Virus record (IMG/VR): IMGVR_UViG_3300021405_000007
Coordinates: 44,107-108,106 of that record
Strand: one strand, 5' to 3'
DNA length: 64,000 nt
Source of the DNA: a virus
Part shown: piece after piece, positions 1 to 64,000 of the stretch
How positions within the stretch are numbered: position 1 is the stretch's first letter
Layout: each line of letters starts with the position of its first letter
Notes under the pieces: generated by a model
What the model saw: the letters and a program-made list of their open reading frames with translations, nothing else
The model's database searches: none
What the model was told of the DNA's origin: nothing
Made by a program: the position numbers and the translations under genes

Positions 1-45
1 GAAGTACATAGGGTAGTTAAGCAAGGTATAAAATAAGCTTACGGA

Positions 46-55
46 TGTTATAATT
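46..55 (+). promoter_or_regulatory. Putative late-block promoter (extended -10 type)
   Basis: TGTTATAATT, an exact match to the extended -10 form TGnTATAAT, ends 28 bases before the ATG at 83. The same element precedes seven other plus-strand starts in this window. No clear -35 box is seen upstream. A strong Shine-Dalgarno (AAGGAG, 71-76) lies between it and the gene. Confidence 0.5.
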
Positions 56-82
56 GTTTGGATTCTATATAAGGAGTTTAAG

Positions 83-505
83 ATGATTGAGGGATCGTGG
101 CTAGCAGTAGCTCCTCAGGCATTCACTGCTAATGGCACTCAATATGGTCTGATCACCCTCGCCTCAACTGCAGGGTTTTATACAAGACAGATCGTCACTA
201 TTCAAGCTACTGCTTTACCTGATTTACAAGTTCAGGTTAAACGCGTAAACGCAGACGGCGCTACAATGATTGTGGGTCCTACTGATGGAAACATTGGAAC
301 TTGGAGCAATATTGCCCTTTACACTACAGCTGCAACCTCTACAGTTAGGGCAGCGGAACAACGTAGAGCAGCTTTGGCAATAGATGCTATATCTAGAGCA
401 GTCTTCCAAGAAGATCCGGTTGTTGCTTTAAGGGTGGTTCTAGTGGATGGTTCCGGCAATGTTTTAGGGGTAGAAGGCAACCCGCTTCACACAACTACTA
501 CCTAG
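83..505 (+). CDS. Virion-associated protein, stand-alone copy of a duplicated domain
   Basis: A 140-residue protein with start ATG at 83 behind AAGGAG. Nearly its whole length aligns by eye with the N-terminal half of the protein at 14376-15200: both share PQAFTA-GT near the N-terminus, an AA-QRR motif, RAV--E-P-VA-R and LVD--GN ending in NPL. The later protein adds a C-terminal beta-rich domain that this one lacks, so this is either a truncated paralogue or the bare domain. It is probably a structural protein because it lies in the head/neck cluster and is followed by a strong terminator. The biochemical function is unknown. Confidence 0.75.
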   Translation: MIEGSWLAVAPQAFTANGTQYGLITLASTAGFYTRQIVTIQATALPDLQVQVKRVNADGATMIVGPTDGNIGTWSNIALYTTAATSTVRAAEQRRAALAIDAISRAVFQEDPVVALRVVLVDGSGNVLGVEGNPLHTTTT

Positions 506-531
506 TCTTTTAAATTAAAGATTTACAAAAT

Positions 532-573
532 AAACTCCGATAAGTATATTGTTCTTATCGGAGTTTATTTTTA
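532..573 (+). terminator. Rho-independent terminator
   Basis: A perfect 13-bp stem pairs 532-544 with 554-566 around a 9-base loop, followed by ATTTTT. It ends the transcript of the 83-505 gene. The next gene starts just after it, at 588. Confidence 0.85.
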
Positions 574-587
574 TAGGAATGGTTTAT

Positions 588-974
588 ATGAAGCTTGGCC
601 AATTAGTAGATAATCCTCTTTTCTTGAAAGCCTTAAAGGATCTTTCATCACAACCCCTCCCCGTTCTTGCAGCCTATAAACTTGTAACTATTATGGAGAT
701 TAGAGACCGAGAAGTCGGAAGATGGCAAAAGGTTCGAAATGCCCTTTTACAAAGTTATGGAAAAAAAGATGAAAAAGGAGAGTTAGTTATATCAGAGGAT
801 GGTACTCAGTATGTTTTGGAAAAAACAACCGCTTTTAATGAAGATTATAATCATTTGATATCTTTACCAGTAGATATACCAAAACTCTCCATTGAGGAGT
901 TAAAAGATGTTAAACTCTCCGCCGAATCTCTTCTGATTTTGCGACCAATACTCGCTTTAGAAACCTCGGATTAG
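588..974 (+). CDS. Conserved phage protein, head/neck region, function unknown
   Basis: A 128-residue protein if translation starts at ATG 588, about nine bases after AGGA at 575-578. The in-frame upstream codons fall inside the terminator hairpin and are unlikely starts. Visible features are an N-terminal PLFLKALK--S-QPLPV-AAYKL helix, a charged middle with RDREVGRW, and a C-terminal stretch of short beta/helical segments ending near LILRPIL. This layout (a helix, YG-KDE, then an E/I-rich tail) is common in small phage structural-cluster proteins of unknown function. No catalytic motif is seen. Confidence 0.7.
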   Translation: MKLGQLVDNPLFLKALKDLSSQPLPVLAAYKLVTIMEIRDREVGRWQKVRNALLQSYGKKDEKGELVISEDGTQYVLEKTTAFNEDYNHLISLPVDIPKLSIEELKDVKLSAESLLILRPILALETSD

Positions 975-994
975 GTTCTCCCCCGCCGAGTTCA

Positions 995-1018
995 ATGGGA
1001 TCCAAACTAGGATCCCAT
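995..1018 (+). terminator. Intergenic hairpin without a U-tract
   Basis: ATGGGATCC (995-1003) pairs perfectly with GGATCCCAT (1010-1018) around AAACTA. It lies 20 bases after the previous gene and just before the putative promoter at 1046. No T-run follows, so it may be a weak terminator or a transcript-end stabiliser. Confidence 0.45.
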
Positions 1019-1045
1019 ACCCCTCCCTCTAGCAGTTTGAATACA

Positions 1046-1055
1046 TGTTAAAATT
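1046..1055 (+). promoter_or_regulatory. Putative late-block promoter (TGTTAAAATT)
   Basis: TGTTAAAATT lies in a 127-base gap, 46 bases before the GTG at 1102. The identical ten bases occur upstream of the genes at 36494, 43815 and 53155. Confidence 0.5.
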
Positions 1056-1101
1056 TTGTAAGTTCTATAATAATAGACACTTATAATAATCTTTACTTTC
1101 A

Positions 1102-1461
1102 GTGAGTTATATTTCTATGACCCCAGAATTCATGGATAAAATCAGTGAATTGCAAGCCGCTCAAAGAGAAATGGCACTTCTTCAAAAAATTCATACTGAA
1201 ACTCTTGATAAACAGTTAAAACTTCTTGAAAGTCAAAGAGATATATTAACAACCAATACTGTAATAGTAAAAGATCATGAACGTAGAAGCACGCAATTGG
1301 AAGGACGGATGGGTATTTTAGAAGAAAAGTTATCGCCCATTGAAAAATACTTAGCTGAGTTAGCAGCAGTAAATAAAGTTATGAAGATTCTTGGAACAAC
1401 CTTTACCTTTCTAGCCTCTGCAGCCACAATAATAGAACTAATCAAAATGTTTGCCAAATAA
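1102..1461 (+). CDS. Coiled-coil protein with a C-terminal membrane segment
   Basis: 119 residues from GTG 1102, or 114 from ATG 1117. Neither start has a strong Shine-Dalgarno, so the start is uncertain. Residues about 10-85 are strongly heptad-like (SELQAAQREMALLQKI; LEGRMGILEEKLSPIEKYL). Residues about 93-115 are hydrophobic (GTTFTFLASAATIIELI) and could span a membrane. The coiled-coil-then-helix layout recalls small XhlA-like lysis accessory proteins, but the position among head/neck genes argues for a structural or internal role. Function unknown. Confidence 0.7.
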   Translation: MSYISMTPEFMDKISELQAAQREMALLQKIHTETLDKQLKLLESQRDILTTNTVIVKDHERRSTQLEGRMGILEEKLSPIEKYLAELAAVNKVMKILGTTFTFLASAATIIELIKMFAK

Positions 1462-1471
1462 GGAATTTTCG

Positions 1472-1876
1472 ATGCTGATAGGTAAACTTTTAAATAGCGA
1501 TGCAACTATCAATAATTATTACGAAATTGGTAGTTTACAATTTGTTTCGGGTGAAGCTTTCACCGTAGTAATGCAGGTTTTTGGAGCTCAAAGCGGTCTT
1601 AGAAAGATGCTAATAGCTCAAGATAACAATCCTTCCCATATAGCTGTTACTTTAACCCTACCCAATTTAGATGGTTCTGATTTATCACTAACAATGACTC
1701 AAATGACCAATGACGCTAGTATATGGTCGGCAGCCGTTAACTCCACTCAATCAGCACTTTTAGCTATGGGTAATGCTCAATTTTCAGTAGTAGATTCAAG
1801 TATGGGAGCGCCCGGACCAGTTATGGGTTTTATTCCTAGTGCTCTAAGTTTAGTTATAACCGGGGATGTTCCTTAA
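1472..1876 (+). CDS. Putative structural protein, head/neck region
   Basis: 134 residues from ATG 1472, which follows AAGGA at 1460-1464 with normal spacing. A longer reading from TTG 1451 overlaps the previous gene and is less likely. The sequence is beta-rich and Ser/Thr-rich with no charged catalytic motif (LQFVSGEAFTVVMQVFGAQS; PSALSLVITGDVP at the end), as in small phage decoration or connector proteins. It is followed by a strong hairpin. No family was recognised. Confidence 0.65.
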   Translation: MLIGKLLNSDATINNYYEIGSLQFVSGEAFTVVMQVFGAQSGLRKMLIAQDNNPSHIAVTLTLPNLDGSDLSLTMTQMTNDASIWSAAVNSTQSALLAMGNAQFSVVDSSMGAPGPVMGFIPSALSLVITGDVP

Positions 1877-1879
1877 ATA

Positions 1880-1908
1880 TGAGCCGATTAAACTACTGAA
1901 TCGGCTCA
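1880..1908 (+). terminator. Intergenic hairpin
   Basis: TGAGCCGATT (1880-1889) pairs with AATCGGCTCA (1899-1908), a perfect 10-bp stem. The sequence after it (CACTTTG) is not a real U-tract. Probably a terminator or processing signal between the genes at 1472 and 1940. Confidence 0.5.
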
Positions 1909-1939
1909 CACTTTGACCTAATTAGGAAAAAAAACAATA

Positions 1940-2776
1940 ATGACAAGAACTTATGGTAAGTCTAACAGGGGCGAGTCCCAATTGCAACCATTGATGACCG
2001 TTGCACGTCTAAAAGCGGAATACCTCTTCGGCGCTGTAGACGTGACTGATTCTAATGGTAATACTATTTCTGATTCTGCTCTCCAATCCTATATTGATTC
2101 AGCTATAAACATGCTTGAATTAGACTTAGATATGGCTTTTACTCCTCGTCAAGAATTAGAAGAGAGAGACTTCTTTGGTAATGACTATTTTAACTGGGGG
2201 TATAACCAGCTTAATCGATACCCTGTAATTTCTATTCAAGACGTATTCTTTGCTTTTTTAAGAAACGATGATGGTACGTACGATGAAACTATTGACATCC
2301 CACAAGCTTGGTGGCGTTTGAAGAAAGAAACCGGACTCTTTCGAATGATACCAAATAACAAATTCCCAGCTAACCTTCAAATTGATCAAACGGGCACCTT
2401 TTTCCCTGAATTATTTCGTAGGGAAGGTCACGTCCCTCAATTATTTGTTATATCTTATACTTGGGGATTACAAGAAGGTCAGATACCACCATTAATAAAT
2501 CATGCCATAGGCATGTTAGCGGCAATATTCGCTTTATCACCTCTTGGTAACTTAATTTTAGGCCCTGGCATAGCTAGTTCTAGTTTAGGTATTGACGGAC
2601 TCTCCCAATCGTTGTCTACTACCAATAGCGGTGCAGATGGGGGCGCCTTTGCAAGCCAAGTTAGAGACTACAAAAATCAACTTTGGGGTCAACGAGGCGA
2701 TGCTACTGATAACACCAGTATCGTTCATATTTTAAGAAACTACTACAAGGGTGCCCCACTAATGTCCATGATATAA
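1940..2776 (+). CDS. Head-tail connector/adaptor-like protein
   Basis: 278 residues from ATG 1940. The N-terminal part has the pattern of phage head-completion adaptors: a short helix and an SDSALQSYIDSAINMLELDL segment, where small helices expose acidic residues, then TPRQELEERD. A tyrosine/tryptophan-rich middle follows (WGYNQLNRYPVISIQDVFFA). Near residues 190-215 lies a hydrophobic stretch (HAIGMLAAIFALSPLGNLIL) and then a Gly/Ser-rich linker. The C-terminal end is basic. Position just before neck genes supports a connector assignment. Adaptor families diverge quickly, so this rests on pattern and place. Confidence 0.6.
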   Translation: MTRTYGKSNRGESQLQPLMTVARLKAEYLFGAVDVTDSNGNTISDSALQSYIDSAINMLELDLDMAFTPRQELEERDFFGNDYFNWGYNQLNRYPVISIQDVFFAFLRNDDGTYDETIDIPQAWWRLKKETGLFRMIPNNKFPANLQIDQTGTFFPELFRREGHVPQLFVISYTWGLQEGQIPPLINHAIGMLAAIFALSPLGNLILGPGIASSSLGIDGLSQSLSTTNSGADGGAFASQVRDYKNQLWGQRGDATDNTSIVHILRNYYKGAPLMSMI

Positions 2777-2785
2777 GGGGAAGCA

Positions 2786-3064
2786 ATGAAAGAAGAAACT
2801 CCTCAAGATAAGATCGTGGGATATACTAAATCAAAAAAGCCTATCTATGACGTGGATGCGCATCACCCGGATCCTGAATGGAAGCATCTTTACTCCGACT
2901 TCACTAGAAATGATCACGCTGATGCGGCGATTGTTTTGCTGGCTCAAGGACACAACCCTGAAACAGAGTTAAACAAGAAAAAAGCTTATGGTTTCGCGGC
3001 CTCATGCCATGAAAGACATGTAGTGAATTGTGATTGGATCGAAGCGCATCCTAAAGGTAGGTAA
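2786..3064 (+). CDS. Small His-rich protein with one GxTxSxKPIY module
   Basis: 92 residues, starting 9 bases after the previous stop behind AGGGGAAGC. It carries one copy of a module seen three times in the next protein: IVGYTKSKKPIY near residues 10-21, then a DH-DA helix (FTRNDHADAAIVLLAQGH) and a second helix with Cys and His (SCHERHVVNCDW). Histidine content is high, so metal binding is conceivable but unproven. It is probably a structural or scaffold-related protein co-expressed with the larger repeat protein that follows. Confidence 0.65.
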   Translation: MKEETPQDKIVGYTKSKKPIYDVDAHHPDPEWKHLYSDFTRNDHADAAIVLLAQGHNPETELNKKKAYGFAASCHERHVVNCDWIEAHPKGR

Positions 3065-3073
3065 GGTATAATT
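3064..3073 (+). promoter_or_regulatory. Putative late-block promoter (AGGTATAATT)
   Basis: AGGTATAATT contains a perfect TATAAT and ends 53 bases before the ATG at 3126. It overlaps the stop region of the previous gene. It resembles the other elements of this family but lacks the TG of the extended -10. Confidence 0.4.
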
Positions 3074-3125
3074 TTCACGTAACAAGTTTGTTTATATTGA
3101 TAAATTTTTTAGATTAGGCTTATAA

Positions 3126-5837
3126 ATGTCAAAACCTTTTGATATTAATGAAGAAATTGATCAACTATCTGAAAAAATGGTTAAAGCTCAAAAAATCACC
3201 TTTTTTGAGTTAGCTTCTGAATTAGGCCTGGAAGGTCTAAAAAAAGCAAGCTCTAAAATGTCAGAAGCACAACTCACTGCTTTTAAAGAAGAATTACAAA
3301 AACATATACCAAAAAGTGTAACTAAATCTGATTCTACTCCTGATGGTATGAGTGAAGAAATGGCTGGAGTTTCAATGGCTCCTAGAGATGAAAATGAAAC
3401 TGAACAAAAAAAAGAAGAACGAGAAAAAGCCGCTAAAAGAGTCGAAGATGCCGAAGGTTTGAATAAAGATGAAAATGCTTTAGGAGAAATGCTAATGGCC
3501 TCTGAAAAAGCTCCAATGAAAAAGTCTGAAGGTGCTAGAGGGGGACATGTGATAGGTCATACCAAGAGTGGTAAGCCTATATATGCTTCTGGTGATGGCC
3601 AATCTTATTGGAAAACATTTAACTCAGATGAGCATTTGACAGCTGCTGCAATCCATGCTAAAGAAGCAGATAAATATAAAAAAAATGTTAATGAAATACG
3701 TGCAAAGTATAAAGAAAATGAAGCACCAATGAGTGATCAGGATCAACGTTTGCATAGTTATAATTGGAATAAATGGGATCACCATCACCATGAAGCTCAA
3801 CAACATCAAGAAATAGGTCGGGTTTTAAGGGACAGAGAGGAGCGTAAGAAAAAAACTCTAGAAAAATCTAAAGGTGCTAGAGGAGGCCACGTAATAGGGT
3901 ACACCCAATCAGGCAAACCAATCTATGAAGCAGCTAATCACTCCAGCCATAAAGATTTTTCCAAAAAAGATCATGCTGATGCACTTCAAGCCCACAAAGA
4001 ATTAACTCCTACAGCCGGTAATCTTAAAGCTTTGATGGAAGCGAAATACCATGCTGAGCAACAAAAAACTCATTTAAATGCTATGGAAAACAATAAAATG
4101 AAAAAAAGTGTAGTAGAAAAATCAATTATAAACAATACCATGAGTCTTGAGCCTTTTATCGAAACTGATAGAGGCGGTAAATTTGAAATGAATATGGACG
4201 ATATGAACCGTCAAGCATTGCTTGATGAACTTATTGCTATGGATGCAATGGCTTCAGAAGAGATGAGAGACGTACTGCACCAAGGCGGCCCCGAAATGTC
4301 AGAATCTTGGACTGGACAAACAATAGACGATCCACAACCCCATATGGACTATGAGTTGGGTGCGGAAGATCTTAAAACTCCAAAATCTGAAAACAAAAAT
4401 GATCAAATTGCTGATAAGATTATAGAATTAAACAAATTAGGCGAAATGTCTCACGAGGAAAGAATGGAAATGCGCGAAAAAATAATGATGATTCTTGAGG
4501 CTTTAATGGAGCGTCAACTAGAAAAAGCTGTTATTTCTAAAGCTCTTGACACTTTATCTGTGAAATTGAATCTACCAAATGGTAAATTGCATACTCTTTA
4601 CGACAAAGTAGTTGAATTGAAAAAGTCTGAAGGCGCCAGAGGTGGGAAAATTATAGGCCATACTAAATCGGGTAAACCTATTTACGAACATGCCGAACAT
4701 AAAGGGCATGAAGGCTTTCATTATGAAGATCATTTCGATGCTATGAAAGTTCATCATAAATTGGCGCATTCCCATGAAGATAAAGCTAAAGGCATGATTG
4801 CCGCTGATGGAATGAAAGACTTTAAAGAGCTGAAAGGTCACGCTGAAGGCATAAAACACCACCTCAATGAGGCTTCCAAACATGAAAAAATGTTCCGTAA
4901 AATGACGCCAGGCATTAAAAAAGCCCTAGATCCTTTTTATGATAACATCGAAACTAACGAAGATTTCTATAAATCTGATGCTTTAAATCCTTTCGAATAT
5001 AGAAAGATTGGACAAAACTACCATGCAGATGTCGACGCTTATATTGAAGCAGAAGAAAAAGCAACAAAAGAAAATCTAGATAAATCAACTTTCTTTTACC
5101 CAGACCAAAAAGCTTTGACCAAGTCATCAGGCATCCAAGAGTTGATCGAAAAGGGCGCTCACATGGACGAGCTGGAGCTTGAAACTGCTTTAATTAATAA
5201 AGGTATTTCTGCTACCTATCGTGGAGTTAACATAGTAAAATCATTCACAGACTCTTCTATGGAAGACCTTTTTGTACAACGAGATACTTGGGGTCAACCA
5301 ATTAAAAAGTCATACGATGATATTCATCGCGAAGGTAGCGGTTCTGCAGAAGACCATGATGACGTAATGCATCAAGATGCCGGCGAAGCAATGGAAGAAT
5401 CCGGAGAGCCGATCCGTAAAGATGAGTCAGAAGAGTCTGATGAAGAAAAGAAAAAAAGAGAAGAAGCTAAAGAAAAACTCATGGAGATGGAAGAACGCGA
5501 ACATGCAACCAAAGATCCAGAAGAGTTGATTGAAGCTGAAAAAGAAGAGCATATGGAAAAAGCTGAAGATGACCACAAAGAAAGCGACAATTGTGAAGAT
5601 GTTGACTTGGAAAAATGTGGTGGCTATGATATGCTTTCTAAAGAGTTAGATGATATGAAAGAAGATGCTAAAGATGAAGAGATTGAAAAAGCCTATATCG
5701 GCTTTAAAAAACTTGAAAGCAAAATAGCTCATCGTGGTGGAGTTAAAAACCCAGCTGCAGTCGCCGCTTCGATAGGTAGAAAAAAGTATGGAAAACAAGG
5801 ATTTGCAAAATTAAGTGCTGCAGGACGTCGTAAGTAG
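3126..5837 (+). CDS. Large charged repeat protein of the head region (three GxTxSGKPIY modules)
   Basis: 903 residues, very rich in Glu, Lys, His and Met. Three modules begin with the glycines at residues 136, 250 and 503: GARGGHVIGHTKSGKPIY, GARGGHVIGYTQSGKPIY and GARGGKIIGHTKSGKPIY. Modules two and three continue with F---DH-DA----H--L and a His-rich helix; the first has the related DEHLTAAAIHA. Between and after them are acidic helical stretches (about residues 745-860). The basic C-terminus (NPAAVAASIGRKKYGKQGFA) resembles basic tails seen on phage head-associated proteins. It may be a scaffold, an internal capsid protein or a fusion matured by proteolysis. Protease sites cannot be assigned by eye. 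Confidence 0.7.
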   Translation: MSKPFDINEEIDQLSEKMVKAQKITFFELASELGLEGLKKASSKMSEAQLTAFKEELQKHIPKSVTKSDSTPDGMSEEMAGVSMAPRDENETEQKKEEREKAAKRVEDAEGLNKDENALGEMLMASEKAPMKKSEGARGGHVIGHTKSGKPIYASGDGQSYWKTFNSDEHLTAAAIHAKEADKYKKNVNEIRAKYKENEAPMSDQDQRLHSYNWNKWDHHHHEAQQHQEIGRVLRDREERKKKTLEKSKGARGGHVIGYTQSGKPIYEAANHSSHKDFSKKDHADALQAHKELTPTAGNLKALMEAKYHAEQQKTHLNAMENNKMKKSVVEKSIINNTMSLEPFIETDRGGKFEMNMDDMNRQALLDELIAMDAMASEEMRDVLHQGGPEMSESWTGQTIDDPQPHMDYELGAEDLKTPKSENKNDQIADKIIELNKLGEMSHEERMEMREKIMMILEALMERQLEKAVISKALDTLSVKLNLPNGKLHTLYDKVVELKKSEGARGGKIIGHTKSGKPIYEHAEHKGHEGFHYEDHFDAMKVHHKLAHSHEDKAKGMIAADGMKDFKELKGHAEGIKHHLNEASKHEKMFRKMTPGIKKALDPFYDNIETNEDFYKSDALNPFEYRKIGQNYHADVDAYIEAEEKATKENLDKSTFFYPDQKALTKSSGIQELIEKGAHMDELELETALINKGISATYRGVNIVKSFTDSSMEDLFVQRDTWGQPIKKSYDDIHREGSGSAEDHDDVMHQDAGEAMEESGEPIRKDESEESDEEKKKREEAKEKLMEMEEREHATKDPEELIEAEKEEHMEKAEDDHKESDNCEDVDLEKCGGYDMLSKELDDMKEDAKDEEIEKAYIGFKKLESKIAHRGGVKNPAAVAASIGRKKYGKQGFAKLSAAGRRK

Positions 5838-5853
5838 TAAATGGAGTTTGGAT

Positions 5854-6240
5854 GTGGATAGCAACAATAAATCTATTGATTTTTGGGTTCAATTTGGAAT
5901 TGATGTTCCTTTGGATGAAATTTTCCAAAAAGCGACGCTCACGACGCCCAAAGCTCCACGCCTCCCTCACCCCGGGGAAGGCGCAAAAGCCAAACAACCA
6001 GAAAGCTATAAACCACCTAAAGGTACTATAACTAAACCTGAATCTTTGCAACCACACTATTCTGATAAGCCTAATATGAGTAAATTCAAAAAGATTTTGA
6101 GTCACCCAGAATTAGGTCCAAAACTTCAAGGACGTATTGGATATCATCCTAAAACCGATACTATTCACGTATTGCATCCCTCAGCACATAAAATAATCAG
6201 TGAGCATGTTTCACAACAGAAAGAGATGGCTCATGGTTAG
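5854..6240 (+). CDS. Small basic protein, head/neck region, function unknown
   Basis: 128 residues if it starts at GTG 5854, seven bases after GGAG at 5843-5846. The frame stays open back to 5815 but those codons overlap the previous gene and have no ribosome-binding site. A Pro/Lys-rich linker (TPKAPRLPHPGEGAKAKQPE) separates an acidic N-terminus from a C-terminal part with GRIGYHPKTDTIHVLHPSAH. No family was recognised. Context suggests a virion or assembly protein. Confidence 0.6.
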   Translation: MDSNNKSIDFWVQFGIDVPLDEIFQKATLTTPKAPRLPHPGEGAKAKQPESYKPPKGTITKPESLQPHYSDKPNMSKFKKILSHPELGPKLQGRIGYHPKTDTIHVLHPSAHKIISEHVSQQKEMAHG

Positions 6241-6272
6241 TTCTTTTTCCACTAGAGTTTCGGAAAAATATT

Positions 6273-7079
6273 ATGACGTCCATTAAAAAGGGTTGGAATG
6301 TAGAAGTAGCTAAACCTACAAAACGTCAATCCACTCTCCCTAAAGTAAATTTAAAAAAAGAACAATTTGACCAACTTATACTTGACCAAGGTGTAAATGT
6401 AAGAGTCTTTAGAACAGTTCCATGCCCTAATGTTAAGTCTATTGAAGCTGGGGAGCATGAGATTGATTGTCCACTTTGCCGTGGTTCTCAATTCGTGGAT
6501 CGATACCCATTAGAAACTAGAGTTGTGATTCAATCCGTACAAACAGAAGTAGCTCACTTAGTTGAAGGTCTTTACGACGGTAATACGGTCACTATTACCC
6601 TCCCAAGCGGTGTAGAATGCCAATATTACACCATGATTGAATTAGTTAACTATACCGAAATTTATATTGAACGTGTGTCCCGGCAATTAGGACAAGTAGA
6701 TGTTCTAAAATTCCCAGCTACTAGGGTCAATTTGTTAATTGATCAACACGGCAAGGAATACCTTGAAGGTGCAGACTTTAGCGTAGATCTTAACAGCAAT
6801 ATAAAATGGGGAACTAATAGAGGCCCGGTAGAAGGCACTATTTACTCAATTCATTATGAAACCAAAGTACGGTACCGTACTGTACGGGCACTGCACACCA
6901 ATCGTTATGGCAATATAACCGAAAACGGTGTGGATGATATGACTAAGATGGCGGAATCATGGTTAGGCTTCAAAATTTTCTTAGTTGACAGAAAAGATCA
7001 ACTGGGCAATCTAGTTAGGAGTAATAAACTCCCACTTCATGAGATTTCTGATGATTCCGATTATTACACTACAACTTAA
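6273..7079 (+). CDS. Neck/connector-like protein with a zinc-knuckle-like motif
   Basis: 268 residues. The N-terminal third contains PCPNVKSIEAGEHEIDCPLCRG (split: PCP, then DCPLC about 20 residues on), a four-Cys/His arrangement that could hold zinc. This pattern is typical of small neck proteins encoded between connector and sheath genes in many uncultured myophages. The remainder is beta-rich with many Tyr and Val residues, plus HTNRYGNITENG-DD near residue 210. It ends four bases into a convergent minus-strand gene. Probable head-tail joining protein; the zinc site is inferred. Confidence 0.6.
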   Translation: MTSIKKGWNVEVAKPTKRQSTLPKVNLKKEQFDQLILDQGVNVRVFRTVPCPNVKSIEAGEHEIDCPLCRGSQFVDRYPLETRVVIQSVQTEVAHLVEGLYDGNTVTITLPSGVECQYYTMIELVNYTEIYIERVSRQLGQVDVLKFPATRVNLLIDQHGKEYLEGADFSVDLNSNIKWGTNRGPVEGTIYSIHYETKVRYRTVRALHTNRYGNITENGVDDMTKMAESWLGFKIFLVDRKDQLGNLVRSNKLPLHEISDDSDYYTTT

Positions 7080-7249
7080 ATAGTGGATTCTAAGTCTTCT
7101 ACTTCTAATATTTCAAAAGATCCGACTGCATAACCCTCGATTACTAGGTGCCTAGCCTCTTTATCTACTTCTCTTCTTGTTGAGAAGATTCCTGAGTGGA
7201 TCGCATCTTCCATGGATTCATCCTTGAATTTAATTACGTATTTTTTCAT
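7076..7249 (-). CDS. Small acidic protein, minus-strand island
   Basis: 57 residues, starting at 7249 behind a strong AAAGGAG. The product begins MKKYVIKFKDESMEDAIHSG and ends with an acidic EILEVEDLEST tail. Its stop overlaps the convergent stop of the neck gene by four bases. It is the second gene of a two-gene island driven by the element at 7518-7546, which inserts accessory coding into the late structural block. Function unknown. Confidence 0.7.
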   Translation of the reverse strand: MKKYVIKFKDESMEDAIHSGIFSTRREVDKEARHLVIEGYAVGSFEILEVEDLESTI

Positions 7250-7313
7250 AGTTTTTTACTCCTTTAATTTTTTAGAAGTCAAAGCCGTCATTATCTAGCT
7301 CTTCGTCATCTTC

Positions 7314-7481
7314 CTAATAATTTTCAGTTTCTAGAAAGTCTTCATCATCAAAGTCTTCTTCTAATAGATCATCTGATTCTTTATCTTCGTGAAATCCACC
7401 ATCTTCGTATTCTTTTTCTAAGTTTCCAAAGGCTAACTCATTCATTTCTTTACTTAATTTTATCATTTCTTCTATTCTCAT
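7314..7481 (-). CDS. Small highly acidic protein with an in-frame amber near its end
   Basis: 55 residues from ATG 7481 behind AAAGGAG, beginning MRIEEMIKLSKEMNELAF and becoming almost entirely Asp/Glu (EEDFDDEDFLETENY). The TAG at 7316-7314 is followed in the same frame by 13 more codons of the same composition (EDDEELDNDGFDF) and a TAA at 7274-7272. The gene may have been shortened by a recent nonsense change, or the TAG may be read through at some rate. Acidic phage peptides of this kind can act as DNA mimics, but nothing here proves that. Confidence 0.65.
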   Translation of the reverse strand: MRIEEMIKLSKEMNELAFGNLEKEYEDGGFHEDKESDDLLEEDFDDEDFLETENY

Positions 7482-7517
7482 GATCGTTACTCCTTTATGG
7501 TTACTTTTTACAATACA

Positions 7518-7546
7518 CTCTTCGGTAGATTTTTAAAAAACTTTAG
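7518..7546 (-). promoter_or_regulatory. Accessory-operon promoter element (AAAG-N15-CCG class), copy a
   Basis: On the minus strand this reads CTAAAG, a T/A-rich 15-base spacer, then CCGAAGAG, 37 bases upstream of the ATG at 7481. The same arrangement precedes eight other accessory genes or operons in the window. It stands head to head with the sigma-factor leader. Confidence 0.7.
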
Positions 7547-7679
7547 AAAAAAGTTGCATCTTTTGACAATAATCAGTAAACTATAATTAACTCATTGAGG
7601 GTAGTATAGCTAACTCTTCAAGATTCTTACCAAATTTGGTAAAATAATTAAAAAATTTTTATTAAATTTGGATTCAATC

Positions 7680-8870
7680 ATGCAAGATGACTTAGATATC
7701 GTCAACGAGAATGATATTCTTGTTATAGAGACGATAGTTTACAATGACAACTCTTCTTACGCTGAAGACAATTCTTCACCTTCCCTTAAAACCTATATAA
7801 GACAACTATCTAAATTTCCACTTCTTACCCGAGAACAAGAACTTTCGCTCACGAGAAACCTCAAAAAGAACCGTGAGATCCTTTATTCAGCCTTTATGAA
7901 AACCCCAGAATGTCGTCTAGAACTTATGCAAATGCTCAACGCTAAGGTAGGTAGAGCTCGTAGAATGTTTGATCATATAGCAGAAGCTACCGATGACGAT
8001 GAGAAGGTTCTGAATCTTCAAGAAGAGCTAGCCAATGCCATAAAAGATAATAACTTCTCCAAGAAAAATCACAAGAATTTTCAGAACTTAGTTATCCCTT
8101 TTAATGATTTTTATAGACTAGTTAATATTCTAAAAGCAAAAGAACTCACTCCTGAAGTCTCTAAAGCCCTCAATGAATACAACCAAATGAAGAAAAGGTT
8201 GTCAGAGTGTAATCTTCGTTTAGTCTTCGCTAGGGCTAAGAGATTTATGAATAGAGGCATGTCTTTAGAGGATCTTATCCAAGAGGGTAACGTGGGATTA
8301 CTTAAGGCAATTGAGAAGTATAATCCAGAAAAAGGAAACAAATTCAGCACTTATGCTACTTGGTGGATTGATCAAGCTTTTGGCCGCGCTTTAGTGGACA
8401 AAAGTAAACTTGTACGTATCCCTGTACATATGGTTGATTCCATCAATAAAGTCAATAAAGCTTTTCAGACTCTTTCTGAGACTCTGACACATGAACCTAG
8501 CAATGAAGAAATAGCAAAACTTACGGGACTAACTCTAGAGAAAGTTCGAAAAGTCAGAAACTCCATTATTCTAAAAGCTAAGTACCTTCAAGAATTTCAA
8601 AATGATAAAGCTCTTCCTAAAATTATGGATTTTCCCGACGAGTCTAAAAATCCCGAAGAGCAACTCGAAGAGAAAGAATTAAGTGTTAAAGTACGGGAAT
8701 TTTTAGCAACTCTTTCGCCGCAAGAAGAAAAGATTTTAAGACTCAGGTTCGGAATTGGTGAAGCGAGAAGCTATGAAGTACAAGAAATAGCGAACACTGT
8801 AAAATTAACACGTCAAAGAGTTTCTCAAATTCTCAATAAGACTAAGAAATTATGGGAATTTAAGGTATAA
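7680..8870 (+). CDS. Sigma-70-family RNA polymerase sigma factor
   Basis: 396 residues from ATG 7680; an in-frame TTG at 7668 is an alternative. Regions can be read in order: 1.2 (SLKTYIRQLSKFPLLTREQE), a divergent non-conserved segment, 2.1-2.4 (NLRLVFARAKRFMNRGMSLE; DLIQEGNVGLLKAIEKYNPE; FSTYATWWIDQA; VRIPVHM), region 3 (EPSNEEIAKLTGLTLEKV) and region 4 (LSPQEEKILRLRFGIGEARS; QEIANTVKLTRQRVSQILNK). It therefore has the full set of core-binding, -10 and -35 domains of a housekeeping-type sigma. Region 2.4 is diverged from RpoD (GRALVDKSKL). TGGTAAAAT at 7637-7645 may be its promoter. Placed within the structural genes, it probably redirects host polymerase to phage promoters. Confidence 0.92.
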   Translation: MQDDLDIVNENDILVIETIVYNDNSSYAEDNSSPSLKTYIRQLSKFPLLTREQELSLTRNLKKNREILYSAFMKTPECRLELMQMLNAKVGRARRMFDHIAEATDDDEKVLNLQEELANAIKDNNFSKKNHKNFQNLVIPFNDFYRLVNILKAKELTPEVSKALNEYNQMKKRLSECNLRLVFARAKRFMNRGMSLEDLIQEGNVGLLKAIEKYNPEKGNKFSTYATWWIDQAFGRALVDKSKLVRIPVHMVDSINKVNKAFQTLSETLTHEPSNEEIAKLTGLTLEKVRKVRNSIILKAKYLQEFQNDKALPKIMDFPDESKNPEEQLEEKELSVKVREFLATLSPQEEKILRLRFGIGEARSYEVQEIANTVKLTRQRVSQILNKTKKLWEFKV

Positions 8871-8876
8871 TTTAGA

Positions 8877-9641
8877 ATGGCCTCGAATGAAATTACATTC
8901 AAAATTAGTGATGAAATCAAGAAGTTAGGTCAAGACTTAGAAGCCTTAGCACCTAGAATTCGTGATGAGCTAAATGGCATTGTTGGAGATTTAGCAAAAG
9001 CTACCTACAATCAAATAGTGGCAAAAGCTCAAATGGAGCTTCATAGCACCAGATTAGACTACCTTAGAGGTTTACAATTTCAACAAGTTGGCCCTAATGA
9101 CTATATGATAAGTTTGGATGGTTTTTTTGCTAATTCATTAGAAGATGGTCGGCCACCTTATTCTTTGAATGAGGCGCTGCTCAAGTCAGCCAAAGAGGTA
9201 AGCACGGGTAGTAGAGCGGGTGAACCTTGGGTTCGAAAGAACAAACAAGGGAAGCGTTATGCGGCTGTACCATTTGAACAGTCTCAAATGAGAGTAGAAA
9301 TGGGTTTGCCTACTTTGAGAGTTACAAACCCTTTTACCGATAAAAAACAAAAGATAAATCAACTATTTAAAGATTTTGATAAAAATATAATTCAAGGAAA
9401 AGTAGGTAGTTTTAACATCCCTAGTGCACCTAACGAACTGCAAGGATTGACTAAATACCAACACACAAATAAAGAAACCGGCAAAACTAGAAGTACTTAC
9501 GTGACTTTTAGAATGATCAGTGAAAATGGTAAACAATGGACTCACCCCGGTTTTTCTGGACTTCATGCTTTCGAAGAAGCCATGAAAATGGTAGACGTCC
9601 AATTTGAAAAAATGCTAAATGAATTATTTGATAAAATATAA
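8877..9641 (+). CDS. Neck / tail-completion protein (HK97 gp10-like pattern)
   Basis: 254 residues, starting 4 bases after the sigma stop. AGGTATAATT at 8863-8872 could serve as ribosome-binding site (AAGG) or as a -10 too close to the ATG for a normal leader. The N-terminal helix (IRDELNGIVGDLAKATYNQI), LHSTRLDYLRGL, a short DYMISLDGFF strand, an EDG-PP acidic turn and a KRYAAVPFEQ segment follow the layout of HK97 gp10-type tail-completion proteins common in tailed phages. The C-terminal WTHPGFSGLHAFEEAM helix fits as well. Position between head connectors and sheath supports this. Confidence 0.65.
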   Translation: MASNEITFKISDEIKKLGQDLEALAPRIRDELNGIVGDLAKATYNQIVAKAQMELHSTRLDYLRGLQFQQVGPNDYMISLDGFFANSLEDGRPPYSLNEALLKSAKEVSTGSRAGEPWVRKNKQGKRYAAVPFEQSQMRVEMGLPTLRVTNPFTDKKQKINQLFKDFDKNIIQGKVGSFNIPSAPNELQGLTKYQHTNKETGKTRSTYVTFRMISENGKQWTHPGFSGLHAFEEAMKMVDVQFEKMLNELFDKI

Positions 9642-9650
9642 GGTATTGAT

Positions 9651-10604
9651 ATGGCAATGATAATTCCAGAAATTATTTTACAAAGTATTATCGATGATGG
9701 TTTTACTGATATCAGAAATAACCCTGATACTTTTAGTGATGTTTTCGGTAGTTTAACTCGCGGTTTTGCAACAAGAAGATATGGTAATTCTGAAATTGCA
9801 AAAATTACCAAAATGGTACAAAATACTCAAATTCCAGTAGTTTTTAGCTACGGAATAGTTGAAGCGAATATCCCCTGTATAAGTATCCTTATTAATTCAG
9901 ATTTAGAAGATACTAATCGGTCTGGTATGTCTGACCATCTTGGATTCGCTGATATACCTTTTATAGACCCTTCTCAGTTAGCTGCTTTAGTCTATGCTGG
10001 CCCTTTTCAACCCACTTCCTATAATCCTTTATCCGGTCAAATTGTCATCCCAGACTCAGTAGATTTATCTCAGGTTTATGCCAACCTTTTGTTCGTAGAT
10101 AGCACCGGTACCGAATTCCCAATCTTAGGAGGTATTTCTGACACTGTTGGGAGTAAGCAGATCGTAATAGCCAAACAAGCTACTGTTAGCCTTAATCCCG
10201 GAGCGGTCATAAAATCTTCAATAGACTTTAGTCGAGTTGAAGTTAAAGCCAACACTGAGAATGTTTCTCTAATGGTGGGAGTGCACAGCAAAGACCCTTT
10301 AACCACTAAGTGGTTGTATACACTAGTAAAATACTTTCTTCTTTCTAGAAAAGAATCTTTAATTAAACGTGATTTCAATTTAGCTACTTATTCAGGTTCA
10401 GATTTTGCTAGGGACATGAATTACTCTGGAGATGCCGTTTTTACAAGATTTTTAACTGTTTCCGGCGTCATTCAGAATCAATGGAATTCTGAAAACATCG
10501 ATCTATTTGATAATGTTGAGATTAATCTACAAATTCCAAAAGATGTTTATGATAGCCAACAATTAGGAATAGAAGCCGACGAAACTATAAAAACAATTCT
10601 ATAA
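9651..10604 (+). CDS. Tail-terminator or neck protein candidate
   Basis: 317 residues behind AAGGTAT. It starts MAMIIPEIILQSIIDDGFTD and has an N-terminal helical segment, a beta-rich middle and a C-terminal part ending in NVEINLQIPKDVYDSQQLGI. It directly precedes the small gene and the sheath, where myophages usually encode a tail-terminator or sheath-completion protein. No signature motif allows certainty. Confidence 0.55.
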   Translation: MAMIIPEIILQSIIDDGFTDIRNNPDTFSDVFGSLTRGFATRRYGNSEIAKITKMVQNTQIPVVFSYGIVEANIPCISILINSDLEDTNRSGMSDHLGFADIPFIDPSQLAALVYAGPFQPTSYNPLSGQIVIPDSVDLSQVYANLLFVDSTGTEFPILGGISDTVGSKQIVIAKQATVSLNPGAVIKSSIDFSRVEVKANTENVSLMVGVHSKDPLTTKWLYTLVKYFLLSRKESLIKRDFNLATYSGSDFARDMNYSGDAVFTRFLTVSGVIQNQWNSENIDLFDNVEINLQIPKDVYDSQQLGIEADETIKTIL

Positions 10605-10614
10605 GACACGGGCA

Positions 10615-10624
10615 TGATATAATT
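10615..10624 (+). promoter_or_regulatory. Putative late-block promoter (TGATATAATT)
   Basis: TGATATAATT, an exact TGnTATAAT extended -10, ends 50 bases before the ATG at 10674. It would serve the sheath/tube transcription unit. A GATTGAATTA leader sits just before the start, as at several other late starts. Confidence 0.55.
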
Positions 10625-10673
10625 ATTATGTTCTTGTCCCATATTATGTTAATAAATCCAAGAGATTGAATTA

Positions 10674-10919
10674 ATGGGAAAGAAATTGAAAAAAATAAAT
10701 CTAGATTCAAATGTTCTGGAATCTGAAGCGGTTGAGATTGTTCCTCAAATGATCAAAGTCTCTCCAATGATGACTTTTGAAGCTTGGTTCCAGAAAAAGG
10801 TTAAAGAAGGCAAACTTCAGGAATGGCAAACAAAAGCTGTGAGCATTTTCTTTAAGAAGCGAGGCTTAAAGGAAATAGAGTCTGAAGATCAATTCGATGA
10901 AATTTTCAAAATTTTTTAG
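10674..10919 (+). CDS. Small protein preceding the tail sheath, function unknown
   Basis: 81 residues, Lys/Glu-rich (KKLKKINLDS; FEAWFQKKVKEGKLQEW; KKRGLKEIESEDQFDEIFKI). It has the composition of a small soluble helical protein. Being the first gene of the sheath/tube unit, it may be a structural or assembly partner. The TAG stop is 17 bases before the sheath ATG. No family was recognised. Confidence 0.6.
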   Translation: MGKKLKKINLDSNVLESEAVEIVPQMIKVSPMMTFEAWFQKKVKEGKLQEWQTKAVSIFFKKRGLKEIESEDQFDEIFKIF

Positions 10920-10936
10920 ATTAAGGTATCAACAAA

Positions 10937-13084
10937 ATGGCTATTAAAACAAATTTCGGTGGAAGCACTATTTATCATCCAGGTGCTTATTCAAAATCGA
11001 TCACCAACCCAACTCCCGGCTCTAATGTTGTATCAACCGATACCCTATTTCTTATTGGTGAGGCCTCTGGTGGCCAACCAGGTTCAAGCGCTGGTATAGT
11101 GTTTTACCCAGCTTCAGCTGCTTCCCAAATTCAATCTATTTATCAATCCGGCCCTATTGTAGACGCAATCATGAATTGTTTAGCTCCCCTGAAACTATCA
11201 GGCGGTGGTGGTCCGGGTTTAATTGGTATATATAAAACCAACGCATCTGTGCAAGCATCTCTATCATTAGCTAGTTCTTACGCTACCTTAAAAGCTTTAG
11301 ATTACGGCGTAAATGGAAACAGGATCACTGCTAAAATTATTGTTTCTGCAGAAGTATCTCCAGCAGTAACTGGTTCAGCAGCAGTAACTAACTTTGGTGG
11401 TTTAAACACTGAAACTTTAGTAATTAGAACAAATGGTGCAGCTTCAGTCACAGTTACATTCTCTTCTCCTGCAAGTATTGCTGATGTGATTTCTCAAATC
11501 AATTCTCAAGACACCCAAGTAACAGCGAGTCAAGTTGGTGGAATTCTTACGATTACCAAAAATACATCGGCTAATCATAATAGGGATGGTTTTGGTTCTA
11601 CTATTGAAATTGTTAGCGGTTCTGCCTTAGGCCTTTTGTTTCTAACAGCTGGTCAATTTGGAGTAGCCGCTTCAGAACAAACCGCAACCGTAACCTTAGC
11701 AAGTTCTGCTATTAATGTAACTGAAACTGATGTAGAAGGCGGAGCAATCGCTCTATCTATCGGTAGAACTAATGCTAGTTCTTGTACAGCTGCAACAGTT
11801 CAAGTCAGTTCAACTAGTTTGGTGCTTACCGCAACGGGTTCAACTTCTTATAACTTTACCTTAAGCCAATACCCTTTAATTAAAGATTTAGTAGCAGCTA
11901 TTAATAACGTAGCTGGAGGTTGGTCTGTAACTGCTAATGCAACCTTACAAAGTCTACCGTCATCAGCACTTGATGAAATGACCATTGGAGCATTTTCTGA
12001 AGCTGGTAACCAACCTGCTAGGATTAAAATTGATGCTTATTCAATGTCTCACGCTTTTGATTCATCCCAATTAGTTTCTATTGCCATGACTGCAGTAGCT
12101 GGTTTACCAGACCAACTTTCTCCTGCTGCTAGTTTAGCTGGTGGATTGTTGGGTGCAAGCGCTTCTTCTGACTTCGAAAATGCTTTAACTTTATCTTTAT
12201 CCGAAGACGTAAATGTTATCGTTCCTTTAATTAGCCAAGATGCTTCGGCTGACATCAGTATGGGTGTAACTGACTCTAGTTCTACTTACGATGTAGAAGC
12301 TGTTCAAGCAGCCCTTTCTTCTAACTTGGCATTACGCGGCAATATTAAAAATCGTCGCGAAGCTCAAGGGGTTGTAGGATACAGAGTTAATACTGCAGCT
12401 GCTATGTATGCCCAAGCAGCTTTGTTAGCCGATTCCAATACTCAATTAGTTGGACAGGATGTTTTAGTAGTAGATTCAACTGGTAATCTAAATTATAAAC
12501 AACCACACATCTTAGCTGCAATGATTGCAGGTGCTCGTTTAGGTGTTGATATCGGTGAACCTTTAACTTACAAATTCATTGCAGTTTCAGCAGTGGGTCA
12601 TTTTGTTAATCCATCTACTGGTGTTTCTGGTGGTGATTTCAACCCAGTAATCGATGGTGATGCAGCTATCCAAGCCGGGGTTACTTATTTGGAACCAGCT
12701 CAAGGAGCTTTCCGAATAGCAGTAGACAATACTACTTACGGTGCAGATGCTAATTTTGTTTACAATCGTGGTTCAGTGGTACAAGCTGCTCAATACATTG
12801 CTAAAACGATCCGTAATGATGCTGAACTTACTTTCGTAGGTAAGAAAACTTCAATCGTTGATGCTAATGCCATTAAATCAAGAATTTCAACAATATTACG
12901 TCAATTATTAGTAGCTCAAATTATAGTCCCTTCAACTGGTTATCCTTTGGGTTATAATACTGACACTTTTACCGTACAAGTTGTTGGAAACACAGCTAGC
13001 GTTCAACTCGAAGTATTCCCAGTACTTGGCCTCGACTTTGTGCTGATTACTTTTACGTTATCGGAAGCTACTTCTAACGCTTAA
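10937..13084 (+). CDS. Tail sheath protein
   Basis: 715 residues behind AAGGTAT. The N-terminus (STIYHPGAYSK, DTLFLIGEASGGQPG) has the signature of contractile sheath proteins: a PGVY-like start, then a LIGEA strand. A long Ser/Thr/Ala-rich variable insertion covers roughly residues 120-370 and would form surface domains. The conserved C-terminal core includes DVNVIVPLIS, HILAAMIAGARLGVDIGEPL, the FNPVIDGDAAIQAGVTYLEP segment, RIAVDNTTYG, QYIAKTIRND and the final strand exchanging between subunits. The length is larger than many sheaths because of the insertion. It is followed by the tube gene, as in most myophages. Confidence 0.9.
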   Translation: MAIKTNFGGSTIYHPGAYSKSITNPTPGSNVVSTDTLFLIGEASGGQPGSSAGIVFYPASAASQIQSIYQSGPIVDAIMNCLAPLKLSGGGGPGLIGIYKTNASVQASLSLASSYATLKALDYGVNGNRITAKIIVSAEVSPAVTGSAAVTNFGGLNTETLVIRTNGAASVTVTFSSPASIADVISQINSQDTQVTASQVGGILTITKNTSANHNRDGFGSTIEIVSGSALGLLFLTAGQFGVAASEQTATVTLASSAINVTETDVEGGAIALSIGRTNASSCTAATVQVSSTSLVLTATGSTSYNFTLSQYPLIKDLVAAINNVAGGWSVTANATLQSLPSSALDEMTIGAFSEAGNQPARIKIDAYSMSHAFDSSQLVSIAMTAVAGLPDQLSPAASLAGGLLGASASSDFENALTLSLSEDVNVIVPLISQDASADISMGVTDSSSTYDVEAVQAALSSNLALRGNIKNRREAQGVVGYRVNTAAAMYAQAALLADSNTQLVGQDVLVVDSTGNLNYKQPHILAAMIAGARLGVDIGEPLTYKFIAVSAVGHFVNPSTGVSGGDFNPVIDGDAAIQAGVTYLEPAQGAFRIAVDNTTYGADANFVYNRGSVVQAAQYIAKTIRNDAELTFVGKKTSIVDANAIKSRISTILRQLLVAQIIVPSTGYPLGYNTDTFTVQVVGNTASVQLEVFPVLGLDFVLITFTLSEATSNA

Positions 13085-13095
13085 GGAATTGTTGA

Positions 13096-13638
13096 ATGAG
13101 CGATAAACTCATAGATTGGGATGCGATACGAGTACCTCTAGACTTTAATAAAGCTAAAAAAGCTAGAGGTGAATACTCTTCTTACAGAGAGTTAGTAGCA
13201 AAATCTCAAGAAATGATGGTAAAAGCTCAACAAGCACAAGAACTTAGAAAAGCTCAAGAATTAGAACTGAAACCAAAGTTGATAGATAGATTGGTTAACC
13301 GCACTCCAATCACTGTTATGAGATCTTTTCAAAATCCCACTGAGACCGCTAACGGTATGGTGAACGATGAAGAAGATGACGGATTTTATACAGTAGTTAA
13401 AAGTAGTAATAATGGTAGTGGAATTAGATTTCAAGAAGTGATGGAAACGATTCCAGCTGGAGAAGTGCTCCAATTTAAAACGTTAGAAAAGACTCTAGGA
13501 CAATTAATATTTAAAAGTAAGTCAGGTCGAGAATATTGCATATATAAAGATCCAACAGTTATGTTTCAGGGACAAACGATAGATAATCCAGCATACTGGG
13601 GACTTATTTTTAACTGTGATTTGAATAAAGAAATTTAA
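13096..13638 (+). CDS. Protein encoded between sheath and tube, function unknown
   Basis: 180 residues, starting 11 bases after the sheath stop. The N-terminal 60 residues are charged and helical (VAKSQEMMVKAQQAQELRKA). The C-terminal part is beta-rich with GREYCIYKDPTVMFQGQTID. It sits where other phages encode small tail-assembly proteins. No recognisable family; a structural or chaperone role is inferred from place only. Confidence 0.6.
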   Translation: MSDKLIDWDAIRVPLDFNKAKKARGEYSSYRELVAKSQEMMVKAQQAQELRKAQELELKPKLIDRLVNRTPITVMRSFQNPTETANGMVNDEEDDGFYTVVKSSNNGSGIRFQEVMETIPAGEVLQFKTLEKTLGQLIFKSKSGREYCIYKDPTVMFQGQTIDNPAYWGLIFNCDLNKEI

Positions 13639-13649
13639 GGAGATAAAAA

Positions 13650-14090
13650 ATGGCAAGAATTTTAACGGGTTCCAAAGCGCAGATTAGAATCAATGGAAAC
13701 ATCGTTGCATTCGCATCAAACGTTTCTGTTGACTATGATTATGCATTGGCTAATGCAGATATCTTAGGACAATTGGAAACAGGCGATCTTGCGGAAGTTG
13801 GACATACTGCGAGGGCTACTTGCGATCACTTCATGCTCGTAGATCAAAGTTTTGCTTCTACTGCAGTAGAACTTGGTTTTGAAAATGCAATTCTTTCAGC
13901 AATGAGAGACCAAGCATACTTCGATATCGAAATCTTTGATACCACCAATAACAATGAAATTCGCATGAAATTAGGTGACTGCAAATTTGCTGGCGGTAGT
14001 GGTAGAATGGCTTCTCGTGACATGTTTACTGGTACTTGGAACTTCACAGCTAGGTTCGTCGAACACACTAGTGCTCGCGCTGGTTTATAA
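13650..14090 (+). CDS. Tail tube protein
   Basis: 146 residues behind a strong AAGGAGA. The sequence is a compact beta protein: TGSKAQIRINGNIVAFASNV, LGQLETGDLAEVGHTA, DIEIFDTTNN, and a final FAGGSGRMASRDMFTGTWNF strand pair ending in TARFVEH. Place just after sheath, small size and the terminal GTW-FTAR pattern identify it as the inner tube monomer. A clear paralogue lies at 28823-29230 on the other strand, sharing TG-KA-I-I, AE-GH, KF--G-G---SR and G-W-FT-R. Confidence 0.85.
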   Translation: MARILTGSKAQIRINGNIVAFASNVSVDYDYALANADILGQLETGDLAEVGHTARATCDHFMLVDQSFASTAVELGFENAILSAMRDQAYFDIEIFDTTNNNEIRMKLGDCKFAGGSGRMASRDMFTGTWNFTARFVEHTSARAGL

Positions 14091-14138
14091 CCTAAATACT
14101 TGAAATAATTAGTCATTTAACTTTTGAAGGAGGGCTTT

Positions 14139-14372
14139 ATGCCAGACCAAAAACCTACTAAGCTTAAGATCTACAATAAAAAACCAGGTCAGATCTCTTC
14201 TGGCTCAAACACTGCTATAGAAGTTGACGGTAAATTATTACCTCACGTAACTTTCATTAAAATTGAACTAAAACCCAATAAATTAGCAAAAGTTACCATG
14301 GAACTACTTCTAGATATGGAGAGCGTAGATCTAGAAGTAGAGTCATCTACTTTGAAGTGTTTAAGGTCATAA
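14139..14372 (+). CDS. Small beta protein after the tube, function unknown
   Basis: 77 residues from ATG 14139, which follows a very strong GAAGGAGGG; an upstream in-frame codon at 14124 has no such site. The product is basic at the start (KPTKLKIYNKKPGQISSG) and beta-rich later (PHVTFIKIELKPNKLAKVTM). Probably a small virion or tail-assembly component. Confidence 0.65.
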   Translation: MPDQKPTKLKIYNKKPGQISSGSNTAIEVDGKLLPHVTFIKIELKPNKLAKVTMELLLDMESVDLEVESSTLKCLRS

Positions 14373-14375
14373 GAA

Positions 14376-15200
14376 GTGGCTCTTGAAAAAACATTTAGGA
14401 GTGTCCCACCCCAAGCGTTCACTGCAGATGGTACTTCCAATGGTATTGTAAAAATTGCTGATACTACATCTTTTAAGATTGGTCAGCATGTTAGAGTTCA
14501 AGCTGTTGGTCAATCTGATCTTATAGTTAAAATTACTGATATCACAGATATAAACACGATTATGGTAGATGCTAATATAAGCCTCTACACTTTAATTGAT
14601 TCTGCTAGTATTAGTGCAGCAGCTCAAAGACGCTCGATAGTTGGCTCTATAGATGTGCTAAGAGCGGTATATTCGGAAGCCCCAACAGTAGCATTTAGAA
14701 CTACTTTGGTTGATCAATTAGGTAATAGCTATAATGATAGTAATCCCTTACCGATGGCCTTCGATGGCACTATCAATATAGGCGATGTAACGATCACCGA
14801 TGGGACAAATGATTTAAAGGTAAACTCTGATGGTTCCATAAATGTAGTAACCGAGTCTATAGCGGGCGCAGTTACCAATATTTTTTCTCAGATTTCTTCC
14901 CTAGTAGCTAACTCTCAAACTCAAATTTTAAGTTATACCGTACCTATATCTCAGACTTTTCTTTTGGCTGAAGTAGAAGTAAGCGGGACTAATATTGCCG
15001 TTTACGAGGTCTATATAGGCGGGGTTTTGCAAGCTCGGAGAAGAACCTATTTTGGGGGTTCTTTATCCGATGAGTTTAATTTTACTGCCGGTAGTGGCCC
15101 TTTAATGATTGCCTCGGGAGGTATAATTAGTGTGAAAGTAACACACATGCGTCCTGACGTTGGTGATTTTGAGGCTAGATTATTAGGCGTACTTCAATAA
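14376..15200 (+). CDS. Fibre/decoration-like virion protein with a duplicated N-terminal domain
   Basis: 274 residues from GTG 14376 behind AAGGT. Residues 1-130 are a paralogue of the 83-505 protein (PPQAFTADGTSNGIVKIAD; AAQRR; FRTTLVDQLGN then NPLP). The rest is a beta-sandwich-like C-terminal domain beginning with VTNIFSQISSLVANSQTQIL and ending in DFEARLLGVLQ. GTINIGDVTITDGTNDLKVN forms a linker of the type seen in surface proteins of large phages. Probably a decoration or receptor-related structural protein. Confidence 0.65.
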   Translation: MALEKTFRSVPPQAFTADGTSNGIVKIADTTSFKIGQHVRVQAVGQSDLIVKITDITDINTIMVDANISLYTLIDSASISAAAQRRSIVGSIDVLRAVYSEAPTVAFRTTLVDQLGNSYNDSNPLPMAFDGTINIGDVTITDGTNDLKVNSDGSINVVTESIAGAVTNIFSQISSLVANSQTQILSYTVPISQTFLLAEVEVSGTNIAVYEVYIGGVLQARRRTYFGGSLSDEFNFTAGSGPLMIASGGIISVKVTHMRPDVGDFEARLLGVLQ

Positions 15201-15215
15201 CAATTAAGGTATCTT

Positions 15216-15398
15216 ATGCTTCCTCTAGATTTAAAAAGAATAAAACTTGAATTAGTTAAGGTGGCGGCTGCAAGAGCTGAACTTGAGTTCAGAATTGAAG
15301 AGCGCTTAGACGATATCGAAAGAATAAAAGCTAACATTCAAATTCAATTAGATAAAGAATCAGAATTACAAAAAAAGATAGCAGAAGCTTCAGTTTAA
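15216..15398 (+). CDS. Short coiled-coil protein
   Basis: 60 residues behind TAAGGTAT, almost entirely one amphipathic helix with heptads (RIKLELVKVAAARAELEFRI; DIERIKANIQIQLDKESELQ). No membrane segment. It is placed between fibre-like genes, so it may be a small assembly factor or trimerisation helper. Confidence 0.65.
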   Translation: MLPLDLKRIKLELVKVAAARAELEFRIEERLDDIERIKANIQIQLDKESELQKKIAEASV

Positions 15399-15424
15399 AC
15401 AAATGTTTTTTATAAGGTATCGAT

Positions 15425-16507
15425 ATGTCAGACTTTAATAGTAGCCTTCCGGTACGCACCCAAAGCGCCGGCGACGTAATTGCCAAAATCTCAGACGCTA
15501 CAACCCCATCACAGCAATTAGCTGTCGATGTTACCGGTAAGATAACAGTAAAAATAGACGACGCTTCTGGCTCTGGTTTAACTTCACAAGTAAATGGTAC
15601 TCAACAAGCTTTAGATGTTGGTATCAACGTTTCCGGTGTCCAAATTGATCCGCGAAATCAAGGCTCTGCTGCTGCAACCCATGCTAGTCCTTGGTGGGTT
15701 CGACTAACAGATGGTACTAATGACTCTTCTTTATTAGCTACTGGCGAACTCAAGGTATCGGTGACTCAGTTACTAACTGAAGATCATAACTATGGAGCAG
15801 TTGGTGCAAGCACGCTTAGAGTAGCTGCTCAAATTGGTAATGCTACTGGAGCAGCCAGTTTTGGGGGAGGTGCCACTAGTGCTCAAACTCTTAGAACTTC
15901 AGCCAATTTAAGTGATGGTGCCGGTACAGCTTTGACCTCTTCTTTGGTCAACTCTAAACAACGATTAGATGTTGGCTTAGCTGCTGAGGGAGTAACTGGT
16001 GCTGCTGTTCCTTTTGATTCAGTTCAAATTGGTGGTTCAGATGGAACAGACCTAAGAACGTGGTCAATGTTTTCCTCTGGTATTGGTAAAGTTGGCATTT
16101 TTGACTCCCTAGGGAATGCTTTTAGCATAAGTAACCCGTTACCTGTAACTGTTGATACGGTTATTGGTAGCTCAGTTAATGACTTCAAGGATGCTTCTTC
16201 AATCGCTGCAAGTTCTAGTGACAACCACGACTACACCGTAACTGCTGGCAAAACTCTAACTTTAGATCAAATTGAATCAGCAGCTTCTGGTAAAGCTAAA
16301 ATGCAAGTTCAAATTGAAACCGGAGTTGCGACAGGGGTATTCAATGCTAAATTTACCCAATTTAACTCAACTGCAACCCCTAGCATGAGTGTAAAACTGT
16401 CTGACCCTATTCAAGTAGCAGCAGGCGTAAGAGTTCGAATTGTAATGACAAACTTAGATGTTAATGCAATGGATTTATATTCAACTGTATCGGGTACAGA
16501 AAATTAA
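15425..16507 (+). CDS. Fibre/decoration-like structural protein
   Basis: 360 residues behind TAAGGTAT. It is low-complexity Ser/Thr/Gly/Ala with repeated GA-S-LRVAAQIGNATGAA and TLRTSANLSDGAGTAL segments, as in repetitive virion surface proteins. The middle has GSDGTDLRTW and then GNAFSISNPLPVTVDTVIG, a boundary shared with the protein at 14376. The C-terminal domain (TVTAGKTLTLDQIESAASGK to the end) looks like a beta sandwich and may bind ligand or the virion. No enzymatic motif. Confidence 0.65.
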   Translation: MSDFNSSLPVRTQSAGDVIAKISDATTPSQQLAVDVTGKITVKIDDASGSGLTSQVNGTQQALDVGINVSGVQIDPRNQGSAAATHASPWWVRLTDGTNDSSLLATGELKVSVTQLLTEDHNYGAVGASTLRVAAQIGNATGAASFGGGATSAQTLRTSANLSDGAGTALTSSLVNSKQRLDVGLAAEGVTGAAVPFDSVQIGGSDGTDLRTWSMFSSGIGKVGIFDSLGNAFSISNPLPVTVDTVIGSSVNDFKDASSIAASSSDNHDYTVTAGKTLTLDQIESAASGKAKMQVQIETGVATGVFNAKFTQFNSTATPSMSVKLSDPIQVAAGVRVRIVMTNLDVNAMDLYSTVSGTEN

Positions 16508-16517
16508 AGGGTAAATC

Positions 16518-18869
16518 TTGGCTGATCTATCTTACATTCAATCTACTCAAGAAGTTAAAATTGCTGGACAAGATGCAACTGGCCATAATGTTAACTTCGT
16601 TGGTGCCGATACCAATGGCAATATGCTGGTTAAAGATTTTGCTGATGGCACGACTGGCTCTGTAACGCCTGCTACTGCGATACAAATAGGCGTTAAAAAT
16701 GTAGCCGGTAATCTACAAGCTCCCTCCTTGGATCGGAATGGCTTTTTAAGTACTACTATAAATACGGATAAATCCGTTTTCGGACCATTGATCACTTTAT
16801 CAAGGGTGCAACAATTATCTGCAGATTTTTCCCAAACAGTTGCTGCTAATAATTTATCACAAACAGTAACGGGAACCGGAGTAATAGCTCTTTCAAACTC
16901 CAATGCAACGATATCTAGTGGAACGGGCGCTACATCCTCAGCACAACTCCAAACGATAGGATCTATAAACTATTCCCCTGGTAGAGAAATTTATACTCAA
17001 TTCACGGCTGCTTTTACTTCACCTACTAGTGCTGCAAGTACCCAATATACAGGTCTTTATAATGGAACCGATGGTTTATTAATTGGGTATAACGGTCTTA
17101 ATTTTGGTATAGCAAGTGTTGCAGGGGGATCTCTAACCTTTGTCTCCTCAGCTTCTTTCAATTTAGATACTTTAGCCGGCGCTGCAACGTCTTTATTCAC
17201 TCGGGCTGGTACTCCAGAGGCGGTGAACTTTACTTTAAAAAATGTTTATAGAATTCGTGCCGGATGGTTAGGTGCCGCCCCAATATATTACGAGATTCTT
17301 TCTCCTGATGGAAATTGGGTAACTTTTCACATAATACGTCAACCAAATAGCTCAGTAAATCCAGCATTTTTACAGCCATCCTTGCCAATTACGATGTTGG
17401 TTACAAAAACTGCCTCGGATAGTACGAATTTAGTTATTACGACTACTTCCTGGGATGCGGGCATTGTCGACGTATCTTCAGGTGTTGATATCAGCAATAA
17501 TGGCACCATTTCAGTACTAAATGGAGCAGTGTTAATTAACACCGAGGAACGTTCAACTGTAGTTATGGACGTTACCGGTACTTGGTCCGGAACTTTACAA
17601 ATTCAAGGAGATGTTGGTGATAGTACTTGGAATGCTATATATGGTATTAACACCAATGCTGTTTCCGCTCAAAATTACACAGCCAATGCAACAATAATAG
17701 TTCCTTGCGCAGGTTTTGCTTCTATAAGAGTTATAGCCACTGCTTGGAGTTCCGGAACTGCTAATGTTAACTGGGTCGCTACACAAGGTATACAAGGTGT
17801 ATTAGCTCAAAGTGTGGGGAATATAGCATCTGGACAGCCGGATATTGGTAATCCTATCAAGATAGGGGGGGTTTACAATTCAACCTTGCCTGTAGTCTCC
17901 ACTGGAAGCAGAGTAGACTTGCAGGTTGATGCTAATGGTAGGTTAAAACTAGCAGGATCTAGCTATTTTCATCCTATTTTCTCCGTAAGAGTTCAAAATG
18001 TATCAGCTGTTACGACCATTCTTTCTACCTCCCTAACTGCAACCATTAGTGCCACAAAAGCGGGAAACACCATAATTGTGGCCGCATGCTGCAATGCTGG
18101 CACCCTAACTATAGCAGATAGTGCGTCACAGACTTACTCAACAGCGACAACGTTAGCTGGAAACGGCACCCAAACTTCTAAAATATTCTATTTTCCTAAT
18201 ACGGCTGCAGGGGTAACCACGGTAACTATTTCTTCGACCTCTTCTACTGACCTAAACTTAGTAGTAGCTGAATATTCGGGAGTTTTGACTGCTTCTCCTT
18301 TAGATCAGACTTCTACCCACGGTCAAACAGCTTCCACTTCTTGGACTAGTAATTCTACTCCAGCTACGGCTCAAGCTTCAGAATTGCTAATCGGTAACTG
18401 CATGGGGACTTTGCATAATAATACAACCTTCACTCCGGCTACTGGATGGAATTCCATAAGTACAGCATTAAGTACTAGGGGTGGTGCTAATTTAGAACTA
18501 TTTATGGCTGATCAATATGTACTAGCAACAGGCACATATGCTTTTACCGGGACGACTAGTCAGAGTGATGATGAGTATGCTGCTATAGCTACTTTTAAAT
18601 TCGCTACCCCAAACATGATTGTGCCGGTCAATACAGCCGCACTAATAAAGTCGGGCGCGGGAATACTCAGAAAAATTACTGTTAATACAATCGGAACAGG
18701 CTCTGCAAGTGTAACTATTTATGATAATACCACTAATTCTGGAACTATTGTGGCGACTCTGGCTTTAACATCTGCAATTGGATCAGTGGAATATAATTTG
18801 AATTATGCAACTGGGCTGACGATAGTAGTCAATTCAACTACAGCTGACCTTACGGTGATATATGACTAA
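16518..18869 (+). CDS. Large modular tail fibre or surface protein
   Basis: 783 residues from TTG 16518 behind AAAGGG. Modules in order: an N-terminal domain with YIQSTQEVKIAGQDATGHNV (1-100); a lectin-like beta region about 105-280 (REIYTQFTAAFTSP; GLYNGTDGLLIGYNGL); a SGTWSGTLQIQGDVGDSTW domain about 340-430; a second sandwich about 490-690 with VVAEYSGVLTASPLDQTSTH; and a C-terminal domain of 75 residues (IKSGAGILRKITVN; TIYDNTTNSGT; DLTVIYD). The SGTWSG and C-terminal domains reappear in the next protein, showing module shuffling. Likely a host-contact or capsid surface protein. Confidence 0.7.
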   Translation: MADLSYIQSTQEVKIAGQDATGHNVNFVGADTNGNMLVKDFADGTTGSVTPATAIQIGVKNVAGNLQAPSLDRNGFLSTTINTDKSVFGPLITLSRVQQLSADFSQTVAANNLSQTVTGTGVIALSNSNATISSGTGATSSAQLQTIGSINYSPGREIYTQFTAAFTSPTSAASTQYTGLYNGTDGLLIGYNGLNFGIASVAGGSLTFVSSASFNLDTLAGAATSLFTRAGTPEAVNFTLKNVYRIRAGWLGAAPIYYEILSPDGNWVTFHIIRQPNSSVNPAFLQPSLPITMLVTKTASDSTNLVITTTSWDAGIVDVSSGVDISNNGTISVLNGAVLINTEERSTVVMDVTGTWSGTLQIQGDVGDSTWNAIYGINTNAVSAQNYTANATIIVPCAGFASIRVIATAWSSGTANVNWVATQGIQGVLAQSVGNIASGQPDIGNPIKIGGVYNSTLPVVSTGSRVDLQVDANGRLKLAGSSYFHPIFSVRVQNVSAVTTILSTSLTATISATKAGNTIIVAACCNAGTLTIADSASQTYSTATTLAGNGTQTSKIFYFPNTAAGVTTVTISSTSSTDLNLVVAEYSGVLTASPLDQTSTHGQTASTSWTSNSTPATAQASELLIGNCMGTLHNNTTFTPATGWNSISTALSTRGGANLELFMADQYVLATGTYAFTGTTSQSDDEYAAIATFKFATPNMIVPVNTAALIKSGAGILRKITVNTIGTGSASVTIYDNTTNSGTIVATLALTSAIGSVEYNLNYATGLTIVVNSTTADLTVIYD

Positions 18870-20112
18870 AGTAACATGGACTCAAATAAAACAGTCAATT
18901 ATATCAAATAATTCCGATTATAGCTGGCTCCAAGATGACAATTCTTACACGGTTACCACATTTGGAGGTTCTCAAGAACTAACGGCTATTATTCCTATTA
19001 CCGTACCAGCTTCTTCCGATCAGACTGATTTTGAGACCAATTATAAAAATTCAAGTTCAATTCCTAGAAGTAGTCTTTTTCCTAAACCCTTCATCGATAA
19101 CAGTGTGGCTACGACCTTTACTGGTGCAGGACAAACTCTTGTAATTGATACTACTGGCTGTTCTACAGTACAGTATGGGACGATAAACCATAGTTGGATT
19201 GGTGATATAAGCACTGAATTAAGTTATGATAATGGAGCTAATTGGTTTCCTTGTGCTACAGCTGATACAGACCCCTCAACCAACCTACTTATGCTTGAGT
19301 GGGGGGGTGCCTTTTCCTCAGCATTCAACGATGATCCGTGGGAAGTTAATAGCTCTGGTAGTACAAATTTCAGACTTAGAGTTTTAGACTATACGTCAGG
19401 ATCTTTAGATGTAACAATGATATCTTCGGCGGCATCTACGGATGTTGCAACACCATCAAATGATAGGTGGAATGTAGGTACTGCTAGTGCTTTGAATGGC
19501 ACAATCACAGGAGCAACCGCCGGCTGTAGTTCATGCGGAATAGCCGTATCAGGTACTTGGTCTGGAGTTTTAACTTTTCAAGCCAGTATAGATAATGTTA
19601 ACTTTTTCAATATTTCAGTTATTGACCTATCAACAGGGTTCCAAATCCCAACCGTAAGTGCTAATGGCAATTATATGACTCCTTGTGGGGGGTACAATCT
19701 TATAAGAGCTTTAGTTACTTCATACTCTTCTGGTTCAATAGTGGTGACCTTTGATGCAGGTACAGGTAGCCAAGAGGGCTTGTATCCAATAGATCCTCCT
19801 ACCAAATATAATCATATAACCGGTAACGCCACGACCACTGTTAAATCGGGTGTAGGAAGACTTCATTCAATTTGCATAAACAATAATACTACTGGCGGCT
19901 TGATTAAAGTCTATGATAATACGGCGGGATCAGGGACTTTGATAATGACTTTAACTATTGGCACGCCTAGTGGGGGTTTGCTTAGTAGCAGCGGTCAAGG
20001 TGGACCTATTTTTATGGGACCTTTAGGTGTGAACGGTCTTACTTTCACTACCGGTTTAACAGTTGTTACCTCCGGCTCTACTAGTAACGATATAACTGTG
20101 ATTTACCAATAG
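18862..20112 (+). CDS. Modular fibre/surface protein sharing domains with its upstream neighbour
   Basis: 416 residues; the ATG overlaps the end of the previous gene by 8 bases, suggesting coupled translation. After a short N-terminal part comes a beta domain with TINHSWIGDISTELSYDNGA. A SGTWSGVLTFQASIDNVNFF domain with PCGGYNLIRALV follows, then a C-terminal 80-residue domain (VKSGVGRLHSICINN; KVYDNTAGSGT; DITVIYQ). The last two are clearly homologous to domains of the 16518 protein. No fibre chaperone motif is visible. Confidence 0.7.
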   Translation: MTKVTWTQIKQSIISNNSDYSWLQDDNSYTVTTFGGSQELTAIIPITVPASSDQTDFETNYKNSSSIPRSSLFPKPFIDNSVATTFTGAGQTLVIDTTGCSTVQYGTINHSWIGDISTELSYDNGANWFPCATADTDPSTNLLMLEWGGAFSSAFNDDPWEVNSSGSTNFRLRVLDYTSGSLDVTMISSAASTDVATPSNDRWNVGTASALNGTITGATAGCSSCGIAVSGTWSGVLTFQASIDNVNFFNISVIDLSTGFQIPTVSANGNYMTPCGGYNLIRALVTSYSSGSIVVTFDAGTGSQEGLYPIDPPTKYNHITGNATTTVKSGVGRLHSICINNNTTGGLIKVYDNTAGSGTLIMTLTIGTPSGGLLSSSGQGGPIFMGPLGVNGLTFTTGLTVVTSGSTSNDITVIYQ

Positions 20113-20124
20113 GATAAAGTAATC

Positions 20125-20529
20125 ATGCCCTCGAATACTACTTATAATCCTCCTAACATTTACTCTTTTACAAAAACAGCATTACTTTTTTCTGCTCGAG
20201 GAATTTCGACAACAGTTACAGCTGGCTCATCTGCAAATTTAGATATAACTATGACCGATGATTGTTTATTGACTGGCGTAGAGTTAATAACAGAGGCCGC
20301 TGCTTTTGGAGATACCTTAACTCTTCAAGTGTTGGATCCAACTAAAACTGTAGTATTAGAAACAGCAGCATCCAATTGGTATATAAGTTCAACCTCAGAT
20401 CAGCAATTTGAAATGGTTTATCCAGCAAAGATTTTAGCTGGTTTAACCTTAAGAGTGATTTATACCTCAGTCGGAACTTCAAATGTATTTTTAGCAATTA
20501 ACTACAAACTCCATACAGTATTGATATAA
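20125..20529 (+). CDS. Small structural protein closing the fibre cluster
   Basis: 134 residues with a ribosome-binding site AGGATAAAG. It is Thr/Leu-rich and beta-predicted by eye (GISTTVTAGSSANLDITMTD; LTGVELITEAAAFGDTLTLQ; LRVIYTSVGTSNVFLAINYK). It resembles the C-terminal sandwich modules of the preceding proteins. Probably a surface or fibre-tip protein. Its stop faces the convergent minus-strand operon. Confidence 0.6.
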   Translation: MPSNTTYNPPNIYSFTKTALLFSARGISTTVTAGSSANLDITMTDDCLLTGVELITEAAAFGDTLTLQVLDPTKTVVLETAASNWYISSTSDQQFEMVYPAKILAGLTLRVIYTSVGTSNVFLAINYKLHTVLI

Positions 20530-20560
20530 TCATTTTTTGTTGGTTGTATGCTTCCATGTC

Positions 20561-20650
20561 TCATCGCTTATTTGACTCTTTGCTTGATCCCCATACTTGA
20601 TTCCACACTTGAGCCCATATTTGATCTTTTATTTTATATATTTTACTCAT
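20561..20650 (-). CDS. 29-residue peptide with QxxQVW repeats
   Basis: Starts at 20650 with the ribosome-binding site AAGGAAGGAAG inside the end of the previous gene, whose TAA is one base away. The peptide is MSKIYKIKDQIWAQVWNQVW followed by GSSKESNKR. The I/V-x-x-Q-V-W spacing resembles the RDQVRDQVRDQV tract of the protein at 51269-51571. Small phage peptides with this three/four-residue Q-V periodicity may form amphipathic strands or helices. Function unknown; the strong ribosome site argues it is real. Confidence 0.5.
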   Translation of the reverse strand: MSKIYKIKDQIWAQVWNQVWGSSKESNKR

Positions 20651-20651
20651 T

Positions 20652-21125
20652 TTATTTGCTTCCTTCCTTTCTAAAAATTTTAAAAGTATTCATAAAAGTA
20701 TCTACGATCTCCACTCCAAAATCTCTAAAGATTGGCTGCAATTCATATTTCAAACTATCTTGAAATTCAACTTTATTTTCTTCTAATTTAGAATAATTTT
20801 CTTGAGTTATATAAACTTCGAAAAATTCAGTAACAGCTAGATTCATAGCTTCTTCTACAAAATTTTTAAGTGATCCAAAAGTAGAAATTAAATGAGAATT
20901 ATGAACATAATTCAATTTTACTACTATAGATACATCAAATTGGAGTATATCAGGAGAGAAGTTTAATTTAATACTTTTTAAGTTTTCATCCAAGGAATGA
21001 GAAGCTATCTTAAAATCGGACCAATTTAAAACAATATTAGTCGAAGGAAAATAAAGGTTTGATTGAGAAATAGAAGGAACTTCTAGATGTTTGGAATTAA
21101 ATAACTTTTTTAGAAAAGAGAACAT
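20652..21125 (-). CDS. Hypothetical protein with an amphipathic N-terminus
   Basis: 157 residues starting MFSFLKKLFNSKHLEV, which could be a membrane-surface helix. The C-terminal part (LKYELQPIFRDFGVEIVDTF) faintly recalls SPFH/band-7 proteins but is too weak to assign. It is the last larger gene of the nrdJ-thyX minus-strand operon. Function unknown. Confidence 0.6.
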   Translation of the reverse strand: MFSFLKKLFNSKHLEVPSISQSNLYFPSTNIVLNWSDFKIASHSLDENLKSIKLNFSPDILQFDVSIVVKLNYVHNSHLISTFGSLKNFVEEAMNLAVTEFFEVYITQENYSKLEENKVEFQDSLKYELQPIFRDFGVEIVDTFMNTFKIFRKEGSK

Positions 21126-21133
21126 CGACTTTT

Positions 21134-21358
21134 TTATTCCTTAACGTCTATTTCTTTGACTTTGGCTAACATGAGGCAATCTGAATCTGATTTTGAGTAA
21201 GGATAGATTTCATAAATCTCTTCATTGTAATCTTTTTGAAACTCGATCGCTTGATCTCTACTTAGGAAGAAATCCTGATATATTTCAGACTCCGAGAGAA
21301 TCTCTTCATTATCTTCTGAAAACTCATAGTGATCGGTATAAACGACATATATTTTCAT
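21134..21358 (-). CDS. Small acidic hypothetical protein
   Basis: 74 residues, Glu/Asp/Tyr-rich (MKIYVVYTDHYEFSEDNEEI; DQAIEFQKDYNEEIYEIYPY). Its start overlaps the preceding gene's stop by four bases (ATGA), so the two are translationally coupled. The MKIYV start is shared with the protein at 21618-21965. No family was recognised. Confidence 0.65.
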   Translation of the reverse strand: MKIYVVYTDHYEFSEDNEEILSESEIYQDFFLSRDQAIEFQKDYNEEIYEIYPYSKSDSDCLMLAKVKEIDVKE

Positions 21359-21588
21359 TTTTCTTCCTCTTTATATAATCCGTACGAAGTTAAATAGAAG
21401 TGAGACCGCTCTCTAACTACAACTTGAATATCAGATAAAGTCAATCTAACAATTGAATCGCATCCAGGGCAGTCAAAAAACTTCTCTCCACTTCTATAAC
21501 CATAATCTCGTAACTCCCGGTAATGCTTAATTATTGTATAAAGATTGCAATTTAAGCATTTTACTTTAAATTTGACTCTAACACTCAT
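21355..21588 (-). CDS. Small zinc-ribbon protein
   Basis: 77 residues with two Cys pairs, VKCLNCNLYT at about 10-17 and DCPGCDSI at about 39-45, a classic zinc-ribbon layout. A basic N-terminus and a charged C-terminus surround it. Such small phage ribbons often contact nucleic acid or polymerase, but the target cannot be read. Coupled to the next gene by an ATGA overlap. Confidence 0.7.
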   Translation of the reverse strand: MSVRVKFKVKCLNCNLYTIIKHYRELRDYGYRSGEKFFDCPGCDSIVRLTLSDIQVVVRERSHFYLTSYGLYKEEEK

Positions 21589-21602
21589 TTTTTTGCTTTT
21601 TT

Positions 21603-21628
21603 ATTCTTGAGGGCTAGTTACCACAGGA
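21603..21628. repeat. 26-bp direct repeat, copy 1 (fragment of the 2OG-oxygenase gene)
   Basis: The 26 bases at 21603-21628 are identical to 23156-23181, with mismatches immediately outside. Copy 2 is internal to the 2OG-oxygenase coding sequence (residues near PVVTSPQE). Copy 1 spans the stop of the 21618-21965 gene, which supplies its final codons and stop, and the short spacer after it. Confidence 0.85.
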
Positions 21629-21965
21629 TATCCTTTTCTAACTCTTCTAAGATTTTTATCGAAGGTGCCAACTCATATAATCTTTCTCTTAAGACTTCTT
21701 GCTTCTGATCAAAAGCTTTTAATTCCTTAATCAATCTTATTTTTCTTATATATACCATTTTTAAAGCTTTTTCTATGGCCGCTTTTTCATCGACACAATA
21801 CTCGGAAGGAGAAGTGAAACCAATTTTATCTATTAAAATACTACATTTTCCTAGAGGGCTTTTATCATCGATTGAAAGCTTCTTATATTCGGAGGAGTCG
21901 TGCTCACTTATTCCGGTTGGCGTTCCTTTGAACTTTAGAACATGTTTAGTCACGTATATTTTCAT
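21618..21965 (-). CDS. Hypothetical protein with a helical C-terminal half
   Basis: 115 residues. The N-terminal half is beta-like (MKIYVTKHVLKFKGTPTGIS); from residue 60 it is helical (EKAALEK-type segment, RLIKELKAFDQKQEVLRERL). Its last codons and stop lie in a 26-bp stretch duplicated from the oxygenase gene, so the natural C-terminus may have been replaced. Coupled to the upstream gene by an ATGA overlap. Function unknown. Confidence 0.6.
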   Translation of the reverse strand: MKIYVTKHVLKFKGTPTGISEHDSSEYKKLSIDDKSPLGKCSILIDKIGFTSPSEYCVDEKAAIEKALKMVYIRKIRLIKELKAFDQKQEVLRERLYELAPSIKILEELEKDILW

Positions 21966-22141
21966 TTTAGCACCATAATAGCTATCCCTATTGCAAAAAT
22001 TACTAGCCCAAAAACTGCTAAACCTATTAAAGTAGCGATAAATTGAGCAGCATAAAATCCCAGAGTAGCTTTAAATACCGTTTTAAATCCCATGTTTGCT
22101 CCGATACTCGCCATTATTTTTTCTTTATCATCATTCTTCAT
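21962..22141 (-). CDS. Small membrane protein
   Basis: 59 residues from ATG 22141, which follows GAGGAAAC. An upstream in-frame codon lacks a site. A charged N-terminus (MKNDDKEKIMASIGANMGF) precedes two hydrophobic stretches (FYAAQFIATLIGLAVFGLVI; FAIGIAIMVL) that could make a hairpin in the inner membrane. No homologue recognised. Confidence 0.65.
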   Translation of the reverse strand: MKNDDKEKIMASIGANMGFKTVFKATLGFYAAQFIATLIGLAVFGLVIFAIGIAIMVLK

Positions 22142-22310
22142 TTTTTGTTTCCTCTTGCTCAATTAAATTTGACTTTAACATATAAAGAGCTGTAACGATA
22201 TTGGCTACTTCAGAGGATAATTTATAATTAAGAGTATAACCAGAATCCTTATAGTCTTGAACTATAGCCTCGAATTTAATGATTAAAAATTCTTTAGTTT
22301 CTTTATTCAT
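22131..22310 (-). CDS. Small helical hypothetical protein
   Basis: 59 residues from ATG 22310 (a TTG at 22325 is in frame). It is charged and helical (KEFLIIKFEAIVQDYKDSGY; SSEVANIVTALYMLKSNLIE). It overlaps the next gene's start by 11 bases and follows a 20-codon reading frame closely. The ribosome-binding site is weak, consistent with coupled translation. Confidence 0.55.
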   Translation of the reverse strand: MNKETKEFLIIKFEAIVQDYKDSGYTLNYKLSSEVANIVTALYMLKSNLIEQEETKNEE

Positions 22311-22314
22311 TTTT

Positions 22315-22377
22315 TTATCTTTCAAAATTATTTTGAAACGTCTGAAGGTATTCCGGAACTTGTTTAAATTTTTTCAT
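22315..22377 (-). CDS. Possible 20-residue coupled peptide
   Basis: The ATG at 22377 overlaps the oxygenase stop as ATGA and the frame runs MKKFKQVPEYLQTFQNNFER to a TAA five bases before the next ATG. There is no strong ribosome-binding site of its own. It may be a small peptide or simply a bridge that carries ribosomes to the 22310 start. Confidence 0.35.
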   Translation of the reverse strand: MKKFKQVPEYLQTFQNNFER

Positions 22378-23363
22378 TTTAATCCTATCTCCTTTAAACG
22401 TTCTTCTAAGAACTCTCTTGCAGTATATCTCTCCGAAAGAATAAAGTCACTAGGAGGATGAAAGAAAAAGGGTATTGAATAGCGACTATGTTCTTCACCC
22501 CACCTAGTATTAATAACTCTATGAGTAGTGCTTTTAAGTGCGCCTCCAGTCAATTCCTGCAGCATATCTCCAATATTCACAATTATCAACCTGCTTGAAG
22601 TAGGCGCACTTATCCAAGAACCATCCGAAGCCTTTATTTGCAGTCCAGTTGATCGAGAAGCTGGAAGTAAGGTGAGTAGATTGATATCCTCATGTTCAGC
22701 TGCTCGCATACCTATAGGATTAGCCCCAGTTGGAGGATAGTGTAGCACTCTTAATAAAGAGTTATTTTTTGTAGTGTCTTTAGCAATTTTTGAAAGTTGG
22801 GGTAACTTCAAGTCTTTGGCTATAACATTGATCAATATACCACCTAACTCGTCTAAAGCATTATAAGCTAGAGCGAAATTGGATAAATGGAAGGGGGATA
22901 CTAAGGAATGCGGAATATGCAAAAACTCCTTTAAATCAGGAATAGTTTGATCTTTAGCTTTTTCAGTTTTAAAGGGGGTATAGCCTATTTGACCATTTGT
23001 TTCTGGATAATGAAAAATCATTTTAAATTGAAGAGCTTGAGCAAAAAAATGTTCAGCAGCATCTTTAGCTGCATGCAAGTGATATGTTTTAAAATTGGCA
23101 AGCCAATCAATAGGGTTAATAGCAGCAAAACCAATAGTTTTAAAGGCTTGCAATAATTCTTGAGGGCTAGTTACCACAGGAATGGTTTTTGTGGTAAGGT
23201 TGTTACAATGCTCAATATAAGCTTCAGTCTGTCTTTCTTCGATTAATTTTAAAACTTTCAATAAAGTTGAAACTTCCACAATATTTGTTGGACTCGTAGA
23301 TTGTGAATAAGTAGCCATTTGTTTTTGTAATTCGGCCAAAATTCTATTTTTTAGAATTTCCAT
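22374..23363 (-). CDS. 2-oxoglutarate/Fe(II) oxygenase, isopenicillin-N-synthase type
   Basis: 329 residues from ATG 23363 behind GGAGGT. The facial triad reads H224-x-D226 (AAEHEDINLL) and H281 (STTHRV), and the 2-oxoglutarate clamp R294-x-S296 (RYSIPFFFHPP). The N-terminal DIOX_N-like part (LLQAFKTIGFAAINPI, then a helix and FHYPE) and the segment NSLLRVLHYPP-G are typical of the plant/bacterial IPNS-like family rather than of AlkB, TET/JBP or PHYH-type enzymes. The substrate is unknown; cytosolic oxidation of a small molecule is the family norm. It sits in the same operon as thyX and nrdJ, so a nucleotide-linked role is possible. Confidence 0.88.
   Translation of the reverse strand: MEILKNRILAELQKQMATYSQSTSPTNIVEVSTLLKVLKLIEERQTEAYIEHCNNLTTKTIPVVTSPQELLQAFKTIGFAAINPIDWLANFKTYHLHAAKDAAEHFFAQALQFKMIFHYPETNGQIGYTPFKTEKAKDQTIPDLKEFLHIPHSLVSPFHLSNFALAYNALDELGGILINVIAKDLKLPQLSKIAKDTTKNNSLLRVLHYPPTGANPIGMRAAEHEDINLLTLLPASRSTGLQIKASDGSWISAPTSSRLIIVNIGDMLQELTGGALKSTTHRVINTRWGEEHSRYSIPFFFHPPSDFILSERYTAREFLEERLKEIGLK
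23156..23181. repeat. 26-bp direct repeat, copy 2 (inside the 2OG-oxygenase gene)
   Basis: Identical to 21603-21628. Here it is in-frame coding sequence of the oxygenase, so this copy is presumably the source. Confidence 0.85.
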
Positions 23364-23382
23364 AATTTTTACCTCCAAATAA

Positions 23383-23412
23383 CTCTTTGGAATTCTATTT
23401 AAAAAACTTTAA
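23383..23412 (-). promoter_or_regulatory. Accessory-operon promoter element, copy b
   Basis: On the minus strand: TTAAAG, a 16-base T/A-rich spacer, then CCAAAGAG. This differs from the consensus by A in place of the G of CCG. It lies between the thyX stop and the oxygenase start (23363), preceding the GGAGGT site. Confidence 0.55.
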
Positions 23413-23421
23413 CTCAAAAAA

Positions 23422-24126
23422 TTAAATATTCCAATTATTGGCTTTCAAAGCAGAAATTGCTATAGGACATACATTAGCCTTTTCAACTGCTTCAAGCATC
23501 AATTCAGCCACTTTTCTAATTTCTGGTTGAGCGTGCTCAGAATTACGTAACTTTTGGTAATTTGCAAAAGATCTTAAATTAAAGATGGTTACACGTTCAG
23601 TCATATTATTTTGAGGCAAAACCCCTCGGAAAAACTCTCTACAGCGTTTATATTCTTTATTTGTAATGATTTTGTGTTCTTCGCACCCTTTAAACTCCTT
23701 AAGAATTAAACTATAGAAAAGGTTAGTTTTTTTGCACAATTCCTTGTAAGTCTCGGTAATTTCTCCAGAAATGGAGTTGTCAGCTCTACTCATAATCTCT
23801 TTAATGTCGTCAGGTATATTCAGCCATTCACTAGGCATTGTACGATACCGACCAGACATTCCGTTATGGGAACCTATTCTGTGAGTCATGTGCTGGCGGT
23901 CAGTTTGAATAGGCATTTTTATCCAAAACCTAAGAACCACGGATTCAATGGGAGAAGCATGTTTTTGATCGATTAGTAATTTGACAATTCTTTCTACGTC
24001 TAAGTCTGTCTTTGAATTTTTTGATGAAAGGGTGTTGGAGGAAGTCCAAGCTGCCTCGGCAATGGCACGATCAGAGCCCATCCAATCTTGGAGTTCTACT
24101 TGAATTTGATTATTGTTTACGGTCAT
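23422..24126 (-). CDS. thyX: Flavin-dependent thymidylate synthase
   Basis: 234 residues from ATG 24126 behind GAGGT. The ThyX signature is at 77-94: RQHMTHRIGSHNGMSGRY, corresponding to the family RHRxxSxNxxSxRY motif, with H82/R83, S86, N88, S91, R93 and Y94. The usual first R of RHR is T81. The early KHASPIESVVLRFWIKMPIQ stretch and the later REFFRGVLPQNNMT match the flavin/dUMP pocket segments. It converts dUMP to dTMP using methylene-folate and FAD. With nrdJ and dut it forms a thymidine-supply set. Confidence 0.95.
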   Translation of the reverse strand: MTVNNNQIQVELQDWMGSDRAIAEAAWTSSNTLSSKNSKTDLDVERIVKLLIDQKHASPIESVVLRFWIKMPIQTDRQHMTHRIGSHNGMSGRYRTMPSEWLNIPDDIKEIMSRADNSISGEITETYKELCKKTNLFYSLILKEFKGCEEHKIITNKEYKRCREFFRGVLPQNNMTERVTIFNLRSFANYQKLRNSEHAQPEIRKVAELMLEAVEKANVCPIAISALKANNWNI

Positions 24127-24139
24127 TTTTCAGATACCT

Positions 24140-24544
24140 CTATAATTCTTTCTGAATTTGTTTTCTGATGGCTTCCAGCCATTTTGCCTTAGCTTTTTCT
24201 ATCTTTAGATTGTATTCGATCTCTTCTTTAAGAAGTTTCTTTCTTCTTTCATAACTACCCCTTTTAGTAATTGAGATTTTAATATATTTTTTAAATAAAT
24301 AACCATATGACAATACTGAAAAAATAAAAACACTCAGCGAATAAGCTATCGCGCCCCACATTAATTGCCCGAACTCAGAACTTTGCATCCCAAATACAAA
24401 GGCTACAGGTATAGAAATGAGGTATATCAATACAGAAATCACAAAACATCGTATAAATATTGAAGCATTCCAAGCAAATAATCCTACAGTAAATGGCAGT
24501 GTCATAGGTATATAAAACATTAACGAAAATAATAATTCCATCAT
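24140..24544 (-). CDS. Membrane protein with a cytoplasmic helical tail
   Basis: 134 residues; ATGATG at 24544/24541 behind AAGGAA. Three or more hydrophobic segments fill residues 1-90 (LLFSLMFYIPMTLPFTVGLF; FVISVLIYLISIPVAFVFGM; YSLSVFIFSVLSYGYLF). A Lys/Glu-rich helix follows (RRKKLLKEEIEYNLKIEKAK). No family recognised; an inner-membrane location is predicted. Confidence 0.65.
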   Translation of the reverse strand: MMELLFSLMFYIPMTLPFTVGLFAWNASIFIRCFVISVLIYLISIPVAFVFGMQSSEFGQLMWGAIAYSLSVFIFSVLSYGYLFKKYIKISITKRGSYERRKKLLKEEIEYNLKIEKAKAKWLEAIRKQIQKEL

Positions 24545-24576
24545 CAGTTCCTTTTTTTAAATTTTTTGATATAATA

Positions 24577-25023
24577 TCACGGAGCTTTTAATATAGTTGA
24601 TTGCATAGCCATTAATTTTTTAATCGCATCCGCCTGTGCCTGAATAGCGGCAGAAACCCCTTTAGTGCTATCAAAAACTATTACTCCGGAATTATTATAA
24701 ACTTGGTAAGATGTTTTGACTTCAGGATAATAATACTGAATCGCTGCTACGGCCTCTGGTACACTTGAATACCCTATATATTTGCCATCTTCGGCCACAG
24801 TTAAATGTTCAAGGGCATTAGCAATCTCTTGATCTGCCCACACCACCAGTAAAGTTTTGGCCTCCAATTTCTCGTTTAATAACTGAATTTCAGCATCGAT
24901 ACGAGCACTTTCTGTATTATCTGCTTTTTGCTCTTTGTTTTGAAGTGTTTCCATAGTGGCAAAAGGATCCGACTGCGGACCACAAGAAACTATGAAAAGG
25001 GTTAAGAGCAAAAATTTATACAT
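24577..25023 (-). CDS. Putative lipoprotein
   Basis: 148 residues. The N-terminus MYKFLLLTLFIVSCGPQSDP is a lipoprotein signal with lipobox Cys at residue 14. A coiled segment (ESARIDAEIQLLNEKLEAKT), a mixed middle (PEAVAAIQYYYPEVKTSYQV) and a C-terminal helix (KGVSAAIQAQADAIKKLMAM) follow. Expected at the outer or inner membrane of a Gram-negative host. Possible superinfection-exclusion or spanin-type role, but neither is shown. Confidence 0.7.
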   Translation of the reverse strand: MYKFLLLTLFIVSCGPQSDPFATMETLQNKEQKADNTESARIDAEIQLLNEKLEAKTLLVVWADQEIANALEHLTVAEDGKYIGYSSVPEAVAAIQYYYPEVKTSYQVYNNSGVIVFDSTKGVSAAIQAQADAIKKLMAMQSTILKAP

Positions 25024-25065
25024 TTATTGTCCTTCTGTCATGGTTATAAGTGTTTTTTTTCATAC

Positions 25066-25188
25066 TTACTTCTTTTTTTCTAAATTTGAAGGAAAATTGA
25101 CCAAGGAAGCACCAAGAATAAGCGCAACCGCATAACTTGATAGTGCAGTAATCATAAAGCTATAAATCAATTTATCTTTCATTTTCAT
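25066..25188 (-). CDS. Small single-span membrane protein
   Basis: 40 residues from ATG 25188, seven bases after GGAGG. Longer readings run through the promoter element and are rejected. A basic start (MKMKDK) is followed by LIYSFMITALSSYAVALILG, one membrane helix. It is the first gene after promoter copy c. Confidence 0.6.
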   Translation of the reverse strand: MKMKDKLIYSFMITALSSYAVALILGASLVNFPSNLEKKK

Positions 25189-25210
25189 ATTTCTTAGCCT
25201 CCATAAATAC

Positions 25211-25239
25211 CTCTTCGGCATTTTTAAGGAAAACTTTAG
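25211..25239 (-). promoter_or_regulatory. Accessory-operon promoter element, copy c
   Basis: On the minus strand: CTAAAG, 15-base spacer ending TTAAAAATG, then CCGAAGAG, close to the consensus. It lies at the 3' end of the 25236-25517 gene and 23 bases before the ATG at 25188. Confidence 0.7.
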
Positions 25240-25517
25240 CTCCAAATTATCGGAGGAGAACGACCCTCCCAACTATCAATTAACTCACAATACTTTAGCA
25301 TTTGAATATTAAAGTCATAAGAAATACCTTCCACAACAGATAAATGAGCATCATCGAGTGACATTTCAAGTATCTTGATGTTTCGTTGACAATCATAAAG
25401 TAATATGAATCCATCAACAGTGTAAAAAGTTTTAAGATATATATTTGATCTAGCGCCTATAAAGACATTTATATCAAAAATGGTATTAGAAAAATATGCC
25501 AAAGATTTAGCTCCCAC
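25236..25517 (-). CDS. Hypothetical protein downstream of nrdJ
   Basis: 93 residues if it starts at GTG 25517 behind AAAGGGGG, overlapping the nrdJ stop by 11 bases. A start at 25562 would overlap nrdJ by 56 bases. The sequence is beta/aromatic-rich (FDINVFIGARSNIYLKTFYT; DGFILLYDCQRNIKILEMSL). No family recognised. The start is uncertain. Confidence 0.5.
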   Translation of the reverse strand: MGAKSLAYFSNTIFDINVFIGARSNIYLKTFYTVDGFILLYDCQRNIKILEMSLDDAHLSVVEGISYDFNIQMLKYCELIDSWEGRSPPIIWS

Positions 25518-27144
25518 AAACACCCCCTTTTCCAATTTCACAGATATCAGCACTTTCTTCAAAAACTTTGCCTTCTTGAGATAAAGCTTCTTCTAAAGAA
25601 ACTCTAGTCAAAGGCTGACCACCTCTAGCACCATCCGGATAACAAGTGAATCCCCTTAACCTTTTTGCATATTTTAGCAATATTTTAGAGTATTTATCCA
25701 AAGTTTCATCATTATTGAATTCAGAGCCCCATTGAGGGAGATTGCAGGTAGAACTGATACTCATATCAACATATTGTTGAACATCTGCTTGAAACTTAAC
25801 TCTAGCTTTAAAGTCGATATCAAAAGAATCTTGAATTTGATCTAAAGAAATTCCAGCGGCCAATAAACGTTTAACCGCCCCATCCACTACATATTCATGT
25901 ACCCATTCTCTGTTTTTATCTAAGTATCTACGTTTATAGGCTTTACAGAATAAAGGTTCAATGCCGGTTGTAGTTTCAGCCAAAATGCCAATGCTTCCTG
26001 TAGGAGCTATTGCTCTCTTACCTTTAGGAATTTGAACACCTAAAGCCTTCGCCCAAATATAGGCGGCGCTATCAGACTCTTGTTCATACACATTTAGCCA
26101 TTTGTGAAGTTCCGGCGTGGCTTCGTAATCGAACTTACGAAGCATAAGCCACTCATGTAACCCTCCCAATCCAAGACCAATTCTATTATTCTTTAAACCT
26201 ACTTCTTTAATTTTATTTGTAGGAACATCAGAATATATGCCTCCACATAAGAGAAATATGGTTGCAACATGGCAAACCCGAGCAAACTCTTCTCGAGTAC
26301 TACAACGATTGATCCAAACAGTACCTAAGTTACATTTATCTGAATCGTCAGAAGATACCACCTCTGTGCAGGCATTTCTCAATGATTCATTATCCTTACA
26401 GAAATTGAAACTCATTCCGGGTTCGGCTGTTTTAAATGCCTGTTTGCAGTTTTCCAACCAAATTTTTCTAGCTTGTTTATTTTTGGGATGGTTCTTATTT
26501 TCCATGGCTACAAAGAATTCGGTGTTATATATTACTGAAATATTAGTACCTTCCATAGGAAGGGGAAAATTGAAATCTTTTTGCTTTAATTCCCTCAAAG
26601 GTTCCGACCAATCCTTTAACTTAAGAAAGTTAGGAACATCAGCATGATCCCATTGAAGGCCGGCCCAAATAGCACTTCTTCTAGCACCCCCCTGCATAAT
26701 GTATCTACCAGCTTCAGAAATCATATTCATGAGGGCTATTGGACCAGTACTTTGACCTCCAGTTCTTCGAATAAGAGCACCCTCAGGACGTAAACCAGAG
26801 TAATCAAAACCTATACCCCCGCCAGTCATAAGACAAGCGGTAGCTTTTTGCATAGCATCAGCCCAACCCTCCCTAGAATCCTCGGCACGAAGTAAGAAAC
26901 AGTTATTGACTTGGTGATAGTCTCTACCAGCTGAATATAGGTATCTACCACCCGGAATAAATTTTCTATCTAACATATATTGGAGTACTTCATTTTTTAA
27001 ATCAGAAGGTAGAAGCTGTCCAGTAACCGCCCCAACTACTCTTTCACATGTATCCGCCCAAGTTTCTTGACCATTCATTGAATACTTTTGCTTAAAGATG
27101 TTGTTCGCAAAAGAGGTCGAGAATACATCGAATTTGTCTGTCAC
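25507..27144 (-). CDS. nrdJ: Adenosylcobalamin-dependent (class II) ribonucleotide reductase
   Basis: 545 residues from GTG 27144 behind AAAGG. FIPGGRYLYSAGRDYHQVNN precedes C82, the first redox cysteine. The finger-loop N257-x-C259-x-E261 (NACTEVV) carries the radical and catalytic residues, and C271 is the second redox cysteine. APTGSIGILAETTTGIEPLF is the phosphate-binding loop region; STCNLPQ follows. The C-terminal C-x(6)-C tail (ICEIGKGGVC) would re-reduce the active site. No NrdB-type partner gene is present, which fits class II. It reduces ribonucleotides using B12 supplied by the host, a common phage strategy. First gene of the minus operon ending at 20561. Confidence 0.93.
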   Translation of the reverse strand: MTDKFDVFSTSFANNIFKQKYSMNGQETWADTCERVVGAVTGQLLPSDLKNEVLQYMLDRKFIPGGRYLYSAGRDYHQVNNCFLLRAEDSREGWADAMQKATACLMTGGGIGFDYSGLRPEGALIRRTGGQSTGPIALMNMISEAGRYIMQGGARRSAIWAGLQWDHADVPNFLKLKDWSEPLRELKQKDFNFPLPMEGTNISVIYNTEFFVAMENKNHPKNKQARKIWLENCKQAFKTAEPGMSFNFCKDNESLRNACTEVVSSDDSDKCNLGTVWINRCSTREEFARVCHVATIFLLCGGIYSDVPTNKIKEVGLKNNRIGLGLGGLHEWLMLRKFDYEATPELHKWLNVYEQESDSAAYIWAKALGVQIPKGKRAIAPTGSIGILAETTTGIEPLFCKAYKRRYLDKNREWVHEYVVDGAVKRLLAAGISLDQIQDSFDIDFKARVKFQADVQQYVDMSISSTCNLPQWGSEFNNDETLDKYSKILLKYAKRLRGFTCYPDGARGGQPLTRVSLEEALSQEGKVFEESADICEIGKGGVCGS

Positions 27145-27157
27145 TTTTAGTGCCTTT

Positions 27158-27183
27158 CTTAACGGATTGAAATATCGTTCTTT
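27158..27183 (-). promoter_or_regulatory. Weak accessory-type promoter candidate upstream of nrdJ
   Basis: On the minus strand AAAG, a 14-base spacer and CCGTTAAG precede the nrdJ GTG. The spacer is one base shorter than in the clear copies, so this is only a candidate. GCCGATAG at 27236-27243 on the plus strand may be a degenerate counterpart for the divergent genes but lacks a spaced AAAG. Confidence 0.3.
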
Positions 27184-27272
27184 TTTTAAGACAAAATAAT
27201 TTTATCAAAAAGAACTTGAGAAAGAAAGAAGAAAAGCCGATAGTATTTTTAGAACAAAAAAGGAGTCTTCAT

Positions 27273-27419
27273 ATGTTCATAATTTTAGCAATTTGGATTT
27301 GCACAGCAGCTCAAGTCGCGCCCGTTCCAACTGCAGTAATTGCAACGGGCACCTATGTAACAGCAGATATAGTTATACCAGCGGTAGCTCATTGTGGAAG
27401 TTATTGCAGAGTTTATTAA
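27273..27419 (+). CDS. 48-residue membrane or exported peptide
   Basis: ATG 27273 follows AAAGGAG with good spacing. MFIILAIWICTAAQVAPVPT reads like a signal or membrane helix, and the C-terminus HCGSYCRVY has two Cys that could form a disulphide. The first gene of the plus-strand accessory operon 27273-28818. Function unknown. Confidence 0.6.
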   Translation: MFIILAIWICTAAQVAPVPTAVIATGTYVTADIVIPAVAHCGSYCRVY

Positions 27420-27434
27420 AAAGGAGAAGATTTC

Positions 27435-27641
27435 ATGATTTTAGGGTACATTTTTACTATCATTGCAATTGGGGCCTTATTTACCGTTTACTTTGGACTA
27501 TACGTTTATGGGGTCATTTTAGCGGGAAAAGCGCACCCCGGTTGGGTAGTAGCAGCTTTACTTTTTGGGCCAATCCCTGTTACGGTAGCTATAGTTTACT
27601 TGGTATCTAAAAAGAACTTATTCCTCTTAGGAAAGGATTAA
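27435..27641 (+). CDS. Small two-span membrane protein
   Basis: 68 residues behind AAGGAGA. Two hydrophobic stretches (ILGYIFTIIAIGALFTVYFG; WVVAALLFGPIPVTVAIVYL) flank a short AGKAHPG loop. No homologue recognised. Likely inner membrane. Confidence 0.65.
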   Translation: MILGYIFTIIAIGALFTVYFGLYVYGVILAGKAHPGWVVAALLFGPIPVTVAIVYLVSKKNLFLLGKD

Positions 27642-27644
27642 AAA

Positions 27645-27809
27645 ATGAAAAAATTTTTTCAACAATTATTTTGCGCCCATAAATTTGGAAAACCTAAACA
27701 TATAGAAGAGTTAGGAAATGTTGATGGAAGAATTCGAAAAGTCGAATATGATCTAATAAAATGCAAAAAATGTGATAAAGAACAAATATTTAACGGGATA
27801 GCAAAATGA
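27645..27809 (+). CDS. 54-residue protein with a Cys/His cluster
   Basis: ATG 27645 follows GGAAAGGA. The peptide begins MKKFFQQLFCAHKFGKPKHI and ends with YDLIKCKKCDKEQIFNGIAK. C10, H12, C40 and C43 could bind zinc. Its TGA overlaps the next ATG (ATGA). Function unknown. Confidence 0.6.
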   Translation: MKKFFQQLFCAHKFGKPKHIEELGNVDGRIRKVEYDLIKCKKCDKEQIFNGIAK

Positions 27810-28117
27810 AACAAAAGAAAACAATTCATGAAAAAATTCAAGCAGAATTGCCTGATTTTGCAGCAGAAGTAGCTAATTTAAGTGGTGATCAGCTTAATAA
27901 TCGACTTGCAAAATTGGCTAAAGATTCTGAAGCTAATGAGCAAGCAAAAGAGGAGGATGAAGATCTCTTAAAAGCTAAAGAAAAAGTTCAACTTTATAGC
28001 GAACCTTATAAAGAATTCAAGAAAGTTCTACGGCTTAAAATGAAATATGTAATTGCTTTGGCGGAAGAACGAGGAACCACGGTAGATAAGAAAGATAAAA
28101 ATAAGGAATTAATCTAA
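27806..28117 (+). CDS. Charged helical hypothetical protein
   Basis: 103 residues, Lys/Glu-rich and helical (ELPDFAAEVANLSGDQLNNR; KEEDEDLLKAKEKVQLYSEP). No metal or catalytic motif. It is coupled to both neighbours by overlaps (ATGA before, TAATG after), so the four small genes are a tight operon. Confidence 0.6.
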   Translation: MKQKKTIHEKIQAELPDFAAEVANLSGDQLNNRLAKLAKDSEANEQAKEEDEDLLKAKEKVQLYSEPYKEFKKVLRLKMKYVIALAEERGTTVDKKDKNKELI

Positions 28118-28347
28118 TGGCACCTCGAGAAGCTTTTTGGATCGTTGCAGCTATTTGTATGACAATAGCCTATATAGCGATGAAATATAGTGATTGGAAA
28201 GTATCATATGATAGAGAAACTTTAGACTCTATAGAATGCCCGCCACTATCACATCAAAGACGTAAAGCAGGAAGAAAAGAAAAACAAGAAGCTTGGAAAG
28301 CTAAGAATAAAAAAAGCTCATGCCGATGCAAAGCCAAAAAAGGATAA
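28117..28347 (+). CDS. Small membrane-anchored basic protein
   Basis: 76 residues. One N-terminal hydrophobic helix (FWIVAAICMTIAYIAMKYSD), then a long basic tail (HQRRKAGRKEKQEAWKAKNK; SSCRCKAKKG) that would face the cytoplasm and could contact nucleic acid. Starts by TAATG overlap. Confidence 0.65.
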   Translation: MAPREAFWIVAAICMTIAYIAMKYSDWKVSYDRETLDSIECPPLSHQRRKAGRKEKQEAWKAKNKKSSCRCKAKKG

Positions 28348-28350
28348 AGA

Positions 28351-28818
28351 GTGACCAATAAATCCAAGATCCTATTCCTTGATATCGACGGGGTTTTAAA
28401 TTCTGATGAAGATTGGGTTGAAACTCAGGTATTAGGTCATCCTTATAATAAGGGTTTTGATCACTTGAATAGAACCAAAATTGCTTTACTAGAGCTTTTA
28501 ATAAAAAATACCGATGCTAAGATTGTTCTTTCTTCAACATGGAGAAAATCCGTATCTTTAGATACTTTGCATCGAAAGTTAGTTGAAAGGGGTTCGACTC
28601 TTAAAAGAGAAGTTTTTATAGGTGTAACCGAGGAACTAGGTTTTTGTAGGGGTGATGAGATTCAAGCATATTTGGAAGAGTTTTCCCCAGAAACATATGC
28701 TATCGTAGATGATAACGACGATATGCTTGAGACTCAAGCTGAGCATTTTGTCCAAACAGATGGAACTAGAGGTCTATCTCTTGCAGATGTACGTTTACTG
28801 TCTCATATATTGAAATAA
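28351..28818 (+). CDS. HAD-superfamily hydrolase (HAD_SAK-like)
   Basis: 155 residues from GTG 28351 behind AAAGGA. Motif I is FLDIDGVLN with nucleophile D10 and D12. Motif II is IVLSSTWRK, motif IV is the acidic IVDDNDDM, and the end has FVQTDGTRGL. This pattern is typical of the small HAD domain found in RNA-repair-type and other phosphatases. It would act on a phosphate ester such as a nucleotide or a nucleic acid end. Substrate not determinable. Its stop faces the tube paralogue on the other strand. Confidence 0.82.
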   Translation: MTNKSKILFLDIDGVLNSDEDWVETQVLGHPYNKGFDHLNRTKIALLELLIKNTDAKIVLSSTWRKSVSLDTLHRKLVERGSTLKREVFIGVTEELGFCRGDEIQAYLEEFSPETYAIVDDNDDMLETQAEHFVQTDGTRGLSLADVRLLSHILK

Positions 28819-28822
28819 TATT

Positions 28823-29230
28823 TTATAAGTACTGACCTCTTCGTCCAGTAAATGACCAAGAACCTATCCAAAAGCCCCTAGAATCAACACTTCCAGTACC
28901 AGCTCTAAACTTAACCCCAGAAATCTCATATTTTGGGGTATTGTCTGTATTATCATAAATAGTAACCAGCATCTCAGGTTGCAAAAGAATATCTGAAACA
29001 TTATCTGAATCTAGACCAAAATCAGCCAATGCTTGTTGGTTAGTCTTTAATACTCCTATGGTAACGCTAATTCGATGCCCATTTTCAGCATACTCAGCCA
29101 CTTCTAAATCATCGAGTTGTGGGATTTCTTCTAATTTATTTTCTTGAGTTACTTGAACATTTGTAGCCCAAAGAATGGGTTGGTGATCGATGGTTATAGT
29201 CGCTTTAGCACCAGTAAATACAGTACTCAT
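28823..29230 (-). CDS. Second tail-tube-like protein
   Basis: 135 residues, clearly paralogous to the tube protein at 13650-14090: FTGAKATITI, AEYAENGHRI, LVTIYDNTDN, KFRAGTGSVDSRGF and GSWSFTGRRG line up with the tube motifs. It lies on the opposite strand, in a short operon whose only visible promoter is of the accessory class (29873-29902). It could be a tube-initiator, tail-completion or neck ring, or an early-made decoy that interferes with tails of other phages. All are inference. Confidence 0.8.
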   Translation of the reverse strand: MSTVFTGAKATITIDHQPILWATNVQVTQENKLEEIPQLDDLEVAEYAENGHRISVTIGVLKTNQQALADFGLDSDNVSDILLQPEMLVTIYDNTDNTPKYEISGVKFRAGTGSVDSRGFWIGSWSFTGRRGQYL

Positions 29231-29232
29231 TT

Positions 29233-29394
29233 TTATCTCTTTTTAAAAAAATTAATAAAATCAAAAACTTGAAAAGTTGCACTAATTAAAAAACCTATCC
29301 ATAAAGGTGCGATCAAAAATAGTTGTGCATTTGAGAATAAAATTAATCCAAAACCAAATAAAAAAGCAAAAGCGCCACTCTCATATTTTTTCAT
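29233..29394 (-). CDS. 53-residue membrane protein
   Basis: ATG 29394 overlaps the upstream stop (ATGA). Two hydrophobic stretches (GAFAFLFGFGLILFSNAQLF; LIAPLWIGFLISATFQVFDF) and a basic end (FFKKR) suggest an inner-membrane hairpin. It precedes the tube-like gene by two bases. Confidence 0.6.
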   Translation of the reverse strand: MKKYESGAFAFLFGFGLILFSNAQLFLIAPLWIGFLISATFQVFDFINFFKKR

Positions 29395-29840
29395 TTCTTA
29401 ACCTCGTATTTGGATTTTTCTCTAGACCAATCCCCAGTAGCATTACAAGATGTACAAAATGACCAAAGCATTTGACCGGTATCGGCCCACGTATGATTAC
29501 AAAATCTATTCCCGGGTTCAGCGTGCTCTATAGTAGGGAATCTCTCGTTGGGACTGATCAGCAATCTTCTGTAAGCTGAGAAACTTTGATTACTTATCGC
29601 TGCATGGGTATATTCATGATCTACTATGATATAGTTTTGGGTATCTATAGATAGTTGTTTTATTTTCCCGAATAGATCTTTATAATAAATCACTAACATA
29701 TCGAGTCCAACTGAAGGATCATATTCGATTCTAAGTTCATCGATAATAAAGTCTTCCCACATGGAATAACCATAAGGATTAGTTCTCAACCAGCGATAAT
29801 TCTCATTGATTTTCAGATCTATTAGATCACGAACCACCAT
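29391..29840 (-). CDS. Hypothetical protein with a C-terminal Cys/His cluster
   Basis: 149 residues from ATG 29840 behind GGGAGG. The N-terminal two thirds are mixed alpha/beta with many Tyr and Trp. The C-terminus has RFCNHTWADTG then SFCTSCNATGDW, a C-x-H...C-x-x-C arrangement that could bind zinc. First gene of the operon with the tube-like protein. No family recognised. Confidence 0.6.
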   Translation of the reverse strand: MVVRDLIDLKINENYRWLRTNPYGYSMWEDFIIDELRIEYDPSVGLDMLVIYYKDLFGKIKQLSIDTQNYIIVDHEYTHAAISNQSFSAYRRLLISPNERFPTIEHAEPGNRFCNHTWADTGQMLWSFCTSCNATGDWSREKSKYEVKK

Positions 29841-29872
29841 AAAAGCCTCCCAGTAAGTTAACTTTACACTTA

Positions 29873-29902
29873 CTTATCGGGGTTTGCACTAAAAACCTTT
29901 AG
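29873..29902 (-). promoter_or_regulatory. Accessory-operon promoter element, copy g
   Basis: On the minus strand: CTAAAG, 16-base spacer, CCGATAAG, 33 bases before the ATG at 29840. It faces away from the late-type element at 29947, which is 45 bases distant on the other strand. Confidence 0.6.
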
Positions 29903-29946
29903 AATAAAACCTTTTATAAAAACACCTAGTTATCTTGTTTCTTAAG

Positions 29947-29956
29947 TGTTATAATT
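29947..29956 (+). promoter_or_regulatory. Putative late-block promoter (TGTTATAATT)
   Basis: TGTTATAATT, an exact extended -10, ends 51 bases before the ATG at 30007. The leader contains AGATTCAAATT just before the gene, shared with the leader of the ClpP-like gene at 53155. It would serve the tape-measure and baseplate block. Confidence 0.6.
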
Positions 29957-30006
29957 TTCTGAATACCTTCTGTATTCCAAAATCAAGATTCAAATTAGGA
30001 TATATC

Positions 30007-30387
30007 ATGGAAAACAATAACTTACCCTTTACACTTCCGCCTAAAGAACTACTTTTCAGCATCTCCACAAAAGGATCAATCACCGGCCGCGAATACACTG
30101 GTAATTTTATAATTATACCCCCCAGAGTCAAAGAGATGTCTAAAATTGGTTTAGAGTTAGGAATGTTGGGTGCTGGGGTAAAATTTGAAGATATGCCCTT
30201 TGAAACCAGAATCTTACATTACGCTATAGCTTATTTAAAGGTGCTGTTGGTTCAATCTCCAGAATGGTTCTCAAAAGAAATGGAATTTGGTTTAAACTCA
30301 TATGATCCTAATATAATTATCGAAATTTATAACTTAGCTAAAGAAAAAGTCGATAACTGGTATGATGCCTTGATGCCGAAAGCATAA
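30007..30387 (+). CDS. Probable tail-assembly chaperone, first part
   Basis: 126 residues from ATG 30007 with TAGGA upstream; an upstream frame to 29935 crosses the promoter and is rejected. Starts MENNNLPFTLPPKELL, then a beta part (TGREYTGNFIIIPPRVKEMS) and a helical C-terminal half (ETRILHYAIAYLKVLLVQSP; NIIIEIYNLAKEKVDNWYDA), as in chaperones upstream of tape measures. Immediately before TMP in gene order. Assigned by position and pattern. Confidence 0.65.
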   Translation: MENNNLPFTLPPKELLFSISTKGSITGREYTGNFIIIPPRVKEMSKIGLELGMLGAGVKFEDMPFETRILHYAIAYLKVLLVQSPEWFSKEMEFGLNSYDPNIIIEIYNLAKEKVDNWYDALMPKA

Positions 30388-30393
30388 ACTTCC

Positions 30394-30768
30394 ATGGCTG
30401 ATAAAGATCCTTTTATAGCACTGAAGATGATAGCTTATAGTCGATCTCAACTTCCGCCTAGAGAAGAGGATAGAACTGCTGCTATATTTGTGGACTATGC
30501 TAGACATCAAATTTGTAAGATTAAGAACTTACTTTTCAATGATCCTAAGTGGGAATTGTACACTGCAGAAGAAATTTTAATAGAATTTTTTTGTCTAACA
30601 TTTGATGAAAACGAACAAGCAAGAGAAGCTTTTTTAGCTAAACTACGCGGTGTGGAAGCAGATGATATAAAATGGCTAGAATTGATGAAAACAAAATATG
30701 AAAATGATAAAAAAGAAGAAATAGAGAAAATAAGTAACGGTAAGCCAGAATTTGAGGATACTTTCTAG
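30394..30768 (+). CDS. Probable tail-assembly chaperone, second part
   Basis: 124 residues starting 6 bases after the previous TAA, in the same reading frame and with no Shine-Dalgarno. It is helical and charged (NEQAREAFLAKLRGVEADDI) with a Trp-rich middle (NDPKWELYTAEEILIEFFCL). In many phages the second chaperone is made as an extension of the first by frameshift. Here the shared frame would allow stop readthrough or reinitiation instead. Confidence 0.65.
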   Translation: MADKDPFIALKMIAYSRSQLPPREEDRTAAIFVDYARHQICKIKNLLFNDPKWELYTAEEILIEFFCLTFDENEQAREAFLAKLRGVEADDIKWLELMKTKYENDKKEEIEKISNGKPEFEDTF

Positions 30769-30770
30769 TC

Positions 30771-32798
30771 ATGGTACAAAAAACCATAAAATTCACAGGT
30801 ACGGGTGACTTTAGTCAACTTATTAGATCTTCTAAAGAAGTTACTGGAATACTTCAAAATAATCTCGGCAAAAGTGGTATTCAGATCTTTGATAAAGGTT
30901 CTATCAACTTTTTGACTCAATATTCTAAGAATATTTTTGGTCAAATGACTATTCAGATGCAAAAGTTGGTTGAGGAAGCTAAGGAGTTAGATTCCGTACT
31001 TCAAGATGGCGCCCTCTCTGAACAGAGACAAAACGCTGCCGTAGAAGCTAGGCTTGCCAACCTCAAGAAAATGTCTACTCTTCAAAGAGAGATGAAAGAA
31101 GTTGGTGGTAATGCAGGATTGGCTAATGGCCCGGGATTTGGTAGGCAGGCTACCGGTTTGGCTACTAGAGGTGCTGCAGGGGTTGCTAATGCTGCTGGCC
31201 TAGGCGCTCCAGTATCGATAGCAGCTGAGGGTTTTCATGCAGCATCAAATGCAGCTGAAGGTGGTGTTGGGGCAATGGGTGCACTAGGTTTGGGTGCTCT
31301 AGCCACAGCTGCAGCGGGTGCTGTTTTTGCAGTTAACCAAATGACTGCAGCATTCGAGGAGTTTTCTCGAGAAGTTCCCAACATGCTTACTGGCGCTGCA
31401 ATAGGAATTGGTACTGAACCCAGCCAAAGAGAACGAAATAGCTCATTAGAAATGGGATTTAATGTTCAGCAAACCATGTCACAAAGACTTGATCTAGCTA
31501 GAGCTTTTGGCACGCAACGTTCAAGCAGAGAACAAGAAAACATACTCATAAATACTCAAAGATCCGGAAGAGCATTAGGGGTTGATCCTAATGAAATTGC
31601 AGGTGCAGGCAATCAACTTCGATCCGTAGTAGGCCCTCAAGAATCTTTAAGAACGGTATCCCAAATTCTATCCAGAGCTTTAATGGATGGAATGGATAAA
31701 TCTCAAGCTACTCATTTTCTATCCACAAGTGTTAGTCTTTTAACTGAGTTAAATAAATCAGGTTTACAGAGTACAGCCTCTTTTGCAGCAGCCATGGGTG
31801 CCTTAACTAAAGGCAATATGATGTCACCAGAAATGGCTGCTCGAGGCCTGAGAGGTATTCAAGGGGCTATTACCGGAGCTCAAGGTGAAAGTGCTCAATT
31901 TTTTAGATTTGGTGCGGCTCGAGGCGGGATTGGAGGCACAAGTTTATTGGGCGCTGTTGCTGCTCAAGAACAGGGTTTAACAGGGATTAACCGAGAACAG
32001 TTTCTTAAAACAACCGGGAATAATAAACAAGCTCTGGGAATGTTGAACTCCATGGGTTTAGTGGATAATGGAGATTATACAAAACGCTATGCTCAAGGGA
32101 TTTTAGAGCAGATTAATGCTACTGGATTTAAAGAAAACACCGCAGGTAGAGCTAGGTTTGTTCAAGGTCAGTTTGGTCTTGGTACCATGCAAGAATCTTT
32201 TCAAGTTGAGAATATACTGAAGAAGCTTGCTTCTGGCACCAACTTGACCAAAGAAGAAAAAAGCAAAATGCAAGAATTGGGTAAAGATCCTGAATCTGTA
32301 GCCAGAGACAAAGCTACGACTGCATTGAATAATCTTGCTGGAGAAATCGCAAAAGTTGAAGCAAAACAATCCTTTACTAAATTTGATTTGGGCAAAGATT
32401 CTACTGATGCAATGCTCGCCTTAAAAGATGCATTAATTGAATTAGATCAGACGATCATTAGCATTTTCGGTGTAGTTAAGGATGTTAAGGGTGCAGTTTC
32501 AGCTTCCATGAACAATGGTGTATTGGGCGCTGTTTCAGATATGTTTAGCGGTAATGGAAGTGGTGCTGGAGCGGCAGCATATGGTACTTTAGGCTCAGAT
32601 ACGAGTGGTAGTTCAAAAGGTACCAAACCTGAGACAACCATGGAAAAATTATTCACGACCATGCTAAGCATTATTGGCCTCAATGCCGATCAAACAAGAA
32701 AAACCAATGAATTATTAGAAACAGGCAACAAAGATCGCAAACAAGGCATGAGTCAAAAGGTTCCCGCACAACCTCCAATGGTTGAAAGGAAAAAATAA
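30771..32798 (+). CDS. Tape measure protein
   Basis: 675 residues. An N-terminal coiled region (LVEEAKELDSVLQDGALSEQ), Gly/Ala-rich membrane-like helices at about 120-200 (AAEGGVGAMGALGLGALATA; AAGAVFAVNQMTAAFEEF), and long helical, Gln/Ser/Ala-rich stretches to the end. Position directly after the two chaperones and before the hub genes identifies it. At about 1.5 angstroms per residue of helix this would set a tail near 100 nm. Confidence 0.8.
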   Translation: MVQKTIKFTGTGDFSQLIRSSKEVTGILQNNLGKSGIQIFDKGSINFLTQYSKNIFGQMTIQMQKLVEEAKELDSVLQDGALSEQRQNAAVEARLANLKKMSTLQREMKEVGGNAGLANGPGFGRQATGLATRGAAGVANAAGLGAPVSIAAEGFHAASNAAEGGVGAMGALGLGALATAAAGAVFAVNQMTAAFEEFSREVPNMLTGAAIGIGTEPSQRERNSSLEMGFNVQQTMSQRLDLARAFGTQRSSREQENILINTQRSGRALGVDPNEIAGAGNQLRSVVGPQESLRTVSQILSRALMDGMDKSQATHFLSTSVSLLTELNKSGLQSTASFAAAMGALTKGNMMSPEMAARGLRGIQGAITGAQGESAQFFRFGAARGGIGGTSLLGAVAAQEQGLTGINREQFLKTTGNNKQALGMLNSMGLVDNGDYTKRYAQGILEQINATGFKENTAGRARFVQGQFGLGTMQESFQVENILKKLASGTNLTKEEKSKMQELGKDPESVARDKATTALNNLAGEIAKVEAKQSFTKFDLGKDSTDAMLALKDALIELDQTIISIFGVVKDVKGAVSASMNNGVLGAVSDMFSGNGSGAGAAAYGTLGSDTSGSSKGTKPETTMEKLFTTMLSIIGLNADQTRKTNELLETGNKDRKQGMSQKVPAQPPMVERKK

Positions 32799-34693
32799 TG
32801 CCTACTTTACCATCATTGCCTGGCGCAACCTCTGGTTCTACCTCCAATTCTGAGATACAAACTAGAATTGATCAATGTAAGATCATCTACTATCGTTGGA
32901 GTTTTCAAGTTGCAGATGACAACTCTACTTTCGGAGTTACTCTACCTGATTTGGGTTCTCTATCCGCCACGCAAGGCTTTGATATTTCTGAACATATTCT
33001 TGAATTTTCTTTTCAAAAAAGTTTAGATGAAGCAGCTGGATCATTTAGTTTGGTGCTATCTAATTCTATCGACTGGACAAAGTATCTTAAGGCTGGCGAG
33101 TGGATGCTTGCATACTTAAGTTCGGATGGGGATTTACCGCTTCCTTCTCAAGCTCAAACACCCTTATCAGGGGTTGTGGGCTCTTTAACAAATACCGGCG
33201 GCTCCGTTGCAAAACTTGGGTTGGGCGCAGCCTCTTCCATAGCGCCAGGATTAGTATCCAACCTCAATGATAAGCCACCTCTACCACCTTTAGGAATTGA
33301 TCTTACCCAGGTATCTGATAAACTTAGAGGATTATTATTAATTCAAAGAATTTCGGTCCAATCCTCTTTAGGAAACGATGGTGAACCTGATATCCGTTAT
33401 ATTGTCACTGGTAAAGATCTTGGTGTTTGCATGGAGGAAACTGACCTTTGGTTCAATTTTCTATTTCAAGAAGAGTCCAAATTTAGAACTGTGGTAGAAG
33501 ACTCATCCGGCTTGCAACAAATCCGTCAATTACACTCCTTCATGGATAAATGTTTTACTATATTTTTCAAACCTGAAGATATATTTAAAAACGGTAATTT
33601 AGCTCCCAACGATTTTCAATCAACTTTACAACAATGGCTTTTACCTAAGCAGATGTTAAAAGATGCCGGAATAGCTGTTGATGGAGACTCTTATTTTGGT
33701 CATATTAAGGCCATTAAAGAGTTTCATCCCACTCTGTTTCAGAATGTGATGACTAACCCTTTTGCGGGGTTAGAAGGTACCGCATGGGAAAAGCTCAAAA
33801 CTATTAGCCAACCTGAATATCATGAATTATTTCTTGAACTTGATGATAATGGTAGACCAAAGTTAGTTTTCAGACCTATACCTTGGGCTATTGATAAATC
33901 AAAGTACCCGAATATAGGCTCTTATGTAACTAATTACATTGATTTAGCTAACACAAATGCTTTATCTCCTGCATTTCAGCAAGTTGGGAATTTACTAAAC
34001 GCGGCAAGTTCCGCTATATCCGACCCCTTAAATGCTGCTAAAGGGGGATTGAGTAATATACTTGACTTTTCTCGCCAAGATTATGTTCAAGTTGATAGTG
34101 GAGATATATTTAGTTTTGATTTAGGTCCAGACTTTCATAATAGATACAATCACTTCTTAGTAACAGCTAATAATGAAGGGCCTAAGCAATCTACGTTGGT
34201 CTACTCTTCTTTGCAGAGCGACAAACTAGCTGACCAGCTACCTTTCAAAAATATAAACTCGATAAAACGTCATGGGTTAAGAAAAAGACATTTTAGTATA
34301 GCTGCTTTTTTAAGTGATAATAATGCTCCTCTTCAAGGAGGCCCTTTAACTGATACCCCCCAAAGAACTTTCCTAAAAGAAGCTAACGAAGTTATGAAGG
34401 ATTATTGGGGGTTTGCTGAAGACTTTAGTTCAGGTAGTTTTAACATAATTGGTTTAAACGATATAAAAATCGGTAAAGTTTTAGTCACCGATGATTCCGT
34501 AGATGGCGCCTCAAATATGGTATTCTACATCGAATCCTATACGGATTCTTTCTCTTTAACCGCTGAAGGTACTGGGGTGTGGCAACAAAATTTAGGAGTT
34601 AGTAGAGGTGTTTCTTTATCAGCCTTAAAAAATAAAGGCGGATTTAGTAAACGAACGGCTTTAACGAATGTGGGAACCTTCGTAAAAGGATAA
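32798..34693 (+). CDS. Baseplate hub-like protein
   Basis: 631 residues, ATG overlapping the tape measure stop (TAATG). The N-terminal third has FDISEHILEFSFQKSLDEAA and SLVLSNSIDWTKYLKAGEWM, a pattern of hub/GpD-like proteins with paired tube-like beta barrels. Later strands (RPKLVFRPIPWAI; YVQVDSGDIFSFDLGPDFHN) fit the same fold. It is followed by a spike-like protein, so together they form the central baseplate complex. Confidence 0.7.
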   Translation: MPTLPSLPGATSGSTSNSEIQTRIDQCKIIYYRWSFQVADDNSTFGVTLPDLGSLSATQGFDISEHILEFSFQKSLDEAAGSFSLVLSNSIDWTKYLKAGEWMLAYLSSDGDLPLPSQAQTPLSGVVGSLTNTGGSVAKLGLGAASSIAPGLVSNLNDKPPLPPLGIDLTQVSDKLRGLLLIQRISVQSSLGNDGEPDIRYIVTGKDLGVCMEETDLWFNFLFQEESKFRTVVEDSSGLQQIRQLHSFMDKCFTIFFKPEDIFKNGNLAPNDFQSTLQQWLLPKQMLKDAGIAVDGDSYFGHIKAIKEFHPTLFQNVMTNPFAGLEGTAWEKLKTISQPEYHELFLELDDNGRPKLVFRPIPWAIDKSKYPNIGSYVTNYIDLANTNALSPAFQQVGNLLNAASSAISDPLNAAKGGLSNILDFSRQDYVQVDSGDIFSFDLGPDFHNRYNHFLVTANNEGPKQSTLVYSSLQSDKLADQLPFKNINSIKRHGLRKRHFSIAAFLSDNNAPLQGGPLTDTPQRTFLKEANEVMKDYWGFAEDFSSGSFNIIGLNDIKIGKVLVTDDSVDGASNMVFYIESYTDSFSLTAEGTGVWQQNLGVSRGVSLSALKNKGGFSKRTALTNVGTFVKG

Positions 34694-34696
34694 AAG

Positions 34697-35836
34697 ATGG
34701 CTTTCAGATCTGACATGTCTTATGATAGCGCCAATAACCCTACTCAGGATAACCGTTTTACGGTATTTGACCAAGGTATGTACATTGCTCAAATTGTTGA
34801 TAAGTTTTATACTGATAGTACCCAAAATAATACAACCAATGATAACGGGCCTCAAGTTCTTTATAAACTTAGGATTATAGGCGGCCGTAGAGACGGTCAA
34901 ATATTTGATAATGCAGTAGATATGCAGCTTTTCGGCGGAATCACCAACAATTCAGAACGTGGTTGGAAAAAGACTACTACTCTTGCAAGATTAGATCCAG
35001 CTAATATATTCAATCCAAATAGTGAACAGTTTCTTAATGGTGATGTGGTTTACATAATGTTCATCAATGGGGATATACATTATCCCGTGATCATTGGTGG
35101 GGCGAAGCATGCTAGTGACGTCACAGAAGGGGCTTCTGAGTCAGACGGCCCAGTTTTTCGTACCAGTTTTAATGGTATTTCTACTAATATTGATGAAGAT
35201 GGTGTTTTGACGTGGACAAAGGCAAAGGGTGAGTATTTTCCTTTTCCTACTACCAATTCAGATGGGCAATTATTATGGGATCAATTTGTTGCGTTGCCTG
35301 GATTCGATGAGGCTTTTAAATTAACTGTAGATAATGACTTAAGCTTAGCTTTATCAATAAATCCTACTCCCGGAACCAGCTTATCAATGGCCTTAGATGC
35401 TTCTCAAGACTCCATTTCTTTCGCCAATGTTACTGGAGCAAGTTTAACTTTAGATGGAATTTCAGATAGTTTTGAATATTCAAGTAAAGCGGGTGCAGCT
35501 TTATCAGTTAAAGGTGAGCAAGATGAAGTCTCTATAGAGACCTCCGCAGGTACCTCAGCAATTTTTAGTGGTTTAACCGGAGTCAAATTAAAAGATAGTG
35601 TGGGAGCAGAATTAAATTTAGCTAATGGTTTGGTAGCTTTGGGTAATGAATCAGCTGAACTTTTAGATTTATTTAACCAAATATTGCAACAACTCGAAAC
35701 TTTAACACAAGCTTTATCTACTGAGAGCCCAGCGGGTTTTGGTGCTCCACTGGTAAACGTCGCAACCTACATATCTGTTAATACTCAAATAACGGCGATC
35801 CAAACGTTGCTCCAAACAATAAAAGGCTCCTTGTAA
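34697..35836 (+). CDS. Baseplate spike-like (gpV/gp5-type) protein
   Basis: 379 residues. The first 160 residues form an OB-fold-like domain with NGDVVYIMFINGDIHYPVII then GGAKH, as in phage spike proteins. From about 210 there is a repetitive beta stretch (LTVDNDLSLALSINPTPGTS; SISFANVTGASLTLDGISDS; GVKLKDSVGAELNLANGLVA) likely to make a triple-stranded spike stem. The C-terminal helical part ends in TAIQTLLQTIKGSL. It would pierce the outer membrane on contraction. Confidence 0.75.
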   Translation: MAFRSDMSYDSANNPTQDNRFTVFDQGMYIAQIVDKFYTDSTQNNTTNDNGPQVLYKLRIIGGRRDGQIFDNAVDMQLFGGITNNSERGWKKTTTLARLDPANIFNPNSEQFLNGDVVYIMFINGDIHYPVIIGGAKHASDVTEGASESDGPVFRTSFNGISTNIDEDGVLTWTKAKGEYFPFPTTNSDGQLLWDQFVALPGFDEAFKLTVDNDLSLALSINPTPGTSLSMALDASQDSISFANVTGASLTLDGISDSFEYSSKAGAALSVKGEQDEVSIETSAGTSAIFSGLTGVKLKDSVGAELNLANGLVALGNESAELLDLFNQILQQLETLTQALSTESPAGFGAPLVNVATYISVNTQITAIQTLLQTIKGSL

Positions 35837-36423
35837 TGCTAGTAGCTTCAAGTTTAAATACTGCATTAGCTGCAGGGTTGGGAATAACCGCTACTCCATA
35901 CACTTTGGCGTATGCTGAAGGGATCATTGCTTCTCTTCAAGCGGCCACTTTTAGTCATGTTTTAGTTACAGGGATTGCTCCTCCTTCCGGCCCTTTAACC
36001 GCCGGGACAGCTGTGGGTGGTATTATGGTGATTACTCCCGGACCGATGGAAGCAATTACTTCAGTCCAATTTAGCACTTCTCCACATATATTAACTGAAA
36101 ATGCAGCAATAGTAACCTATGTAGGTACAGGATTAATTAATTTTGCTCCAGGCACTATAAATGGTGCTTGTGCAGCGGGCGCATTCGTTGGAAGCGGTAT
36201 AGGCGGTACTATTCTTGGTTTGACCGGTTCTGATGCTCTGGTGGCTGTGTCCACTGCTTTAGGTAGTGTGGGACCGCTTGGATTACCATTTTATAATGCC
36301 TTGATAACTTATATTTTAGCTAATGCCAACTGTTCTTACGCACCCGGAACTGTGGTCGGTGCCTACGCTTTTCCTGCAGGCGGCCCCATGACTGGCTCCG
36401 CTGCGGGAGGTACAATAGCTTAA
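35836..36423 (+). CDS. Gly/Ala-rich baseplate-associated protein
   Basis: 195 residues; ATG overlaps the spike stop (TAATG). Long Gly/Ala/Thr stretches (GIAPPSGPLTAGTAVGGIMV; CAAGAFVGSGIGGTILGLTG; AGGPMTGSAAGGTIA) without charges suggest a packed beta or helical structural element, perhaps a spike tip or hub plug. No family recognised. Confidence 0.6.
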   Translation: MLVASSLNTALAAGLGITATPYTLAYAEGIIASLQAATFSHVLVTGIAPPSGPLTAGTAVGGIMVITPGPMEAITSVQFSTSPHILTENAAIVTYVGTGLINFAPGTINGACAAGAFVGSGIGGTILGLTGSDALVAVSTALGSVGPLGLPFYNALITYILANANCSYAPGTVVGAYAFPAGGPMTGSAAGGTIA

Positions 36424-36445
36424 TATTACTTATTAATTTCAAAAA

Positions 36446-36455
36446 TGTTAAAATT
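36446..36455 (+). promoter_or_regulatory. Putative late-block promoter (TGTTAAAATT)
   Basis: TGTTAAAATT ends 38 bases before the ATG at 36494. The leader holds AGATTTAAATT immediately upstream of the start, and no strong Shine-Dalgarno is present. Confidence 0.5.
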
Positions 36456-36493
36456 ATTCTGGAATTATATTCAAATAGAGATTTAAATTTACT

Positions 36494-39031
36494 ATGGCGA
36501 GCATATCAGATCTTCTGAACAATATTAGTAGTTTAGCACGAGGGATCGGTAGTGCTCTTGGTATAATTCCTTCTAATACCAATCCTAAATACTTATTATT
36601 TCCAAACCAAGGCATCAATGATATAAAAGCCGACGATAAGAAACGTTGGCTAGATTTTCCCCAAGATAGATATGTATTCGGTGTTATAAGAGATGGCGAT
36701 GATTTAAACTACCTGAGTAAGGGTTCTCAAGCTATTCAATCGATTAGTTCTTTATTTAGCGGTGGTGGCGACTCTTCTGGTAATGATTTCTCTGATTTTC
36801 CACTACCGATAACACCCCAAGAAATCACACAAACTGAAAATTTTGCGGTCACGATTAAACCATCACAAGGTGGTACGATTATTCAGCATGCAGGTAATCG
36901 ATATAAAGATTTGGTTATCTCAGGAACTACTGGAGTAAGCCCCTTTAGGGGAGCTACGGGAGTTGATCAATTAACTGGTGCTGCAATAGCGCAACCCGAT
37001 GAACTCAAATACCGTTCAGGCTATGAAGTTTTTATTCATTTTAGGCATTGGATCAAATCCTATCACCAGGCTAAAGTTAATCCCGATAAAAAAAATCTAA
37101 GGATGATTTTCAAGAATTATAAAGATTGGGAGTTCTTAATTGTAGAACCCTTAAAATTTTCAATGAAACGGGATGCTTCTAGACCTTTATTATATAACTA
37201 CTCTATACAATTTAAAGTTTTGGGGCATTATAAATTACCCAATGTTAGTAACAGCATTCTTGATAGCATAGATAACGCTATAACGGAGGTGTCTGTTGCG
37301 ATTAGCACAGCTAGGGGCATTTTCCTTAAATTCCAAGATGTAATTAGATCTTCTGCTCTAGAAATTGATAGTTTTACTGAAAATCTAAGAAATGTGAACT
37401 TGGCTGTAAAAGCCGCCATTGGTATTAAGTTAACAGCAACAGACATGAGTAATCGAATTCAGCAAAACTTTCTCACTCAGAGAGATGCTCTAAATCTTCT
37501 TTTAAAACTTGGTGTTAGAACTCAAGCATTGGCTAATCCTGCTACTATTAAAAGTTTAGAAAGGGCGGGGATCGATCTATCTTCTATTAGTCTTACTGGA
37601 ACACCTGAGCAAGTTGGCGCACAACTTCAACAAGTGGCTAGAGGATTTGGCGGAAGCGGTAATCCTAAGAATGATTTCTTTCAAGCTCAAGCCAATTTAG
37701 GAGATTTAAATTCACAAATTGGCATAGAAGATTTTCCTCCAGCTGCGCAACAAGAACTTATTAATGAGCAAGTTTCGGCATCCGGTATATCTCGTCAAAA
37801 GATGCAAACTATTCTAACTCAAGGAATCTCCATTAGGGATAAATTCGCAGATTCTATACAATTGAGTGGTGCAGATTACGACGATGTTTATGGGATCACC
37901 TCTACCTTCAATGGAATAATTCCCACAGATAGCGTGGACGTACAATTTCAGATACTTTATGCATTTAGCCTAGCAATTCAACAATTAGAACAATTACTTA
38001 GTAACGATCAGTTATTTGACATAAATCAAAATCTTTTTAGTCGAACTGACTCGAATTCAAGTTATCTCAATATTGGTGCTGGAATCATCAGTTTTCCAGA
38101 TCCACAAGCAGGAATTAAAGAGGGCATAGTACCTTTTGGTGCCACCCTAGAATCAATAGCTTTATCGGAACTTGGTTCAACTTCTCGTTGGACTGAGTTG
38201 GCTGAACTTAATAATTTAAAACCTCCCTTTATAGATAATACTAACTCCTCAGGATCAAGAATAAATTTATCTGTTCAATCAGCGGGTTATAGCAATCCTA
38301 CTCAATTACAGCATTTGGCTGCAGGATTTCAGTATATAGTAGCTATCTCACCTTCTCCGACTGGTGCTTGGATTGGAAAACCTAACTTCATAGCCACCTT
38401 CTCTGGAGGTGATCCAACAGTTTCAACAAATTGGAATTTTAGATATCCTGACGATGGCATGACTGCTCAAGTATTTGACAGCCAGAAAGTTCTGGAATTT
38501 TCAATACTAACCAATACTTGGAGTCCAATATCTTTAGCCGAGTTGATGTCAGGAGAAGTTTTAAGGCCTGGTGATCTAATCAAAATACCTATAATCCAAC
38601 GTCCTGATAATAATACAATTCAACGAGGGCCTAGAGATAATGCCACCACAAATGGTTTATCTCAATCTGAGAAGAGTCTAGGCGTGGACTTAAAGTTAGG
38701 ATCAGATGGGGACTTAATAATTACCCCTAATGGTGATTTAGATCTTTCAGTAGGCACAGTCAATGGTGCTCAAGCTATAATCTTGAAACTTCTTTATTCT
38801 CGAGGAGAAGTAAAAAGTCACCCAGAACTTGGTACAAAACTCCAAATAGGCGGTAAAATTCAGGATATAGGTGTGGTGCGAGCTCAAATCTTGACTACTT
38901 TATTACAAGATTCGAGAATTCAAGATGTTAAAAATGTGAATTTGTTCCAACAAGGTAGCACTATAATGGTGTCTATGGATGTATATTTTAAGAATATACA
39001 ATCTCCCGTTCCTGTAACTATACCAGCTTAA
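36494..39031 (+). CDS. Multidomain baseplate protein (XkdP-like, LysM-like and gp25-like)
   Basis: 845 residues. N-terminal part: FPLPITPQEITQTENFAVTI, RYKDLVISGTTGVSPFRGAT and a helix-strand pattern of XkdP/DUF-type baseplate proteins. A long helical middle is near 250-470. A LysM-like segment follows (PFGATLESIALSELGSTSRW; LNNLKPPFI at about 545-580). The C-terminal 110 residues are gp25-like: DLKLGSDGDLIITPNGDLDL, then a helix and QDVKNVNLFQQGSTIMVSMD. Fusion of these baseplate functions in one chain is unusual. It would connect hub and wedge. Confidence 0.8.
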   Translation: MASISDLLNNISSLARGIGSALGIIPSNTNPKYLLFPNQGINDIKADDKKRWLDFPQDRYVFGVIRDGDDLNYLSKGSQAIQSISSLFSGGGDSSGNDFSDFPLPITPQEITQTENFAVTIKPSQGGTIIQHAGNRYKDLVISGTTGVSPFRGATGVDQLTGAAIAQPDELKYRSGYEVFIHFRHWIKSYHQAKVNPDKKNLRMIFKNYKDWEFLIVEPLKFSMKRDASRPLLYNYSIQFKVLGHYKLPNVSNSILDSIDNAITEVSVAISTARGIFLKFQDVIRSSALEIDSFTENLRNVNLAVKAAIGIKLTATDMSNRIQQNFLTQRDALNLLLKLGVRTQALANPATIKSLERAGIDLSSISLTGTPEQVGAQLQQVARGFGGSGNPKNDFFQAQANLGDLNSQIGIEDFPPAAQQELINEQVSASGISRQKMQTILTQGISIRDKFADSIQLSGADYDDVYGITSTFNGIIPTDSVDVQFQILYAFSLAIQQLEQLLSNDQLFDINQNLFSRTDSNSSYLNIGAGIISFPDPQAGIKEGIVPFGATLESIALSELGSTSRWTELAELNNLKPPFIDNTNSSGSRINLSVQSAGYSNPTQLQHLAAGFQYIVAISPSPTGAWIGKPNFIATFSGGDPTVSTNWNFRYPDDGMTAQVFDSQKVLEFSILTNTWSPISLAELMSGEVLRPGDLIKIPIIQRPDNNTIQRGPRDNATTNGLSQSEKSLGVDLKLGSDGDLIITPNGDLDLSVGTVNGAQAIILKLLYSRGEVKSHPELGTKLQIGGKIQDIGVVRAQILTTLLQDSRIQDVKNVNLFQQGSTIMVSMDVYFKNIQSPVPVTIPA

Positions 39032-39049
39032 ACTAGGAAAATTTGAAAT

Positions 39050-42000
39050 ATGAGTATCATAACCTTAAAATCAGAGAATCAAATCTTAAGTGATATGATT
39101 GCTACAATATTTTCTCAAACAGGGTTGACCGATATAAATCCGGGGAGCGTTCTTTTAACTCTTTTAGAGGCTGCAGCTAGACAGGATTTTGCTCAATATT
39201 ACCAACTTATGCAAGCAGTTAAGAATTATAACCTCGACACTACTACTGGTACAGACCTTGACAATAGAGCTTTTGAATATGGTTTAACTAGAACTCAAGC
39301 TCAACAAGCTACCGGACAAGTGAACATCCTACGGCCTGCAGGTTTTGTAAAAATCAGTTCAGGATTCTTTGCTGGTTTTAGAGCACCGTTAGCCGGTGAT
39401 ACAGTTATTTATGTAAACGACGCTTCTGAATTTGGAAGCAGCGGAACTTTGATCATTGGTAGAGGTACTCCCGTAGAAGAAGAAGTGAATTTTTCTAGTG
39501 CTCCGGTTAATAATACTAATTATTGGACTGTTACCCTTTCCAGTTCTGTAACTAATAATCACAATACCAGTGAAGTAGTTATCCTTAGCCAAGGATTTAA
39601 CATAACTATAAATGCTGGGACTTTTGTTCAAGTCCCAGCAACCTCAAAGAATCCAGCGGTAGTATTTCAAACTACCCAAGAAGTCACGATTCTTGCCGGA
39701 GAAGCTGAGGTAGATGGTGTAGACGTTAGAGCTATTCAAGCTGGTGCAGCCGGTAATATACCAGTCAATGCAATTCCTGGAACTACTGATGCCTTCCCAA
39801 CTCCCCCATTTACGGGAGCTCAAGCAGTAAATGTAGCAGCGTTTACAACTGGTTCCGATATGGAAACAGATACTCAACTTAGAAATAGAATTAAACAATT
39901 TATCCAAGGGTTATCCCAATCTACAGCTAGTGGTATTTTCAATGCAATTCTTGGTTTAACCGATGCAGAGACCAGCAAAAGAGTAGTCTCTGCTAATATA
40001 GTTGAACCGACTAACCCTACAGACAATGTTAAAGTTTATATAGACGATGGTACCGGTTTTGAACCTTCTTTTAGTCTGCAGGGTCAAGAAACTATTCTTG
40101 CTAGTGCTCAAGGTTTAGAAACTAGACTTCAATTAATGAATTTTCCTTTGGTTAAAGCTTTTGTTCAAACTATTAACGCAACACCTTATAATTTTACTAC
40201 AAATGGTTTAACTTTAGAAATAGCTGTTGGTAACTCTTCTGAAACAATTGTTTTCAATAACCTAAACTTTCTAATTCCAGAAGCCGCCTCTGCGGATGAG
40301 ATTGTAAATGAAATCAACAGTCAATCTACTTTGGTGGACGCTCGTACTGCTGATATAGGTACAACTGTATTTATAAGTGCTAAAGTTAGTACGAATGAAG
40401 GTATACAAATCTTAGGTGGTACCGCTAATGCTATCCTGGACTTCCCTATTGACTTGCGTGAAACCTTTTATCTTTACAAAAATGATAGACTTTTATCAAA
40501 AGATGGTGCTACTGCTTACGTAGATTCGGCTAGTACGACCTTTAACTTTTCTAGTGTTCCTGAAACTTTAGCGATAATAGTAGACGGCAAGTCAGCCAAT
40601 CCACAAACAGTAACGTTTCAATTAGCGAACTTTTCTATTCCTTCACAAGCCACTCCTGAGGAAGTGGTGGCCGTTATAAATGCTCAACTTGCAGGAGCAA
40701 CAGCCTCTGTGTTTAATAATAATACAGTAAGGTTGACTTCAAATACTACTTTGTCCTCCGCTTCTAAGATCCAAATTAACTCGTCTGCTGCCGCCACAAC
40801 TTTAGGGTTTCCCTTAATGTTGGTGACTGGTGCTAACGATGATTATGTATTAAATGAGCAACTTGGGACTATTGGATTTAATTCACCGCTTTCTGCAGGA
40901 GATATGATAACCGCAGGAACTAGAAATACTAGAGGCTTCCTAACTGCTACCAATCCACAAAATTATACGGTGGGGGCGAGTACTACTTTATTGATCAGTG
41001 TAGATGGTGGTTCTGTTCAAACCATTACGTTGCCTGCCCGAAGTGCAGCTTCTGCTTCCTTGATTGCAGGAGATATAAACGCCCAACTTCTTGGAGGGTT
41101 AGCAGTTACTAGAACTATCGGGAATAATGTTTATTTAGAAATCAGAACCAACTCTTATAATGCGACTTATGGTAGTATTGAAATTACCGGCGGCACAGCT
41201 GTAAGCGTATTTGGTTTCCCTGTTAATAGCATTAACGATTCTATTCCGGCTCACGTAGCTTTTGTGGAAAACTCAAGTTTAGGTCCTTGGAGTTTTGACA
41301 GTGGTTGGACTCTGGTAGTGATTATAGATAATGATCCAATCGGAAAAACTTTTGTTATACCAATTGATTATGCTGGTCAAGTTACTAGTGGAAGTTCAAC
41401 AACTATTTTTGCTGCCAGCGTTTTCTCAACTGTATTTCTTGTAAATAATATCTTAAATAATTTTTATGTTGTATTCAGAAGTGGTGCCAATACTACTACT
41501 CAAACTATAAGTCAAGTCGATAGTGTCGGTGGTAATACCTACAAATATACTTTTAGTGCTTTACCTCCAAACTTCACTAACTTTGCCGTTGGTGATGAGG
41601 TTACTTTTTCTAGCATGAAAAATGCTGATAATAACGGTAGTTTTTTAATTACTGCTATAAATTCCGGTTCTTCTCCTTATTGGGTCGAAATAACAAATGC
41701 AGTGGGAAAAGTAGAAAGTGCTTCAACTGGAACTGGTTTGATCGGACAAAGACGCCAAGTAAGTGCTTATACAACCTCCACAGGACAGATCACTGTATCT
41801 TCTGCTTTTTCCCATACACCTTCTGCGAGTGACAATTTTGCAGTAATTCCTAGCACTAGTACTAACCTTTTGAATTTTTTGAATAATTTCAAAGTCACTT
41901 CTATATCTGCTTTGGCTACCATAGAAGCGGTAAATCAAAATAGATACTTACAAATCTCTTCAGATAACAATGGTTCAGATGGTTACATTCAGGTTGCCGG

Positions 42001-42457
42001 CGGAAAAGTTAATAACTTGGTGCAATTTTCAACTACCGAAGTTCAAGGGCATCAAGCGTACTCTTACTATACTGGGTTAACCAAACTAGTTCATAAAACC
42101 ATTTACGGTGATGAAACAGATTTAAGCTCATTCCCGGGTGTTGGGGCTGCAGGGGTGAGTTTTGAGGTCGCTGCACCAAGTACGGTTGAAGCTGAGTTTT
42201 CAATTCAAGTTAGTTTAGCACAAGGTTTGTCTTTGGCTACTTTAGAAAATGAGATCCAAAGTCAAATTATCTCATATGTTAATACTTTAGGAGTTGGGGA
42301 TTCAGTAATACTCTCAAATATAGTTGAAAGAGTCTTGAACGGTGTGTCTGGCATCAACGATATAGTGATAACCTTTCCTACTTCTAACATTGAGGTTCTT
42401 CAAAATGAGGTTGCTAAAACTCAAGCCTCATTAATAAACGTGGAGCAAATTAACTAA
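39050..42457 (+). CDS. Baseplate J/gp47-like wedge protein with a long insertion
   Basis: 1135 residues. The N-terminus (ILSDMIATIFSQTGLTDINP; GSVLLTLLEAAARQDFAQYY; NYNLDTTTGTDLDNRAFEYG) is the typical J-like start. A segment with GSDMETDTQLRNRIKQFIQG and DNVKVYIDDGTGFEPSF continues the pattern. Residues about 360-960 are repeated beta/Ser-Thr-rich domains that may decorate the baseplate. The C-terminal end (ATLENEIQSQIISYVNTLGV; DSVILSNIVERVLNGVSGIN) completes the J fold. It is much longer than classical J proteins because of the insertion. Confidence 0.82.
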   Translation: MSIITLKSENQILSDMIATIFSQTGLTDINPGSVLLTLLEAAARQDFAQYYQLMQAVKNYNLDTTTGTDLDNRAFEYGLTRTQAQQATGQVNILRPAGFVKISSGFFAGFRAPLAGDTVIYVNDASEFGSSGTLIIGRGTPVEEEVNFSSAPVNNTNYWTVTLSSSVTNNHNTSEVVILSQGFNITINAGTFVQVPATSKNPAVVFQTTQEVTILAGEAEVDGVDVRAIQAGAAGNIPVNAIPGTTDAFPTPPFTGAQAVNVAAFTTGSDMETDTQLRNRIKQFIQGLSQSTASGIFNAILGLTDAETSKRVVSANIVEPTNPTDNVKVYIDDGTGFEPSFSLQGQETILASAQGLETRLQLMNFPLVKAFVQTINATPYNFTTNGLTLEIAVGNSSETIVFNNLNFLIPEAASADEIVNEINSQSTLVDARTADIGTTVFISAKVSTNEGIQILGGTANAILDFPIDLRETFYLYKNDRLLSKDGATAYVDSASTTFNFSSVPETLAIIVDGKSANPQTVTFQLANFSIPSQATPEEVVAVINAQLAGATASVFNNNTVRLTSNTTLSSASKIQINSSAAATTLGFPLMLVTGANDDYVLNEQLGTIGFNSPLSAGDMITAGTRNTRGFLTATNPQNYTVGASTTLLISVDGGSVQTITLPARSAASASLIAGDINAQLLGGLAVTRTIGNNVYLEIRTNSYNATYGSIEITGGTAVSVFGFPVNSINDSIPAHVAFVENSSLGPWSFDSGWTLVVIIDNDPIGKTFVIPIDYAGQVTSGSSTTIFAASVFSTVFLVNNILNNFYVVFRSGANTTTQTISQVDSVGGNTYKYTFSALPPNFTNFAVGDEVTFSSMKNADNNGSFLITAINSGSSPYWVEITNAVGKVESASTGTGLIGQRRQVSAYTTSTGQITVSSAFSHTPSASDNFAVIPSTSTNLLNFLNNFKVTSISALATIEAVNQNRYLQISSDNNGSDGYIQVAGGKVNNLVQFSTTEVQGHQAYSYYTGLTKLVHKTIYGDETDLSSFPGVGAAGVSFEVAAPSTVEAEFSIQVSLAQGLSLATLENEIQSQIISYVNTLGVGDSVILSNIVERVLNGVSGINDIVITFPTSNIEVLQNEVAKTQASLINVEQIN

Positions 42458-43767
42458 TGGCTATTGATGCAGTAGCAAAAATGTTAAATGACCTCCCACA
42501 GGTCTTTAACGCTAAAGTAAACCCCGTCATTAAAGCTCTAGTGACTGCTTGGGCTACTTCTGATCAAGACATATTAACTCAATTAGATAACACAAAAGCT
42601 CAACTTTTTGTGAAAACAGCTAATGGGACTTATTTAGATAAGCTGGCATCTGCAGTAGGAGTGTCTCGACCAGCTAATACTGGGATAAATGATACTGTTT
42701 TTAGTCAATTGATTCCCAATTTGTCCTTTAAAAACAAACAAATTTATAAAGCTTTTTATGATACTATGGATGTCTTTTGGGGGCCTCTATACTCTAGGGC
42801 TAACATCACTGGAACCTTAAGCGCACCTTTCAATGTTACGATAGGTCAAACATTCAGCATTTCTGTTGATGGACAAATGGCGCAGTTTATAACGGTAAAA
42901 ACAGGCGATGTAGCAAACAATGGTGCCGCTACAGCGCAAGAAGTAATTGATTTTCTAAATCAAATAAATACCATAACAGCCAGCCTTCTTCTATTGAATA
43001 CCGGTGAACAACAAATAAATATAAGGACTAATACTCCGGGGTTGCGTGGATCCTTATTAGTGGATGACACCAATAACTTACCGGGAGTCGGGTTTCCAAC
43101 TGCACTTATGACTTTAACCCAACAAAGTCAGAGGGTTGCTGCTTATCAGCTAAATCCGGGTGAAGTTATACTTGAAATACCCGCTTTTGTGCCGGTTACC
43201 AGAGATACATTGCTTGGTTCGCACCATTTTCATGCTGATGATACTTTAGCTAGTCCAGTTCCGAGCGCTAATGGGGTTTGGCAAGGTAGCTTCTTTTATT
43301 CGACCACACAAACTCCCTTCGTTCCAACTAGTAAAACGGCAGTCTTGAATCAAAGTATCTCGCAAGGTGCTTTTTTGAATACTTTAACTGTTTCAAGTAC
43401 GGCTGGTTTGCCTACTTCTGGCGGTAGTCTAGTGATAAACTTCGGTCAAAATGCCGAAGAGCATGGTTTGAAATACTTCGCTGTTCTCAACAGCCAAACA
43501 ATAGAGATTGACGCTAGTTATTTCTTTCAAAATGATCACTCTCCTGGAGAAGTTTTAAATGTGCTGATGCCTAACACCAACAGTCCTTACGCTCCAAGAG
43601 TCGCAGGCCAAGATTTAGCCATGTATATGCCTTCGGAAGTTGATGCTAGAACCTCAGTTCAGACTCTTCTAGAGACTATCGCAGCAGCTGGGATTGTTGT
43701 TAAATTCATAATTTTATTACCACATTACGACTATATCATAGCCTCACCTTTCGCTAATACCGATTAG
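42457..43767 (+). CDS. Baseplate wedge / tail-protein-I-like protein
   Basis: 436 residues, starting by TAATG overlap. N-terminal segment LPQVFNAKVNPVIKALVTAW, then QLFVKTANGTYLDKLASAVG, typical of tail proteins placed after J. A 150-residue beta insertion follows (FNVTIGQTFSISVDGQMAQF). The C-terminal helix has PSEVDARTSVQTLLETIAAA. It would link the wedge to fibres. Confidence 0.7.
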   Translation: MAIDAVAKMLNDLPQVFNAKVNPVIKALVTAWATSDQDILTQLDNTKAQLFVKTANGTYLDKLASAVGVSRPANTGINDTVFSQLIPNLSFKNKQIYKAFYDTMDVFWGPLYSRANITGTLSAPFNVTIGQTFSISVDGQMAQFITVKTGDVANNGAATAQEVIDFLNQINTITASLLLLNTGEQQINIRTNTPGLRGSLLVDDTNNLPGVGFPTALMTLTQQSQRVAAYQLNPGEVILEIPAFVPVTRDTLLGSHHFHADDTLASPVPSANGVWQGSFFYSTTQTPFVPTSKTAVLNQSISQGAFLNTLTVSSTAGLPTSGGSLVINFGQNAEEHGLKYFAVLNSQTIEIDASYFFQNDHSPGEVLNVLMPNTNSPYAPRVAGQDLAMYMPSEVDARTSVQTLLETIAAAGIVVKFIILLPHYDYIIASPFANTD

Positions 43768-43777
43768 TGTTAAAATT
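43768..43777 (+). promoter_or_regulatory. Putative late-block promoter (TGTTAAAATT)
   Basis: TGTTAAAATT begins immediately after the TAG of the 42457 gene and ends 37 bases before the ATG at 43815. AGATTTAAAA sits in the leader, and no clear Shine-Dalgarno is seen. Confidence 0.5.
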
Positions 43778-43814
43778 TTAAAGTGTAGACACTTAGATTG
43801 AGATTTAAAAAAAT

Positions 43815-46800
43815 ATGGCAATTCTCCAAAGATTACTAGAACATAGCCAACAAAGATTTGATTTAGAAGATCTTAATACCATACTATCGGCGTTAAGATC
43901 AGACTCTAAATACTGGCAATTACTATTCAATGCTCAAACCTCCTATGTTGTGGCTGGTTTTGAAATAAGCTCAAGTTCTATAGGTCAAAGCAGCATAAAC
44001 ATCGTTCTTGACTCCTCTATTCTTTTAAATCCCAATAACTCCACAGATTTTTCTTGGTTTGCAGGTTTTTCGGGCGCTTCCCCTATAAATGTAGGAATTG
44101 AAGCGGGCGCTCTCGTAATCGGTAGAAACTATGTAGAATTACAACTTAGTACCATAGATAGCGTGCCCCTTCAAAGGGCTTTTTGGGATCCTACGGCCAA
44201 TAGTGGTGCCGGCGGCGAGTTTCAGCAACAAGTAAATACGACTACAGAACTACAAGTACAAGTGGTTGTTAACCAAACTGCTTTTCATGTTTCAAATCCT
44301 GACTTAATTCCTTTGGCGATCGTTGATGTCAACAGTAGCGCCTTAATTTCTGGCATTTTAGATCAAAGGAACTTATTTTTTAGACTTGGAACCAAAGACA
44401 CTCCTACTCTAGGTTGGACTTGGAATACTCAAATTGAACCCCCAACCACCCTCACCTTTGTAATGAATTCTAGCCCGGCCTTTGATGCCGGAGAAACCAT
44501 AACCTTCACCAGTGGTGCTACTGCAGTTCTAGAAACTGGAGGCACTAATAATATTCAAGCTACCTCTTTCTCAGGTTTGAACTTCGCATTGGGTGATACC
44601 GTAACAGGGCTGACTTCTGGTGCGACTGGAACACTGCAATCCTTTTATGAATCTTTTGTTGGTGCAGATAAAGATATCCTAAATCTGAAAGAGATGCTAA
44701 ATGCTTTAATGACCGAAATTAGAACATTAAAGGGCACCCCTTACTGGTATTCACAAAGTGTAGCACCTACTACACCGGGATTGTTAGACTTTATCAATAC
44801 CATCCCTGTTCCGCTCACAGCTGGCGCAAAATATGAATGGGATGGTTCAAATTTAGCAATCAGCGATGCCGCAACGAGCGGTCAATCTTCTGCAGATCAA
44901 ATAGCTGCTCTTAGAATTCCAGGGAAAAGCGGTACCTTTATTCTATCCCGCCAAGATGGAACAGTTAGTACTTCAGAGATAGCTATTGGTGATGGACAAA
45001 TTTTATTCATAATCCTACCTTCTGATCTCACAACTTCCCGCACTTATTCTGGAATTGGTACTGCATCCACTAACTTTCAAGTTATTGCCAGAAACAGTTT
45101 TGTAGCAACAGATAAAACTCATTGGTTAGCTTATAGGGAAGGTTCTAGGCTCATCACTCACGGTTTCGGTCAAATGGTCGCCGGCCAAGAGATGTCGATC
45201 GATGCTGGCGGAGGAGGCGGTGGTGGCGGAGTTCAAGAATTTATTCCATTCAGACTTTACGAAAATGTTCCGAATACCTCTGTATTAAATATTGGCCCAT
45301 CCGTAAATACGGACGACGTTTCAGGTAAAAAATCCGCTGTTTCAAGAAATCCACCCAATACTTCTGATTTCTTGGGTGGGACAATCTCCTTCCCAACTAC
45401 TTCAGGTAATAATGCAACACCTTCAGTTGGGTCAGCTGTTAGAATAGATATACAATCATCCTTCTATCTAAAAGTTTTAATCGCTGTTGATCTTAGTGGG
45501 AATATAGTGATAGTCCCCGGTGTTCAAGCATCTAGCCTTTCTGCAGCGAAACTACCAGCATTCCCTTATGGCGCATTTTCAATCGGGTATATAGTTTTAG
45601 TAAATACTGCTGGCGTTATAAGTTTAATTTCACAAACGAACATTTATCAGTTTGCCGACCTAGGGCATTTCGAAGACGGCAATAATGGTGGCGGAAACGT
45701 TTATAAAGAGGATGTTGACGTAGTTTCTAGCCCGAGTGGCAATGACCAAATGGCTCCAATTAGTTCGCCACCAGTAACAGTGACTATTCCTAAAGATACC
45801 AATCTGTATTTAGGAACTGGACTTGAAGCTCGAGTAACTAGTTCTTCTTCGACTGTTCAAGTTTCAAAGTCCAACCATGGTTTAACTACAGGTGATTTAG
45901 TAACAATCATTACTGCTTCTGCAATTGGTGGGATAACTGGGGGAAACCTTTCTCAAACCGCAACAGCCTGTACTGTAATCGATTCGAATAATTTTTCTTA
46001 TGTTGCAGGTGCTGCGGGCACTTACAATGACTACGGTACTTTAGATGCCACTTTCGCCAATACTACTAGACACTTTATAGTTGGTGATAGAACTCTGGTA
46101 GTTTATTTAAACGGTGTTGAACAAAGAAATGGTATTGATTATTCTGAGTTTGGCACATTTGGACTATCTTCTAATCAAATCATTTGGTTAACCACTATTG
46201 TTGTGGGCGACTTAGTAACCTACGAAATAGTAAGGGTGGGTGGATTAACCATTCTTCAAAATGGTTCCCCAGTTGCGACAGGGACCTTACAAGAATCTTA
46301 TAATAATGGTCAATCAATAGTAACTGAGTCTGGTGCGCCGGTAGTTATTAGCGGCCCTAGCGGTCAAAAATTGCTGCACGTAGCTGGTAACGTTCAAATT
46401 GATGGCGTCATAGATCCAACCGCTATCACTTTTACCCCTCAATCTTCCAATCCTTTAAGTTCTGGTCAACAAGGTATTTGGTTTGATAGCTCCAATGCTA
46501 TGCATACTTATGATGGAACTACTGACACCAACACTAATGCTAGTTTTGTAAAAATAAATGGTTCAAATCCTTTTACCGGCCCTCAATCAATGGGGAGCAA
46601 TAAGCTAACCAATGTAGCTACCCCAACAGTAAGTTCTGATGCAGCTACCAAAGGTTATGTTGATGGTCTGGCTATTAGTGCTTTGATTGGAGATGTCAGT
46701 GGAACGGGCCCCGGATCAACCAGCACCACTGTTAATTCAGTTGGTGGTAGTTCTGCTAGTAACATACATTCGGCTGAACAAGCCGCTAATGCCGCAACCA

Positions 46801-48473
46801 TCTTCCCAACAGCATCTACCATCTCAAAATGGGATGCACATATTAATCTAAGCGCTAATTCTTTTCTTTCTGGGTATGCAACCACAACTAGCTCTTTAAC
46901 TCCTTTAGTTTTAACTGTTTCAAGTGCTTATAGGCAATATATCACAGGAAGTGTCGCTCAAACTGTAACTTTACCTATAGTTAGTACTTTAACTATAGGT
47001 CAAGAATTTGAGATCGTTAATCTAGCGTCAACTTCTATAACCGTTGAATCTTCCGGATTGAATACCGTTCAAACAATGGCGGCTAATACAGTTGCTCGTT
47101 TTACTGCAATTTTGACGACCGGGACGACCGCAGCTTCATGGGCTGTTAAATATGGTTATTTATCGGGCGGTTCAGTAAACTCCGTCGCTTTATTTGATGC
47201 TAGTACAATTCCTATATATGGAGTTTCTGGAAGTCCGATCACGGCTGCAGGCACATTAGATTTAACTCTCGTCAATCAATCTGCTAATCAAGTGTTTGCA
47301 GGTCCTACAAGTGGGGGAGTAACCCAACCAGCATTTAGAGCTTTGGTAGCAACTGATATTCCAAGTCTCTCCAGCACTTATGTAACCCAAGCAGAGGTTG
47401 GTGCAGTAAGTGGTGTTGCCCCCTTAGATGTTTCTGGAAAAATTCCAATAGGTTACTTACCCTCCAGTGTATTTGAATACCAAGGTGCTTGGAATCCTAC
47501 AACTAACACTCCTACCTTAGTGGACGGAACTGGTCAATCTGGGTATACTTATTGGATTTCTGCAGCTTTTGCAGGCCCTATTTCTGGACTAAATAACTCC
47601 TCAATGATCAACTTCCAAATTGGAGATTTGGTCATTTACAATGGTTCACAGTGGGAGCTTACGACTCCCGCAGCGGGTGTGACTTCAGTTAATGGCGCAC
47701 AAGGAGCAGTAACGGTTAATGCTATTAGTCAGTTAACAGGGGATGTAACTGCGGGGCCAGCTTCGGGATCTGCTTCAGCCGCTGCTTCAGTGGCAAAAAT
47801 TCAAGGAACTGTAGTAAGCGGCACCACGGGTAGTGGGAACGTAGTATTTTCTGCTTCTCCGGTTTTAACAACACCTACTATTACGATCAAAGACAATGCA
47901 TTAACCCTTGAAAATTCAACGGATACTACTAAACAAGCTTTATTTAGCTTAGTTGGCATCACGACGGGGCATACCACAACTTTAGCCGTTCCTGAAGTTA
48001 ACGGCACTGACACCTTAGGTCTGATTGCTTTAGCTCAAAGCCCCACCAATAAAACCTTTGATGCTACCAGCTTTTTCCCAACGATCTCAGAACAAATGAT
48101 AGCTGGACAAAGCTTCTCAGCTAATACGATATATGCTGTCAGACTTGGGCAAGGGGGGCAAAGTGAAACAGTCGGTAGAATTTATGCCGCAGATCCAAGT
48201 GTTTCTGGCGGTGTGAACAACTATTTTGCAATCGGGTTGATATATCCAACTGGAGCGATCTCTGCAGGCGGTTCTGTAAATGTTGTAAAAATGGGCTTGA
48301 TAAATGTGGGTGCCTCAACTTATACTTCTGGCCAAACTGGAACTCCCTTATATTTGACTACTTCTGGCGCTGTAACTTTGACTAATCCTGGTGCTACAGA
48401 CGTTTTAACGATTAGAGTGGGGATAGTTAGAGATACTGCAAAAATAGAAGTTCAAATTTTAGGGTGGTATTAA
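43815..48473 (+). CDS. Long tail fibre / baseplate appendage protein
   Basis: 1552 residues. The N-terminal part (LLEHSQQRFDLEDLNTILSA) would dock to the baseplate. The rest is beta-rich with poly-Gly (residues about 460-475), a SNKLTNVATPTVSSDAATKG then YVD motif near 930 of a kind common in phage fibres, and repeated SGDVTAGPASGSA segments towards the end. A C-terminal sandwich domain (AEQM-type region, then VGASTYTSGQTGTPLYLTTS) closes the chain. No collagen-like GXY run and no chaperone tail is seen. Confidence 0.75.
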   Translation: MAILQRLLEHSQQRFDLEDLNTILSALRSDSKYWQLLFNAQTSYVVAGFEISSSSIGQSSINIVLDSSILLNPNNSTDFSWFAGFSGASPINVGIEAGALVIGRNYVELQLSTIDSVPLQRAFWDPTANSGAGGEFQQQVNTTTELQVQVVVNQTAFHVSNPDLIPLAIVDVNSSALISGILDQRNLFFRLGTKDTPTLGWTWNTQIEPPTTLTFVMNSSPAFDAGETITFTSGATAVLETGGTNNIQATSFSGLNFALGDTVTGLTSGATGTLQSFYESFVGADKDILNLKEMLNALMTEIRTLKGTPYWYSQSVAPTTPGLLDFINTIPVPLTAGAKYEWDGSNLAISDAATSGQSSADQIAALRIPGKSGTFILSRQDGTVSTSEIAIGDGQILFIILPSDLTTSRTYSGIGTASTNFQVIARNSFVATDKTHWLAYREGSRLITHGFGQMVAGQEMSIDAGGGGGGGGVQEFIPFRLYENVPNTSVLNIGPSVNTDDVSGKKSAVSRNPPNTSDFLGGTISFPTTSGNNATPSVGSAVRIDIQSSFYLKVLIAVDLSGNIVIVPGVQASSLSAAKLPAFPYGAFSIGYIVLVNTAGVISLISQTNIYQFADLGHFEDGNNGGGNVYKEDVDVVSSPSGNDQMAPISSPPVTVTIPKDTNLYLGTGLEARVTSSSSTVQVSKSNHGLTTGDLVTIITASAIGGITGGNLSQTATACTVIDSNNFSYVAGAAGTYNDYGTLDATFANTTRHFIVGDRTLVVYLNGVEQRNGIDYSEFGTFGLSSNQIIWLTTIVVGDLVTYEIVRVGGLTILQNGSPVATGTLQESYNNGQSIVTESGAPVVISGPSGQKLLHVAGNVQIDGVIDPTAITFTPQSSNPLSSGQQGIWFDSSNAMHTYDGTTDTNTNASFVKINGSNPFTGPQSMGSNKLTNVATPTVSSDAATKGYVDGLAISALIGDVSGTGPGSTSTTVNSVGGSSASNIHSAEQAANAATIFPTASTISKWDAHINLSANSFLSGYATTTSSLTPLVLTVSSAYRQYITGSVAQTVTLPIVSTLTIGQEFEIVNLASTSITVESSGLNTVQTMAANTVARFTAILTTGTTAASWAVKYGYLSGGSVNSVALFDASTIPIYGVSGSPITAAGTLDLTLVNQSANQVFAGPTSGGVTQPAFRALVATDIPSLSSTYVTQAEVGAVSGVAPLDVSGKIPIGYLPSSVFEYQGAWNPTTNTPTLVDGTGQSGYTYWISAAFAGPISGLNNSSMINFQIGDLVIYNGSQWELTTPAAGVTSVNGAQGAVTVNAISQLTGDVTAGPASGSASAAASVAKIQGTVVSGTTGSGNVVFSASPVLTTPTITIKDNALTLENSTDTTKQALFSLVGITTGHTTTLAVPEVNGTDTLGLIALAQSPTNKTFDATSFFPTISEQMIAGQSFSANTIYAVRLGQGGQSETVGRIYAADPSVSGGVNNYFAIGLIYPTGAISAGGSVNVVKMGLINVGASTYTSGQTGTPLYLTTSGAVTLTNPGATDVLTIRVGIVRDTAKIEVQILGWY

Positions 48474-48516
48474 TTAAAAATGAATGATAAAATATATAAA
48501 AATTAAGAGGATTTAG

Positions 48517-50484
48517 ATGTCAGCTTCATATACCCGCGTGGATTTACGTCAGACAATTGAGAGAGACCTTCTTCAATCAGCAACTGCTCAATCAGGTAGC
48601 TTAGGGGATTCTGTTGCAAGAGGTTTAGACAAAGAGGTAACCCGGCCGTATTACTTTACCGTAACGGGCTCCTCCAGAGTACTGACGGTTGCTGGTGCTG
48701 GCTTGATTACAAATGCTGAGAGTTCAGTTTCTCATGCAAACCCAGCCATTGTTGGCGTTGTTGATCCGCGCACAACTTCTTTCACAGTTACTTTTCCTTC
48801 GGCCAGTGCTGGAACTGCAACAAGTTCAATTACAATTGATTCGGGTTCAACTGTAACGGTTTCATCTAACAACTATATAAATGTAGGCGTAAATCTTGCC
48901 CCTACTGGAAACATAGCTTTAACTTACGGCACCCAAAATACCGTAGCTGCTTCTGCTACTGCTCCAGCGATACCAGCGGGTTATTTAGGAATTGGCTACG
49001 TTCAACTATTTAATAATGCCGGAGCTATTGCTAATTTAGCTAACTCTTCTTTAGTACATTACCATGCTTCTCGCTACAGTGAATATCTAGCCACAGTAAA
49101 AACTGTAGCAATTTCAGGTAGTACTACTTTAACGGACAATGCTCTTCACTTCGTTGATACTACAGTTGGAAGGTCTTTAACTTTACCGGCACCTTCAAAA
49201 AGTTCTTCTATCATAATAAAAGATTCTACTGGTAATGCAGGTACCAATAGCATTAGCATATTGCAGCATGCTTCTGAAAATATAGAAGGTGTTGCAGCTA
49301 CTTACGTTTTCTCGGTAGGTAATGGTGCTCTCCATTTAACGAGCGATGGCACCAACTGGTTTATCACAGATTCTTGGGTGGGTGTTCCGGTTAGCACATC
49401 CCTAGCTCAGTTTAACGTACCGATAGGTAACTCAACTTCGATATATACTGCAACAAATACCAATCTTTTGGGTACTATATCAGCAAAAACATCTAGCGCA
49501 ACTGTTACCATGACGAACGCGAATCCCGGCGTTGTAACTCAAACAGCGCACGGAGCTTCTACGGGTGACACTGTTTACTTCATGACGACCGGAGCATTGC
49601 CGACCAACGTACCAGCCTCTACGACTTTTTGGATAACTAAAATTGATGCTAACACTTACAATATATCCTCTAGTTTAGAGAACTTGTATGAAGGTGTGTA
49701 CGTCAACACGACTTCGGGCGTACAATCAGGGGTTCAAACAGCGTTCTTGGGTGGTTTAACTTTAAAAAGCCTTCCTACTGCAAACCCTGCTGCTGCTGAT
49801 GGCGCGGTAACGATGTCAATAGCAAGTGCTCCAGTTCAAGTAATAACCCCCACCGTCAATAGAACTTACACACTTCCTACGACCGGCGTTTTAGCTGGCA
49901 TGAGTTATACTTTCATCAATAATTCAGCGGTAAGTCTTTCAGATATAAAGATTTTAGTTAATAGTTCAGCTGGCGGTTTGGTGAGAACTATATGGTCGCA
50001 AACATCGGCTAAGATAACAGCTTTAAAAGACACTCCCACACTATCGACTGACTGGATCTGCGAGACTCCTGCTATATCAAACTGGACAATTTTTAGTCCA
50101 GTGTTTACTGGTTTTGGGACGGTTAGTTCGTCAAACCTCTATTACCGTAGGTATGGTGATTCGATTCAAATAAGGGGCTCTTTCACTGCAGGTACGGTAA
50201 CCAGTGCTACCGCTAGTATTTCTTTACCAAACAGCTATACTTCTGCTTCAACTATGACGTCTGGAGACTTATCAGGGACTTGGACTCGAAGTGCCGCAGC
50301 GGGTGCAGCACAAGCTGATAACATAATACTGGGTGCTAGTGTGGGTACCTTTGCTTTCGCCTTTTTAACCACAGCTGCAGGGGGTTTAACTCCACAAAAT
50401 GGTAACGTGCTTATCGGAAATGGTGAAACTGTGAGTTTATTTCTGACGGCACCAATTTCGGGTTTTACAGCGGTTGGCGGATAA
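48517..50484 (+). CDS. Second tail fibre protein
   Basis: 655 residues behind AAGAGG; TGATAAAATA at 48485-48494 may be its own weak promoter. The N-terminus (VDLRQTIERDLLQSATAQSG) is helical. The remainder is beta-rich (ALTYGTQNTVAASATAPAIP; TDNALHFVDTTVGRSLTLPA; GNSTSIYTATNTNLLGTISA). The C-terminal domain with YYRRYGDSIQIRGSFTAGTV and TASISLPNSY resembles fibre-tip domains that vary with host range. Confidence 0.7.
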   Translation: MSASYTRVDLRQTIERDLLQSATAQSGSLGDSVARGLDKEVTRPYYFTVTGSSRVLTVAGAGLITNAESSVSHANPAIVGVVDPRTTSFTVTFPSASAGTATSSITIDSGSTVTVSSNNYINVGVNLAPTGNIALTYGTQNTVAASATAPAIPAGYLGIGYVQLFNNAGAIANLANSSLVHYHASRYSEYLATVKTVAISGSTTLTDNALHFVDTTVGRSLTLPAPSKSSSIIIKDSTGNAGTNSISILQHASENIEGVAATYVFSVGNGALHLTSDGTNWFITDSWVGVPVSTSLAQFNVPIGNSTSIYTATNTNLLGTISAKTSSATVTMTNANPGVVTQTAHGASTGDTVYFMTTGALPTNVPASTTFWITKIDANTYNISSSLENLYEGVYVNTTSGVQSGVQTAFLGGLTLKSLPTANPAAADGAVTMSIASAPVQVITPTVNRTYTLPTTGVLAGMSYTFINNSAVSLSDIKILVNSSAGGLVRTIWSQTSAKITALKDTPTLSTDWICETPAISNWTIFSPVFTGFGTVSSSNLYYRRYGDSIQIRGSFTAGTVTSATASISLPNSYTSASTMTSGDLSGTWTRSAAAGAAQADNIILGASVGTFAFAFLTTAAGGLTPQNGNVLIGNGETVSLFLTAPISGFTAVGG

Positions 50485-50690
50485 TGAAAAAGGTTGATTA
50501 TAAAACCCACAATAAAGATCTCATCGAACGAATGAAGAAAGGTGAATCTTTACTAAAGTACGATACTGGAGCAAGTTGGTACCCTGTTAGGCCTGTAATA
50601 AAAAAAGATGTGAACGCCATCAAAAAGTTGTATGATAAAAAAGAAGTAGATGAGGAGATTGTAATAGATGGTGAAACTAGAGGAAGTTAA
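50484..50690 (+). CDS. Small basic hypothetical protein
   Basis: 68 residues, ATG overlapping the fibre stop (ATAATG). It is Lys-rich (DLIERMKKGESLLKYDTGAS; IKKDVNAIKKLYDKKEVDEE). Possibly a fibre-assembly helper or an unrelated small protein. Confidence 0.6.
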   Translation: MKKVDYKTHNKDLIERMKKGESLLKYDTGASWYPVRPVIKKDVNAIKKLYDKKEVDEEIVIDGETRGS

Positions 50691-50868
50691 AGAAACTCAG
50701 AAAATAATAAAGAGACGAGCTCCTGCTCCGAGTCTTTATGATTTAACTCCTAAATTAATGGAAAAACTTGAAATTAAATCTCCTTCCGAACTATTTTTTA
50801 TTATAGATAGACTTAGATATTTATGGGTTCAAGATAAATTATCTACTTATGAGTTTCCAGAAGAATAG
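50668..50868 (+). CDS. Small helical hypothetical protein
   Basis: 66 residues from ATG 50668 behind GAGGAG, overlapping the previous gene by 23 bases. Sequence: APSLYDLTPKLMEKLEIKSP then ELFFIIDRLRYLWVQDKLST. Last gene of the plus-strand fibre block; function unknown. Confidence 0.6.
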   Translation: MVKLEEVKETQKIIKRRAPAPSLYDLTPKLMEKLEIKSPSELFFIIDRLRYLWVQDKLSTYEFPEE

Positions 50869-50967
50869 ATTTTTTTGCGACAACAAGTCAATTATTCCCT
50901 TTAATATTAGGTTGATATAACTACTATATGTTGCCCGTTTCTATTTTTACCTTCGACAACATAGCGA

Positions 50968-51177
50968 CTACTCAAAGTTAAAACCCAAATCCCTCATCCA
51001 CTTGGTGGGAGCCTTAAGTCCCACCACTGCATAAACATCTGTAAATAACGACAAAACTTCTTGATCGGTATATTTTGGGACGTTTGACTGTACTTGCAAG
51101 CCATATGCCAAAAATTTGTCTTTATATACTGGTATTTGCGCTTCTTGTTCTGGGGTTAGGGTTTCTAAAACTGTCAT
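50968..51177 (-). CDS. Small conserved phage protein (EQEAQIPVYxDK pattern)
   Basis: 69 residues. TPEQEAQIPVYKDKFLAYGL then YTDQEVLSLFTDVYAVVGLK-P follows a sequence pattern seen at the N-terminus of many phage proteins of unknown function. Here only that short domain is present. Its upstream promoter element at 51221-51248 would make it a separate unit. Confidence 0.65.
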   Translation of the reverse strand: MTVLETLTPEQEAQIPVYKDKFLAYGLQVQSNVPKYTDQEVLSLFTDVYAVVGLKAPTKWMRDLGFNFE

Positions 51178-51220
51178 ATTAATTCCTTTTGTTAAGTCTC
51201 TCTTTACTCTCTTGAACTAC

Positions 51221-51248
51221 CTATCGGCATATTTATGAAAAACTTTAG
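51221..51248 (-). promoter_or_regulatory. Accessory-operon promoter element, copy d
   Basis: On the minus strand: CTAAAG, 15-base spacer ending TAAATATG, CCGATAG. It lies 44 bases before the ATG at 51177. Confidence 0.65.
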
Positions 51249-51268
51249 GGATGAGATTTTTTTAAATT

Positions 51269-51571
51269 TCAAGTGTCGAAAATAATTGATTTATCTTCTA
51301 CTTGATCCCTTACTTGATCCCTTACTTGATCCCTTATTTGAACATTTGTCCTAGTCTCCCTTTTATATTTTCTTATTTTAAGAATTTCACTCATTATCTC
51401 ACCCTCCGTTTGATCTCTTACTTTACGCCACACCAACTCTCTTATTTGATATCTTGTTGTATTCCATATTTTCTTAATCACTTGAACGTTTACTTCACTG
51501 CTTACTCCATCCTTAATTTGTTTCAATGCCTGATTGACCGGCTTATCTCTTATTGTAATGATTTCATTCAT
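51269..51571 (-). CDS. Hypothetical protein with a tandem RDQV C-terminus
   Basis: 100 residues from ATG 51571 behind GGAGAAG. Helical and basic, with VNVQVIKKIWNTTRYQIREL, then VRDQTEGE. Near the end QIRDQVRDQVRDQV is encoded by three exact 12-bp copies at 51301-51336. The Q-V spacing resembles the peptide at 20561-20650. Overlaps the upstream gene by 8 bases. Confidence 0.6.
   Translation of the reverse strand: MNEIITIRDKPVNQALKQIKDGVSSEVNVQVIKKIWNTTRYQIRELVWRKVRDQTEGEIMSEILKIRKYKRETRTNVQIRDQVRDQVRDQVEDKSIIFDT
51301..51336. repeat. Tandem 12-bp repeat, three exact copies
   Basis: CTTGATCCCTTA occurs at 51301, 51313 and 51325, encoding RDQV units on the minus strand. A degenerate copy follows. 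Slippage is a likely source. Confidence 0.9.
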
Positions 51572-51728
51572 TTTCTTCTCCATTTTGGAGAAAATCAAGC
51601 ATGTTAAGGTATGCCTCTTCTAGTCCAGCTTCATAGTCTTCACTATAGAGGTTTTTTGCCTCTCGAAGTTTTGAATTTATAAACTTTATAAGCTTCACTT
51701 TTTCTAAATCAACGATTTTATTTTTCAT
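51564..51728 (-). CDS. Small acidic helical protein
   Basis: 54 residues from ATG 51728 behind GGGAGAG; a longer frame to 51746 is rejected. MKNKIVDLEKVKLIKFINSK then EDYEAGLEEAYLNMLDFLQN. Function unknown; in operon with neighbours. Confidence 0.6.
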   Translation of the reverse strand: MKNKIVDLEKVKLIKFINSKLREAKNLYSEDYEAGLEEAYLNMLDFLQNGEENE

Positions 51729-51745
51729 AGAAATTCTCTCCCTCA

Positions 51746-51916
51746 TTACATACTTAACCAGAATGTAAAAATTAGACTTATCAACATTGATCCAAATACT
51801 AGCCCAAATAGGGGATTAAAGTATTTGCTAGGCATAAGACTTGCTCCATGATATCCTGTAATACCTGCAGTTAGTATAATTGTTAAAACTGTTATTTTGA
51901 ACCAAATTAAATTCAT
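51746..51916 (-). CDS. 56-residue membrane protein
   Basis: ATG 51916 overlaps the upstream stop (TAATG) and follows AAGGAG. Two hydrophobic stretches, FKITVLTIILTAGITGYHGA and NPLFGLVFGSMLISLIFTFW, would make a hairpin in the inner membrane. No family recognised. Confidence 0.6.
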   Translation of the reverse strand: MNLIWFKITVLTIILTAGITGYHGASLMPSKYFNPLFGLVFGSMLISLIFTFWLSM

Positions 51917-52200
51917 TATTTCTCCTTCGCCTCTTTTATTATACGCTTCACATCTTCTTGAGTCTGAGTTTTTCTTTTAACTTGCTTCACTTCGAGTTTG
52001 TCAGTTTTTACCTTGAATAGAAGCAATAAAGGCGAAAGTTCTGAGATAGGAGCGATAATATACTTGAATAGGGGTGCAGCCTTTTCATCTAAACCCTCAA
52101 AAAACTTAAGTTTTACTTCAAGTAGTCCATCATCGGTAATGATAGTAGCAATTCTTCTCTCAAAAAGGCATTTTTTACCTGAAATTAATATTGGAGCCAT
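51916..52200 (-). CDS. Hypothetical protein
   Basis: 94 residues. The beta-rich N-terminal part (GKKCLFERRIATIITDDGLL) precedes a hydrophobic middle (LFKYIIAPISELSPLLLLFK) and a basic tail (KQVKRKTQTQEDVKRIIKEA). Second gene after the hexapeptide-repeat protein. Confidence 0.6.
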   Translation of the reverse strand: MAPILISGKKCLFERRIATIITDDGLLEVKLKFFEGLDEKAAPLFKYIIAPISELSPLLLLFKVKTDKLEVKQVKRKTQTQEDVKRIIKEAKEK

Positions 52201-52270
52201 TTAATAAATCCTCAAATTAAGCATTTCTCAATCTTAGGTTTATAGTTTACGAAGTTGGACTTCGTGCTTA

Positions 52271-52882
52271 TTATACTTTGATGTTTAGTATTCTATCTAT
52301 AAGTCCCATAAATCCTATATTTTTATATTTATTATGTTCTTTTTTAATTTCTTCTCTTGATAAGGCCATTAGTCTTCCCCCATATCTGGAATTATTGGCG
52401 GCTCGCCAAACTTCATATTCATCCTCACTTATAGTCCAAATAGTTCTATTGCCATTTATACTTATCTCATTTCTACCTTCAAACCTCTCTGTTATTTCTT
52501 TATCACATAGATATTCGTCTCCAAATACTTCTGCATTTCCATGAATTTTAGAATTTCCAAATATTCTACTTCCTTTATGAATTTGGGCATTACCATAAAT
52601 CTTAGCATTGCCATAAATTTCAGCATCACGACATACGATAGCATCACCAAATACTTGAGCGTTCTCATATACCCTCCCTTGCGGGAATACCCAAGCATCT
52701 CCTTCTTGAGAGAGATTCGTTTCTTGTTCAATATATCCACCCTTTTCTCCTATTTCTACTGTAAATTTCTTTTCTTTTTCCGGACTAAATGGGTATTTAA
52801 ATTCTCTTATAGCAACTATTCGATATAGGGTACGTCCTTCTATTCTAACTAAGTCTGTTTTATCTAATTTATACTTATTCAT
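52271..52882 (-). CDS. Hexapeptide-repeat (left-handed beta-helix) protein, YdcK-like
   Basis: 203 residues from ATG 52882 behind AGAGGAG. The first 45 residues (LVRIEGRTLYRIVAIREFKY) are followed by GGYIEQETNLSQEGDAWVFP and then about ten six-residue turns with N/D-A-x-[VI]-x-G spacing (ENAQVFGDAIVCRDAEIYGN; AKIYGNAQIHKGSRIFGN). Such left-handed beta helices occur in acyltransferases and in phage and bacterial YdcK-type proteins; no catalytic His of a transferase can be fixed. The C-terminal region after residue 150 is different and helical. First gene of the operon driven by the element at 52990. Confidence 0.75.
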   Translation of the reverse strand: MNKYKLDKTDLVRIEGRTLYRIVAIREFKYPFSPEKEKKFTVEIGEKGGYIEQETNLSQEGDAWVFPQGRVYENAQVFGDAIVCRDAEIYGNAKIYGNAQIHKGSRIFGNSKIHGNAEVFGDEYLCDKEITERFEGRNEISINGNRTIWTISEDEYEVWRAANNSRYGGRLMALSREEIKKEHNKYKNIGFMGLIDRILNIKV

Positions 52883-52989
52883 TTTTACTCCTCTTTGTTT
52901 GGTTTAGGTAAGAAACAATGATGGCAGATCAGTCCCCCAAGTCCTCACTCCGCATAACTTTATGATCTTCTTTTTACACTTCCATACTA

Positions 52990-53018
52990 CTTAACGGCTA
53001 TTCTAAGAAAAACTTTAG
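52990..53018 (-). promoter_or_regulatory. Accessory-operon promoter element, copy e
   Basis: On the minus strand: CTAAAG, 15-base spacer, CCGTTAAG, 108 bases before the ATG at 52882. The intervening leader (52883-52989) holds no convincing gene. Confidence 0.65.
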
Positions 53019-53093
53019 CGCTGAAACACTGTTTTGTTATAATCGCCTGTTTTTGCACCTAAAAATTTTTCATTTTCTAACTCCCTCGAAAAA

Positions 53094-53103
53094 TGTTAAA
53101 ATT
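53094..53103 (+). promoter_or_regulatory. Putative late-block promoter (TGTTAAAATT)
   Basis: TGTTAAAATT ends 51 bases before the ATG at 53155. Its leader shares AGATTCAAATT with the one upstream of 30007. It faces away from promoter copy e 76 bases distant. Confidence 0.55.
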
Positions 53104-53154
53104 CTTTATGAGATTCAGATTCAAATTTATCAATAAAATTAGAGTTTTAACTAC

Positions 53155-53775
53155 ATGGCAGCCCCAAAACACCAAGATAGTGACTTAGACAATCTTCATG
53201 AGCATGGTATACACGTAAAATCTAGAACAATCTTCTTAAGAAGACAAGATTATATCGATGGAGAAGAGTCAGATCCGGGGGTTGACCATGTTTTTGCTAC
53301 TAAATTCCTTAAGAATCTGTTTTTCTTAGAAATTTTATCCCATGAACCGATAACCATCATAATGTCGACTCCCGGAGGCCTCGAAACTGAGGGAATGGCT
53401 ATCTTTGATGCAATAAAAAGCTCTCCATGCCATATAACAATCGTTGTACGAGGGGAAGCATCAAGTATGGGGAGTTACATACTCCAGAGTGCCGATGAGC
53501 GTTGTATAGCTCCAAATTCAATTTTAATGATGCATTATGGTAGCAGCAATGGTTATGGATTAGATCACAAAAAAACAGCAAAGAGTTGGATCGTATTTGA
53601 AGAAAAATATGGAAAAAAATTGGATGAAATTTTATTTCAGAAAATATTATCTAAACATCCGGAATTTAAACGTAAAAAATTTGATGATATGTTAAATTTT
53701 GATACTATTCTTACGGCTGAGGAAGCCGTAGAGTTGGGGCTAGCTGATAAAATTTTGAGGGTAGATAAAGAGTGA
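53155..53775 (+). CDS. ClpP-like serine protease
   Basis: 206 residues. The Ser-protease fold of ClpP is visible: the oxyanion/turn MSTPGG, nucleophile S104 in RGEASSMGSYIL (ClpP GxAASMG), then H127 in ILMMHYGSS. The Asp of the triad should lie near residues 170-185. The N-terminal 25 residues are an extension. Phages use ClpP-fold enzymes as head-maturation proteases, so prohead processing is likely; the isolated position, driven by a late-type promoter, is unusual. Its stop converges with a minus-strand gene three bases away. Confidence 0.85.
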   Translation: MAAPKHQDSDLDNLHEHGIHVKSRTIFLRRQDYIDGEESDPGVDHVFATKFLKNLFFLEILSHEPITIIMSTPGGLETEGMAIFDAIKSSPCHITIVVRGEASSMGSYILQSADERCIAPNSILMMHYGSSNGYGLDHKKTAKSWIVFEEKYGKKLDEILFQKILSKHPEFKRKKFDDMLNFDTILTAEEAVELGLADKILRVDKE

Positions 53776-53778
53776 AAC

Positions 53779-54135
53779 CTATAAAAGTAGAAAGTCCTTT
53801 AATGCTTCCTCCTGCTTTTTAAGTTCTTCTTTCCTTTTTTCATTCAATCTATCTTCAATTTTGAAGATTATTAAATTCAAAACCTTTTGATCTTTTATAG
53901 AATAGATAGAAGTGCCTCTAAAATATAAAGAAACCTCAGATTTAGTAACAAAAAGCGTATAAAAAGAAAAAGAGTCAAATTGGATGGAGATATGTTCTTT
54001 ATCAAGGAATTCTTTATTGAGCTTATCAAGATAACCGTCCTCCCATTTAGGTATATATAAATTTTCTCTATCCAATAACTGGAGTATTTTGTGACTATAA
54101 CCATCCAATTCAGTTTCTATTAGTTCATTTTTCAT
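53779..54135 (-). CDS. Hypothetical protein, end of the lysis/accessory operon
   Basis: 118 residues. Mixed N-terminal part (MKNELIETELDGYSHKILQL), a beta middle (SIQFDSFSFYTLFVTKSEVS) and a helical, charged end (RLNEKRKEELKKQEEALKDF). No motif recognised. Confidence 0.6.
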   Translation of the reverse strand: MKNELIETELDGYSHKILQLLDRENLYIPKWEDGYLDKLNKEFLDKEHISIQFDSFSFYTLFVTKSEVSLYFRGTSIYSIKDQKVLNLIIFKIEDRLNEKRKEELKKQEEALKDFLLL

Positions 54136-54159
54136 AAGAAGTCTTCCCTTTATTTTTTT

Positions 54160-54564
54160 TTAGTCAATAAATGCAATAAGATCGTCAGTACTATATCTAC
54201 CAAATCTTTTTCCAAATTTAGTATACCCACCCTCATGGGTGACAACACCAAATTCTTCATCTGGATAGAATCCTATAATTTGAAGTATTGCTCCTTTTTT
54301 CGATCGAACCTTACGGCCCACATCCTTCTCAGTAATAGACAATTTAGGTTCTTCATATTCTGCTATCAGCTTGTATGCCTCATTAAAACAACAGCGGCCA
54401 TCTAGAGTAGATGTATGATCTCTACACATTCCATTATTATAGAAAATAGAACAGGCTACTCTCTCAAATATATCTGAGACATCAGGTCTAATGGCGTCGA
54501 TTCTAATATATTTAACATCTGCCCTATCTTTACATACATATTTCTTACCTACTTCTAATAACAT
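54160..54564 (-). CDS. Duplicated-family protein (LEVGKKYVC), copy 2
   Basis: 134 residues starting MLLEVGKKYVCKDRADVKYI. It is a clear paralogue of the 55844-56263 protein: both have LEVGKKYVC, TEKDVGRKVR or TENDVGRKVR, LIAEYEE or LVAEYEE, and end in I-FVD/IAFID. The conserved Cys residues and the DVGRKVR segment suggest a small RNA- or protein-binding beta domain. Function unknown. Confidence 0.65.
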   Translation of the reverse strand: MLLEVGKKYVCKDRADVKYIRIDAIRPDVSDIFERVACSIFYNNGMCRDHTSTLDGRCCFNEAYKLIAEYEEPKLSITEKDVGRKVRSKKGAILQIIGFYPDEEFGVVTHEGGYTKFGKRFGRYSTDDLIAFID

Positions 54565-54683
54565 ACTATTACCTCGTCTAATTTTATGAGTTATTCCTGT
54601 ATTTATTCAAACTCGCCTATCTATTTTATCCTCTCTCAGATCACTCCTGAGCGGAGGGATATATATATATATATTGAATTTGT

Positions 54684-54941
54684 CTATTTAAATCCTAATA
54701 TTTGGGCAAGTTCAGTTACTTGACGAGTACTTAATGAGCAATACCCATCTGAATCTCGTAAGCCATAACAGGCCGCAGTAAGCTGCGATAAACTAATTTC
54801 TACTTTATCCTCTTCTACTTCCCAATCATCTGATATTATATCTCCGGTACTAAATCTATATGCCCCATTTGGTTCGTGCCAAATGTCGCTATATTTCTGA
54901 CGATATCTCTTACCTGACATTATTGCTTTACTAAGTGTCAT
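54684..54941 (-). CDS. Duplicated-family small protein (DDWE), copy 2
   Basis: 85 residues starting MTLSKAIMSGKRYRQKYSDI, with a SDDWEVEEDKVEIS segment. Paralogous to the 55582-55827 protein (ILADDWEIDETIEIS). Small phage proteins with an N-terminal A-I--GK--R pattern and a terminal DW-E include DUF2829/Tad2-like anti-Thoeris proteins; similarity here is only partial. Coupled downstream of a 16-codon frame. Confidence 0.6.
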   Translation of the reverse strand: MTLSKAIMSGKRYRQKYSDIWHEPNGAYRFSTGDIISDDWEVEEDKVEISLSQLTAACYGLRDSDGYCSLSTRQVTELAQILGFK

Positions 54942-54944
54942 ATT

Positions 54945-54995
54945 TCATTCCTCCTTTATAAATCCTAGTCTATCTAATACTAGATCTAGTTTCAT
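54945..54995 (-). CDS. 16-codon frame, probable duplication remnant
   Basis: ATG 54995 behind AAAAGGAG encodes MKLDLVLDRLGFIKEE. A 23-bp block across its ribosome site and first codons (54985-55007) is identical to the start region of the 55844-56263 gene (56253-56275). It is either a surviving leader peptide or the truncated 5' end of a lost paralogue; the next gene's ribosome site lies within it. Confidence 0.4.
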   Translation of the reverse strand: MKLDLVLDRLGFIKEE

Positions 54996-55007
54996 TTTAT
55001 TTCTCCT
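54985..55007. repeat. 23-bp direct repeat, copy 1
   Basis: Identical to 56253-56275. It carries ribosome site and MKL start codons of the KYVC-family gene. Confidence 0.85.
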
Positions 55008-55012
55008 TTTGA

Positions 55013-55165
55013 TTAATTATTGCAAGGCCATGTTCTTTGTGAGTAACATCTAACTATACTCTTGGTTATATTATCCGCTAAAGAATTTTCACTATAGTTC
55101 ACAAATAATGCTACAAAAATTGAGCAGAAAAATAAAATAATAAAAACTGTAAACTTGTCCTTCAT
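55013..55165 (-). CDS. 50-residue exported or membrane peptide
   Basis: ATG 55165 overlaps the dUTPase stop (ATGA). MKDKFTVFIILFFCSIFVAL is a signal or membrane helix; the rest (NYSENSLADNITKSIVRCYS) is polar with two Cys near the end. Probably secreted to the periplasm or inner membrane. Confidence 0.6.
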   Translation of the reverse strand: MKDKFTVFIILFFCSIFVALFVNYSENSLADNITKSIVRCYSQRTWPCNN

Positions 55166-55581
55166 TTTCCAGTACTTCCAAAACCGCCAATTCTTTCTTT
55201 ATTTTTTACTTCTATCGTGGTATTTTGGCAAACTATTTTTGTCTCACCTTGAGCTATTCTATCCCCAACATTAAACTTGAAGGATTCAGTTTTATGGTGA
55301 TTAATGAGGATAACTTTAATTTCCCCCTTGTAATCTTCATCTATGGTGGCTGGACTATTCAATATGGTCACGCCATGAAAAAGTGCTAAACTACTTCGAG
55401 GCCTTAAATTTAAATATTCATTTAAGGAACCCTCGGCACCAGTTTCCAAGTATAGACCTGTACTGATTGCTTTCCACTCACCAGGATGTATTACGCCCGA
55501 CTCATTAGCTGCTATATCAAAACAAGCAGCATTAATAGTTTGATAGGCAAGTTCATTATTAGATTTATTTATAATTTTCAT
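55162..55581 (-). CDS. dut: dUTPase
   Basis: 139 residues. All five family motifs are present: I (AACFDIAAN), II (RPRSSLA), III (ILNSPATIDEDYKGEIKVIL), IV (GDRIAQG) and V (RIGGFGSTGK). Motif III contains the Asp/Tyr pair that binds and positions dUTP. A trimeric enzyme converting dUTP to dUMP, feeding ThyX and keeping uracil out of DNA. Its start follows AGGTGT. Confidence 0.95.
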   Translation of the reverse strand: MKIINKSNNELAYQTINAACFDIAANESGVIHPGEWKAISTGLYLETGAEGSLNEYLNLRPRSSLALFHGVTILNSPATIDEDYKGEIKVILINHHKTESFKFNVGDRIAQGETKIVCQNTTIEVKNKERIGGFGSTGK

Positions 55582-55827
55582 TTAACACCTAACATATTCG
55601 AGTGCTTTACCCACATAATCGGGTGCATCTACTTTTCGGTAATAGAAGATCATATTTGCTAATTCTTCTAACTTAGACTTAGAAATTTCTATCGTTTCAT
55701 CAATTTCCCAGTCATCTGCTAATATATCTGGTTTTTTAAAAACATAGGGGGTATCTATTTTATACCATTCAGAGTCTCCCTTCCGTTTATATTTTTTATT
55801 GGATTTTATAGCTTCTACTATAGTCAT
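55582..55827 (-). CDS. Duplicated-family small protein (DDWE), copy 1
   Basis: 81 residues from ATG 55827 behind AGGGAG; a longer frame from 55860 is rejected. MTIVEAIKSNKKYKRKGDSE then ILADDWEIDETIEISKSKLE. Paralogue of the 54684 protein, and each is next to a KYVC-family gene, so the pair was duplicated together. Partial resemblance to DUF2829/Tad2 N-terminal and DW ends is noted, not shown. Confidence 0.6.
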   Translation of the reverse strand: MTIVEAIKSNKKYKRKGDSEWYKIDTPYVFKKPDILADDWEIDETIEISKSKLEELANMIFYYRKVDAPDYVGKALEYVRC

Positions 55828-55843
55828 TGCTTTACTCCCTAAT

Positions 55844-56263
55844 TTAATCAACAAATTCAATAATATCTTGAGGTTTAGTTAAGGAATTATAATCAAATTG
55901 TCCACTATAAGTATAACTATATATTTGGGTTCTTATTGGATATATACTATCCTTCATGAAATGGATTATCATAGATATATCTCCATTTCTAAGTCTCACC
56001 TTCCTACCTACATCATTCTCAGTAATTAGAATGACTGACTCTTCATATTCTGCTACTAGATCGAAGATAGATTGTTCTAAATAAGAACAAAATTTTCCAT
56101 CAATACTATAGTCTTCTGGTACGGCGGTCCCATTGGCATAAACTATTGTACAGGCTGCTTGTCCATCTCCTTCCACTCTAATTTCTCTAATAGCCTCTAC
56201 TTTAACATACTTAGTATTAGGTGTGTTTCTACATACATATTTCTTACCTACTTCTAGTTTCAT
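55844..56263 (-). CDS. Duplicated-family protein (LEVGKKYVC), copy 1
   Basis: 139 residues starting MKLEVGKKYVCRNTPNTKYV, with TENDVGRKVRLRNGDISMII and ending PQDIIEFVD. Paralogue of the 54160-54564 protein with similar Cys positions. Behind AGGAG. Function unknown. Confidence 0.65.
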   Translation of the reverse strand: MKLEVGKKYVCRNTPNTKYVKVEAIREIRVEGDGQAACTIVYANGTAVPEDYSIDGKFCSYLEQSIFDLVAEYEESVILITENDVGRKVRLRNGDISMIIHFMKDSIYPIRTQIYSYTYSGQFDYNSLTKPQDIIEFVD

Positions 56264-56275
56264 TTTATTTCTCCT
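56253..56275. repeat. 23-bp direct repeat, copy 2
   Basis: Identical to 54985-55007; here it is the functional ribosome site and start of the 56263 gene. Confidence 0.85.
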
Positions 56276-56621
56276 AATTTTTATCGTTCCAAAAGTCTTC
56301 TATTTGTTTATCGGCTAAATCTTTACTTTTCTTTAGTCCATTTTCTTGTTTTTTCAATTTCTTTAAAAGACTATCGATATCGGAGAGGTTTTTGTTCAAC
56401 TGTTTATTTTTTTCAGTAAGATCCTGAATTCTTTGATCAATAGCAGAACTATCTGTTTCTACTTTTTGAACATCGATTTTAACTTGTAAAGTCGCTATTT
56501 TATGCTCCTCGTAAGTTATATAATAACATAAAAATCCTATTATAAATATAAAAGCGATGGTGGTTTTGGTGTGAATTGATAGGATTATCTGTTTTAAAAT
56601 TTCAAATTTTTCAATATTCAT
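56274..56621 (-). CDS. Inner-membrane coiled-coil protein, spanin-like
   Basis: 115 residues from ATG 56621 behind AGGGGG, overlapping the upstream gene by four bases. One N-terminal membrane helix (TTIAFIFIIGFLCYYITYEE), then a long periplasmic coiled coil (IDQRIQDLTEKNKQLNKNLS; LLKKLKKQENGLKKSKDLAD). This is the shape of an i-spanin or Rz-like protein, matching the lysis context. The upstream partner with a signal peptide would be its counterpart. Confidence 0.6.
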   Translation of the reverse strand: MNIEKFEILKQIILSIHTKTTIAFIFIIGFLCYYITYEEHKIATLQVKIDVQKVETDSSAIDQRIQDLTEKNKQLNKNLSDIDSLLKKLKKQENGLKKSKDLADKQIEDFWNDKN

Positions 56622-57073
56622 AATGTTCCCCCTACGATCGCAGAAGCTGCAGTGTGTCCTACGATCCAAACAACTCCAACCCCACTTATGAGTGCCACTC
56701 CAATACCGGCAGCAAAAAATATAGCATCCCTAGTAGTTCTTGAAGACTCTTCATTTTCATATTTAGTGGTATATTTTTCAGCGGTAGTTTGCCATTCTTT
56801 GCTTTTTTGTTTTTCGGCAGCTAGAGCTACTCCATAATCTTTAATTTCTGAAGCTTGATCTAATGATTTTGATATCTGTAGGTTAATCTCTTTAAATTTT
56901 AAATCCAACTCTTCTTTATTATAACGAACCTCAGACTCTTTTTCTTTGCTAAAAAGAAAGCCATCGCAAGGTGCCACAATCCCCTGCTTCAACACTGTTA
57001 CTGGTTTAACACAGTCTTTTGCCCATAAACTAGGGGTTATTAAAAGTGTAAGTAAAATCAGTATTTTTTTCAT
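56618..57073 (-). CDS. Exported coiled-coil/membrane protein, lysis-associated candidate
   Basis: 151 residues. Signal peptide MKKILILLTLLITPSLWAKD, a short conserved-looking CVKPVTVLKQGIVAPCDGFL stretch, a coiled coil at about 50-110 and a C-terminal membrane segment (AIFFAAGIGVALISGVGVVW). The APCDGFLFS pattern is common near the start of phage lysis accessory proteins. Overlaps both neighbours by ATGA. Confidence 0.55.
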   Translation of the reverse strand: MKKILILLTLLITPSLWAKDCVKPVTVLKQGIVAPCDGFLFSKEKESEVRYNKEELDLKFKEINLQISKSLDQASEIKDYGVALAAEKQKSKEWQTTAEKYTTKYENEESSRTTRDAIFFAAGIGVALISGVGVVWIVGHTAASAIVGGTL

Positions 57074-58452
57074 TTCAGAGATCCTTTTTCTGTAAACTTA
57101 AGTATAATAATACCTATGATACTCAATCCTACTGAAATAATCAAACTCCAAACTAATAAAAGGCCTAAATTTTCATAATGGCCTCTTGGAACTACAAAAA
57201 TATGATTCAGAAACTTTGTTATTATAGAACTTAGCATTAAGGCGGCATTCATAAGGGAGGCTGTTAGGGCGAAGTAAGTAACCTTCCCTTCTTCGGGAGC
57301 ATTCAAAGCCACAATTATACCTAAAGGGATCATGGCTATTTGAGCTAGAGCATCAACTCCAGCAGAATCTAATAAAATTAAATGTTTAGCAGAGATTCCG
57401 AAATTATAACCATAGTAGATCATTAAATCGGGTAAAGATAAAATGAGTAATCCGAGTGTTGTCCAAACTAGAATTTTTATTAATTTTTCTTTTTTAACTA
57501 GAAAATTTCTAAATAAAACCATTGAGAGAATTGAAGCAGCGTATCCTATAGTAGAAAGAGTCCCTAAAAAGGCCGCATCAAAGTGCCAAATGTCCATATA
57601 ATACCAGGTGGCTGCAATACCAGCACTAGGATTGGTTCGGAATAGAAATAAGGCAAGCATTGTTATAAAAAAACCTAGTTTGTGGCTGTTTTCTAAATGC
57701 GGGACTTTTTTATATAATAAATAAGAGAATAACAGAACACTCATTAAAAAAACTAGTATTTGAGACCAAACATCGGAGAGAAATAATCCAAGGATGGTAG
57801 AAATCAAAAGAAACAAGACTCCTATCCCTATTAAAGATTTATCAGAAGCCTCATTTGATTTTTTGTAAGTATTTGAAATTGAGATTATTAATATTACTAA
57901 AGGGCTTATGGTACTCAGCATGAATATTGTTGCAATACTAAAATAAGAGGCCAATATACCAGAGATTGCAGCTCCAACCAACCCACCAGCAATCATCAAA
58001 TTTCTACTATAAAGTTGGAAGCTTGCCTTTTCTTGTTCATCAATAGCATTTTCGACTATTAAAACATCAAATAAAAGTCTAGTGATTACTACTGAAATTG
58101 TTCCAAAAAGATTGGTAAGTAATAAAGTTGTATACTCCCCTAAATGTATGAATAGCCAAGAATTTGGGAGAGCCGATTCAGCCATCCCTAGGGATGCTGC
58201 TATACCTAGAATACTCGCTAGAACTAAATAACTCTTGCGTTGATTGCCTATAATTGGCACAGCGTCTATGACTGAAGAAAAGAGTATTTTGGCGCTCCAA
58301 GGTAAACTAGTCCAAATCCCAATAGAGATCAATTGTTCTATGGATAAATGAACCATATTTTTATTGAAGAGGGCAGAGGCTACATTGGTTAAAGCAGTAA
58401 TACCTAAAAAAAAGTAAGAAAGAAGGATAAAAAAATTATTTACTTTTTTCAT
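57070..58452 (-). CDS. MFS transporter of the BT1 (folate-biopterin) type
   Basis: 460 residues with about twelve membrane segments. Two family segments are visible: LPWSAKILFSSVIDAVPIIG followed by NQRKSYLVL (BT1: PWxxKPLxGxxSDxxPIxGxRRxSYL), and LFDVLIVENA (BT1: DAxVVExA) near residue 130. Other hydrophobic stretches such as FLFRTNPSAGIAATWYYMDI also fit. BT1 proteins import folates or pterins across the inner membrane. A phage using ThyX needs reduced folate, which makes folate supply an attractive idea; the ligand is inferred. It starts 17 bases inside the upstream gene. Confidence 0.72.
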   Translation of the reverse strand: MKKVNNFFILLSYFFLGITALTNVASALFNKNMVHLSIEQLISIGIWTSLPWSAKILFSSVIDAVPIIGNQRKSYLVLASILGIAASLGMAESALPNSWLFIHLGEYTTLLLTNLFGTISVVITRLLFDVLIVENAIDEQEKASFQLYSRNLMIAGGLVGAAISGILASYFSIATIFMLSTISPLVILIISISNTYKKSNEASDKSLIGIGVLFLLISTILGLFLSDVWSQILVFLMSVLLFSYLLYKKVPHLENSHKLGFFITMLALFLFRTNPSAGIAATWYYMDIWHFDAAFLGTLSTIGYAASILSMVLFRNFLVKKEKLIKILVWTTLGLLILSLPDLMIYYGYNFGISAKHLILLDSAGVDALAQIAMIPLGIIVALNAPEEGKVTYFALTASLMNAALMLSSIITKFLNHIFVVPRGHYENLGLLLVWSLIISVGLSIIGIIILKFTEKGSLK

Positions 58453-58705
58453 TAGGCTTTTTTCCTTCTCTGATTTTTATTACCCATAAAACGGTTAATG
58501 ATATCGAATTAAAACCATAATTCAATAGTAAAGGCCACATATGATTATAAGAAGTGAAAATTACATAACAGATTTCACCTCCAGACCATAGTATCAAAAG
58601 TCCCCAACTTAATCCAGCGGCTGTTCTATTTTTGATAGCGAAAATAATTTGAGGTATTGCACAAGTAGCAAAACAAATTGAACCTATCCAAGCTAGAAGG
58701 TTCAT
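58436..58705 (-). CDS. PQ-loop (SemiSWEET-like) membrane protein
   Basis: 89 residues with three membrane helices: WIGSICFATCAIPQIIFAIK, GLSWGLLILWSGGEICYVIF and YGFNSISLTVLWVIKI. AIPQ in helix 1 is the PQ motif of SWEET/SemiSWEET and PQ-loop repeats. SemiSWEETs dimerise to carry sugars; other PQ-loop proteins move amino acids or act as receptors. Coupled to both neighbours by overlaps of four and 17 bases, so it is made with the transporter and the lipoprotein protease. Confidence 0.7.
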   Translation of the reverse strand: MNLLAWIGSICFATCAIPQIIFAIKNRTAAGLSWGLLILWSGGEICYVIFTSYNHMWPLLLNYGFNSISLTVLWVIKIREGKKPNEKSK

Positions 58706-59205
58706 ATATTTTTCTTCTTAAAGATCGAGCATTTAGGATCATCGCTATATCTATTATTGAATAATTCATAAAGATAGCATTCTTTGTGAGCTTCGTATTG
58801 CCATTCGGAGATTCCTTGAAAATTCATAATACTCTTAGGCAATGGGTATGCATGTTCCGGATCCCAATCTTCATAGGTCAATTCATTGTTATGCTCAAGT
58901 CGGCCTAAAAACTCATGGCCACATTCATGAAAAACTAATAAACGTCTAGTATTACTATCATATTTGTCCCACCAATAAGTATTAACTCTTATAAAGGGTT
59001 TAAAAGGGTTAGGAATAGAATAACCATCATACTTGTAATTCGCAAAGGTAGTCTTGGCTGCAGTTAATTCAACATCATCGACTTCGATGTTGAATTTTTT
59101 AGCTTCAGTTTTAAAATCTTGGATGTATGGTTCAATTTCAGGATCTACGGAGCGGCATTGTGAAAGAGAAAATAAACTCAATAATAGTAAAAACTTATAA
59201 ATCAT
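58702..59205 (-). CDS. Lipoprotein zinc metalloprotease, metzincin-like
   Basis: 167 residues from ATG 59205 behind GGAG. MIYKFLLLLSLFSLSQCRSV is a lipoprotein signal with lipid-accepting C17. H93-E94-x-x-H97 lies in LVFHECGHEFLGRLEHNN, with H105 a possible third ligand, and SIMNF (about 125-129) is positioned like a Met-turn. It would be a membrane-anchored protease on the periplasmic face. Targets may be host envelope proteins; a lysis or defence-blocking role is possible. The ligand spacing differs from the classic HExxHxxGxxH. Confidence 0.75.
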   Translation of the reverse strand: MIYKFLLLLSLFSLSQCRSVDPEIEPYIQDFKTEAKKFNIEVDDVELTAAKTTFANYKYDGYSIPNPFKPFIRVNTYWWDKYDSNTRRLLVFHECGHEFLGRLEHNNELTYEDWDPEHAYPLPKSIMNFQGISEWQYEAHKECYLYELFNNRYSDDPKCSIFKKKNI

Positions 59206-59217
59206 CGTAACTCCATT

Positions 59218-59733
59218 TTAAGGCTTTTCTGACTTAAAATAATTTTCATCTAACCATTTATAGAAAGCCTCTCTTGAGCCTAATTTATTTAACTTCTCAT
59301 GTAAAGCTTTTGAACTGATTCCATGAAGTTTTAGTTCTCCATGAGGGCCATCTTCTAATGATTCCCAGTGCCACCCAGCCACTAAACCCACAGATTCTAG
59401 AATCTTAGCCAGCTCTTCCCACTTACTCTTAGGAACCTTCCAAGTCCATCTACCATCCTTATCTTTAAAAACAAAATCAGTGGCTAACCCCAGAACATGA
59501 TAGGAGTATATAGTTTCACTGTAGTGTCTCTTTACTAGAAGTTTTTGTCTTTTAAGGGAGCGAACTGTTTCATATACTCCTAAATTTAAGCCTTTTTCTT
59601 TTGAAATCTTTAACACTTCCAAAACTTTGGCTTGCATTCGAGGATGCAATAGGCTGATATCCGAATTGGTATCTAGATCAGAGGCCATCAGTATACTTGA
59701 TTGAAAAAATAGTAAAAAAAGAATGAACTTCAT
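59218..59733 (-). CDS. Peptidase M15-type endolysin (L-Ala-D-Glu / D,D-peptidase-like)
   Basis: 171 residues from ATG 59733 behind AAAGG; the longer frame to 59796 overlaps the upstream gene. Signal peptide MKFILFLLFFQSSILMA. VYETVRSLKRQKLL precedes SYHVLGLATDF, giving H79 and D86, and DGPHGEL gives H131. These are the zinc ligands of VanY/CwlK-type peptidases that cut stem peptides. It would degrade peptidoglycan after Sec export. Confidence 0.85.
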   Translation of the reverse strand: MKFILFLLFFQSSILMASDLDTNSDISLLHPRMQAKVLEVLKISKEKGLNLGVYETVRSLKRQKLLVKRHYSETIYSYHVLGLATDFVFKDKDGRWTWKVPKSKWEELAKILESVGLVAGWHWESLEDGPHGELKLHGISSKALHEKLNKLGSREAFYKWLDENYFKSEKP

Positions 59734-59762
59734 GTAGACCTTTCCAAGGAAAAGGGAACCAT

Positions 59763-60284
59763 CTATCCACGTTCTACAACTCTCCCAACCTTCCACCCTT
59801 CCATTGTTTCTATTCCTTTGATAAGAGCTTCAAATTCTGTTTCAGAAAAAGTACTGATTTTCTTATTGGAATAAACTTTGGTTCTTTTCTGCAGGAAACT
59901 TAAATAGTTTTTGGTGATATTTTCTGAAGGTGGAGCATATTGATAGATCATAACCTTCAAAGAAACATTACCATATTTTTCACTCACACAGGCTACTAGA
60001 GCCTTTCGACCTAGTTCTACATCTGAGAATATAAGAAAGCCTCCTGAAGAGCCTACAACCCCTTCATAGGCCTTTGAATTGCCATTGCTACGTAGATTAC
60101 CTGGATTGTTATTTCTCCAAGACTTAGAGCCGTTAATTTTTATGATTTTCTTTCCAGAAGAGGTTTTATAAACTGTAGTTCTAATCAAATTTGAGTAAGA
60201 CTTGACTACTGTATAGTCTTCAGCATAACCTTGTGAAGTTATTAATATTTGTAATAAAGTCATTAATATTAGTAAGTATTTCAA
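59763..60284 (-). CDS. Secreted peptidoglycan hydrolase, P5/lytic-transglycosylase-like
   Basis: 173 residues from TTG 60284. MKYLLILMTLLQILITSQGY is a signal peptide. SWRNNNPGNLRSNGNSKAYE and GGFLIFSDVELGRKALVACV follow the phage P5-type and muralytic pattern (NNPGN-R, then G-F--F-----G--A). Catalytic Glu cannot be fixed by eye. First enzyme of the lysis operon, before the M15 peptidase. Confidence 0.72.
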   Translation of the reverse strand: MKYLLILMTLLQILITSQGYAEDYTVVKSYSNLIRTTVYKTSSGKKIIKINGSKSWRNNNPGNLRSNGNSKAYEGVVGSSGGFLIFSDVELGRKALVACVSEKYGNVSLKVMIYQYAPPSENITKNYLSFLQKRTKVYSNKKISTFSETEFEALIKGIETMEGWKVGRVVERG

Positions 60285-60288
60285 TAGT

Positions 60289-60447
60289 TTACTCTCTATT
60301 CATATGTTTATATTTAAGTTTATCTTTAAGATCTCTAAGTTTCTTATTCATTCTTTCCCTCTTAGAGAAGACTAGCATAATCTTATCTTCATAGGAAATG
60401 AAAAGGAGTATAAAGAAAACTATTATAGTTATTACTAAGCTTTGCAT
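60289..60447 (-). CDS. 52-residue membrane protein, operon leader gene
   Basis: ATG 60447 follows GGAGG. One membrane helix (LVITIIVFFILLFISYEDKI), then a basic tail (MNKKLRDLKDKLKYKHMNRE). Four bases before the hydrolase TTG. It could be a holin-like or regulator peptide of the lysis genes; only its position supports that. Confidence 0.6.
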   Translation of the reverse strand: MQSLVITIIVFFILLFISYEDKIMLVFSKRERMNKKLRDLKDKLKYKHMNRE

Positions 60448-60466
60448 AATCAATACCTCCATAATA

Positions 60467-60495
60467 CTCTTCGGTCTAATAATATAGAACTTTAA
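60467..60495 (-). promoter_or_regulatory. Accessory-operon promoter element, copy f
   Basis: On the minus strand: TTAAAG, 15-base spacer, CCGAAGAG, 20 bases before the ATG at 60447, heading the long operon 60447-53779. Confidence 0.65.
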
Positions 60496-60961
60496 TAATC
60501 TTATAACCCTTTAATCTTTCTAGATAAACCCCACCCCTTTGGGCTCTACATCTTAGATGTTTTCCCAATTATAAGATCTCTTTATTCTTACTGACTTAGT
60601 ACTAAAGGTATCTAGGATTTATGAAACTCTTATTGCTAAGAGGATGTTTTCGACCTAGAACAGAGAATCTAACAAAGAACTGTTCAATAATACTAAGCTT
60701 ATCTAAAGAATATTTTCTATGGAAACGATGAGGTTCAGAGGGGAGTGTTTGGGTGGTATTAGTTAGATTAAACACTATTCATCTTCTTTCTTAAGGGAGA
60801 TAACTCTTATTGCTCATCATCACAATACTTATCTCAATCATTACAAAGAGATATTAGCCTTACCGGTCGGAGTAATCCGATTTGCAATCCTCTTGTTTTA
60901 AGTCTAAGGGAACTGAACCAACGACTCTGAATAAAAGAGTAGCATGAATAATAGAAAAGTG
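60496..60961. other. Non-coding divergent region with several hairpins
   Basis: About 470 bases between opposite promoters without a convincing gene. Nested pairing is visible: TCTAGG (60611) with CCTAGA (60654), enclosing CTCTTA (60627) with TAAGAG (60637). CGGA-TCCG pairs lie near 60873. ACTCTTATTGCT occurs twice (60626, 60804). A structured RNA is possible; no tRNA fits. Confidence 0.5.
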
Positions 60962-60990
60962 TTAAAGTTTTTTTGTGTGGTGCCGAAAAG
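60962..60990 (+). promoter_or_regulatory. Accessory-operon promoter element, plus-strand copy P1
   Basis: TTAAAG, 15-base spacer, CCGAAAAG on the plus strand, 20 bases before the ATG at 61010 and just upstream of TGGAGGG. It rules out the longer reading of the first gene. Confidence 0.65.
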
Positions 60991-61009
60991 ATTAATGGAG
61001 GGTAAAACT

Positions 61010-61183
61010 ATGATAGTTTTAATAAGTGTTATTCTCGGTGTATTTGGTGGTTATCAAATAGGTTATGAGGATGGTAAAGATAAGCCTCGAACTCATGTGG
61101 AACAACATGAACTTCAAGTTCATTGCCCCCAAATTCATACCAAAGCAGATAGAAACCCACCCTTAAATTGCACCAAGGAATAA
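61010..61183 (+). CDS. Small membrane-anchored protein
   Basis: 57 residues from ATG 61010 behind GGAGGG. MIVLISVILGVFGGYQIGYE is a membrane helix; the rest (HVEQHELQVHCPQIHTKADR) is His-rich. Function unknown. Confidence 0.6.
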   Translation: MIVLISVILGVFGGYQIGYEDGKDKPRTHVEQHELQVHCPQIHTKADRNPPLNCTKE

Positions 61184-61186
61184 AAA

Positions 61187-61453
61187 ATGAAACGTAAAGA
61201 GGTTATGAGTAAACTTAAAGAAATTGATAACCTTCTAACTCAAACCCAAGAAATTAATAAAAAAGTTCAAGAGTTAAAGAAAGAAATGGGTTCAAAAGAA
61301 CAAGCTGCTTCCAGTCTTGAATTTGGCCATAATGGACGTGCTGCAGTAGGGATAGATGGATTACTACATGTTCAAGTAGTCCTTTCTTCAGATGAAGAAA
61401 TTAAAGCTTTGATCAATTACCTGACTGAAAATCTTGAAGGAGGATTAGAATGA
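61187..61453 (+). CDS. Helical hypothetical protein
   Basis: 88 residues. A coiled-coil start (KLKEIDNLLTQTQEINKKVQ) precedes a beta part (GRAAVGIDGLLHVQVVLSSD). Behind AAGGAA. Coupled to the next gene by ATGA overlap. No family. Confidence 0.6.
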   Translation: MKRKEVMSKLKEIDNLLTQTQEINKKVQELKKEMGSKEQAASSLEFGHNGRAAVGIDGLLHVQVVLSSDEEIKALINYLTENLEGGLE

Positions 61454-61659
61454 GTGGAATTGAATTGCTACTAGCAATAGTATGTGGTTACTTTTTAGGC
61501 CACGTAGTTGGTTATTATAGAGGTTATGATCACTCTAGAAAAGATATGGAGAGGATTATTTATGCTATCGAAGAAGGTTCTAATAGAAAAGATGCGGAAA
61601 AACTTTATGTTGATTTACAAAAATCTTCTGGAGACAGTTCAGGGGAAAAACCAGCCTGA
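61450..61659 (+). CDS. Small membrane-anchored protein
   Basis: 69 residues with an N-terminal membrane helix (GIELLLAIVCGYFLGHVVGY, YRGYDHSRKD) and a charged tail. Overlaps the next gene by 53 bases. Function unknown; its GY-x-x-GY repeats resemble the 61010 protein's helix. Confidence 0.55.
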   Translation: MSGIELLLAIVCGYFLGHVVGYYRGYDHSRKDMERIIYAIEEGSNRKDAEKLYVDLQKSSGDSSGEKPA

Positions 61660-61870
61660 AATAGAAAATACTAGTGTCTCTAGATTAAAAGATTGGATTG
61701 ATCGGAGTTCGAAAGAATCTAAGTCAAAAGAGGAAAAGCTTAGAATTAAAGATATCAAGAAGTTGATTAAAGTAGTAGAAGAAGTAAAAAATATGCTGGA
61801 AAGGCATGATTTATTTTATCCAGATTTTGAACTAGTTTTAGCATTAGAATCTTTGGAGGAAGAAGCATGA
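61607..61870 (+). CDS. Helical hypothetical protein
   Basis: 87 residues from ATG 61607 behind GGAAAAAC; a longer reading from 61508 has more overlap and no site. Basic-acidic helices (RSSKESKSKEEKLRIKDIKK; LIKVVEEVKNMLERHDLFYP). The stop overlaps the next start (ATGA). No family. Confidence 0.5.
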   Translation: MLIYKNLLETVQGKNQPEIENTSVSRLKDWIDRSSKESKSKEEKLRIKDIKKLIKVVEEVKNMLERHDLFYPDFELVLALESLEEEA

Positions 61871-61938
61871 TAATATATATTTTATCTGTTATAACAGTGA
61901 TAGGTTTTTTTGTTTGTTACTCTTCTAGATACTCATGA
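61867..61938 (+). CDS. Truncated small membrane peptide
   Basis: ATG 61867 overlaps the previous stop. MIIYILSVITVIGFFVCYSS then RYS-stop: the last codons and the TGA come from an 84-bp stretch identical to the helicase gene. The frame may have been longer before that insertion. Confidence 0.45.
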   Translation: MIIYILSVITVIGFFVCYSSRYS

Positions 61939-62002
61939 ATAATTTTACCTGACGCATCCTTTTGTTTGACTAAAATTAATACTTGCTCATCCTTAGCTAT
62001 TT
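61919..62002. repeat. 84-bp exact direct repeat, copy 1 (outside the helicase gene)
   Basis: Identical, base for base, to 62837-62920, with mismatches just outside at both ends. Copy 2 lies within the minus-strand helicase gene (about residues 345-372). Here the plus-strand operon transcript would carry the antisense of that mRNA segment. Confidence 0.95.
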
Positions 62003-62058
62003 TTTAGCCATTTTTATCCCAATAATCTCGCCATTTTACAAAAAAATCACATTTCTGC

Positions 62059-62088
62059 CTAAAGCATAACCAAAAATATGCCGTATAG
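62059..62088 (+). promoter_or_regulatory. Accessory-operon promoter element, plus-strand copy P2
   Basis: CTAAAG, 16-base spacer ending AAAAATATG, CCGTATAG on the plus strand, 57 bases before the ATG at 62145. Confidence 0.55.
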
Positions 62089-62144
62089 TAATGTATAGGG
62101 TAGGTGAGCTACCTTGGTCAAGGGTCAAAAAAGAGGAGGGGAAA

Positions 62145-62390
62145 ATGAAAAAAGCAGAAAAATTCATAAAAAAAGAATTGTCGGATTTAGATATCCCTGA
62201 AAATTGCGATGCATATATCGCTGTCTATGAAAGCGCAATAGTAGCCTCTACTATAATGACCAAAAAAGAATTAGTCGAATATATAGAGGGATTTTTAGAA
62301 TCACTTCCTAATTCATTTTTTCATATGCATAAAGGAGAGAATCTCTCGATCAAAAATTCATTTGAAAACTTCAAAAAAATAAACAAATAG
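62145..62390 (+). CDS. Hypothetical protein
   Basis: 81 residues from ATG 62145 behind GAGGAGGGG; the longer reading from 62091 crosses the promoter region. MKKAEKFIKKELSDLDIPEN, then VYESAIVASTIMTKKELVEY and FFHMHKGENL. Function unknown. Confidence 0.6.
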   Translation: MKKAEKFIKKELSDLDIPENCDAYIAVYESAIVASTIMTKKELVEYIEGFLESLPNSFFHMHKGENLSIKNSFENFKKINK

Positions 62391-62415
62391 TGAAAATGAA
62401 AAAAGGAGCCAGTTT

Positions 62416-62493
62416 ATGAAAAAAATAATAGATCAAGACTTTACCATGTTTATACAAAGTTTCTGTCAAAACAGAAGAAACATTAAAACTTAA
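62416..62493 (+). CDS. 25-residue peptide
   Basis: ATG 62416 behind AAAGGAGCC encodes MKKIIDQDFTMFIQSFCQNR then RNIKT. The strong ribosome site supports translation. Its stop overlaps the convergent helicase stop by four bases. Confidence 0.45.
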   Translation: MKKIIDQDFTMFIQSFCQNRRNIKT

Positions 62494-63953
62494 ATGATTT
62501 CTATTTTCTTTGGTTCAAAGTTTTTTTCATAGATCCTAAGTCTTTCGCATAAATGATCACTCAAATATTTAGTATTCAAAAATAAAAAATCATGAACTTT
62601 TGCTATCTTTTTTCCTGGGTAAAGTCTTACAGCACGGCCTAAAGCCTGGACAATAGCTATCTCCGATTTACCGCCTTGACACATGATCAAATGATCAGTT
62701 GATTTTATATCAATTCCTTCACCCAATACACTAGATCCGATGAGAACTTGAATTTCTCGATTGTTAAAATTATCAATCGCATTTTTAACATCTTTTTGCT
62801 TATCATCACCAGAAATGAAGGTATTTTTTATTCCCAACTCTTCTAGATACTCATGAATAATTTTACCTGACGCATCCTTTTGTTTGACTAAAATTAATAC
62901 TTGCTCATCCTTAGCTATTTGATACTCGAATATCTCTTTAATTTTGAGTAACAATTCAATATTTTTACAATAGTTTTGGGTATACTCAGTATTATAATTT
63001 CGAGCATGTTTACCTTCAACCTCGTGAACTGTAATCTCCAAAGGAGTTAAATATCCATCGGAAGTGGCTTTAGCTGGAGAGTAGCGATAAAGTATGTTCG
63101 AACAAAATCCCAGTAATGACATAGTTTTAGAATCATTTCTTAAATAGGTTCCGGAGAAAGAAAATTTATAATACACGTGATCAAAATAAGGCAATAGATT
63201 CAGATAAGTATCAGCGCCAGAGTGATGCGCCTCGTCAATTCCAATAAAGTCTATATCCCAAATTACAGCTTCTAATAGACCTTGTTTTTGCAGAGAAGCC
63301 AAAGTTTGAACTGTAGCAAAACGAATATTCTTTATTGGTTTTTTAGTTTTGACGGAATCAGAAGTTATCTCCATTACTTGTTTGGAACCAAAAGCATCTT
63401 TAAATGATTCCATTAATTGATGTTTCAGATTCTTTGCAGGAACAATTATTAAGGCTTTTACACCAAGTTCTTTAACCAATTGCTGCATTACAAGAGTTTT
63501 ACCACTGCCTATACTCAGTTCAAAAACCCCTCGACCATATTTTAAACCTAAATCAATAGACTCTTTTTGGTAGTATCGAAGATTTAAATCAGAATACCAT
63601 TGGTAATTTATTGATTTCTTTGGTTTTTTTCGAAGATCTAAAATTTCAAATTTAGATTTGTTGTTCTTAAGAACTTCCTCAACCATAAAGAGAAGTCCGG
63701 TTGGAAAATAGTTTTCCTGATCAAGAAGACAAACAGTTTCTTGTTGTTTTAAAATCTCAATTTTTTTTCTAAAAAATTCGATCTTATAACTCAATTTTTT
63801 CCTTTGAGCTATTTTGATTTGCATGAATAGGTTGACTATTTCTTTGGCGACCTCATCGTCTTGATAGGTCAAGGTAGTTCTAACCAAAGAAATAGTCTTT
63901 GAATCCACATTCAAAAGTTGAGAAAATGAATTTTTTATATGAATATTAATCAT
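62490..63953 (-). CDS. SF2 DEAD/DEAH-type helicase (UvsW-like layout)
   Basis: 487 residues from ATG 63953. An N-terminal 120-residue domain precedes motif I SIGSGKT (147-153), motif Ia (IIVPAKNLKHQL), motif II IDEAHH with D239, E240, A241 and H242, motif III (FSFSGTYLR) and the C-terminal RecA domain with motif V (LIGSSVLGEGIDIK) and VI (QALGRAVRLYPG). The combination fits SF2 branch-migration or repair helicases such as UvsW. The start has no clear Shine-Dalgarno. Residues about 345-372 are encoded by the stretch duplicated at 61919-62002. Confidence 0.9.
   Translation of the reverse strand: MINIHIKNSFSQLLNVDSKTISLVRTTLTYQDDEVAKEIVNLFMQIKIAQRKKLSYKIEFFRKKIEILKQQETVCLLDQENYFPTGLLFMVEEVLKNNKSKFEILDLRKKPKKSINYQWYSDLNLRYYQKESIDLGLKYGRGVFELSIGSGKTLVMQQLVKELGVKALIIVPAKNLKHQLMESFKDAFGSKQVMEITSDSVKTKKPIKNIRFATVQTLASLQKQGLLEAVIWDIDFIGIDEAHHSGADTYLNLLPYFDHVYYKFSFSGTYLRNDSKTMSLLGFCSNILYRYSPAKATSDGYLTPLEITVHEVEGKHARNYNTEYTQNYCKNIELLLKIKEIFEYQIAKDEQVLILVKQKDASGKIIHEYLEELGIKNTFISGDDKQKDVKNAIDNFNNREIQVLIGSSVLGEGIDIKSTDHLIMCQGGKSEIAIVQALGRAVRLYPGKKIAKVHDFLFLNTKYLSDHLCERLRIYEKNFEPKKIEII
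62837..62920. repeat. 84-bp exact direct repeat, copy 2 (inside the helicase gene)
   Basis: Coding segment of the helicase, identical to 61919-62002; presumably the source copy because it is embedded in an intact conserved gene. Confidence 0.95.
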
Positions 63954-64000
63954 ATAACAAGTTTATAATAAAATTGATATAAAAGTAAAGGTTTATATAA

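Follow-up and report, generated by a model that had tools for sequence, protein, structure and literature searches.

Putative sigma28-type promoters upstream of accessory operons in a complete contractile-tailed phage genome

In this study, we analyzed a 64,000-nucleotide stretch of virus DNA (the window), corresponding to positions 44107-108106 of a record of 108,106 bases, and identified a recurrent block upstream of many accessory operons whose sequence assigns it to the sigma28-type (FliA/SigD) promoters. It is reasonably likely, judging from sequence comparison, that these promoters are read by host RNA polymerase with the host's own sigma28. A sequence-only reading of the window had described the block as a phage-specific promoter class or activator site. 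There is good support for the view that a promoter class heads accessory operons; the label "phage-specific" is unsupported, as the block follows a published sigma28 consensus and arrays of it occur in other phages. Thus, the class is an already known one and not a new class of this phage.

The two ends of the record share a direct overlap of 126 nt (3-128 versus 107981-108106), which indicates that the genome is complete though the record is classed as linear. It contains genes of a contractile-tailed phage (myovirus), including tail sheath, baseplate, portal, family A DNA polymerase, DnaB-like helicase and chaperonin. Protein searches placed SPO1-like Bacillus phages among the portal and capsid relatives (~25-35% identity), and searches for a host clue gave low-identity relatives in SPO1-like, Flavobacterium, Bacteroides and Myxococcus phages. 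Megablast with window positions 1-25000 matched no phage record, and tRNA and Rfam searches of the window gave zero matches. Among cellular genome contigs, a related capsid gene was found in one bin only, Candidatus Omnitrophota. A cyanobacterial host, hinted at by a BT1-family transporter gene, was dropped because this family occurs in other bacteria too.

Sequence, enrichment and location of the promoter class

The Escherichia coli sigma28 consensus is TAAAGTTT-n11-GCCGATAA (PMC2859248, Table 1). Sites in the window shared 11-15 of its 16 positions, and a site outside the window, at record position 36029, shared all 16. Eight positions reached at least 14 of 16 here, versus none in the reversed control. 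In the -35 element, TAAAG was present in all nine sites of the sequence-only reading and the full TAAAGTTT in six of them. As a class, the -10 element corresponds to GCCGATAA, with the consensus (A/G)CCGATAAG in this phage (G000) and in G002, which together with G001 is its closest relative; individual -10 elements vary, with CCGAAGAG in three sites, CCAAAGAG in one, and also CCGTTAAG. The gap between the two octamers was 11 or 12 nt, and no other length was observed at high score. It had been noted correctly that the block differs from the standard -35/-10 pair: the sites do not fit TTGACA-N16-18-TATAAT, and TTGAC...TANNNT was not enriched in the noncoding DNA of this genome (2 versus 3 in the reversed sequence). 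An activator site is unlikely, since both elements and the distance between them are those expected of a sigma promoter.

The pattern [CT]TAAAG-N15/16-CCG-W1-3-[AG]AG occurred nine times in the genome, compared with 0.07 per first-order-Markov shuffle (maximum 1) and zero in the reversed sequence. Eight of these nine matches were noncoding, while noncoding DNA makes up 18% of the genome, and looser forms of the motif were enriched as well. Scanning the spacing in TAAAG-Ns-CCG gave a sole peak at s=15-16, and unbiased dyad counting upstream of genes ranked GTTT-N12-CCGA first in this genome. With a cross-genome matrix trained on G002 only (whose sigma gene is 37% identical), 14 matches of at least 14 bits were found here, 11 of them noncoding, and none in the reversed control. 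At a threshold of at least 18 bits, the whole genome contained 14 matches (reversed sequence, 0), of which 12 were noncoding, so that the motif is not equally frequent inside genes; for 11 of these 14, a Shine-Dalgarno sequence and an ATG that opens a reading frame of 40 or more codons followed within 150 nt downstream.

All nine copies listed previously were confirmed in position and strand, with spacers of 15 nt in six and 16 nt in three, and each is followed by a Shine-Dalgarno sequence and a start codon 19-107 nt away. On the minus strand, the putative promoter at 7518-7546 (13/16 to the consensus) heads gene 7314-7481 and is divergent from the phage sigma gene, and a CCA variant at 23383-23412 (12/16) heads the gene of a 2OG-Fe(II) oxygenase (22374-23363, start near 23363). 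The site at 25211-25239 (14/16) heads a small ORF (25066-25188), after which genes 24577-25023, 24140-24544 and a thymidylate synthase-like gene (23422-24126) lie on the same strand. Gene 29391-29840 is headed by the site at 29873-29902 (14/16), and a motif site is also present in the matching syntenic interval of G001 and G002. Further minus-strand sites are located at 51221-51248 (15/16), before gene 50968-51177; at 52990-53018 (15/16), before the gene of a hexapeptide-repeat-like protein (52271-52882); and at 60467-60495 (12/16), before a minus-strand gene run that includes the BT1-family transporter (57070-58452). The plus strand carries a site at 60962-60990 (15/16), heading gene 61010-61183, and the weakest copy at 62059-62088 (11/16, 15.8 bits), heading gene 62145-62390.

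A motif search of the whole genome, as had been suggested, added two sites within the window and some five elsewhere in the genome. The former are located at 516-544 on the plus strand (14/16), heading gene 588-974 that has orthologs in G001 and G002, and at 56307-56335 on the minus strand (13/16), within the end of the upstream gene and heading 55844-56263. The statement that nearly every accessory operon is headed by the block holds for many operons and is slightly too strong, because the ribonucleotide reductase gene (25507-27144, minus strand) has no upstream site.

G001 and G002 also carry the BT1-family (folate/biopterin-type) transporter gene, which lies on the minus strand here, and in both the motif directly precedes it; we found the gene neither in five other relatives checked nor in any of the isolated phage records searched.

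Sigma genes and the promoter class across phages

A full-length sigma-70-family factor of 400 aa (RpoD-like, regions 1.2-4) is encoded at 7668-8870 on the plus strand and is a candidate alternative reader. It scored 110.3 bits against the NCBIfam model TIGR02479 (FliA_WhiG), below the cut-off of 189.6; RpoD-type models were the closest, with 220-240 bits, likewise under their cut-offs. In G000, G001, G002, G003 and G006, the gene occupies the same position, flanked by two conserved genes of the virion module. Sigma70-type promoters are located directly upstream of it in G002 (TTGACA-N17-TAAGGT) and G001 (TTGACA-N17-TAGTAT); at 7563-7590 (plus strand) of the window, before the sigma gene, TTGACA and TATAAT are both present, only 13 nt apart.

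Complete genomes of the same broad phage group, judged by terminal overlaps of 97-127 nt, showed all four combinations of sigma gene and motif: both in G000 and G002, sigma gene only in G020, motif only in G038, and neither in G009 and G011. Syntenic sigma orthologs in G003, G006 and G020 were accompanied by no motif match of at least 18 bits, and dyad counting revealed no convincing alternative gapped promoter in these three genomes. Conversely, the complete G038 as well as G039, G062 and G063 carry the motif with no sigma detectable, although one ORF of G038 (86 aa) gave a region-4-like match below threshold. G039, G062 and G063 contain 6-9 motif matches and share few or no genes with this phage; G039 and G062 are true phages with portal, head or replication genes. 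In G046 and G048, which have 11 and 18 motif matches with the full TAAAG kept, sigma-like proteins of 330-340 aa (G046:115710-116705 and G048:94199-95218) end before region 4.2, the part that reads the -35 element. In the complete and sigma-less G009 and G011, TTGAC-N16-18-TANNNT was enriched in noncoding DNA (17 versus 3 and 17 versus 4 in the reversed sequences).

A pattern scan of viral contigs revealed the motif class in many other phages among the matches listed. We examined 30 of the records, including overlapping or near-identical ones (G044/G062 and G041/G042); all were picked for at least one exact match, so that their counts give no estimate of prevalence. At least four TAAAG-N15/16-CCGATA sites were present in 16 of them, versus two matches of the backward-read control pattern over all 30, and sigma region 4 exceeded the cut-off in only one record. 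In L298, L302, L303, L359 and L364, in which no sigma gene was found, the motif overlies a sigma70 promoter (TTGACA...TATAAT), as in TAAAGTTTTTGCTTGACAATGCCGATAATTATAGTATAATAAG. Such superposition would be expected if host holoenzymes read both.

Candidate readers of the promoter classes

The occurrence of sigma gene and motif in all four combinations weakens the phage sigma as the reader. Region 4.2 is 29-41% identical among G000, G001 and G002 (region 2, 68-81%), while TAAAG is invariant in most sites of these phages; this also argues against the phage sigma, as a reader should keep its helix. The RpoD-like factor is thus probably not the reader of the sigma28-type class, and host polymerase with the host's own sigma28 is the reading that we prefer. 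In that case, transcription would start just downstream of CCG, much of the accessory gene set would be expressed via the host motility sigma, and structural operons would be transcribed by host sigma70 and/or the phage sigma. On the other hand, the motif and the sigma clade co-occur in the closest clade (G000, G001 and G002), the -10 element is atypical in several sites, and the motif-bearing phages in which no sigma was detected could encode unrecognized sigma factors.

Phages normally begin with the host housekeeping sigma and turn to factors of their own afterwards. Our initial hypothesis was a SPO1-like cascade, in which a host sigma70 promoter first drives synthesis of the phage sigma, which then redirects polymerase to the TAAAG/CCGATA class, an RpoD-like factor having converged on sigma28 specificity. 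The syntenic sigma slot in three motif-bearing genomes (G000, G001 and G002), the sigma70-type promoters before the gene in two of them, and the absence of the motif from the complete sigma-less relatives G009 and G011 are consistent with it, and so are DNA-contacting positions that differ from RpoD (TRQRVSQ versus TRERIRQ in region 4.2, and T440 to G). However, the T440 change is also present in the motif-free G003, the sigma orthologs without motif and the motif-bearing genomes without sigma run against such a role, and region 4.2 has diverged where TAAAG is fixed. This hypothesis lost ground with the single record containing sigma region 4 among the 30 picked by motif and with G038, which is complete, related and sigma-less; we now regard it as unlikely.

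Another host factor with the same consensus, for instance a sigma of the WhiG type or, in an uncultured host group, an unusual major sigma, appears quite improbable as the reader. In its favor, Candidatus Omnitrophota is the source of the sole cellular bin with a related phage, and in this group FliA_WhiG exceeded its curated cut-off in 3 of 12 genomes sampled; nevertheless, the agreement with the classical flagellar consensus extends to details, and the spread of the motif over several unrelated phage lineages suggests that its reader is widespread. Chance or base composition, to which the AT-rich genome and the agreement level of the weakest site (equally common in reversed sequence) might point, is refuted for the motif class by the excess over shuffles, the zero reversed matches, the spacing peak, the intergenic bias and the recurrence in independent genomes, although individual weak sites could still be due to chance.

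The presence of a phage sigma gene does not by itself reveal which promoters that sigma reads. Strand-specific word counting revealed a second class, TGTTAAAATT in this phage and TGnTATAATT in G001, G002, G003, G006 and G020 (TAATCTTA in its place in G046), about 40-55 nt before the starts of structural and other plus-strand genes. Here it is found on the plus strand at 1046-1055 (before 1102-1461), 36446-36455 (before the baseplate gene 36494-39031), 43768-43777 (before the tail gene 43815-48473) and 53094-53103 (before the ClpP-like gene 53155-53775). The baseplate genes it heads are orthologous in G000, G001 and G002, and the tail genes in G000 and G002. By its sequence, this class looks like an extended -10 promoter that lacks the -35 element. 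The phage sigma may more probably act at this second class of sites, or it may have another role; the sigma-less G011 also carries the second class, and hence host sigma70 could read it.

Implications and comparison with known systems

With somewhat less confidence than in host sigma28 as the reader, we tentatively propose that several unrelated phage lineages put much of their accessory transcription under the host flagellar sigma, that expression and perhaps productive infection depend on the host motility programme, and that some phages fuse sigma28 and sigma70 promoters as a hedge. A literature search of partial coverage found no report of flagellar-sigma promoter arrays in phages. If the proposal is true, phage gene expression would be tied to host motility, the arrays would offer a signature by which motile hosts of uncultured phages could be predicted from sequence, and they would represent a natural set of sigma28 promoters.

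SPO1-type phages use sigma cascades with gp28 and gp33/34. A phage-encoded sigma factor is shared with these systems, and SPO1-like Bacillus phages are among the relatives of the portal and major capsid proteins. In contrast, the factor encoded here is a full-length, RpoD-like sigma, and the promoter class also occurs where no phage sigma was found.

With the sigma28 flagellar promoters of E. coli aer and trg (PMC2859248), the sites share the TAAAGTTT -35 element, the GCCGATAA -10 element, the 11-nt gap and genes with a Shine-Dalgarno sequence. In this phage, however, they head accessory operons and not genes for flagella or chemotaxis; roughly half of them have a 12-nt gap, and several -10 elements are CCGAAGAG. 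Phages phiEco32 and 7-11 encode a sigma-like protein and have late promoters (PMC8948821). The common features are a phage protein resembling bacterial sigma factors and a distinct phage promoter class, whereas the class described here corresponds to the consensus of a host sigma and its distribution does not follow that of the phage sigma gene.
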